Positions 1 through 33,227 of a stretch of 33,227 nucleotides of DNA are shown piece after piece. Location of the stretch: IMG/VR virus record IMGVR_UViG_3300008629_000016, positions 1 through 33,227 of that record; one strand, 5' to 3'. The stretch comes from a virus. The notes under the pieces are model-generated. The model was given only the letters and a program-made list of their open reading frames with translations, made no database searches and was not told the origin of the DNA. How positions within the stretch are numbered: the stretch's first letter is position 1; the number at the start of each line of letters is the position of its first letter. A program made the position numbers and the translations under genes.

Positions 1-604
1 GCCGCCGCTCGCCATCAGCACGACCCCGACCGGTCATGGCCACCTCGAGCCTCCCACCCCGGCCTCGAGACCACCCCGGGCCCCCGCTGACGAGCCGGTC
101 AGCGCCCCACCGAGGTCACGGGCCCGGATCGCTGCCGAAACCGGCCGTCACCAGCAGAAACGGCATCCGCCGGCGACCCCCCGGGACCGGGGTCCATAAA
201 CCAGCGGGCGGGGGGAGGGGGGAAAGGCACCACAGAAAGTCGCCGACATTCCGACACAGCTGGGCAGTCGGGTCGGCGCCGGCTCTTCCCGGTCGGTTTC
301 TGTCTGTTTCTCCCGGACCGTCGCCGTAGCCGGCGCCGGACCGGAGACTGCCCCCGGGAACGGACCCGTAACCCCCCTCCCGTGGTCCCCGACCGTTCTT
401 TAGAGAGCCGTCGTCGCTCGATGCCTGTACTCGCAACCCTTTACAGACCCGTTGGGGTGAAAGTTCCTCCCGGTCAGCCTGCCAGTGGCCCGGGGTTCGG
501 AATCCGAAGAGTCGAGTTGTACCCGGGGGCTGGCATCACTGTCTCGCCCGGGCTGGTCTACTAGACACCCGAGCATAGTCCACTCGACTCGGGTAGGAAT
601 GTGG
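1..604. other. Non-coding leader upstream of terminase (candidate regulatory or packaging region)
   Basis: I see no convincing gene in this stretch. Open frames here are GC-driven and have no ribosome site or recognisable protein. It holds a G-rich tract at 206-222, a GGACC/GGTCC palindrome at 184-195, two copies of the palindrome CGGCGCCGG (274-282 and 331-339), an interrupted palindrome TTCGGA-A-TCCGAA (496-508) and two overlapping inverted repeats just before the terminase gene. Its position next to the terminase gene makes a packaging (cos or pac) or promoter role possible, but nothing in the sequence proves it. No tRNA cloverleaf could be built. Confidence 0.5.
509..594. promoter_or_regulatory. 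Overlapping inverted repeats before the terminase ribosome site
   Basis: GAGTCGAGT at 509-517 is the exact reverse complement of ACTCGACTC at 582-590 (9 bp). ACCCGAG at 567-573 pairs with CTCGGGT at 588-594 (7 bp, 14-base loop). The two right arms overlap, so only one structure can form at a time. The shorter hairpin ends directly before the AGGA (595-598) used by the terminase gene, so it could affect its translation or bind a regulator. The role is inferred from position only. Confidence 0.35.
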
Positions 605-2500
605 ATGCCGAAGCCCCGACTGAAGAAGTACGAGACGTGGTCCAAGGATCGCCGCTACAAGGCGGCGATCAGCAAGGTCCTGAACGACGGCTGGACCCAG
701 TCCGACGCCGCCACCGAGTACGGGATCTCCCGCCAGCACCTGTCAGGCCGCCTCAAGCAGGCCCGGGAACAACGAGCCGAACGAGTCGAACAAGCCAAGG
801 CGCAAGCAGCTGTCGGGCCGCTCGGCATCAACGAGAAGCGCCGCATCGGCACGTTCGTCGAGTTCGTCGACCGGTACCTGTCCGGGTGGATGTGCCCGGA
901 CTGCGGCGTGCATCACGACGTCCCGGGGTTTCATCACGAGATCGCTGACGCCGTGACCGGCGATTACCGCCGGGTGTTGATCAACATGCCGCCGTACCAC
1001 AGCAAGTCGACGTTGGTGACGGTGTGGCACACGGTGTACGACATCTGCCGGGACCCGAATCTGCGGACCCTGTTGGTGTCGAAGTCTCTGCCGTTCGCTC
1101 GGACGTTCATGCACAGCATCTCGGAGATGTTGACGAACCCGGAGCTGTACAGGGATGGTCCGAACCCGATTCTGGACTGGGGGCCGTTCAAGTCGGATGG
1201 CCAGTCGACGTGGTCGTCGGAGCAGATTTACGTTGCCGGCCGGACGACGGCGGAGAAGGATCCGACGGTGGCGGCCCTTGGTGTCGGCCAGCAGATTTAC
1301 GGCCGCCGTGCCGACGTGCTGAAGTTCGATGACGTCGCCACGTTGGATAACCAGCGGAACCCGGATCGGGTGGCGGGGATGCTGGAGTGGTTCGACAAGG
1401 AGGCCCTGTCGAGGATCGGCAAGTCGGGGCGGGCCATCTGGATCGGCACCCGGGTGAATCCGGGCGACGTGTATTCGCAGCTGGCCTCGAGGGCCGGCTA
1501 CAAGGTTCTGCGGTACCCGTGCATCATGGATGACGAGACGGAGGCCACCCTGTGGCCGGAGCACTTCCCGTACGACCAAGCCCTCGTGCACCGCTCGGAG
1601 ATGCGGCCCGCTGACTTCCAGCTCATCTACCAGCAGGTCGACATTCCGGGCGTGGGGGCCAGCTTCACGCAGGACATGATCGACATGTGCAAGGACACGT
1701 CCCGTGTCCGAGGGCATTACGACTCGACGTGGCGGCTGTTCGCCGGCCTCGATCCGGCCGGCGGCAACAAGGGCTCCGGGTACACGGCGTTCACCCTGAT
1801 CGGTGTGGACCCGATGACCGGCAAGCGGTACCTCGTGGATTCGTTGGCGGTGAAGTCGATGAAGGCCCCGCAGATGAAGGACCAGATCCTCGACTGGACG
1901 GACCGGTACCCGCTGTTCGAGTGGCGGGTCGAATCCAACGGCGTGCAGTCACAGATCGTCCAGTACGACATGGAGCTCGTCCAGCACCTCGCCAAGCGGG
2001 GCGTCCGGGTCGTGCCGCATCACACGCACGGCAACAAGTGGGACCCCCAGTTCGGCGTCGAGTCGTTGGCCCCACTGATGGAGACGGGGCTGGTGTCAAT
2101 CCCGTGGGGGAACGCCCAGTCGACGCAAGCCTTCCAGCCCCTCGTCGAGGAGCTGATCGCTTTCCCGATGGGCGCCGTCTCGGACCGGGTGATGTCGATG
2201 TGGTTCGCCGACCTCGGCTGCCGGGAGCTGCTGAACCGGGCGCACCTCCCGATGTTCCATGAACGGATGAAGGTCCCGAACCGGGTGAAGCGCCGCCGCC
2301 GGGTCGTCGACTTCCAGAATCAGGAGGTCCGGGGGATCGCACTGCGGGACCAGCGCCCGGGCCACATGACTCGTGACCAGTGGGGGTACCGCCGCCAGAC
2401 CGTTGGAACGGCGGAGCCTCACGGTTCTGTGGAGGAGTACGACGCTGCCGAGGGGCCGCAACCAACCAACATCGACCCGACAATCTGGCAGGAACGGTGA
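605..2500 (+). CDS. terL: Terminase large subunit with N-terminal helix-turn-helix
   Basis: This is the ATPase and nuclease that packages DNA into the prohead through the portal. Residues about 20-55 form a helix-turn-helix (DGWTQSDAATEYGISRQHL), as in small terminases and transposases. A C-x2-C pair follows at 97-100. The ATPase domain has a P-loop-like MPPYHSKS (128-135) and a Walker B-like LKFDD (239-243). The nuclease domain has an acidic triad candidate: D383 in GLDPAGG, E443 in RVESNG, and D527 or D536. At 631 aa it is longer than many TerL proteins because of the N-terminal extension. I chose ATG 605 because AGGA at 595-598 lies six bases upstream. ATG 599 is possible but touches the AGGA, and an earlier in-frame start would add an unlikely leader peptide. 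No separate small terminase gene is visible in the window. Confidence 0.93.
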   Translation: MPKPRLKKYETWSKDRRYKAAISKVLNDGWTQSDAATEYGISRQHLSGRLKQAREQRAERVEQAKAQAAVGPLGINEKRRIGTFVEFVDRYLSGWMCPDCGVHHDVPGFHHEIADAVTGDYRRVLINMPPYHSKSTLVTVWHTVYDICRDPNLRTLLVSKSLPFARTFMHSISEMLTNPELYRDGPNPILDWGPFKSDGQSTWSSEQIYVAGRTTAEKDPTVAALGVGQQIYGRRADVLKFDDVATLDNQRNPDRVAGMLEWFDKEALSRIGKSGRAIWIGTRVNPGDVYSQLASRAGYKVLRYPCIMDDETEATLWPEHFPYDQALVHRSEMRPADFQLIYQQVDIPGVGASFTQDMIDMCKDTSRVRGHYDSTWRLFAGLDPAGGNKGSGYTAFTLIGVDPMTGKRYLVDSLAVKSMKAPQMKDQILDWTDRYPLFEWRVESNGVQSQIVQYDMELVQHLAKRGVRVVPHHTHGNKWDPQFGVESLAPLMETGLVSIPWGNAQSTQAFQPLVEELIAFPMGAVSDRVMSMWFADLGCRELLNRAHLPMFHERMKVPNRVKRRRRVVDFQNQEVRGIALRDQRPGHMTRDQWGYRRQTVGTAEPHGSVEEYDAAEGPQPTNIDPTIWQER

Positions 2501-2529
2501 CACCTGTCGGGTAGGGGGCTGAGGCCTCC

Positions 2530-2760
2530 ATGTTCAAGACTTTCCGTAACCGTCGGGCGTTCGAGCAGGCGGCACTCGAAGCGGGCGACGACGAGATCGT
2601 CTGCGGAACCCTGATCGACGACAAGCCCGTCTACTTCACGATGCCGGCCGACGCCACCGAGGCGCAGGTCCGTGAGCGGGCGTTCGAGGTGAGAACCGGA
2701 CGGCCTATGACGAAGATCGAACACACCCTCCTAGACATCGCCGTCACGGCCCGCACCTGA
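2530..2760 (+). CDS. Small hypothetical protein between terminase and portal
   Basis: This 76-residue protein is not recognised. It is soluble and mixed alpha/beta in character, with no membrane segment and a single cysteine. It begins 29 bases after the terminase stop with a purine-rich stretch (GGGGGCTGAGG) upstream. It ends in TGATG, where its TGA shares one base with the ATG of the portal gene, so the two are translationally coupled. Small genes between terminase and portal are frequent in phages, often accessory to packaging or head assembly. That role is inferred from position only. The frame is supported by tight spacing on both sides. Confidence 0.7.
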   Translation: MFKTFRNRRAFEQAALEAGDDEIVCGTLIDDKPVYFTMPADATEAQVRERAFEVRTGRPMTKIEHTLLDIAVTART

Positions 2761-4577
2761 TGTTGGAGCTGGATCGCCTGTCGGCGATGTACGCCCACTG
2801 GAGGTCCCGGCATTACGACCGGGACGTCCGCATGGAGACGATGGACCGGGTCGTCCGAGGCGACTTCGACATCTTCGACCCGGATGAGGAAGGCGTCGAT
2901 TCGAGGTCCCCGAACCTGATTCAGGTCGCCCTCGAGGACACCGCCGAGTCGGCGTCCCTCGTGCCGACCGTCAGGGTCCAGCCGGAGAAGTCCACGAAGG
3001 CCTCCAAGGCGACCGCCCGCACGATGGAGCAGGTCGCCGTGTCCTACATGGACATCAACGCTATGGACATGCTGATCCCCCGGTCGGTGATGGACAAGGC
3101 CGCCTACGGCATGTCTGTGTGGACGATCACCCCTGACTTCGAGCAGCGGATCCCGCTGATCGAGCGCCGGGACCCCCGGCAGTGTTACCCGGAGCCCGGG
3201 TTCCGGCCCGGCGACGAGATTCGCCGCTGCATGTTCTCCCGGGAGGTCTTCTTCACGCAGCTTCCCGCCGAGTACCAGCAGGTCCTGCGGGATTCGATCG
3301 CCGAGAACAGCGACCTCGAGGACCCCGACGAGAACGCCAAGGTCGTTCTTGTAGAGTATTACGACACCGACGAGTACGTCCTTGCCGGCCTGTATCAGGC
3401 GTCCACGTCGGGCCTCGTCGGCTACCGGTCCGATTCGGACGTCCCGTACCCGGTTCTCCTCGAACGCATCGAGAACAAGATCGGGGTGTGCCCGGTCGTG
3501 GTCGGTTCCCGGGTCAGCCTCGACGGCGAGATCCGAGGCCAGTTCGATCAGGTAGTAGGCCTCTTGGAGGCCCACATTCGCCTGATGGGTCTCATCCTCG
3601 ATTACGCCGATCAGGCCGTCTACTCGGACATCTTCGTGAAGGACCTCATCGGCGAGATGCCGTACGGCGGCGGTTCGTTCATCGAGCTGGGTCCGCAGGG
3701 TGCGATCGGCCGGGTCCCGCCGGCGGTCAGCTCCCTGAACGTGCAGGCCGACCTGATGTCCCTCATCGACGGCATCCACGTTGGTGGCCGTTGGCCGAAG
3801 TCTCGGCCCGGCGAGATCGACCAGTCGATCGCCTCGGCGAAGTTCCTCGAGGCGTCCGCCGGCATGATGAACACGGCGATCAGGACGTACCACCAGATCC
3901 TCCAGCGCCAGATGGAACGTGCCCTGCGGATCGCCCTCGAGATCGACAAGGCGTACTTCCCCGGCGAGAAGACCGCCGCCGGCATCCTCCGCAATCAGGA
4001 GTTCCTCACGGAGTACAACCCGAAGACGGACATCGACACGAAGCACCGTCTCCGAGTCGAGTACGGCCTCGGTCTCGGCCGTGACCCGGCTCAGTCCGCC
4101 GTGCTGCACATCCAGTACTCGCAGGCCGAGTTCGTGTCGAAGGAGTTTGTGCAGGAGAACATCGACGGCCTGACCGACGTGGGTCGGGAACGGTCCCGCC
4201 TCGACGCCGAGAAGTTCCGGGGCATGGCGCTCGCCAAGCTCCTACAGGGCCTCGAGGCCGGGATGATCCCCAACAAGGCGCTGGTCGAGATCGCTCGGGC
4301 CCGGGAGAAGGGCGACGACCTGTTCGACCTGTTCGAGAAGTACATCGTCGACCCGGAAGAGGAACGCCAGAACGCTCTCGTCGACACGGGCCTCGGCGCC
4401 CCCGTGGAGCCGGGCATGCCGCCCGGTCCCGGTGGCCCCCCGGGCCCGCCCGGCGGCCCCGGTGGCCCCGGCGGCCCGCCGATCCCGCCCCCGCCGCCTG
4501 AGGGCGCCGAGCTGCTGGCCCGTTTGGGGACGCCGGCCGGTGATGGCGGGATGCTCGGCACGCAGGTGACGGGATGA
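2760..4577 (+). CDS. Portal protein with collagen-like C-terminal tail
   Basis: This is the likely portal, the ring at the capsid vertex through which DNA passes. The evidence is its position after terminase, its length (605 aa), and its overall style: helical N-terminus, mixed middle, long helical stem-like region near residues 340-400, and a segment rich in charged helices after it. I recall portals of many actinobacterial phages having this kind of opening with short helices and a 'SPNLIQVALEDTAES'-type stretch. The C-terminus from about 550 to 585 is a run of Gly-Pro-Pro/Gly-Gly-Pro triplets ending in poly-proline, which is collagen-like and unusual for the core portal fold. It is probably an exposed flexible tail. 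The start ATG overlaps the upstream stop (TGATG), and the end overlaps the next small ORF by ATGA. Confidence 0.85.
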   Translation: MLELDRLSAMYAHWRSRHYDRDVRMETMDRVVRGDFDIFDPDEEGVDSRSPNLIQVALEDTAESASLVPTVRVQPEKSTKASKATARTMEQVAVSYMDINAMDMLIPRSVMDKAAYGMSVWTITPDFEQRIPLIERRDPRQCYPEPGFRPGDEIRRCMFSREVFFTQLPAEYQQVLRDSIAENSDLEDPDENAKVVLVEYYDTDEYVLAGLYQASTSGLVGYRSDSDVPYPVLLERIENKIGVCPVVVGSRVSLDGEIRGQFDQVVGLLEAHIRLMGLILDYADQAVYSDIFVKDLIGEMPYGGGSFIELGPQGAIGRVPPAVSSLNVQADLMSLIDGIHVGGRWPKSRPGEIDQSIASAKFLEASAGMMNTAIRTYHQILQRQMERALRIALEIDKAYFPGEKTAAGILRNQEFLTEYNPKTDIDTKHRLRVEYGLGLGRDPAQSAVLHIQYSQAEFVSKEFVQENIDGLTDVGRERSRLDAEKFRGMALAKLLQGLEAGMIPNKALVEIARAREKGDDLFDLFEKYIVDPEEERQNALVDTGLGAPVEPGMPPGPGGPPGPPGGPGGPGGPPIPPPPPEGAELLARLGTPAGDGGMLGTQVTG

Positions 4578-4693
4578 CCGACACCCACCCTGACATCGAA
4601 GCGTTCGAGAAGCTGATGGACGCTATGGCCGACCTCGACGGGGACGTTGCCTGCGATCTCGAGAACCCTGAGACGTGTGAGGCGTGCGACTGA
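4574..4693 (+). CDS. 39-residue acidic small ORF (MTDTHPDIEAF...)
   Basis: This short frame fits exactly between its neighbours. Its ATG overlaps the portal TGA (ATGA at 4574-4577) and its TGA shares a base with the ATG of the following gene (TGATG at 4691-4695). The product is very acidic, with two MDA/MAD-type helical turns and three cysteines near the end (ACDLENPETCEACD). The cysteine spacing could bind a metal, but the peptide is too short to assign a fold. The double coupled overlap is the main argument that it is translated. Function is unknown. Confidence 0.6.
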   Translation: MTDTHPDIEAFEKLMDAMADLDGDVACDLENPETCEACD

Positions 4694-5142
4694 TGGCCGA
4701 CGTCCCGGAGATCGAGAAGACGCCGACGTCTGACACGTCGGTCAACAAGCCGGAGTCCGGCACCTACGGCGAGAAGGCCGATCTCGCCCGGCTTCGCCAG
4801 TCGCTACCGCCGATGGGGCCCCCGGGGACGGAGGGGACCGGCGCTTCTGCGCCGGCCCCTACCCCCGGCCCCGGCGGTCCCGGCCTGAATCGTCCAACGG
4901 GCCGACCGAAGAACGCCCCCGAAGGCGTGCCGGCCCCGCTGCTGGCCCCCACGCAGAGGCCCGACGTCCCCCTGTCGCAGCCGCTGGCACCCGGGCCGGC
5001 ACCGATGCCGGCCAAGGCGGCAGCCGCAGACCAGCAGCGCCTTTCCGTGCTGGACGCCCTCGCCAACCACCCCGAGGTGTCTGAAGAGACCCGTGAGTGG
5101 GCGGCCCTCGTCCTCGACATCCTGATCACTGGCCGGCGATGA
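4693..5142 (+). CDS. Proline-rich hypothetical protein
   Basis: This 149-residue protein has a disordered Pro/Gly/Ala-rich middle (residues about 35-115, including PTPGPGGPGL). A short helical C-terminus follows (ADQQRLSVLDALANHPEVSEE... to the end). It starts at ATG 4693, which overlaps the previous stop. A GTG at 4684 in the same frame is less likely because ATG 4693 gives the same TGATG coupling seen across this block. The last bases overlap the next gene by ATGA (5139-5142). Together with the Gly-Pro tail of the portal it adds to a Pro-rich pair at the portal end of the operon. Function is not recognised. A linker or head-assembly role is only a guess. Confidence 0.75.
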   Translation: MADVPEIEKTPTSDTSVNKPESGTYGEKADLARLRQSLPPMGPPGTEGTGASAPAPTPGPGGPGLNRPTGRPKNAPEGVPAPLLAPTQRPDVPLSQPLAPGPAPMPAKAAAADQQRLSVLDALANHPEVSEETREWAALVLDILITGRR

Positions 5143-8100
5143 CCGACCTCACCGTCGACACGTTCGACGAGGAAGAGGTAGAGCCGGAGCAGCCGCCCGT
5201 ACCGTCCCTGCTCGAGCCGATCAGGCAGCAGGGCGTCGGGCAGGGGTCGATCGACCTCGCCACGATGATGATGCCCGGCGTCGCTGCCGGGCAGCTCGCC
5301 GCCCAGCGCAGCACCGGCGAGTTCACGCTGGCGGACCTGTTCGGCGGGATGACCGATCTCGCTACCGAGGTCAGCTACGGCATCCCCGTCATCGGCGACA
5401 TTCGTGGCGCCAAGATGGGCCTCGACATCATGGGGTCCGACACGGACCCGTTGACCGCCGTGTTCGGCGCCCTCGGGCTGGCCGGCCCGGCCGCCGGCCT
5501 TGTCGCCACCGGCGCCGTCGCTGCCGCTACCGGCGCCGCTACCCGTGGAGCCCGAGGCGCCCACCTGAAGACCGGCGCCCGCCCGGGCCGCCTCCACGAC
5601 TACGACGCCCCGCCGGTCACGACCCGGTACCTCCAGCCCGACGAGCTGTCCGCCCTGTCGGGCCAGTGGGACGAACCGATCCTCGCCAACGGGATCATCG
5701 CCACCACCGTTGGCCGGTCCCGCCAGCTGATGGCCGCCACGAGCGGCGTCGCCTACCAGTGGAAGATGTCCGACCGGGTCGCCCGCATCCGGGAAGCGAT
5801 CACCGGTTCGTACGACGACCAGCAGCGTGCATGGGTGGCGGGGAGCCGGGCCAACGACAAGCAGATCGACGGGTTCATCGTCGGCCTCGGCAAGAACCTC
5901 GTCAGGAACAACCCGGAGCACGGCCCCGAGGGGACCCTCGGCTCGACCGGCATGGACGAGACAAAGGCCTACCTGTCGGCCGCCGCCTTCGAGCTGTCGA
6001 AGTTCGACACGGCGATCGGCGACGACATCCTCAAGTTGGACCCGGCCTACCGGCATGTCGGCGTCGACGACCTGTGGCGCCGTATGACGTCCGGCGAGGT
6101 CCTCTCCGCCAGCGAGGTGGCGTCCCTGTCCAGCGCCGTCCTCGACTTGTCGATGATGACCCGGGGCGCCGGCCACCCACAGTTCGGCCTTCTCGATCTG
6201 CGGGCCCGAGTCTCGGAGATCCGCCTCGGCGGCGAGGAGCCCGGCGTGTCCGTGTCGTGGCTCCAGTTCGACGGGGTGCCTGCGGGCGGCTTCTCCGAAG
6301 CCGAAGCGATGAAGCGGCTGAACATGATCATGCAGCATCAGCCGCACGGCGCCGTCGCCCTGATGTCTCAGAACGCCGCCGACTTCTTGAACAAGGAGGT
6401 CATCCCGCATTGGGACGACCTGATGCGGGCTGTTCCCCGGTACGCCGAGGCGCACCCGGCTTTGCGAGGAGACGACACGGTGCAGGTCGTCCCGATCGCC
6501 GACATCGAGATGCTGCCCCGCAACCCGGCAGACGAGCTCGACGTCACCGACCTCGCCGTCGACATTCGTGAAAACGGGATGGCGGAACCGCTCCAGATCG
6601 TCTGGCACCCCGACACCGGTGCGGCGAAGATCCGAGACGGCAACAAGCGTCTCGAGGCCGCCAAGCGGATCGGGCTGGAAGCAGTCCCCGTGAAGATCGT
6701 CGCCGACAGGCGGATCACCGGCGAGCGGACGAAGACCACGAAGGGCCTCGTCAAGAAGCTCGGCATGGTCCACGCCACCGGCGAGGACGGCAAAAAGCTG
6801 TACCACCCCGACAAGTCGAAGGTGATGGTCCCCGAGGAGGTCCCCGACAAGCTGACCCCGTCGTCGGTCAACCTCCACCGGGCCCCTGACATCTACCGGG
6901 GCATCATCCCGGAGAAGGCCCGGACGCTGGACTGGGGGGCCCTCTGGTACCAGATCGCCTACGAGGAGACGGCGGGGCTCGCCGCCTTCCACGGGCTGAA
7001 CCACGAGCGACTCATCGGCCTCGCCTCGCTGCTGTCGGCCGGCGAGCTGTGGGAGCAGAACATCGACAAGGCCGCAGTGGCCGCCAACTGGCTTCGAGAC
7101 AACCCCGATGCGGACGCCACGGGGTTCCAGAAGTACATGTCGGAGTCTGGCCTGACTGCCACCGATGACGAAGCGAAGAACGTGATGGCCCTGATGGCCG
7201 TCGCCGACGACGACATCGAGGGCTGGTTCTACGGCCAGCTCCTCGGCGACGCCGCCCTGAAGCAGCCCAACTTCACGATGGCGATCTTGCAGGCCGACCC
7301 GAAGAAGCAGACGACGGCCGCTGCCCTCAGCTACGGCCTGTACACGGGCCGGATCGCCAACACGGACACCCACAAGCTGTTCTCCGAGCTCGACCTCGAC
7401 GTGTACGCCGTGATCGACCGGCACGCCTTCTCCATGATGTTCGGCTTCTCGTCGAAGCCGGAGGGGTCGCTGTCCGACAAGGGGTACCGGCTGGCACGTC
7501 GAGCGATGGAGATCGCAGCGCAGGCTGCCGGCGAGTTCGACCTGCCGGGCGGCCCGAACGGCCAGATGGTGCGCCGCACCCTGTCCCCGTCGGAAGCTCA
7601 GGCCCTGCTGTGGGTTCGGTGGCGGGAGTTCCGTGGCGTCACGAAGAACTACAAGACGTACGACCCGTCGCCCCGTCAGGCCACCACGCCGAAGGACTAC
7701 CACAAGGGCCTCCCCGGCGGTTCCGGCGGGTCCGGCATGAAGAGCCTGCACCGTCCGCCGCTGTTCATCGAGGGCCTCGGGCCGGACAAGATTTTCAACA
7801 GGCGGATCCTCGACTACCTCGAGAACCCGGTCCCGCAGCACCTGACTCGCCGAGGCGTCGCCGCCGAAGGTGGTCCCGGGCCGAAGATGCGTCTCGCCGA
7901 CCTTGCCGGCACGTTCAAGCGCAAGACGAAAGAGGGGTTTGCGTACCGGCATTCCGGGTCGATCGACCGGCTCGACACGGTCATGCTGGTCCAGACGCCG
8001 GACGGACTGTTCCTCGCCTCTCCGGCGGGTACGGGGCCCGAGTCGCTCCGGGGCCTGTACCCGTCGTACGCCCACGTCAACGGCAACCAGATCCTCCGTC

Positions 8101-10232
8101 AGTCGGCCCCGATGAGGGTCGCTGACATTGGTCAGCAGCAGGACCTGCTGTTCCAGTCGGCGACGGGCCGCACCGCTTATGGGACGTCGGAGTCGACCGG
8201 TTCCCAGCAGTACGGCCCAGCCCACCAGAACCCGCTGATGGACGGCGGGTTCAAGATCGCCCTGTCGGCCCCCCGCTACCTCGCCGACGGCGTGACCGAG
8301 CATGCCCAGCATGCCCATCGGCGCCTCCTGATGGAGTTGCGCCAACGGGGGATCGACGTCGTAGACGACGTGATCGAGCCGCCGCATCGTGGCCCGGCCG
8401 GCGTGTGGGAGGCCCCCGACGGGACCCTGTTCTGGCACAGCTCGACTGTCCGTCAAGCCGGCTACGACCCGAACACGTTGCCCCGGTTCATCCACGACGA
8501 GGGCGACCGGGTCCGCATGGTGATGACGTTTGCCGACGAGGACGGCCTGTCCCGGGCCATCGCCCACCTGACGTCCCCACATCCGCACGGGTCGGCGTGG
8601 TCGCAGGTTTCTCTCGACGCATCGGTGGACTACATCCGTTCGTGGGGCGGCGAGCTTCTGCTTCGCCCGGTGCGGGGCATCAAGCCTGAAGCCCTCGACC
8701 TCGACCTCGAGTTGGGCGAGGTGCGGAAGCGTGGCTCGGTCGCCAGCGTCGACGAGTTCGCTGAAGGTTCGTTGGCCCCGACCGACAGGCACACCCTCGA
8801 GGACGAGCTGACGATCTACTGGGAGGACCGGGCCGTCGGGGTCGCCAACGCCTACGAGGCTGCCCCGGTCATGCCGACGACGACGTCGTCTCGGCGTCTC
8901 GTCCGACGGGCGTACGATCAGTTCAAGAAGGAGACCCTGCAGCAGTTCGAGTACATCACCGAGAAGCTGGGGATCCACGTCACGGTCAGCGACACGAACC
9001 CGTACGCCACCCCCGAGGCGATGCTGGCTGCCCTGCACACCCCGATCGAGGTCGACGGGGTCCGCTACAACGGGCAGCTCGCCGTCTTGTCGACCAAGTC
9101 GACCGGCGGCCATCCGATCCTCGGCGACGACTTCAACGACATGTTCCGTGCCGTCCACGACTTCTTCGGCCACGGCGGCCTCGGCAACACGTTCTCCCGG
9201 CACGGAGAGCAGGTCGCCTATCTGAAGCATGGGCAGATGTACTCGGAGCTGGCCCGGGCCGCCCTGTTCTCGGAGACGGTCGGACAGAACAGCTGGCTGA
9301 TCGCATCGAAGAGGAACCGTGCCGCCCGGGCCCGAGCCGAGAAGCTCGGGATCCCATTCGAGGCCGAGTTCATCGAGCAGAAGGCCGTCGTCCTCGACAA
9401 GAAGTACTGGGGCGATGCCACGTTCTACGACGACCCCGGCTTCGAGAAGGGCTGGAACCAGCGCCGCAACCTCGACCTGATCTATCAGGAAGAGGTCCTC
9501 GACCTGTCCGCTTACACGAACGGCCAGCACCAGCGGCCCCCGGGGATGATCGGCGTCTACGAGCATCACTTTGTCGACGATGCGGGGAACCGCCTCGTGC
9601 AGATGTCCGCCGATTCGACGCCCGGGTACGCCAACAGCGGCATGATGTACGTCCTCGAGCACGACGGCATGTGGGGTTTCTTCGAGGACTCGAGGGTGAC
9701 CCGGCATCGGATGGGCGTCACGTCGAGGGAAGCCCCCGACCTGTACGCCTCGTCGACGTCGGCCGACGCCGCCGGGAAGCGCCGGCATAGGTTCACGAGG
9801 TCGACGTCCGGCCCGCCGACGCTGTGGTGGGACAACGTGGCCGAGATCGCCAACGGGCCCGACGCTGTTCGTGGCCGCAAGGGCACCGACATCGACACGG
9901 CCCGGCACCTGTTCGACGTTGAGGTGCAGGGCCCTGACGGCAAGTGGGCCGCCCCCAAGGAGGCGGCCCTGTACCTGCCCGCCGAGGGCGCCGGGGCGCC
10001 GGTGGTGGCGTACGGGGCGACGGAGATCCCCGGCTACGACCCGGCCCGGACCGTCATCCTCAGGTCTAGCGGCGGCAGCTTCCAGCGGGGCACGTCGACG
10101 ATGAAGGTCGAGTACAAGGTGCGCCGCAGCGGCGTCATGCTGGACTCGTTCCTGAAGGACGACGTGCACCAGTTCCTTCACCGGACTGGCTGGCTGGGCC
10201 GTGTCGAGGCCAAGGCGAAGGAGGTGCGGTGA
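5139..10232 (+). CDS. Giant polyvalent virion protein with ParB-like and HDxxGH-type domains
   Basis: This is a 1697-residue multidomain protein, probably packed in the virion. In order it shows an acidic N-terminus; a small-residue hydrophobic stretch (about 101-133) that could cross or insert in a membrane; a ParB/Srx-type nuclease-fold domain (about 448-520, with IRDGNKRLEAAKRIG); and a helical domain (about 590-835, with LLSAGELWEQN and VIDRHAF) of a kind I recall from actinophage proteins. A conserved-looking segment follows near 1330-1388: VHDFFGHGG (H1340, D1341, H1345), E1357, H1364, then SETVGQNSW, which resembles a recurring motif of phage polyvalent proteins and looks metal-binding. 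The start is ATG 5139 (ATGA overlap). An upstream in-frame ATG (5097) lies inside the previous gene. The virion and ejection role is inferred from the gene order between portal and capsid and from the size. The enzymatic activities are untested. Confidence 0.85.
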   Translation: MTDLTVDTFDEEEVEPEQPPVPSLLEPIRQQGVGQGSIDLATMMMPGVAAGQLAAQRSTGEFTLADLFGGMTDLATEVSYGIPVIGDIRGAKMGLDIMGSDTDPLTAVFGALGLAGPAAGLVATGAVAAATGAATRGARGAHLKTGARPGRLHDYDAPPVTTRYLQPDELSALSGQWDEPILANGIIATTVGRSRQLMAATSGVAYQWKMSDRVARIREAITGSYDDQQRAWVAGSRANDKQIDGFIVGLGKNLVRNNPEHGPEGTLGSTGMDETKAYLSAAAFELSKFDTAIGDDILKLDPAYRHVGVDDLWRRMTSGEVLSASEVASLSSAVLDLSMMTRGAGHPQFGLLDLRARVSEIRLGGEEPGVSVSWLQFDGVPAGGFSEAEAMKRLNMIMQHQPHGAVALMSQNAADFLNKEVIPHWDDLMRAVPRYAEAHPALRGDDTVQVVPIADIEMLPRNPADELDVTDLAVDIRENGMAEPLQIVWHPDTGAAKIRDGNKRLEAAKRIGLEAVPVKIVADRRITGERTKTTKGLVKKLGMVHATGEDGKKLYHPDKSKVMVPEEVPDKLTPSSVNLHRAPDIYRGIIPEKARTLDWGALWYQIAYEETAGLAAFHGLNHERLIGLASLLSAGELWEQNIDKAAVAANWLRDNPDADATGFQKYMSESGLTATDDEAKNVMALMAVADDDIEGWFYGQLLGDAALKQPNFTMAILQADPKKQTTAAALSYGLYTGRIANTDTHKLFSELDLDVYAVIDRHAFSMMFGFSSKPEGSLSDKGYRLARRAMEIAAQAAGEFDLPGGPNGQMVRRTLSPSEAQALLWVRWREFRGVTKNYKTYDPSPRQATTPKDYHKGLPGGSGGSGMKSLHRPPLFIEGLGPDKIFNRRILDYLENPVPQHLTRRGVAAEGGPGPKMRLADLAGTFKRKTKEGFAYRHSGSIDRLDTVMLVQTPDGLFLASPAGTGPESLRGLYPSYAHVNGNQILRQSAPMRVADIGQQQDLLFQSATGRTAYGTSESTGSQQYGPAHQNPLMDGGFKIALSAPRYLADGVTEHAQHAHRRLLMELRQRGIDVVDDVIEPPHRGPAGVWEAPDGTLFWHSSTVRQAGYDPNTLPRFIHDEGDRVRMVMTFADEDGLSRAIAHLTSPHPHGSAWSQVSLDASVDYIRSWGGELLLRPVRGIKPEALDLDLELGEVRKRGSVASVDEFAEGSLAPTDRHTLEDELTIYWEDRAVGVANAYEAAPVMPTTTSSRRLVRRAYDQFKKETLQQFEYITEKLGIHVTVSDTNPYATPEAMLAALHTPIEVDGVRYNGQLAVLSTKSTGGHPILGDDFNDMFRAVHDFFGHGGLGNTFSRHGEQVAYLKHGQMYSELARAALFSETVGQNSWLIASKRNRAARARAEKLGIPFEAEFIEQKAVVLDKKYWGDATFYDDPGFEKGWNQRRNLDLIYQEEVLDLSAYTNGQHQRPPGMIGVYEHHFVDDAGNRLVQMSADSTPGYANSGMMYVLEHDGMWGFFEDSRVTRHRMGVTSREAPDLYASSTSADAAGKRRHRFTRSTSGPPTLWWDNVAEIANGPDAVRGRKGTDIDTARHLFDVEVQGPDGKWAAPKEAALYLPAEGAGAPVVAYGATEIPGYDPARTVILRSSGGSFQRGTSTMKVEYKVRRSGVMLDSFLKDDVHQFLHRTGWLGRVEAKAKEVR

Positions 10233-13200
10233 TGGTCGTCACCGACCCGACGTACGTCCACAAGATCGACCGGAACGTCCAGACGTTGCGCCGTGCCGAA
10301 GAGCTGTCGACGATGCCGACCTTGCCGGACATGGTCAAGCTCGACCTCGCCGCCTTCTCCGGCCTTACCCCGGCCGGCCTGAACGAGTTCATGCACGGCG
10401 TCTCAGCTGACGTGCACGAAGCGACCAGCCAGCCTCGCCGGGTCACCCCCACCCTCGAGCTGACCCCGGCGAACACGCAGCTGACGTCCGGCTCCCTCCC
10501 GCCCACCGGGGAGGAGGACCCGCCGATCTACGAGTTCCCGGGCCAGCGCCAGTTCATCCGTGGCATGAGCGGCCTCTCCGCCCCCCGGGACGTCGAGGGC
10601 GCCGACTCGGTGCTGGCGTTCAAGCAGCGAGCCGTCCGGCTCGGCTACCTCCATCCCGACGACGTCACGATGGACCACCGGTGGGACCCCGCCTACAACC
10701 AGTTGGCGTGGGAGATGTCGATGGACGACTTCAACCGGCGGATTCAGGGCGAAGGCCCCGGCCCCGGGTCGTCGATCTCCGACATCGGGAAGTTCTTCGA
10801 CGATTGGCTGTCCCTGACGGGCCTCGTCCATGCCGGCATGCAGCTCGGCTTCCTATGGAACCCCGAGCAGATCAAGCGGGAGATCACCGGGTACGACCCC
10901 GCCGAGTTCCTCTCGGAGTGGCTCGAGAACCCGTTCGACGTTCGCAAGCTGTGGAAGTTCACGGGACCCCTCGACGACCTCGTCCTCCCGATCATCAACA
11001 TCGGCCTGATGGCCACCGGCGTCGGCGAGGTCATGGCCGCCACGAGGGCCATGTCTCTCGCCAACAAGACGTTCACCGGGGTGCGTGGCCTGCGTGCCTA
11101 CCAGTTGGCGAACGGCACGGGCCGCTGGGCGGCCCCGACCGGCGGCCGGTTCACCGCAGCCGGCCCCGCTGCCGGCCCGATCACCCGCCACATGCCCCGC
11201 ACCGGCCGGCTCCTCGGTGAAGCCCCGGACGCCTTCAAGGCGGCCGAGCGGTTGACGACGCCGGGGTGGCTCGGCGGCAAGGTCGGCGGCACGACCGGCG
11301 ACCTGATGGCCAGCTGGCGGAACCTGCGTGGCGTCGTCGTCGGCAAGACGGCCGCCAAGCATGGGATGCGGATCGGGCTGGCGTCCCGAGTGGAGGAACG
11401 CCTCCTTGGCTTCGAGGGCATCGGGTTGGAACAGCTCGCCCCGGGGGCCGTGGAGTTCTCCGCCGAGATACGCCGCAACCCGTTCGCATGGGCCCTCGGC
11501 GAGGCCCTGTTCACCCCGTACAACGTGTTCGAGAAGGGTCAGATCGCCAACCCGTTCGGCTTCGTGAAGAAGTTCGCCGCCGTCGGTGAGCACGGCGTGT
11601 ACGCCGACGAGTTCTCTGAAGCGGTCGCCATGCACATCGAACGGGGAGCGGTCAGGGTCGGGGAGGAAGGCCTCGACCCGGCGTCCCGGGTGGCCCGCCG
11701 GCAGCAGGAGCTCGAGGAGTGGCAGGCCTCCGTCAAGCGCCTCGGCCCGACGAAGGCCCTCGCTGAACGGTTCACCGGGAACGACACCGAGAAGCTCGGT
11801 GCGTGGCTGGTGTGGCAGATCACGTTGGCGTCGATCGAATCGTCGTCGGCCCAGTTCGCCAAGATGGCGCACGGCGGGGCCAAGCCCGGCACCGAGGTGT
11901 TCACCGAGAACGCCGTCAAGTACGACGAGCTGTTCCGTGCCCACCGCAACAAGTTGATCTCCGAGATCCGGTACGTCGACCCGGACGACCCGGTCGAGTT
12001 TCTGTGGACGATGGCGTGGTCTCGTGGCTCCACGAAGTACGAGGTCCGCACCTTCTTCGACGAGTACATGCGTGCCTACAACGAGCTCGAGGACACGGTC
12101 GGCGTCAACATCAAGTCGCTGATCGACGCACACAACGCCCGACGGCAGGACGTGTGGGCCCGCCTCCTCGGCGACCACATGGAGCCCGGCCTGATCCGCC
12201 ATGTCATGGCGAACGCTCTCGAGCAGACCGGCGACTGGGACGGCTTCGTGGCCGGCATGGACGGCGTGAAGGCCACCTACGTCAGCGGTGGCCTCGACGA
12301 CGCCGTGTACGCCGCTGCTGTTTCGCCGGAGACGGGTGTCCGGGTCGGTGGCAAGCGTGGCCGGATCCGGCGTGAGAAGTCGTTCACCGACATGTCGGAA
12401 GACCGGCACTGGTCGCTCCAGTTCGACGACATTTTGCAGGATCAGGAGTTCCGAGCGTTCGAGGCTCGGACCGGCGGCATCTTCGACCCGGTGGCCCGCA
12501 CGTTCTCCAAGGGCGGCAAGTTCACGGTGGCCCGGCCGGCGACGCCGACGTACCAGTCGAAGGCGTCGCACCTGTCCGTCATCAAGTTCCTGTACTCGGC
12601 CCGGGGCGCCATCAAGTCGCTGCGTGGCCCGACGACCCGGAAGCTGTTCGAGGAGATCGTCGCCCGGGCCGACAAGGTGCCGGGCAGCCACGTCGGGTTC
12701 GCCAACATTCGGCAGGGCCAGCTCGAGCAGATCATCGCCGAGATGGAGTCAGCCAACGCCGCAAAGGTGCGAGCCAAGCTCGGCGCCGGCACAGACGACG
12801 ACGTCTTGATCCCGGCGCTGCTGAACGAAGAACAGGTCCGGCACGTCAAGCGGGTCCACCGGTACGTCAAGAAGCACAAGATCGAACCGGGTTCCCCGTA
12901 CAGCAAGGAAGCAGAGGAGATGCTTTCCGGCGTCGACGGTGCCCACCGGACGGTGTACCTCGACGACATGGATGCCCACCTGACGTCTCGGCTGAACGAG
13001 ATCAGCCGGGACGAGGTGTGGGCCCTCGACTACGGGATCAACTCGACGTTGAGCCTCGACCAGAAGGTCAAGGCCCTCGAGAAGCAGATGCCGCACACCG
13101 CCGTCGAGGTCGACCCGGCGTCGGTCCCGGCGGAGCTGCGGACCGTCCTCGAGGAGAACGGCTACAAGCTGGTCCACGGAACCGAGTTCGCCGCCCCCGG

Positions 13201-15823
13201 CGACCTCCTCGACCTCACCGTCGAGATTCAGGACATGGTGAACAAGACCCGGTACACGGACCGGTTCGGCACCACGATGGGCGGACTGATGGCGTCCGGC
13301 CACGACCACATGCTCCGTGGTGTCCGTGGCATCGGCCGGTCGCTGACCCGCCATGAGCCGGAGTACGCCAACACCCTGTACCGGGCGGCCACCCGCAACG
13401 CCCTGTTCAAGGCCCTCGCCGCCCACGAGACCCCAGCTGACGTCCTGACCCGTGGCCGACACTTCTCGTCGTACGACTCGGCAGACCTCGACACCCTGCT
13501 AGACGTCCTCCACAAGGTGACCCGCCTCCTCGGGGAAGAGGGCGTCGACCTCGTCCGTGCCAAGCGGGAGATGTCCCGCATGTCGGCGTACCGGGTAGTC
13601 ACGAACATCCGGTCGTCGTTCACCCCGGCCCAGCCGACTGACCTCGTCCGGTCACCGTTCCTGTGGAAGAAGGCCGTGAAGCGGATCCACGCCGTCACCG
13701 ACGACATGGGTTTCAAGTACAGCGACGAGGAACTGATCCGCATCTACGATGGCCTGAAGGGCAGCCGGGTCATTGGCCGGGACGTCCGTGGGGCGATCAC
13801 CAACGGCAAGGACAAGTTGCAGGCCACCCCGCTGCTGACCGACGGGCTCCGCCTGCTGGGCCGCACCGCCGTGGCGCAGAAGCCCGGCGTGTCGGCCCCG
13901 GTTCGGGGCCTCGCCAAGGGGGCCGCCCTGACGACCCGTGTCGGGGCGACGGCCACCGGTGGCTTCCTCGGTGGCGCCCTGTATGCCGGCCACAACGAGC
14001 GGGACCCCAACGCCGGCGTGGTGGACCTGCCGATCATCAGCCGGTTCACAGGCTCTCTGTCTCTCGGCGAGTTCTCGGCCGGATTCTTCTCGGTCCTGCT
14101 CGGCCGGGCAGCCGGCGGCAAGATCGTCAACCGGGCGTTCGCCGGGACCGGCATCACCAAGGGTGCTGCCCGGTCCGGCCTGAAGCTGTTCCGTGGCGAT
14201 GACCCGAAGTATTTCGCCCGGCTGCGGCGCAGCATCCAGCGCCTGTCGTCGCCGTCGGTGACGGCCCGCCAGATCGACAAGTCGGTTGCCCACAAGCATT
14301 GGGCATACATCGGTGACAGCATCGCCACCCTCCGAGACTTCCTGCGGTTCACCGTGTCGCCCATCTTCGACATGTCCCGCTATTCGGAGGCGATCGTCCT
14401 CGGCCAGATGGGCGACATTCCCCGGCACATCTCGAAGTCGGGCGGCATCCGGTTCAACGTCTCGCCGGGCAAGTGGGTCAAGTCTCGGTCCCGGGAGCTG
14501 GCCGGCGGCCGAGGCAAGCGGGTCTCTGACGCCCACCGGGAACAGGCCTACAAGGAATGGGACGAGATCGTCGACGAGTTCGCCACGATTGGTCGGCACC
14601 GCAACGACTTCGACTACGCCGCCCTCGAGGCCGGCACTGCCCGGTTCCGGCAGATCGGCATCCTCGGTTTCAACACTTCGGAGTGGATGGCGTCCCTGTA
14701 TGCGGACCTGACCCGCCTCCACGGCATCCCCCGCAAGGACGCCTACGAGATCGCCCGCAAGGCATTCACCTATGGGGTGAAGCCCCGGTCGGCCGCCGAG
14801 ATGAACGTCAACGCAGTGTTCTTCCCGTTCTCGTTTATGAAGAAGGCGTCGTCGCACGCCGCCAAGTTCATGTTCGAGGACTGGTCCCGGGCGGCGATGC
14901 TGCACGACTCGTTGAAGACGTACGAGATCCTCAACGAGGAGTACGACCTGTCGCAGATGTGGAGGGACCGGCTCCCGATCCTCGAGAAGCTGCGCCGTCT
15001 CAACATCTTCGCCTACGGCGTCACGCCCGGCGAGTTCGGTGGCGCCGAGCGTCCCCTGATCGACTTCTGGAACACGACGCCGATGGCGTCCGGCACCACC
15101 GACCAGATGCAGAACCTCGGCTTGATGATCGGCAAGGAGCTGCCGGTCCTTCAGGCGTTCATCCCGCACGGCTTGAACGTCAAGTCCGAGCAGGACATGT
15201 TCAACTATGAGCGCCTGATGCGCCGCATCGCCCCGATGATGAACGACGTCGACGCCATGTTGGACGACCTCGCCGCTCAGGGCCATGTGATCTTCGGCGG
15301 CCACGGCGTCACGAAGGAGGCTGAGGCCCGCATCGGGTCGGCCCTGTTGAACCAGTTCAAGTTGGAGCTCGACTCGAAGATAAAGGTCATCGACGGCGAC
15401 CCGGAGGGGATCGCCAACCTGTACAAGAAGCGCCACAGCGACCGCCTGCTGGAGCTCCAGACGTTCAAGGACGAGCTGTCCGGCGAGTACGCCGGGTGGA
15501 AGGAAGCCCGGGAAGACATCGTGGCCAACGTGCAGGTCCGTGACGAGGACCGCCGCTACCACAAGCGGATGTTCGAAAAGTGGCGGGAAGACAACCCGAA
15601 TGCCCTCGTCCCGGCCGAGCCTGAGCTTCGGATCGGGTACCTCGTGGACTGGGCGGAGACGTTGGAGCGCCGATACGGCGACTACGATGCCGTCCCCCTT
15701 GACCAGCTCCGCACGTTCCTCGATCTGGCCGGCGAGTGGGCCGAGGACGACTACTTCCGTATCAAGTACCGGCAGTTCCTCCGGTCGACGTGGGGAACGA
15801 TCGAGACGGTGAAGGACGACTGA
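10232..15823 (+). CDS. Giant putative internal (ejected) virion protein
   Basis: This 1863-residue protein is the largest in the window. I recognise no catalytic domain. Two hydrophobic, glycine/alanine-rich segments are visible, near residues 247-275 and 1225-1300. The region about 1480-1560 has helices followed by an aromatic FFPFSFMKK segment, a feature I have seen in large internal phage proteins. The C-terminal 250 residues are highly charged and helical. A strong ribosome site, AGGAGG at 10218-10223, lies eight bases before ATG 10232. A GTG three bases earlier is possible. Coupled to the preceding giant gene by TGATG, it probably acts in the same particle compartment, like the large ejection proteins of podoviruses. 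That comparison is based on size and context and not on sequence similarity. Confidence 0.85.
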   Translation: MVVTDPTYVHKIDRNVQTLRRAEELSTMPTLPDMVKLDLAAFSGLTPAGLNEFMHGVSADVHEATSQPRRVTPTLELTPANTQLTSGSLPPTGEEDPPIYEFPGQRQFIRGMSGLSAPRDVEGADSVLAFKQRAVRLGYLHPDDVTMDHRWDPAYNQLAWEMSMDDFNRRIQGEGPGPGSSISDIGKFFDDWLSLTGLVHAGMQLGFLWNPEQIKREITGYDPAEFLSEWLENPFDVRKLWKFTGPLDDLVLPIINIGLMATGVGEVMAATRAMSLANKTFTGVRGLRAYQLANGTGRWAAPTGGRFTAAGPAAGPITRHMPRTGRLLGEAPDAFKAAERLTTPGWLGGKVGGTTGDLMASWRNLRGVVVGKTAAKHGMRIGLASRVEERLLGFEGIGLEQLAPGAVEFSAEIRRNPFAWALGEALFTPYNVFEKGQIANPFGFVKKFAAVGEHGVYADEFSEAVAMHIERGAVRVGEEGLDPASRVARRQQELEEWQASVKRLGPTKALAERFTGNDTEKLGAWLVWQITLASIESSSAQFAKMAHGGAKPGTEVFTENAVKYDELFRAHRNKLISEIRYVDPDDPVEFLWTMAWSRGSTKYEVRTFFDEYMRAYNELEDTVGVNIKSLIDAHNARRQDVWARLLGDHMEPGLIRHVMANALEQTGDWDGFVAGMDGVKATYVSGGLDDAVYAAAVSPETGVRVGGKRGRIRREKSFTDMSEDRHWSLQFDDILQDQEFRAFEARTGGIFDPVARTFSKGGKFTVARPATPTYQSKASHLSVIKFLYSARGAIKSLRGPTTRKLFEEIVARADKVPGSHVGFANIRQGQLEQIIAEMESANAAKVRAKLGAGTDDDVLIPALLNEEQVRHVKRVHRYVKKHKIEPGSPYSKEAEEMLSGVDGAHRTVYLDDMDAHLTSRLNEISRDEVWALDYGINSTLSLDQKVKALEKQMPHTAVEVDPASVPAELRTVLEENGYKLVHGTEFAAPGDLLDLTVEIQDMVNKTRYTDRFGTTMGGLMASGHDHMLRGVRGIGRSLTRHEPEYANTLYRAATRNALFKALAAHETPADVLTRGRHFSSYDSADLDTLLDVLHKVTRLLGEEGVDLVRAKREMSRMSAYRVVTNIRSSFTPAQPTDLVRSPFLWKKAVKRIHAVTDDMGFKYSDEELIRIYDGLKGSRVIGRDVRGAITNGKDKLQATPLLTDGLRLLGRTAVAQKPGVSAPVRGLAKGAALTTRVGATATGGFLGGALYAGHNERDPNAGVVDLPIISRFTGSLSLGEFSAGFFSVLLGRAAGGKIVNRAFAGTGITKGAARSGLKLFRGDDPKYFARLRRSIQRLSSPSVTARQIDKSVAHKHWAYIGDSIATLRDFLRFTVSPIFDMSRYSEAIVLGQMGDIPRHISKSGGIRFNVSPGKWVKSRSRELAGGRGKRVSDAHREQAYKEWDEIVDEFATIGRHRNDFDYAALEAGTARFRQIGILGFNTSEWMASLYADLTRLHGIPRKDAYEIARKAFTYGVKPRSAAEMNVNAVFFPFSFMKKASSHAAKFMFEDWSRAAMLHDSLKTYEILNEEYDLSQMWRDRLPILEKLRRLNIFAYGVTPGEFGGAERPLIDFWNTTPMASGTTDQMQNLGLMIGKELPVLQAFIPHGLNVKSEQDMFNYERLMRRIAPMMNDVDAMLDDLAAQGHVIFGGHGVTKEAEARIGSALLNQFKLELDSKIKVIDGDPEGIANLYKKRHSDRLLELQTFKDELSGEYAGWKEAREDIVANVQVRDEDRRYHKRMFEKWREDNPNALVPAEPELRIGYLVDWAETLERRYGDYDAVPLDQLRTFLDLAGEWAEDDYFRIKYRQFLRSTWGTIETVKDD

Positions 15824-17553
15824 TGAACGCAGACAAGATCCGGGACCTCCTGTTCGACCTGTGGACCGAGACCTTCGAGGGCAACGACCGGCAGGCGCCC
15901 GGCCTCGTCATCCTCGAGGAGCAGCTGGGAGGCTTCGACACCGAGCTGGAGGAGTGGTACGCCGCCCTCGAGGCCGAGGCCCGAGACCTGAACCCCGGCG
16001 CCACCGACTCTGTCATCGCAACGACGGTGACCGCCATGATCAAGGAACCGTCGTCGTTCCGTGCCGCCGAGTGGCTCCGTTACGGGTTCGCCGGCCTCGA
16101 CCCGGCCGGCAACCCGACGGTTCCGAGCGAGGCGGTGTTCCGCCAGCAGGTCGGCATCGTCGCCGCCAGCACGGGCATCGGGATGACGGAAGATCCGTCG
16201 TACCCGAAGATGCTCGAAGGGTTCCTCGTGCAGCGGGGCATGCTCGAGAAGAACGATCCGCTGCCGGATCGCCTGAAAGTCGAGGCGCAGGCGGCGCTCC
16301 TCGCCGGGGCGAAGGACTGGTTCGCCCTGAAGGGTGTCGACACGTCCGGGTGGACGTGGGAGACGACGGTCCCGATCATCGACCGGATGGGCATCGGCGA
16401 GATCGCCGCCTTTTGGGAGATGGTGTTCCCGCAGGACGCCCAGCAGTACTACACGATCATGGTGCCGGACCAGCAGGGCGACCAGAAGAGGATCTCGGTG
16501 CCGGCCGCCGCTCTCGGCGCCATCCAGCAGCAGATGCCGCTCCTGTCTCGAGGGCAGCTGCATTCGGCGATCGTCACCGGCGCCCAGTACGACAACGTCG
16601 ACTACCAGTCGATCCTGTTTGTCGCCGACCAGCTCGGCCAGATCGACCCGTTCGCCGACCAGCCGGACGTCGACCCGACGACCGGGCAGGTCCTCCCCGA
16701 GTCGATGACCCCGAGCCGGGACTCGAGCTACGAGGCGATCGCCGGCCAGCTCGCTGCCGGCTACGACCTGTACAAAGACAAGGGGCTGGCGTTCGTGCAC
16801 GCCGTCGACGCCGAGCTGGCCGCACAGATCCGGGCTACCCCGTACAACCTGTCGACCGAGCAGGTCAACAGGGTGAAGGACCTCATCAAGGACTTCCACC
16901 GGTACGGGACCTACGAGGGGACGCCGGCTACGCCGTACAGCATCAACGTCATGACGAGCCTCGAACCGGATTCGCATGTCGAGCTGGACCGGGAGGAGAA
17001 GCCCGGCGAGGTTCGGGAGCAGTTCCGGGAGCTGTACCGCTCGTGGTTCCTGACGGACCCGACCAGTGAGCAGCTGTCCAACTTCGAGCAGCACTTCGAC
17101 CGGGAGCTCGCCGTGTACGCCCGTGAGCTTCGGGCGGCGACCCCGAACCCGTTCGGCCCGCTGGACAGGGCCTCCGGTGCCGTGGATCAGAACCTGCTGC
17201 TACAGGCCCAGCGGGGCGAGGTCATCACCGACGAGTTCGCCCCGAAGCAGCCGTCGGCCGCCGAGCTCGGGGTGACGTACCTCCGGGACTCCGACATGTA
17301 CCAGCCGCTGTTCTCCAACAAGCCGACTGGCGTCACCGAGTCGGACTACACGTCGGCGTTCCAAGCGGCAGCGTTGAGCGCCCTCGGTCCCGCCGAGGGC
17401 CGGCTGGCTACCGAGTCGACGAAGGCCGGCATGCAGACGGGCCGCACCTCTGACGTGGCCCGGCACGCCCTGTACTCCGGTGCGGGGGCCAAGTCGGCGA
17501 CGTTCCGTGGGCGGTTGTCGAGGGCCGGCAATGTCCTCAGGAGGTCTACCTGA
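15823..17553 (+). CDS. Hypothetical structural protein of the giant-protein block
   Basis: This 576-residue acidic protein has no domain I can name. It is predicted to be mainly helical, with many Glu/Asp/Gln-rich helices, and the C-terminal 70 residues are basic and Ala/Gly/Ser-rich. It has no signal peptide or membrane segment. It starts at ATG 15823, which shares one base with the previous stop (TGATG). An earlier in-frame start at 15736 would overlap the giant gene by 88 bases and is unlikely. It ends in another TGATG. Membership of the coupled series suggests it is made in fixed proportion to its neighbours and enters the virion with them. That is inference. Confidence 0.8.
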   Translation: MNADKIRDLLFDLWTETFEGNDRQAPGLVILEEQLGGFDTELEEWYAALEAEARDLNPGATDSVIATTVTAMIKEPSSFRAAEWLRYGFAGLDPAGNPTVPSEAVFRQQVGIVAASTGIGMTEDPSYPKMLEGFLVQRGMLEKNDPLPDRLKVEAQAALLAGAKDWFALKGVDTSGWTWETTVPIIDRMGIGEIAAFWEMVFPQDAQQYYTIMVPDQQGDQKRISVPAAALGAIQQQMPLLSRGQLHSAIVTGAQYDNVDYQSILFVADQLGQIDPFADQPDVDPTTGQVLPESMTPSRDSSYEAIAGQLAAGYDLYKDKGLAFVHAVDAELAAQIRATPYNLSTEQVNRVKDLIKDFHRYGTYEGTPATPYSINVMTSLEPDSHVELDREEKPGEVREQFRELYRSWFLTDPTSEQLSNFEQHFDRELAVYARELRAATPNPFGPLDRASGAVDQNLLLQAQRGEVITDEFAPKQPSAAELGVTYLRDSDMYQPLFSNKPTGVTESDYTSAFQAAALSALGPAEGRLATESTKAGMQTGRTSDVARHALYSGAGAKSATFRGRLSRAGNVLRRST

Positions 17554-19496
17554 TGGCTATGGAGCACGCCGAGAGGCTCCGATTCGCCGAGGCGGTGCTC
17601 ACCGGTCTCGGCGCACCGATCACGGCCAGCAACGTGCACGCCATGTTGGCGTGGATGGCCAAGGAGAACACGGCGGCGGGCTACAACCCGCTGGCGAGCA
17701 CCTACGGGAAGTCGATGGGCTACGAGGCCTTCAACGACAACGACGGCAACCCGGTGTGGGTCTATCCGACGTTCGACGAGGGCGTCCACAACACGGTGAT
17801 GACCTTTTTGGGTCACATCTCCGGCGACCGTTACGACTCGGCCCGGTACGAGAACACGGTGGAGGCGTTTCGGGCCGGCACGTCGGCCGAGGAGCTCCTC
17901 AACAACCCGGACATCGTCGCCGAGTTGGAGACGTGGGGGTCGTTCGCCGGCGATGTGTCGCTCGGTGCCGATACCGGCTGGTCGGTGGAGCAGCTCGAGG
18001 GCATGTACTCGGTGGGCCTCGAGGGCATGTACTCGGTGGGCCTCGAGGCGTTCGGCGGCCTGTTCGGTACCACGCCCACGGCGCCCAGCGAGCCGGCTGC
18101 GGGGGGCTCCGGCGAGCACCCCGGCCAGCCGACGGCCACCGGCGCCGAGACTGTCCCCGAGCACCCCGGCCAGCCGACGGCCACCGGCGCCGAGACTGTC
18201 CCCGAGCTGACCGCCGACGAGTGGGCCCGCATCGAGGCCGACCTCTTCGATGCGGGCCCGGATCAGGCGTTCCCGTTCGGGCACGGAAGCAACCCGTACG
18301 CCGATGCGGCGGGGATCCCCGCCGGGTTCGAGGTGTACCGGACCGACAACGAGGCGTTCGTCGTGTACTCGGTGGACGGCGGCATGGGGGCCTCGGCGAA
18401 CGTCTACTTCGACACCACCGACTTGTCGGACACGTTGCCGGCCGGCACCGCCGTCAACCAGCACGAGTGGTCTCGGCTGAAGAGCGGGTGGATCAACGGC
18501 GGGACGTCGGATGTCCTTCAGACGGAGGAAGACTTCGTTGGCCGGTCGTGGAACGAGATCGTCGTATGGGCCCTCGACCAGCTGAACATCCTCGGCACGG
18601 ACCTGCTGGCCGAGCCGGACATCGTGGCCGGGGTGGCGTCGCTGATCGCCAACCCGGACATGACCGACGAAGAGATCGAGGCCCTGTTCGTCGGTACCGA
18701 CTACTGGCACCGCCAGACCATTCGGGCCCTCGAATGGAACGACCTGCCGCATGCCCAGCAGACGCAGGAGAAGATCGAGGCCGCTCTCGGCCTGCTCAGC
18801 CTCGCCGAGGTGTGGGTCGGTGTCGTCGAGGTCGACAAGGACGCCCTTCTCGAGGGTTTCGACGGGTCGTGGGAGTGGCTGACGAACGCTGCCGCCGACT
18901 GGGGCCCGCATCTCGCTGACCTTGCGGTGCGGGCCGAGGAGGTGGCGTCCGGTCAGGCCACGCAGACTGTGCAGGTCGCCGAGTGGCTGACCCCGTGGGC
19001 GGCGTCCGTCGATGATTCGCCGTACAACCGGCGCCGCACCGAGGACTTGCGGTTGCGGGGGGAGCGGGATGCCGGCATCTCTGCCATGAAGGGGGCGATC
19101 ACGGGCCTGTACGAGCGTCAGGGGATGCCGGTCACGGTCGGCACCGTCGACGGGTGGGCGAAGAAGGTGTACCTGAACCAGATGACGATCGAGGAGGCCG
19201 AGGAGCTGATCAAGGACGAGGCTGCGGCGAAGTGGATCCACAAGCCTCGGGACGTGGATTGGGCGACGTGGGCGGCCCCGTACCGAAACATGTATTCGTC
19301 GGAGCTGGAGACGTCGGCGCCGACGTACAGCGATCCGACCTTGTCGGCGTACCTGTCGAACCCGGATGGGCAGCCGAACCTGTTCGAGTTCAAGAAGATG
19401 CTCCGCAAGGACGGGCGGTGGGAGAAGACGCAGAAGGCTCGGGACGCCTACCACTCGACGTTCTCCGAGGTTGGTCGACTGATGGGGTTTAGCTAA
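17553..19496 (+). CDS. Virion protein with N-terminal lysozyme/transglycosylase-like domain
   Basis: Residues about 8-115 match the phage peptidoglycan-hydrolase-like pattern: AEAVLTGLGAPITASNVHAM, AWMAKENTAAGYNPLAST with the likely catalytic E, then VYPTFDEGVHNTVMTFL and a 'Y...VEAFRAG' helix. Such domains in virion proteins cut cell-wall glycan locally so that DNA can pass. The next part holds two exact in-frame tandem duplications (LEGMYSVG twice; EHPGQPTATGAETVP twice). The C-terminal half (about 220-647) is acidic and helical, without a recognised fold. At 647 aa it is much longer than an endolysin and lies in the internal-protein block, so it is more likely an entry enzyme than the lysis enzyme. 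The start overlaps the previous stop (TGATG), and the stop TAA overlaps the next ATG. Confidence 0.8.
   Translation: MAMEHAERLRFAEAVLTGLGAPITASNVHAMLAWMAKENTAAGYNPLASTYGKSMGYEAFNDNDGNPVWVYPTFDEGVHNTVMTFLGHISGDRYDSARYENTVEAFRAGTSAEELLNNPDIVAELETWGSFAGDVSLGADTGWSVEQLEGMYSVGLEGMYSVGLEAFGGLFGTTPTAPSEPAAGGSGEHPGQPTATGAETVPEHPGQPTATGAETVPELTADEWARIEADLFDAGPDQAFPFGHGSNPYADAAGIPAGFEVYRTDNEAFVVYSVDGGMGASANVYFDTTDLSDTLPAGTAVNQHEWSRLKSGWINGGTSDVLQTEEDFVGRSWNEIVVWALDQLNILGTDLLAEPDIVAGVASLIANPDMTDEEIEALFVGTDYWHRQTIRALEWNDLPHAQQTQEKIEAALGLLSLAEVWVGVVEVDKDALLEGFDGSWEWLTNAAADWGPHLADLAVRAEEVASGQATQTVQVAEWLTPWAASVDDSPYNRRRTEDLRLRGERDAGISAMKGAITGLYERQGMPVTVGTVDGWAKKVYLNQMTIEEAEELIKDEAAAKWIHKPRDVDWATWAAPYRNMYSSELETSAPTYSDPTLSAYLSNPDGQPNLFEFKKMLRKDGRWEKTQKARDAYHSTFSEVGRLMGFS
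17994..18047 (+). repeat. Two exact 24-bp tandem repeats plus a partial third copy
   Basis: Copies at 17994-18017 and 18018-18041 are identical, and six bases of a third copy follow (18042-18047). Each encodes LEGMYSVG in frame. The perfect identity at wobble positions suggests a recent slippage duplication. Confidence 0.95.
18114..18203 (+). repeat. Two exact 45-bp tandem repeats
   Basis: Copies at 18114-18158 and 18159-18203 are identical and each encode EHPGQPTATGAETVP in frame. They form a Pro/Thr/Gly-rich linker after the lysozyme-like domain. The identity points to recent duplication, or to an assembly effect that read mapping would reveal. Confidence 0.95.
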
Positions 19497-20860
19497 TGGG
19501 CACGGGGGGATACGGCCCCGGTGGGACGTTGACGTGGGACGAGTACGTTGCACAAGTCAATCCGTCGGGCCGCAAGGGGTCTTATTGGGAGTTCGACTCG
19601 AAGACTCGGGAGAGCGTTCTCGTTACGCCGGGTTCCTCCGGCCTTGAGGTTGGTACACGCATTCCGGGCTGGGCTGATGTCGGCCAGTACGCCGATAGCG
19701 GCACGATTGTGCATGCGAATGCATGGATGGCCGACCGGGAGCACCCGGGTTTGTCCGACGGCGACGACGAGCGGTCGCCGTTCTCGAAGACGAACCTCGT
19801 CGCCGAGCTGGTCGGCAAGTACCCGTGGGCGAAGGAGCTCGGCTTCCTCGACCTCATCAAGCGTCTCGCCGTCGAGGACGCCACCGCCGACCAGATCGTC
19901 GCCGAGGTCCGAGCCTCGGACCAGTACAAGAAGCAGTTCCCCGGGTTCTCCGACCTGTCGGGGGTGCGGCGGTTCCGGGACGAGGCCGAGTATCTCCGCA
20001 CCCGGGACGACCTCCGGCAGGTCCTGAAGGACTTCGGGGTGTACGACCCGGCGACCGATTCGCCGATGGACTACGTCGCCTTCTTCGACGCAGGCATCGA
20101 CGCCAACGAGTTGACCGAACGGTTCGGGGTGTACCGGGAGCTCGAGCGTGGTTCGCAGGAGCTGCGTGACGCCTTCTACGTCTACGGGGGCCTCGACGTC
20201 ACCGTCGACGACCTGTTCCAAGCGGTCGTGTCTCCGCAGTTCCGTCAGGAGCTCCAGAACGAGTACGACCGGAGCGTGGCTGCCCAGCCTCTCGACTACG
20301 GGACGTACATCGAGCGGGCCCGGGAGGTGTCGACGGCCCGGGTCGTGGAGACGATGGAGCGGCTCCGAGACTCGGGGGCGATGACCGGCGCTGCCGTGTC
20401 GAAGGTTCTCCAGATGGACCCGGCGTTCGGCCAGCAGCTGATGGCCGCCCTGTTCACCGGCGGCACGGCCGCCGCCGGCACCGGCACCTTGTCCCTCGAC
20501 CAGCTGACCCGGGCGTACGAGCATGCCGTGCTGGGTGCGGCAGCGTCGGAGGCCGGCTGGGCGATGCCGTCTCGGGATCGCCTCGAGGAGTTCAGGCAGG
20601 CCGGCATCCAGTCGTCGACGCTGCGGTCCGCCTACGAGGGCCTGTCCCTCAGGTCGGATGCCCTGACCGGGATGGTCCAGCGGGCGAACCGGGGTGCGTC
20701 GATGACGCAGGACCTGTACGAGCGGGAGCTCCTCGGCCAGACCGCCGAGATCCGGCACGCTACGGCCGCCGAAAACGCACTGGGCGCCCGGGCCGGCGGT
20801 TTCGCCGCCGCCCGTGAGGGTCGACGGTTCGCCCAGCCCGGACGCCGAGTGGCGTACTAG
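19496..20860 (+). CDS. Helical structural protein closing the giant-protein block
   Basis: This 454-residue protein has a Gly-rich start and a long helical body. A segment near residues 110-185 (VRASDQYKKQFPGFSDL... RDEAEYLRTRDDLRQVLKDFGVYDP) resembles stretches common in actinophage structural proteins that alternate 'FPG', 'EYL' and 'YG' motifs. The C-terminus is basic and Ala/Gly/Arg-rich (AAREGRRFAQPGRRVAY). The ATG overlaps the preceding TAA (TAATG). The stop TAG lies within a CTAG tetranucleotide (20857-20860) that also holds the stop of the convergent minus-strand gene. The likely role is a virion internal or neck component, inferred from coupling. No enzyme motif was seen. Confidence 0.8.
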   Translation: MGTGGYGPGGTLTWDEYVAQVNPSGRKGSYWEFDSKTRESVLVTPGSSGLEVGTRIPGWADVGQYADSGTIVHANAWMADREHPGLSDGDDERSPFSKTNLVAELVGKYPWAKELGFLDLIKRLAVEDATADQIVAEVRASDQYKKQFPGFSDLSGVRRFRDEAEYLRTRDDLRQVLKDFGVYDPATDSPMDYVAFFDAGIDANELTERFGVYRELERGSQELRDAFYVYGGLDVTVDDLFQAVVSPQFRQELQNEYDRSVAAQPLDYGTYIERAREVSTARVVETMERLRDSGAMTGAAVSKVLQMDPAFGQQLMAALFTGGTAAAGTGTLSLDQLTRAYEHAVLGAAASEAGWAMPSRDRLEEFRQAGIQSSTLRSAYEGLSLRSDALTGMVQRANRGASMTQDLYERELLGQTAEIRHATAAENALGARAGGFAAAREGRRFAQPGRRVAY

Positions 20861-21099
20861 TCGTCGAACCCGTCAGGGGTCCAGACGGCGTCGATTTCTC
20901 GAGTCGTCAGGAACAGGCCGTGGCTCAGGAACGGCAGCCGGGACTGGTGGGCGCCCCGCAGCTGGCGGGCGTGCTGGAACGACCGGGCCCGGCGCTTGAC
21001 GCCGCACTTGCCGCACGAGAAGAACGTGATGCCGTAGGGGCGGCCGCCGTGCTTCGGGTACTTCTTGATGCGGAGGATGGCTCCGCAGTCCTTGTTCAC
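20857..21099 (-). CDS. Small basic protein with CxxC motif (minus strand)
   Basis: This 80-residue basic protein is not recognised. It has one Cys near the N-terminus (NKDCGAIL) and a C-x2-C (FSCGKCGVKRR), so a small zinc-binding site is possible but incomplete. The start is GTG at 21097-21099, preceded at the right distance by GGAGG on the minus strand, and it overlaps the stop of the upstream minus gene (GTGA). A much longer frame exists upstream but lies in another gene. Its TAG overlaps the stop of the convergent plus-strand gene. With its partner it forms a two-gene minus-strand cassette inside the structural genes, so it is more likely regulatory or accessory than a virion part. Confidence 0.7.
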   Translation of the reverse strand: MNKDCGAILRIKKYPKHGGRPYGITFFSCGKCGVKRRARSFQHARQLRGAHQSRLPFLSHGLFLTTREIDAVWTPDGFDD

Positions 21100-21425
21100 T
21101 GTCCTGCCTCCTTGGGGTTGAGGACCTGCCGGGCGACCTTGGAGACCCGGTCGGACCAGAAGCAGCGGGTGGTCGTCTGGATGGGGTTCCCGGCCTTGGT
21201 GTAGGGGCCGGAGCAGTGGACCTCGATGCGGCCGTCCGGGACGGTGCGGCCGTGGTCGAACTTCCACCAGTAGCGGGAGCCTCGGATGCGGAACATCCGG
21301 CCGGCGGTCAGCGGGAGCCGACCCTCGAGCCGGAGCTCCTCGTGGAAGGCCCAGCCTCGGGCCTCGAGGGCGAGGCGCCGGGCCTCGATGTTGCTTTGGA
21401 TTGCTTTGCGAGCAGCTGCGCTCAT
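21096..21425 (-). CDS. Small hypothetical protein, possibly a compact beta fold (minus strand)
   Basis: This 109-residue protein has an N-terminal helix (AAARKAIQSNIEARRLALEARG). A strand-rich part follows (LTAGRMFRIRG, YWWKFDHGRTVPDGRIEVHC, TRCFWSDRV). I recall small actinophage proteins with a similar 'G...F...G.....F' pattern but cannot name a function. A strong GAGGAGGA lies seven bases before ATG 21425. It is coupled to the downstream minus gene by a GTGA overlap. A possible promoter lies about 30-55 bases upstream on the minus strand. Orientation against all other genes suggests separate timing of expression, perhaps early or constitutive. Confidence 0.72.
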   Translation of the reverse strand: MSAAARKAIQSNIEARRLALEARGWAFHEELRLEGRLPLTAGRMFRIRGSRYWWKFDHGRTVPDGRIEVHCSGPYTKAGNPIQTTTRCFWSDRVSKVARQVLNPKEAGQ

Positions 21426-21452
21426 GTGGTGTCCTCCTCGTGGGTTGACACC

Positions 21453-21481
21453 AGTTTACCAGTAACCCCCCAGTGCGTCCG
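21453..21481 (-). promoter_or_regulatory. Candidate promoter for the minus-strand pair
   Basis: On the minus strand, TAAACT (complement of 21453-21458) fits a -10 box (TAnnnT). A weak CGGACG lies 17 bases upstream as a -35. Transcription would start about 20 bases before ATG 21425. The -35 match is poor, as is common in high-GC genomes, so confidence is low. Confidence 0.3.
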
Positions 21482-21604
21482 GTCGCCCCTTTCGACCCTC
21501 GGACCGAACAGGCCCCTGACCTGCGGTATTGCAGAATCCTTTCGCCAGCGGCAAGATTCCGAAAACCCTCTGACCTGCGTGTATGACAGTTTCGTTACGA
21601 TCGC

Positions 21605-21635
21605 TTGACTCGAGGTCCGGGTCTAGGAGTACACA
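21605..21635 (+). promoter_or_regulatory. Candidate promoter for the scaffold/capsid operon
   Basis: TTGACT (21605-21610) matches five of six -35 bases. A weak -10-like TACACA lies 19 bases downstream (21630-21635). An alternative -10-like TACGAT at 21596-21601 has no good -35. The transcript would carry an approximately 75-base leader including the 21662-21688 hairpin. Confidence 0.35.
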
Positions 21636-21661
21636 CTCGGCGGGAGAGGGTTTAGACCATC

Positions 21662-21688
21662 CCTGCCGGCGACCCCGGGGCCGGCGGG
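21662..21688 (+). promoter_or_regulatory. GC-rich hairpin in the scaffold gene leader
   Basis: A 9-bp stem (21662-21670 with 21680-21688, one T-G wobble, centred on GCCGGC) closes a 9-base loop about 30 bases before the scaffold ATG. No T-tract follows, so termination is unlikely. Transcript stabilisation or protein binding is possible. Confidence 0.4.
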
Positions 21689-21718
21689 TGTAGGTGACAC
21701 CGGGCGTAGGAGCAGACC

Positions 21719-22177
21719 ATGTACGACCACGACGACGACGTCGAGGAGTCAGGGTCAACCCTCCGGCGAAAGCTGGAGGAGACACTCAGCGAGAACAAGG
21801 CACTCGCCACCGAGCTGTCCGGTTTGAAGGCCAAGGAGCTGATCACCGAACAGGGACTGGGGTTGGTGAAGCCAGACGATCTCATGGGAGTCGACCTGAG
21901 TGAGATGGCCGAACGGGCCAGCCAGCTCCAGCAGGAGCGGGCGGGCCAGCAGGCCGATCTGGCTCGGGACATGCTGGCGAGGCGTGGCCTCGAGGGCGAA
22001 GAGCTGGATCAGGCAGTCTCAGACTTCTTGACCCCGCCGGAAGCCCCTCGGGACACGGCAGCCCACAGCAGGGCCCGGGAGGTCTCTGTGATCGGCGGCA
22101 CTGCCGCTCCGGTCCGGGACACCTCGAACCTGACGGGGCTGGACGCCATCGAGCACGCCCTACGGCACGGCTCGTAG
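21719..22177 (+). CDS. Putative head scaffolding protein
   Basis: This 152-residue, acidic, largely helical protein lies directly before the major capsid gene, the usual place for scaffolds. Residues about 12-40 (LRRKLEETLSENKALATELSGLKAKELI) and 60-90 (MAERASQLQQERAGQQADLARDML) look like coiled coils rich in Glu, Gln, Leu and Ala. The end carries a short helical tail (LTGLDAIEHALRHG) of the sort scaffolds use to contact capsid subunits. It has an AGGAG ribosome site eight bases before ATG 21719. It is the first gene after the control region, so it and the capsid gene are probably transcribed together. Assignment rests on position and composition, since scaffolds share little sequence. Confidence 0.7.
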   Translation: MYDHDDDVEESGSTLRRKLEETLSENKALATELSGLKAKELITEQGLGLVKPDDLMGVDLSEMAERASQLQQERAGQQADLARDMLARRGLEGEELDQAVSDFLTPPEAPRDTAAHSRAREVSVIGGTAAPVRDTSNLTGLDAIEHALRHGS

Positions 22178-22179
22178 CC

Positions 22180-22210
22180 AGCTCCTACCAACCCAACCTA
22201 CACAGGAGCT
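22180..22210 (+). promoter_or_regulatory. Inverted repeat covering the capsid gene ribosome site
   Basis: AGCTCCT (22180-22186) is the exact reverse complement of AGGAGCT (22204-22210), which contains the Shine-Dalgarno AGGAG of the major capsid gene. A 17-base loop separates them. The left arm starts three bases after the scaffold stop, so a ribosome ending there would open the stem. A competing pairing GTAG/CTAC (22174-22188) overlaps the left arm. Confidence 0.5.
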
Positions 22211-22218
22211 AAAACCCA

Positions 22219-23154
22219 ATGGCAACAGGGTCCCTTGGTCTCCTTGAGGCTGCCAAGTACGGCTCGACGACTCTCGGGCGTGGCGTGGTCACCACGCTGA
22301 TCCAAGAGTCGCCGATCCTCGAGATGCTCCCGTTCACGGGGATCTCCGGCAACGCCATCAAGGTGACCGTCGAGGACACCCTCCCCGCCCCGGCCTTTCG
22401 TGACGTCAACGAGACGTACACGAGGAGCCACGGCACCGATACCGAACGCTACTTCGGCTGTTCGATCCTCGGTGGAGAGGTGTTCATCGACAACTACATC
22501 GTGCGGGTGCAGGCCGATCAGGTGTCGGCCAAGGCCCGCCAGTACTCGAAGTTCGCCAAGGCGATGTCCCGTACTTTCGACAAGTACTTTTTCGACGGCA
22601 CGGGCACGGCCAAGGACTTCAAGGGCATCAACGCCCTGATCGACGACGGCCTCGGGCAGAAGCGGGCAGCCGGCACCAACGGTGCGGCGCTGACCCTCGA
22701 CATGCTCGACGAGACGTTCGACGACCTGCGTTCGCAGTCGTCGCCGGACGTGCTGCTGATGAACCGGACGCTGCGCCGGGACATCAACAAGCTGGCCCGT
22801 TCGACGTACTCGGGCGTCAGCCTGATCGACGTCGGCACCGACGTGTTCGGTCGTCAGGTCACCACCTACAACGGCACCCCGATCCGCATCGTCGGAGACG
22901 ACAAGGATGGCAACGCCATCCTCGGCTTCGACGAGACGCAGGGGTCGTCGTCCACGACGGCTTCGATCTACGCCATCGCCTTCGGCACCGACGAGAACGT
23001 CTACGGCATTCTCGGCCTCGGCGGTTCGTTCGATGTCAAGGACTTCGGCGAGACCGAGGCGGCCCCCGGCCACCTCGGCCGTGTCGAGGTGTACCCCGGC
23101 ATCGTCGTCGCCAACTCCTTCTCGACCGTGCGTCTGCACGGCGTGACCAGCTAG
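22219..23154 (+). CDS. Major capsid protein (HK97-like)
   Basis: This 311-residue protein forms the head shell. It matches the pattern of a well-spread actinophage capsid family: N-terminal LLEAAKYGSTTLGRGVVTTLIQESPILEMLPF, then GNAIKVTVEDTLPAPAFRDVNETY, a helix with KAMSRTFDKYFFDG, a 'PDVLLMNRTLRRDINKLAR' spine helix, and a C-terminal GHLGRVEVYPGIVVANSFSTVRLHGV strand region. It has no long N-terminal delta domain, in agreement with a separate scaffold upstream. Its ribosome site AGGAG (22204-22208) lies in an inverted repeat. The start ATG 22219 is ten bases after it. The following gene has its own GGGAGG site. As the most abundant virion protein it is expected to be the most highly expressed gene here. 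Confidence 0.9.
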   Translation: MATGSLGLLEAAKYGSTTLGRGVVTTLIQESPILEMLPFTGISGNAIKVTVEDTLPAPAFRDVNETYTRSHGTDTERYFGCSILGGEVFIDNYIVRVQADQVSAKARQYSKFAKAMSRTFDKYFFDGTGTAKDFKGINALIDDGLGQKRAAGTNGAALTLDMLDETFDDLRSQSSPDVLLMNRTLRRDINKLARSTYSGVSLIDVGTDVFGRQVTTYNGTPIRIVGDDKDGNAILGFDETQGSSSTTASIYAIAFGTDENVYGILGLGGSFDVKDFGETEAAPGHLGRVEVYPGIVVANSFSTVRLHGVTS

Positions 23155-23164
23155 GGAGGCTGAC

Positions 23165-23575
23165 ATGGCACAGGCCACTCGTACCGTTGGCCCGGGCACT
23201 CTCGTCCGGGACGCCAACGCTCCGACCTTGCAGGCGACCGGCAACGTGTCTTCGGACACGACCGGCTCGTGGGTGCAGGTCGACCGTCCGTGCGACGTTC
23301 AGGTCGTCATGGACCTCGGCACGATCGCAGCCGGCGTGACCGGCTTCGACGTTGAGGTGCAGGGCGCCGACGACAGCTCGGGCACCAACACCGTCTCGTA
23401 CGGCCGCTTCGACACCGTCGGAGCGTCGGACGACGACACCACCCGGGTCCTCCACGCCAGCGTGTACAAGCCGTACATGCGGGTCGACATGGACCACACC
23501 GGCTCCGGCAACGTGGGCGTCACCATCACGGTGCGCCAGCCCCACGACCGGAAGACGGACTCCACCACCGCCTAG
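23165..23575 (+). CDS. Putative capsid decoration or minor head protein
   Basis: This 136-residue, strand-rich, Thr/Asp/Gly/Val-rich protein directly follows the major capsid gene with its own GGGAGG site seven bases before the ATG. The sequence reads like a small beta-sandwich (WVQVDRPCDVQVVMDLG, GVTGFDVEVQGAD, YMRVDMDHTGSGNVGVTITV). Proteins of this size and place often decorate the head surface or form small fibres. No membrane segment or enzyme motif is seen. It is followed by two strong hairpins. The role is inferred from location and composition, and it could also be a minor tail component. Confidence 0.65.
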   Translation: MAQATRTVGPGTLVRDANAPTLQATGNVSSDTTGSWVQVDRPCDVQVVMDLGTIAAGVTGFDVEVQGADDSSGTNTVSYGRFDTVGASDDDTTRVLHASVYKPYMRVDMDHTGSGNVGVTITVRQPHDRKTDSTTA

Positions 23576-23582
23576 CGGGACA

Positions 23583-23628
23583 CCGCTGGGCCTGCCAGCG
23601 GCATCCGGGGCTTCGGGCCCCGGGTGCC
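23583..23628 (+). terminator. Two overlapping hairpins after the capsid/decoration genes
   Basis: Stem one pairs 23583-23589 with 23595-23601 (CCGCTGG/CCAGCGG, 5-base loop). Stem two pairs 23605-23611 with 23617-23623 (CCGGGGC/GCCCCGG, loop TTCGG) and can extend to 12 bp (23600-23611 with 23617-23628). In extended form it takes bases 23600-23601 from stem one, so the full structures exclude each other. No T-tract follows, as in many high-GC terminators. It may lower expression of downstream genes or protect the 3' end of the capsid transcript. Confidence 0.6.
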
Positions 23629-23653
23629 GCCGGCCCTCGGTGGGAAGGGACAA

Positions 23654-24151
23654 ATGTCGCACGACAGCACGAACTCGAAGACGTGGAACGTCGAGGCTGT
23701 CGTTGAGAAGTGGGACCGGTCCGGCGACCGTGAGGCGGGCCTTCCGCCGGACGACGTCGTGTCTGCCCGGGACAACCTGCTCCTCAACGAGGGCATCAAC
23801 CTGCTGCTGGACCTGTTGATCGGGGCCGGCGGGTCGGCGTACACGAACGGCAACGCCTACATCGGTGTCGGCGATTCGTCGACGGCGGCTGCTGCCGCCG
23901 ACACCGGCCTTCTGGCCTCGTCGAACAAGGACTATCAGGCGATGGAGTCCGGGTATCCGTCTCGGTCCGGCCAGACCGTGACGTTCCGTGCGATATGGGG
24001 TTCCGCCGAAGGCAACTTCGTTTGGAACGAATGGACCATCGCCAACGGCAACTCGAACTCGTCGACGAACCTGAACCGCAAGGTCGCTGCCCTCGGGACG
24101 AAGGCGTCCGGCTCGGAGTGGACCCTGACGGTGACCATCACGGTGAGCTGA
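23654..24151 (+). CDS. Phage structural protein (NEGINLLLDLL...GVGDS type)
   Basis: This 165-residue protein has a layout I recognise from many tailed phages. A helix (ARDNLLLNEGINLLLDLLIG) is followed by 'AYIGVGDSSTAAAAADTGL', 'MESGYPSRSGQTVTFRAIWG', 'NFVWNEWTIANG' and a final 'LNRKV..LGTKASGSEWTLTVTITVS'. The family is strand-rich and usually annotated only as structural, often near tail fibre genes, as here. ATG 23654 was chosen because GGGAAGGGA lies just upstream. An in-frame ATG at 23624 would fall inside the hairpin. One base separates its stop from the next ATG. Confidence 0.75.
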   Translation: MSHDSTNSKTWNVEAVVEKWDRSGDREAGLPPDDVVSARDNLLLNEGINLLLDLLIGAGGSAYTNGNAYIGVGDSSTAAAAADTGLLASSNKDYQAMESGYPSRSGQTVTFRAIWGSAEGNFVWNEWTIANGNSNSSTNLNRKVAALGTKASGSEWTLTVTITVS

Positions 24152-24152
24152 C

Positions 24153-24908
24153 ATGGCGAGCAACTACCCCAGCTCGCTCGACACGGCGACGCAGCAGCCG
24201 TCGCCGTCGGCCACCGACGAGATGGACGACGCCGGCCTCGAGCACGATCTTGTCCACTCGAATGCGTCGGAGGCCCTCCTCGCCCTTGAGGCGAAGCTAG
24301 GCGTCGGCGCTACGACCGCTGCGGCTGCGTCGACGGACGAGATCCTCGTCAAGCAGTCCGATGGCGACACCGAGTGGGTGACGAATCCGGCGAAGACGTC
24401 TGCTGCGACGGCGTCGGCCGATGGCTACATGACGTCGGCGTACGCCTCGAAGCTGGACGGCATCGAGGCGTCAGCAACTGCCGATCAGACGGCGGCCGAC
24501 ATTCGGGGCCTCGGCTTCTTCGATACCTCGAATGACGGGGCCAGCTCCGGGTTGGATGCGGACCTGTTGGACGGTCAGCACGGGTCGTACTACGCCCCGG
24601 CTACCCCGGCAATCAGCTCTCAGACGGCCTCGTACACCCTCGTTATCGGCGACGCTGGTGATGTCGTCGAGGTATCGAACGGGTCAGCGAACACGGTGAC
24701 GGTCCCGCCGAACTCGTCGGTGGCGTTCCCGGTAGGGACTCAGATCGTCGTGGTTCAACAGGGTGCTGGCGCAACAACGATCGCTGCTGGTGCCGGGGTG
24801 ACGCTCCGGTCGAAGGATTCGAACCTGTCGATTGACGGCCAGTACGCATCGGTGGCTCTCGTGAAGAGGGCGACCGATGAGTGGTACGTCATCGGCGCTC
24901 TGGCCTGA
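24153..24908 (+). CDS. Putative tail fibre protein
   Basis: This 251-residue protein has typical fibre motifs. These are 'MTSAYASKLDGIEASATADQTAADI' near residues 92-116, 'LDADLLDGQHGSYYAP' near 130-145, and a C-terminal strand-rich knob with alternating small residues (TVTVPPNSSVAFPVGTQIVVVQQGAGATTIAAGAGVTL... ending DEWYVIGALA). Such domains trimerise and carry host-binding tips. It begins one base after the preceding stop and is coupled to the Gly-rich gene by TGATG. It probably attaches at the particle vertex or tail through its N-terminus. Attachment and receptor are unknown. Confidence 0.75.
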   Translation: MASNYPSSLDTATQQPSPSATDEMDDAGLEHDLVHSNASEALLALEAKLGVGATTAAAASTDEILVKQSDGDTEWVTNPAKTSAATASADGYMTSAYASKLDGIEASATADQTAADIRGLGFFDTSNDGASSGLDADLLDGQHGSYYAPATPAISSQTASYTLVIGDAGDVVEVSNGSANTVTVPPNSSVAFPVGTQIVVVQQGAGATTIAAGAGVTLRSKDSNLSIDGQYASVALVKRATDEWYVIGALA

Positions 24909-25783
24909 TGATCAGCCCGGCGCTGCTGGGCGCTATCGCCAGCTCTGCGGGCGGGTTCGCCTATTCAACGACGGGTTCCCCTTCAACGGGAACTGACGGC
25001 AGTTACACATGGTTGAAGTGGACTGGTTCAGGGTCGTTGACGATTGCGGCGTTGCCTGATGGCGGGTTGAACGCTGATGTGTTGATTGTCGCTGGTGGCG
25101 CTAGTGGTGGCCGACATCAGGGTGGCGGCGGTGGCGCTGGCGGTATGCAGACCGTTACGGGCGTGGCGTTGTCAGAAACGGCGTACACGATCACTGTTGG
25201 TGGCGGTGGTGCGGGCGGCAACTTTCCCGGTGTAGATGGGTCTGATTCGTCTGCGTTGGGGACGACTTCTACAGGCGGCGGTGGCGGCGGGGCGGCGCAT
25301 GGCGCTGGGTCTGCTGGCGGTTCTGGCGGCGGCGGTTCTGGATACAACCAGTCGGGTGGTGCTGGCACCAGCGGTCAGGGCAACGCTGGTGGTGATTCGT
25401 TGTCGATCAGCGGCGTGAACGCTGGTGCTGGTGGCGGCGGTAAGGCTGTTGCCGGTTTAGACCCCACGGGGACAGCCGTACCTTGCAATGGCGGTCACGG
25501 CGGCAGCGGTTCGGACAACTGGTTCGCTGGATCGTGGGCCAAGTATGCGGGCGGTGGAGGTGGTGGAGCCGATAACGATTCGGGTGGCACTTCCACTGGC
25601 GGCACGGGCGGTACTGGTGGAGGTGGCGCTGGTGCCGACGGCGACTCGGATACGCAGTCAACTCTTTATGCGGTGGCTGGCACCGCTAACACTGGTGGCG
25701 GCGGCGGTGGTGGCGGTCATTCCTACAATATTGGGGCGTCGGGCGGGTCAGGGGTCGTCGTGGTCCGCTGGCTCACCCCGTAG
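24908..25783 (+). CDS. Glycine-rich tip or adhesin-like protein
   Basis: This 291-residue protein is made mainly of Gly runs (GGGGGAGG, GGGGGGAAHG, GGSGGGGSG, GGTGGTGGGGAG). It has the framing motifs of a widespread glycine-rich phage family: 'NADVLIVAGGASGG' at the start, 'TVGGGGAGG', 'SGQGNAGG', 'GTANTGGGGGGGG', and the final 'GGSGVVVVRW'. The runs probably pack as polyglycine helices, as in adhesin tips of fibres, and the variable loops contact the receptor. Codon use differs from neighbouring genes (many GGT, GCT and TCT), so it may have a separate history or be under diversifying selection. The start ATG 24908 overlaps the previous stop. An earlier in-frame GTG lies inside the fibre gene. 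Confidence 0.8.
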   Translation: MISPALLGAIASSAGGFAYSTTGSPSTGTDGSYTWLKWTGSGSLTIAALPDGGLNADVLIVAGGASGGRHQGGGGGAGGMQTVTGVALSETAYTITVGGGGAGGNFPGVDGSDSSALGTTSTGGGGGGAAHGAGSAGGSGGGGSGYNQSGGAGTSGQGNAGGDSLSISGVNAGAGGGGKAVAGLDPTGTAVPCNGGHGGSGSDNWFAGSWAKYAGGGGGGADNDSGGTSTGGTGGTGGGGAGADGDSDTQSTLYAVAGTANTGGGGGGGGHSYNIGASGGSGVVVVRWLTP

Positions 25784-25792
25784 GAGACTGAC

Positions 25793-26146
25793 ATGGCGCA
25801 CTACGCAGAAGTCATCGACGGCCTCGTTCAGAGAGTTGTCGTCGTGTCCAACGACGTAACCGTCACCGATGGTGTGGAGTCCGAACAGGCAGGCATCGAC
25901 CTGCTGGACGAGATCATGCCGACCGATGGGGCGTGGGTGCAGACCTCCTACAACGGGTCGATTCGTCACAACTATGCCGGTATTGGTGATACATGGGACT
26001 CCGATGCTGGAGCGTTCTACAGTCCGCAGCCCTACGGGTCATGGTCGTTGGATGACGACTATCGGTGGCAGCCTCCGATCCCGATGCCCGATGACGGCAC
26101 CCTCTACAACTGGGACGAGGACACCACTACCTGGGTTGCCGCATGA
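25793..26146 (+). CDS. Small conserved phage protein (MAHYAEV...MPDDGTLYNWDE type)
   Basis: This 117-residue protein shows a pattern I recall from many aquatic phages: 'MAH.AE....VQRVVVVSN', 'WVQTSYNGSIRHNYAGIGDTWD', 'F.SPQPY.SW.LDDDYRWQPPIPMPDDG..YNWDE....W'. Its function is not established to my knowledge. Its place after fibre genes suggests a structural or fibre-associated role. AGGAG precedes ATG 25793 by seven bases. The stop overlaps the next small ORF (ATGA). This is the last gene wholly within the CGCG-free part of the window. Confidence 0.8.
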   Translation: MAHYAEVIDGLVQRVVVVSNDVTVTDGVESEQAGIDLLDEIMPTDGAWVQTSYNGSIRHNYAGIGDTWDSDAGAFYSPQPYGSWSLDDDYRWQPPIPMPDDGTLYNWDEDTTTWVAA

Positions 26147-26268
26147 ACCGTGCAGCCCGCTACGTCCACGACGCCATCCAACCCGGCGTCTCCACCTACG
26201 CAGGCTGCGCCCTCACCGCCCTCGCCCTCAAAGTCACCGCCAACCAGCGCGCCGAAAGCTGGGCGTGA
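26143..26268 (+). CDS. 41-residue small ORF (MNRAARYVHDAIQ...)
   Basis: This short frame starts in an ATGA overlap with the preceding gene and ends one base before the amidase ATG, filling the gap exactly. The middle (VSTYAGCALTALALKV) is a short hydrophobic helix, too short for a certain membrane segment. It has no known relative that I recognise. It contains the first CGCG of the window, at 26248. Translation is supported only by the fit between neighbours. It may serve mainly to couple translation to the amidase gene, which lacks a good ribosome site. Confidence 0.5.
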   Translation: MNRAARYVHDAIQPGVSTYAGCALTALALKVTANQRAESWA

Positions 26269-26269
26269 C

Positions 26270-27001
26270 ATGGACATCATCTCCCGCACCAACTGGGGCG
26301 CCAAGCGGCCCCGGTGGACGACCCGTCTCCGCAAGCCCGTAGACCACGTCTTCATCCACCACGGAGCCACCCTCCTCGCCGACCACACCCGCCCCGGCGA
26401 AACCCGAATCCTTCAGGCGTACCAGCGGTACCACTTCAGGAAAGGGTGGGCCGACATCGCGTACAACTTCGCGGTCGGCACCATGTCCGGGCACACCTAC
26501 GAACTCCGCGGATGGAACAACCGGCCCGGAGCCACCAAAGGCTGGAACCACCGGTCCTACGCCATCTGCATCATCGGCGACACGACCCGCCAGGAACTCT
26601 CAGAGACCGCCATCGAAGCGATCCGGGAACTCATCGGGCAAGGCATCAAGGCCGGGCTCATCACCCCCAACTTCGAGTTGAAGGGCCACCGCGACGTAGC
26701 CAACAAGGACTGCCCCGGTGTCCGCGCCTACGACCGGCTCGAACGGATGCGGCCCACGAACGCCGAAGCGACCCCGCCGAAACTCGCAGCGCCGCCACTC
26801 AGGCGCACCCTGCGGGTACGACGGCCAAGGATGCGTGACCCGCTGGTCCGGTTCATCCAGGTCAAGTTGAGGCAGCCCGTCAACGGCGTGTACGACCAGC
26901 AGACGGCGTGGCATGTCGGCCTGTTCCAGTTGCAGAACGGGTTGACGGTGGACGGCGTGTACGGCCAGCGGACGCACAAGGTGATGTTCGGTGGGCGCTG
27001 A
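26270..27001 (+). CDS. Endolysin: N-acetylmuramoyl-L-alanine amidase with peptidoglycan-binding domain
   Basis: This is the lysis enzyme that cuts the bond between muramic acid and the stem peptide. Residues 1-160 are a zinc amidase of the Amidase_2/PGRP type. 'ISRTNWGAKRP' opens the domain, 'VFIHHGA' supplies the first zinc histidine (H30), 'KGWADIAYNFAVG' holds the conserved Tyr (Y65), and 'LKGHRDVANKDCPG' supplies H140 and C148. A basic Pro-rich linker (161-190) leads to a C-terminal peptidoglycan-binding repeat (190-243, 'VKLRQPVNGVYDQQTAWHVGLFQLQNGLTVDGVYGQRT'). The 243-residue length is normal for such endolysins. It has no signal peptide, so release needs a holin. The start is ATG 26270. 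An earlier in-frame start would add a Pro/Ser-rich stretch overlapping the small ORF. Confidence 0.93.
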   Translation: MDIISRTNWGAKRPRWTTRLRKPVDHVFIHHGATLLADHTRPGETRILQAYQRYHFRKGWADIAYNFAVGTMSGHTYELRGWNNRPGATKGWNHRSYAICIIGDTTRQELSETAIEAIRELIGQGIKAGLITPNFELKGHRDVANKDCPGVRAYDRLERMRPTNAEATPPKLAAPPLRRTLRVRRPRMRDPLVRFIQVKLRQPVNGVYDQQTAWHVGLFQLQNGLTVDGVYGQRTHKVMFGGR

Positions 27002-27239
27002 ATTGGTTGGCGCTCTCGGCGTTGTCGGGGCGGCGTGTGTCACCGGGTTCTTCGGTGTAGCACTACGCCGCCTCAACCGCGACAACACCGACCAGCACGA
27101 CCGGTCCATGAACAAACTCGACTACCTGACTGGCCGGGTCGAAGGCGTCTCCGACGACGTGACCGGCCTGACCGTGTGGACCCGCGTCCACGACGAGAAG
27201 CATCGTCTGATCGAGGAACGTGACCGTGGCGGGGCTTGA
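26991..27239 (+). CDS. Small membrane protein, possible holin
   Basis: This 82-residue protein has one N-terminal membrane helix (about residues 4-25, LVGALGVVGAACVTGFFGVAL). A charged coiled-coil-like tail follows (NRDNTDQHDRSMNKLDYLTGRVEGVSDDVTGL...). The layout resembles small DUF2746-type actinophage proteins next to endolysin genes, which are often thought to be holins or holin partners. It starts at GTG 26991, overlapping the amidase end by 11 bases, so it is probably coupled to it. A second, more typical holin occurs at 32288, so the two may work together or only one may be the true holin. Confidence 0.65.
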   Translation: MGAELVGALGVVGAACVTGFFGVALRRLNRDNTDQHDRSMNKLDYLTGRVEGVSDDVTGLTVWTRVHDEKHRLIEERDRGGA

Positions 27240-27912
27240 TTATCGCCATGCCAGCATCGACTATCGGCACGCCGGAGCCGACTACAGCGGATCGCTCGAC
27301 GCCTCAGTCGCCGCCGGGGTGGTCGCAGGTTCGGCATCGGTCCCGCCACCTGGAGTCAACGGCGATGCTGGTGTTGCTGCTGGCGTGGTCGGCGGCGTGG
27401 CTGGCGTACCTGTGGCATCGGTGGCTGCGGCGGCTGGGGCCAACGTGGCCGCTGTTGCTGGGGCCGGGGCTGTGGGGTCCGTCACCGTGGAGGCGGCGGC
27501 TGTCGCTGCTGTTTCAACGGTCGGTGGAAGCGGGGCTGTCCCCGCTGCGACCGCCTCGCAGACCGCTGAGGCCGCCCCTGACCCGGCGACCTGTACGGGG
27601 ATGGTGAACACCCCGGACCTGGTGCGCCGTGTCGTCCTCACCACTGTCGACCAGGTTCCTCCGTTGGCTCCCGGCGAACACGGATACGACGAGCTGGACA
27701 AGGAGAACCGTCTCGCCCGCTTCTACCCGACGCGGGCTCGAGGCGTGAACGTGTGGATCGCCTCCGGCGCTGTCACCACGACGCAGCCGACCGACGAATC
27801 AACGATCACCAGGTGGCTGCACGGCGGCCACGAAGGCCCCGACGATCTCACCGAAACAGAAGCCGACCTGCTTTCAGCGGCCGGTTACACGATCCATGTG
27901 GAGGCCGCCTGA
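27226..27912 (+). CDS. Ala/Val/Gly-rich hypothetical protein
   Basis: This protein of about 228 residues is not recognised. It opens with a short repeat (DYRHASIDYRHAGADY). It continues with about 100 residues of Ala, Val and Gly with few charges, and ends with a folded-looking domain (about 125-228, LVRRVVLTTVDQVPPLAPGEHGYDELDKENRL... TETEADLLSAAGYTIHVEAA). The start is GTG 27226 or GTG 27220. Both overlap the holin-like gene, and GAGGAA upstream suits either. It may be a structural protein with a flexible spacer. The low-complexity stretch could also form a fibre. It ends in TGATG with the next gene. Confidence 0.65.
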   Translation: MAGLDYRHASIDYRHAGADYSGSLDASVAAGVVAGSASVPPPGVNGDAGVAAGVVGGVAGVPVASVAAAAGANVAAVAGAGAVGSVTVEAAAVAAVSTVGGSGAVPAATASQTAEAAPDPATCTGMVNTPDLVRRVVLTTVDQVPPLAPGEHGYDELDKENRLARFYPTRARGVNVWIASGAVTTTQPTDESTITRWLHGGHEGPDDLTETEADLLSAAGYTIHVEAA

Positions 27913-28247
27913 TGGTCAAGAAGCGAGAAGACTGCACGCCGGAGGAACTCGCTGAACGAGACGCGTTCGCCGAGAAGGTTCGTTCGATCTCGTTCGCCGC
28001 GTCGGCGATGCCGTCCCGGTCGAACGCTGCCGCCGAGAAGAAGGCGTGGAAGAACATGGACGCCGACTTGGGCGCCTACAAGCGGCTCCGAGCCGACGGG
28101 GAGCAGCCGCCGGACATCACCGGGTCCGCCGAGCTCGAAGCGAAGGCCGAATCCACCCATGAGGTGACCGCTGGCCGCATCGTCCGCAACAAGAAGTCCC
28201 GCGACGAGGCCGGCAAGATCCTCGCAGAAGCGAAGGCTGATTCATGA
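27912..28247 (+). CDS. Charged helical hypothetical protein
   Basis: This 111-residue protein is rich in Lys, Glu, Ala and Asp and probably all helical (EELAERDAFAEKVRS, NAAAEKKAWKNMDADLGAYKRLRAD, SRDEAGKILAEAKADS). I recognise no domain. GGAGG lies eight bases before ATG 27912, which overlaps the preceding stop. A longer frame upstream in the same phase is a shadow of the previous gene. The end overlaps the adaptor-like gene by ATGA. It could be a small assembly factor for the tail genes that follow. That is position-based. Confidence 0.7.
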   Translation: MVKKREDCTPEELAERDAFAEKVRSISFAASAMPSRSNAAAEKKAWKNMDADLGAYKRLRADGEQPPDITGSAELEAKAESTHEVTAGRIVRNKKSRDEAGKILAEAKADS

Positions 28248-29128
28248 CGGCGCAAACCTGGATCGACCGGACACGGGATCTGCTGCTGTCCGGCACGGTC
28301 GAGCCGATCAACCGGTTGAACGGGGCGATCACCCAGACCGCCTCGACGTTGACCATCGAGTTCGACGCCGGACCCATCGTCGCCGGTTCCCTCATTGAGA
28401 TGGGCACCGAACTGGCGTATGTCACGTCGGTGTCCGGCACCAGTGTCGGCGTGATCCGCGGGTACGGAGGCTCCACGGCCCCGTCCGGTGGGCACACCTC
28501 AGGGACGATCATCCGTTCCAACCCGCAGTACCCGGCGCACATGATCCTCGACGCCCTCAACGACGACCTGAACGACCTGTCCGCTCAGGGCTTGTTCCAG
28601 GTGAAGACGAAGACGTTCTCGTTCTCGTCCGGCACCGACGGGTACGACCTCGCATCCGACGCTCTCGGCGTGCATCGGGTCACGTTCACCGATCCGTCGT
28701 CGGACAAGTCTGAACCGGAGGTGCGGCGCTTCCAGTTGCGCCGCAACCGGGACACGGCGACGTTCACGTCCGGGGTGGCTCTCGTCTTACAGGACTCCCC
28801 CACGTCCGGGCAGACGGTCCGTGTCGAATACACGGCCCCGTACACGACGCTGACGGACAGCACGACGGCCCTGTCGGCGACCGGCCTGCACACTGAGGGC
28901 TACGACCTGCCGCCGTTGGGGGCAGCGTTGGCGCTCATGTCGTTCAAGCCGATTGCCCGAGAGTCGGTGACGCACCAGTCGCCGATGCGGCGCGCCGACG
29001 AGGTGCCGTCCGGGGCGATCTCAGCGTCCATGCGTGACCTGCGGTTCCGCCGGCAGCAGCGCCTCGAGGCCGAAGCGGGCCGCCTCGCGAAGATGTACCC
29101 GACCCAGTGGGTGAGGTCCGGCAAGTAG
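28244..29128 (+). CDS. Putative tail adaptor/connector protein
   Basis: This 294-residue protein starts with a helix (TWIDRTRDLLLSG). A beta domain follows (STLTIEFDAGPIVAGSLIEMGTELAYVTSVSG) with a 'VIRGYGGSTAPSGGHTSGT' motif around residues 70-88 that I recall from many phage connector-region proteins. The middle is helical (MILDALNDDLNDLSAQGLF), a beta part comes after it, and the C-terminus is basic and helical (SMRDLRFRRQQRLEAEAGRLAKMYP). Position directly before a beta-propeller-like tail protein resembles the adaptor and nozzle pair of short-tailed phages. This is inference from order, without a sequence match to known adaptors. It is coupled upstream by ATGA, and the next gene begins at the base after its stop. 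Confidence 0.6.
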   Translation: MTAQTWIDRTRDLLLSGTVEPINRLNGAITQTASTLTIEFDAGPIVAGSLIEMGTELAYVTSVSGTSVGVIRGYGGSTAPSGGHTSGTIIRSNPQYPAHMILDALNDDLNDLSAQGLFQVKTKTFSFSSGTDGYDLASDALGVHRVTFTDPSSDKSEPEVRRFQLRRNRDTATFTSGVALVLQDSPTSGQTVRVEYTAPYTTLTDSTTALSATGLHTEGYDLPPLGAALALMSFKPIARESVTHQSPMRRADEVPSGAISASMRDLRFRRQQRLEAEAGRLAKMYPTQWVRSGK

Positions 29129-31003
29129 ATGTCCACCGGCCACCGCTTCGACGTGTCCATCAACGGGCGCGGATACCAGGTCGATTACGGCCAGTATCGG
29201 CGTCGGACACTGCCTGCCCTCAAGGAGCAGCGCGACACGTCGGACGATGTCGGTGAGAACACCCTGTCGAACGTCGGGCAGTGGGTCCGGTCGCAGACGG
29301 ACTGGTCGCATGGTGCCGGCCAGCGGCACTACGACCTCGCTGGCTCGGATCGGGCCCGGTTCGATTCGTCGAAGAACATCGACGTGTTCTCCACGAAGGG
29401 TGAGGTGTCGATCTGCCCGGCTATCGAAACGAAGTCGACGGGTACGAACGACAACGTGTACTGCCGGGTCGTGAACGGTGCCGCGGCGACGTTCTATTTC
29501 TCTGACGGCAACTCGATGAAGTTCGGTGACCCGAACGTGGCGTCGTACAGCCCGTCGTCGTGCGACATGGGCTATGCGATCACCGACTGGACTTCGGACG
29601 GCACGGACATCTACTGCGCTGTCGGCACGGCCGCTGCCGGTCCGAGGAAGGTGGCGGTGTCGGCCACGTCCGGTGCGGCCACTATCGGGACGTTCCAGGC
29701 CGACGTGATCGAGTACGCCAACGGGCGGCTCCTCGCGGCCGACGGGGCACGCATCGTGGAGCTCAACTCGTCTGGGACGGTCTTGACGTTCGACCAGACG
29801 CTGTCGGGTACCTGTGTGGCGATCAAGGGTGGCCCGCAGGCGATCTACGCGGCGTACAACCAGAACGGCCAGGGCGTCCTGTACGCCATCACGGTGTCCG
29901 CAACTGACGGTTCGCTTGCCTATCCGGTGCCGGCCGCTGTCCTCCCGGTCGGCGAGACGTTCTCGGGGCCGTTCTGCCTCGACACGTTCGGTGACTTGCT
30001 GGTGGCGGGCACGTCGCAGGGCTGCCGGTTCGGGCTCATCAACAGCAACGACACGAAGTCGGTGGTGTTCGGTCCGGTCATCGACGACGGTGCCGCCGCT
30101 CACGGCACACGCATTGTCGGCCGGTTCGCCTATTGGGGCACCAAGGATGGTGACACCTGGAAGGCGGACCTGACCCGTTTCAGCGGGCCGCTGCAGCCCG
30201 CCTACTCGAGGTTCCTCGCCCACGATTCGGCGTCTTACGGGGTTGTGCAATCTTGCGACATTGTGGGTGACAAAATGGTGTTCACCGACAGTCTCGGCGA
30301 GGTGTACGGAGAGGACTACGGCGGTGACCTATCTACGTCTGCGGAACTCACGGTCGGGATCGTGACGTTCGGAACGGTCGCGGCGAAGATCCTGCGGGCG
30401 GCGACGGCCCGGTGGGCGAAGGAGCAGTCGGCGGCCACGTCCGGCGACACCGACTACCGGCAGGCCAGCACCGGATACCAGGCTTCGATCAACTACCGCG
30501 GCGACGCTGCAGACGCCCCCGGTTCGGTCACGGTGACGGTCACTGACGACGCGAACGTCGCTACCGGCATGACGATCCTCGCTTCGTCCGGTGAGGTCGC
30601 CTACTCGCCGTCATCGAACGACACGTCGTCGGAGACGTTCGAGGTGAAGCTCGGGCTGGTTCGGGACGCTTCGACGACCTCGTCGGGCCCGAAGATTGAA
30701 CGCTGGTCGCTGCTGGCACGGCCGCAGCCGTCCCGCATCGAGGAAGTCATCGTGCCGCTGGTGATGCAGGGACGTGTCGCCACGTCGCATGGTGCCGGCG
30801 CTCCCGCCGGATACGAGACGAAGACGGAGTACGACCTGCTCCGCAGTCTGGTGACCGGATCGACGAGCGTCACCTATTTGGAGGGGACCAGGTCTGAGAC
30901 CGTCACGGTCGAGGACATCGAGATGCAGCCGATCCGCTACTCGGATGACGGCCGCTGGTTCGAGGGGACACTCCTATGTCGTCTGTTGACGATTCCGGCC
31001 TGA
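29129..31003 (+). CDS. Beta-propeller-like tail protein (possible nozzle/hub)
   Basis: This 624-residue, strand-rich protein begins with 'RFDVSINGRGYQVDYGQYRRRTLPALKEQRDTS' and 'GENTLSNVGQWVRSQTDWSHGAGQ', a signature I recall from actinophage minor tail proteins ('GE.SL...G.W.RS...WH.GAGQ'). Residues about 85-400 consist of repeating four-strand-like units with Gly/Asp turns and short aromatic strands (ATFYFSDGNSMKF, DIYCAVGTAA, RIVELNSSG, RFAYWGTKDGDTW), typical of a propeller. The C-terminal 100 residues form another beta domain (SRIEEVIVPLVMQGR... FEGTLLCRLLTI). It could be the tail nozzle or hub of a short-tailed phage, by analogy with the propeller-bearing tail proteins of T7 and P22. 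It might instead be a siphovirus minor tail protein. Confidence 0.75.
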   Translation: MSTGHRFDVSINGRGYQVDYGQYRRRTLPALKEQRDTSDDVGENTLSNVGQWVRSQTDWSHGAGQRHYDLAGSDRARFDSSKNIDVFSTKGEVSICPAIETKSTGTNDNVYCRVVNGAAATFYFSDGNSMKFGDPNVASYSPSSCDMGYAITDWTSDGTDIYCAVGTAAAGPRKVAVSATSGAATIGTFQADVIEYANGRLLAADGARIVELNSSGTVLTFDQTLSGTCVAIKGGPQAIYAAYNQNGQGVLYAITVSATDGSLAYPVPAAVLPVGETFSGPFCLDTFGDLLVAGTSQGCRFGLINSNDTKSVVFGPVIDDGAAAHGTRIVGRFAYWGTKDGDTWKADLTRFSGPLQPAYSRFLAHDSASYGVVQSCDIVGDKMVFTDSLGEVYGEDYGGDLSTSAELTVGIVTFGTVAAKILRAATARWAKEQSAATSGDTDYRQASTGYQASINYRGDAADAPGSVTVTVTDDANVATGMTILASSGEVAYSPSSNDTSSETFEVKLGLVRDASTTSSGPKIERWSLLARPQPSRIEEVIVPLVMQGRVATSHGAGAPAGYETKTEYDLLRSLVTGSTSVTYLEGTRSETVTVEDIEMQPIRYSDDGRWFEGTLLCRLLTIPA

Positions 31004-31236
31004 GCAACGTCGTAAGCCTGGAGAAGTACCGGGTCAGGCACGACCATCGTGCGCGGCGATCCCGGTGGGTTGACGACCTGCCGGACGACATCGTCGCTGA
31101 GATCATGGCGTCCACTGCGGGTTCAACGATCACCACTCGCTGGTTGCGTGAAGTTCACGGCTACCAGGACGCCACTGTGAACCGGGTGGCTGCTCTTATC
31201 CGCGACCGTATGGATGCCGGTGAGCGACCTCGATGA
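30976..31236 (+). CDS. Small HTH-like DNA-binding protein
   Basis: This 86-residue basic protein overlaps the end of the tail gene by 28 bases. After a basic N-terminus (LEKYRVRHDHRARRSRWVDDLPDD) come three short helices (IVAEIMASTAGS, ITTRWLREVHGY, ATVNRVAALIRDRMDAG). Their 'WLREVHGYQDATVNRV' part resembles the winged or simple HTH of small phage proteins often found next to a metallophosphoesterase gene. It has a GAGGGG purine stretch upstream of ATG 30976. The DNA target is unknown. Because no separate small terminase was seen elsewhere, that role cannot be excluded. Confidence 0.65.
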   Translation: MSSVDDSGLSNVVSLEKYRVRHDHRARRSRWVDDLPDDIVAEIMASTAGSTITTRWLREVHGYQDATVNRVAALIRDRMDAGERPR

Positions 31237-32287
31237 TTTCGCCGACAAGGCGTTGCTGTTGGATCGGCTCACCCGTGTGGAGAAGCAGGCCGCGAAGGCG
31301 AAGGCCGAGTTGCGGCTGTCTCGCAAGCAGACCGACCAGGTTGTTGGGGAGCGTGATCTTCTCGCAGCCAGGGTGGCTGCCTACGAGGTCGCGGCTGGTG
31401 CGACGCCTCCACGTTGGCTGACTCCGAAGAAGCCGAAGAAGTCGGCGGCGACCGTCGTCGCGATGATGTCCGACCTTCATCTGGACGAGGTCGTGAACCC
31501 GGACGAGATCGGCGCGGTGAACGCTTACGACCGCCGTATCGCCGAGATGCGCCTGCGACGCTTCTGCGACGCCACCATCGACCTTGCTGCTAACTACATC
31601 GCCGGGGTGGACATCGACGGCCTGTGCCTGTTGTGGGGCGGCGACATGGTGTCCGGTGACATCCACTCAGAGTTGGCCCAATCCAACGAGGGCGTGTCCG
31701 GTATCGACACCTGTGTGCATTGGTCGCCGATCCTCGCGTCGTGCGTGGCGACCCTCGCTGACCATTTCGGCAAGGTGCATGTGTCGTGCGTGGTCGGCAA
31801 CCACGGCCGCCAGTCGCACAAGCCCCGCATGAAGGGCCGCGTGAAGGACAACCTCGATTTCCTGCTGGCGACGATGACCGCCAACCAGCTCGCCGCCGAC
31901 GACCGGATCACCTGGGACATCCCCGAGAGCGCCGACTGCCTCGTCGAGGTGTACGACACGAAGATCCTGCTCACCCACGGCGACCAGATCCGTGGCGGTG
32001 CCGGCGGCGTCGGCGGCCTGATGGCCCCGGTCCTACGGATGATCGCGAAGAAGAAGGTCAATCAGCCGTTCGACGTGATGGCGTTCGGCCACTTCCACCA
32101 ACAGATCCTCGCCCCCGATCAGGGCGTGTTCGCGTGCGGGTCGTCCAAAGGCGTGGACGAGTTCTCCAGGATTTTCAACTTCCCGGACTGCGACCCGTTG
32201 CAGGCGTTCGCTGTCGTGACCCCGACCCGCGGGTTCACGTTCACCGCCCCGATCTTCGTCGGGGACCGAAAGAAAGAAGGATGGTAG
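31214..32287 (+). CDS. Metallophosphoesterase (calcineurin-like)
   Basis: This 357-residue enzyme hydrolyses phosphoester bonds with two metal ions. All family motifs are present in order: SDLH (D87, H89), GGDMVSGD (D144), GNHGR (N196, H197), LLTHGD (H255) and GHFH (H293, H295). Residues 1-60 form a charged coiled coil (LLLDRLTRVEKQAAKAKAELRLSRKQTDQVV) not part of the catalytic fold. Phage members may act on DNA or nucleotides, but the substrate cannot be told from the sequence. ATG 31214 overlaps the HTH gene by 23 bases. GTG 31220 is an alternative start. The next gene follows directly after the stop. Confidence 0.9.
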   Translation: MPVSDLDDFADKALLLDRLTRVEKQAAKAKAELRLSRKQTDQVVGERDLLAARVAAYEVAAGATPPRWLTPKKPKKSAATVVAMMSDLHLDEVVNPDEIGAVNAYDRRIAEMRLRRFCDATIDLAANYIAGVDIDGLCLLWGGDMVSGDIHSELAQSNEGVSGIDTCVHWSPILASCVATLADHFGKVHVSCVVGNHGRQSHKPRMKGRVKDNLDFLLATMTANQLAADDRITWDIPESADCLVEVYDTKILLTHGDQIRGGAGGVGGLMAPVLRMIAKKKVNQPFDVMAFGHFHQQILAPDQGVFACGSSKGVDEFSRIFNFPDCDPLQAFAVVTPTRGFTFTAPIFVGDRKKEGW

Positions 32288-32482
32288 ATGGACTTCACCC
32301 GCGACATGGGAGAGAGGCTGCTGGCGACGGCAGCGCAGGCCTTTTTGGGCGTGTTCACGTTGACGGACCTCGGGTCGGCCGAGGCCGGCATGGTCGCCGC
32401 TGGTGCTGCGGTGCTGGCGATGGTCAAGGCGTGGGTCGCGTCGTTCCTCGGCACCAAGGGCACGGCAAGCCTCGCCGACTAG
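32288..32482 (+). CDS. Holin (r1t-like)
   Basis: This 64-residue protein has two likely membrane helices, about residues 10-27 (LLATAAQAFLGVFTLTDL) and 33-54 (AGMVAAGAAVLAMVKAWVASFL). They are joined by a short turn, and the chain ends in a hydrophilic tail with 'GTKGTASLAD'. This matches the phage r1t type of class II holin, which forms membrane holes that release endolysin. It lies more than 5 kb from the amidase, with tail and enzyme genes between, which is unusual but known in mosaic phages. ATG 32288 begins right after the preceding TAG. Confidence 0.8.
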   Translation: MDFTRDMGERLLATAAQAFLGVFTLTDLGSAEAGMVAAGAAVLAMVKAWVASFLGTKGTASLAD

Positions 32483-32708
32483 ACGCCGATTCGTCTACGG
32501 GTGTACCCGCTGCGAAGTCGAATGGGTTGACACCCCGCTGAAAGCCCGCTGTTGGTTCTGCAGTAGTACCACATATGTGAGATACGGGAGATTACGTCGG
32601 CACCTCCCCTATTTACATCTTGCACAACCCTCACTAAAACGGGTTCTGCAAGCCACCGGGAGTAGGAGTCTGCGCTATGAACGCCCTCGCTCGAGCCATC
32701 GTCGATAA
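32403..32708 (+). CDS. Possible zinc-ribbon ORF overlapping the holin end (uncertain)
   Basis: In the +1 frame relative to the holin, the frame running out of the holin gene encodes FVYGCTRCEVEW and KARCWFCSS, a C-x2-C-x13-C-x2-C zinc-ribbon pattern (nucleotides about 32494-32565). This would be a notable coincidence for random frame. The only standard in-frame start upstream is GTG 32403 inside the holin gene, with no clear ribosome site. Translation might otherwise need an unusual start or frameshift. The 3' part crosses the promoter and palindrome region and overlaps the regulator gene by 32 bases, which argues against it. It may be a decayed gene. Confidence 0.3.
   Translation: MLRCWRWSRRGSRRSSAPRARQASPTRRRFVYGCTRCEVEWVDTPLKARCWFCSSTTYVRYGRLRRHLPYLHLAQPSLKRVLQATGSRSLRYERPRSSHRR
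32483..32676 (+). promoter_or_regulatory. Intergenic region with palindromic operator candidate and promoter for the regulator
   Basis: This AT-richer stretch carries the 10-bp perfect palindrome CACATATGTG (32570-32579), a GGGAG/CTCCC inverted repeat (32586-32590 with 32604-32608) and the promoter at 32612-32640. The palindrome lies about 35 bases upstream of the promoter and may bind the adjacent HTH regulator. A TTGACA at 32527-32532 has no good -10 partner. Confidence 0.5.
32612..32640 (+). promoter_or_regulatory. Sigma-70-type promoter for the tandem-HTH gene
   Basis: TTTACA (five of six -35 bases) is followed after exactly 17 bases by TAAAAC (four of six -10 bases). The predicted start is near 32647, giving a leader of about 30 bases with AGGAG at 32664-32668, eight bases before ATG 32677. 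It is the best promoter match in the window. Confidence 0.6.
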
Positions 32709-33227
32709 GCGACGGCTCGACAACATCACACAAGTCGAGCTGTGCGAACGGTTCGGCTGGCATGAGACCAAGTTGTCTCGCATCGAGAACGGCCACGCGA
32801 AGCCGTACAAGGATCTAGCCCTCATCGCGAAGTGGCTCGGCATCACAGTCGAGGACGCGTACGCACTACTGGAAGAACCGGTCGACGTGGGCGGCAACAC
32901 CCCTGCCGTGTCGGACCTGGCTGCTGAGATGGCCGGGTATCGGGAAGAAGTCGCCGACATGCGGGCCATGCTGGGCGAACTCATGTCAATGCAGCAGACC
33001 TCGGTGTCTGGCGTGATCGCCAACATGCTGGTGGAGCGCCGCGTCCAACAGAGCATGACGATGCATGAGGTCGCCTTACTGCTGAACGTGTCCACGTCAA
33101 CGCTGCTGCGACTCGAGTCCGGCATTGCCGCGTACCAAGTGTACGCCACACAGATCGCCGACTTCCTTGACGTGCCTGTGGATGACTTGAAGCAGGCCGT
33201 CAAACTGGGAGACGACGGGTACAGAGC
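32677..33227 (+). CDS. Tandem helix-turn-helix (XRE-like) regulator, 3' end cut by window
   Basis: 183 residues are visible before the window ends without a stop. Residues about 7-62 are an XRE/Cro HTH (ITQVELCERFGWHETKLSRIENGHAKP, with LALIAKWLGITVEDAYALL). A helical linker follows (80-105, LAAEMAGYREEVADMRAMLGELM). A second HTH-like unit spans about 118-172 (MTMHEVALLLNVSTSTLLRLESGIAAYQVYATQIADFLDVPVDDL). Two such domains in one chain could bind two half-sites alone or bridge sites. It has its own promoter and AGGAG site. Position next to a palindrome suggests autoregulation or control of a neighbouring operon, perhaps in a lysogeny or early-gene switch. No integrase is visible here to support a temperate life style. 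Confidence 0.85.
   Translation, partial: MNALARAIVDKRRLDNITQVELCERFGWHETKLSRIENGHAKPYKDLALIAKWLGITVEDAYALLEEPVDVGGNTPAVSDLAAEMAGYREEVADMRAMLGELMSMQQTSVSGVIANMLVERRVQQSMTMHEVALLLNVSTSTLLRLESGIAAYQVYATQIADFLDVPVDDLKQAVKLGDDGYR

What the first reader, a model, noticed from the sequence alone, without database searches (positions are those of the whole stretch)
1..26247. CGCG appears to be absent from the first 26 kb and frequent in the last 7 kb
Reading line by line I found no CGCG from 1 to 26247. The first is at 26248, and about 40 follow up to 33227 (for example 26458, 26470, 26507, 26690, 26723, 27078). At about 65% G+C, chance would give nearly 300 in the left part. The left part uses Arg CGC freely before A, C or T but switches to CGT, CGG or CGA before G (for example 11080-11100 and 13315-13335), so synonymous codons are chosen to avoid the word. 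This looks like escape from a restriction or other defence system recognising CGCG, in a segment with a different history from the lysis/tail/regulator segment, or an assembly join near 26.15-26.25 kb.
Basis: partly seen in the sequence, partly recalled or inferred. Interest (0 to 1): 0.8.

Follow-up and report, generated by a model that had tools for sequence, protein, structure and literature searches.

The report
Marine phage clade lacking CGCG
The first 25 kb of this contig belongs to a group of ocean viruses, probably infecting actinobacteria, that have removed every copy of the DNA word CGCG from their genomes, most likely to escape a bacterial DNA-cutting enzyme, while the last 8 kb comes from a different virus that keeps CGCG, so the sharp switch marks a join between two viruses.

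Summary
CGCG occurs 0 times in 1-26247 (Markov expectation 151; synonymous-codon shuffles give 144-229) and 41 times in 26248-33227. The depletion belongs to a phage lineage, not to this contig: of 74 loci encoding a relative of its major capsid protein, 70 have no CGCG (724,604 bases, 1,960 expected, near-copies included), and records of 37-51 kb are CGCG-free throughout, at 43-62% G+C. The right part is a different phage type (B): its genes match B-type records (mostly 49-92% identity; A-type absent or 24-30%), which keep CGCG but avoid 6-bp palindromes (O/E 0.34 right, 0.92 left). The A-to-B change lies at about 24.91-25.06 kb, in a glycine-rich tail gene, not at 26.25 kb. The join is probably an assembly chimera; a real recombinant is not excluded. 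Best mechanism: elimination of a Type II restriction site under pressure from actinobacterial hosts (WhiB genes in 11 of 25 phage records; one relative in an Acidimicrobiaceae MAG). The enzyme itself was not found. Restriction-site avoidance is a known kind; unusual here are its completeness, its conservation across very different G+C, and its presence in integrase-encoding members.

The parts
1..24908 (+). A-type phage segment, CGCG-free: terminase large subunit 485-2500, portal 2760-4577, two giant ORFs 5097-10232 and 10229-15823, major capsid protein 22219-23154, tail fibre 24153-24908
   Evidence: CGCG 0; family hits; best matches in A-type records, e.g. terminase 86%, MCP 86%, tail fibre 75%
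22219..23154 (+). major capsid protein used to find the CGCG-free clade
   Evidence: phrog_212, E 3.4e-60; 74 relatives, 70 of them without CGCG
24908..25783 (+). glycine-rich tail protein gene in which the A-type and B-type sequences meet (change at about 24908-25059)
   Evidence: L073 aligns from 24968, L074 equals the window up to 25266 and L073 from 25060
24968..26146 (+). shared tail module, CGCG-free but carrying the 6-bp palindrome avoidance of the B type
   Evidence: CGCG 0 against 5.9 in codon shuffles; 6-bp palindromes 2 against 14.6 expected; present in B-type contig L073
26150..33227 (+). B-type phage segment with 41 CGCG: amidase endolysin 26150-27001, possible holin 26991-27239, structural-type genes 28244-29128 and 29129-31003, exonuclease-like 31214-32287, HTH regulator 32677-33225 (open at the end)
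   Evidence: identity 31-92% to B-type records, A-type absent or 24-30%; families; CGCG 41

Best explanation
The left part comes from a clade of marine tailed phages whose genomes have been purged of CGCG by selection, mainly through synonymous codon choice, because their hosts (actinobacteria, probably Acidimicrobiia) commonly carry a Type II restriction system, or an equivalent nuclease, that cuts unmodified CGCG. The switch near 26 kb is seen because the contig joins this A-type phage, within a glycine-rich tail gene at about 24.9-25.1 kb, to a B-type phage that keeps CGCG but avoids 6-bp palindromes. Shown: the absence, its clade-wide and genome-wide extent, its selective nature, and the two-phage composition. 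Inferred: the restriction system, the host class, and that the join is more likely an assembly chimera (about 65%) than a real recombinant (about 35%).
For: Zero CGCG in 70 of 74 MCP-clade loci, 724,604 bases, 1,960 expected, and genome-wide in records G001-G005, G007-G010, G012, G013, G019 (0 against 24-183 each), at 42-67% G+C. Codon shuffle 0 against 188. Other palindromes are lost sublineage by sublineage, as restriction would do: AGCT 0/115, TTAA 0/22, TCGA 1/97, GGCC 0/74; 6-bp palindromes 0.37-0.82 while other 6-mers are 1.00-1.03. Cultured actinophages with a distantly related MCP are normal (0.91, 0.94). WhiB in 11 of 25 A- and B-type records; L154 in an Acidimicrobiaceae MAG. CGCG is a methylated motif of marine MGIIA archaea and some marine Caudovirales (PMC9516812). 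Site elimination is an established anti-restriction strategy (PMC6286503). Two-phage composition.
Against: No CGCG-specific enzyme found: ThaI family in 0 of 395 genomes of the BH8 MAG's class, and other CGCG enzymes could not be recognised without REBASE. Genomes sampled from that class are not uniformly depleted (O/E 0.45-1.19). Five CGCG-free records encode an integrase, and PMC6286503 reports that temperate phages eliminate sites less often. The host link rests on WhiB and one binned contig; a 97% MCP relative (L153) was binned as Deltaproteobacteria.
Confidence: 0.72

Rival explanations
1. The contig is a natural recombinant: an A-type phage that recently took over the tail, lysis and regulator arm of a B-type phage, the join being real DNA. 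(This concerns the join only; the cause of CGCG absence on the left stays the same.)
For: A second contig, L074, carries the same A-left/B-right arrangement. A recent exchange of at least the glycine-rich gene is implied in any case, since the A-left allele shares 207 identical bases (25060-25266) with B-type L073.
Against: The right arms of window, L073 and L074 are identical from 25543 on but for one base, while the left arms belong to different phage types; no other MCP relative with downstream sequence has a B-type right arm; A-type phages have their own distant versions of 28244 and 29129 and an endolysin in another module; window and L074 switch at different points.
Confidence: 0.35
2. 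The absence is caused by the phage itself: the lineage encodes a CGCG-specific nuclease (used against host or rival DNA) and must lack its own target.
For: The absence follows the phage lineage over a very wide G+C range, which suggests that it survived host changes. A PD-(D/E)XK nuclease is conserved in most A-type records.
Against: That nuclease matches exonuclease families (phrog_1218, phrog_69), not site-specific enzymes. No gene is shared by all CGCG-free phages of both groups and missing from CGCG-containing ones. Other palindromes are lost in a sublineage-specific way, which points to varying host enzymes.
Confidence: 0.06
3. Mutational decay: CGCG is methylated in lysogens and lost by deamination to TGCG/CGCA, without selection.
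For: Some members encode an integrase, so long residence in a methylating host is possible.
Against: TGCG is not in excess in any CGCG-free genome tested (0.72-0.96 of expectation), and decay alone would not reach 0 of 1,960.
Confidence: 0.02
4. Chance, base composition or amino-acid composition.
For: None found.
Against: Markov expectation, codon shuffle and persistence at 42-67% G+C all exclude it.
Confidence: 0.01

Closest known systems
Restriction-site avoidance by prokaryotic viruses (Rusinov et al. 2018, PMC6286503)
   Same: A 4-bp palindrome, the typical target of an orthodox Type II restriction enzyme, is eliminated from a dsDNA phage genome, mainly by synonymous change
   Different: Here a whole clade spanning 42-67% G+C is at zero, including integrase-encoding members, whereas the paper finds near-complete elimination mainly in non-temperate phages; and the host enzyme is unknown
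CGCG restriction-modification systems (ThaI of Thermoplasma as Pfam PF15514; CGCG m4C methylation in marine MGIIA archaea and some marine Caudovirales, PMC9516812)
   Same: Same recognition word; marine setting
   Different: No ThaI relative in 395 genomes of the suspected host class; the phages here look actinobacterial (WhiB), not archaeal; methylation of these phages or their hosts was not measured
Streptomyces phage Rowa and Gordonia phage Nyceirae (cultured actinophages with an MCP about 35% identical)
   Same: Distantly related major capsid protein, actinobacterial hosts
   Different: Siphovirus-type tail genes with a tape measure and no CGCG avoidance (O/E 0.91 and 0.94)

Membership tests
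Restriction-site avoidance in a phage genome | A recognition-type word is significantly under-represented against a Markov or codon model | tested here: met
   0 against 151 and 0 against 144-229
Restriction-site avoidance in a phage genome | The depletion is specific to palindromic, restriction-type words | tested here: met
   CGCG is the lowest word in the window's left part; in relatives further palindromes, but not other 6-mers, are depleted
Restriction-site avoidance in a phage genome | The host carries a restriction-modification system for the avoided word | tested here: inconclusive
   Hosts not firmly known; ThaI family absent from 395 genomes of one candidate class; other CGCG enzymes cannot be told by profile without REBASE
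Restriction-site avoidance in a phage genome | Infection is restricted when sites are present | not testable with these tools
   Needs a cultured host or a cloned system
ThaI-type CGCG restriction | ThaI-family endonuclease in the host class | tested here: not met
   0 of 395 genomes
Phage-borne methylation as the alternative protection | CGCG-keeping phages encode a cytosine methyltransferase, CGCG-free ones do not | tested here: inconclusive
   PF00145 in CGCG-keeping G022, G023, G025 and in no A-type record, but also in CGCG-free G026, G031 and not in G024, G028, G034, G035, G011, G014
Assembly chimera | Two ends of the contig belong to different genomes | tested here: met
   Gene identities and two avoidance signatures flip; L073 has another left arm
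Assembly chimera | No read crosses the join | not testable with these tools
   Reads are not available

The most novel reading that the evidence does not exclude
The CGCG taboo is a fixed trait of this phage lineage across hosts: a near-universal and undescribed CGCG-directed defence of marine actinobacteria, or less likely a phage-borne site-specific factor, has kept the word at zero while base composition moved between 42% and 67% G+C, even in integrase-carrying members.
Probability: 0.2. Interest if true: 0.75.

Novelty: new member of a known kind. Interest (0 to 1): 0.5.

Why it matters
A word completely missing from a whole phage clade predicts a specific enzyme in uncultured marine hosts, so missing words can be used to read host defence repertoires and to link viruses to hosts. 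It also gives a simple test for joins in viral contigs: left and right here differ in two independent avoidance signatures. And integrase-encoding members that still lack every site bear on the claim that temperate phages rarely eliminate sites.

Tried and rejected
Gene present in all CGCG-free and no CGCG-containing phages: none spans both free groups, A and B'. attP matches to find the host: hits were Lys/Ala-rich coding repeats or weak. Whole tRNA genes in A-type records as host clue: only one, in G008. ThaI in the BH8 MAG's class: none. Host-wide CGCG depletion in that class by ACGCGT against TGCGCA and by sampled sequence: mixed. CGCG methyltransferase in CGCG-keeping B phages: suggestive only. 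Deamination: rejected. Chance for the 24.97-26.15 kb stretch: 0 against 5.9 expected and no shuffle at 0, so not chance alone; its origin is left open. Further contigs across the join: only L073 and L074. Literature on CGCG in marine actinobacteria: only PMC9516812 turned up. A first codon shuffle had one gene out of frame (left set) and was redone.

Full report
Observation. CGCG is absent from 1-26247 and occurs 41 times in 26248-33227. On the left it is by far the most depleted tetranucleotide (0 against 151; z -12.3). Shuffling synonymous codons among the left genes gives 144-229 copies. The two long left stretches without a called gene (1-484, 20861-21718) also have none. In the right part the word is only mildly depleted (39 in genes against 68 in shuffles).

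What the left part is. Terminase, portal, two giant ORFs, major capsid protein (MCP) and tail genes. The MCP has 72 relatives in IMG/VR and 2 in MAG contigs, one binned as Acidimicrobiaceae, one as Deltaproteobacteria. 70 of the 74 loci have no CGCG, in 724,604 bases against 1,960 expected, near-copies included (48 distinct full-length MCPs with the window). The loci span 42-69% G+C, the CGCG-free ones 42-66%; relatives in the window's own subclade at 44-47% G+C (L007, L008, L009, L012) are as free of the word as the window's left part at 67%. Longer records of 37-51 kb, some of which also cover the right arm, are free throughout: for example 0/94 (G001), 0/151 (G007), 0/180 (G008), 0/183 (G009). 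In the MCP tree the full-length members with CGCG (L059, L061, L064) lie on deep branches outside the main clade; the three copies in L058 all lie in the last 68 bases of that contig.

Why restriction is the best reading. Relatives also lack other palindromes, differently in each sublineage: AGCT, TTAA, AATT in G007; AGCT, TTAA in G008; TCGA in G004 and G010; GGCC in G002. In A-type records 6-bp palindromes are at 0.37-0.82 of expectation while other 6-mers are at 1.00-1.03. Loss by deamination would leave TGCG in excess, and it does not. Cultured actinophages with a distantly related MCP have normal CGCG (0.91, 0.94). Site elimination is a known anti-restriction strategy, mainly for orthodox Type II sites and less complete in temperate phages (PMC6286503); five CGCG-free A-type records here encode an integrase (G001, G002, G003, G009, G019). 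CGCG is a methylated motif in marine MGIIA archaea and in some marine Caudovirales (PMC9516812). WhiB genes, typical of actinobacteria (general knowledge; among the 14 control genomes only Corynebacterium rang), are in A-type G004, G009, G010 and in several B-type records, which with L154 points to marine actinobacteria. The enzyme was not found: ThaI is absent from 395 genomes of the BH8 MAG's class, and sampled genomes of that class show CGCG O/E 0.45-1.19.

What the right part is. Gene by gene, identity flips. Up to 24153-24908 the best matches are A-type (terminase 86%, MCP 86%, tail fibre 75%). The genes 24908 and 25793 match both types about equally (45/41%, 50/55%). From 26150 on the matches are B-type (81, 76, 49, 62, 74, 64, 70, 92, 31%), with A-type absent or 24-30%. 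B-type records keep CGCG at about 0.4-0.7 of expectation, while a more distant B' group has almost none. A second signal agrees: 6-bp palindromes are at 0.92 on the left and 0.34 on the right; B-type L088, L095 and the left of L073 are also low, and A-type L153 is not.

Where the join is. L073, a B-type contig with its own left arm (27 CGCG in 5,059 bases), aligns to the window from 24968 and is identical from 25543 to the end but for one base. L074 equals the window up to 25266 and L073 from 25060 up to its end, again but for that base. So the A-to-B change lies at about 24.91-25.06 kb, in the first part of the glycine-rich tail gene. The CGCG-free run goes on to 26247 because the module 24968-26146 also lacks the word (0 against 5.9) while showing B-like palindrome avoidance (2 against 14.6). 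It may be a module that moves between both phage types and so obeys both rules (inference).

Chimera or recombinant. Identical right arms on wholly different left arms, and the lack of any other MCP relative with this arrangement, favour an assembly chimera across a recently exchanged tail module. L074, with a different switch point, keeps a real recombinant possible. Reads would decide.

Gene content. No single gene tracks CGCG absence across both free groups. C5 methyltransferases occur in B-type G022, G023, G025 and in B' G026, G031, and in no A-type record. That would fit two strategies, erase the site or methylate it, but the specificity is unknown and the fit is incomplete.

Verdict. A real and strong signal, best read as clade-wide elimination of a restriction site in marine actinophages, visible as a switch because the contig joins two phages.

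Noticed in passing
records G002, G004, G007, G008, G010 (loci L158-L166, L170-L172, L178-L179): Besides CGCG, sublineages of the clade have wiped out other palindromes: AGCT 0/115 and TTAA 0/22 (G007), TCGA 1/97 (G010), GGCC 0/74 (G002), and many 6-bp palindromes. The lost words form a fingerprint per sublineage.
   Followed up: partly
L105-L147, records G026, G029-G033: A second, only distantly related phage group (B', about 41-44% G+C) also has almost no CGCG (e.g. 0/74, 0/67, 1/61), so the loss arose at least twice in phages with related right-arm genes.
   Followed up: partly
window 24968-26146: Tail module shared with B-type contig L073 that is both CGCG-free and poor in 6-bp palindromes, as if it had lived under both avoidance rules.
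   Followed up: partly
L198:11920-14338 (record G022): Two C5 cytosine methyltransferase genes close together in a CGCG-keeping B-type phage.
   Followed up: partly
window 20861-21718: About 860 bases between the 19496-20860 gene and the 21719 gene without an evident gene; in A-type relative G001 the corresponding gap is under 100 bases.
   Followed up: no
window 4764-10181, minus strand: A 1805-codon open frame antisense to the giant ORF 5097-10232; probably a by-product of G+C-rich codon use.
   Followed up: no
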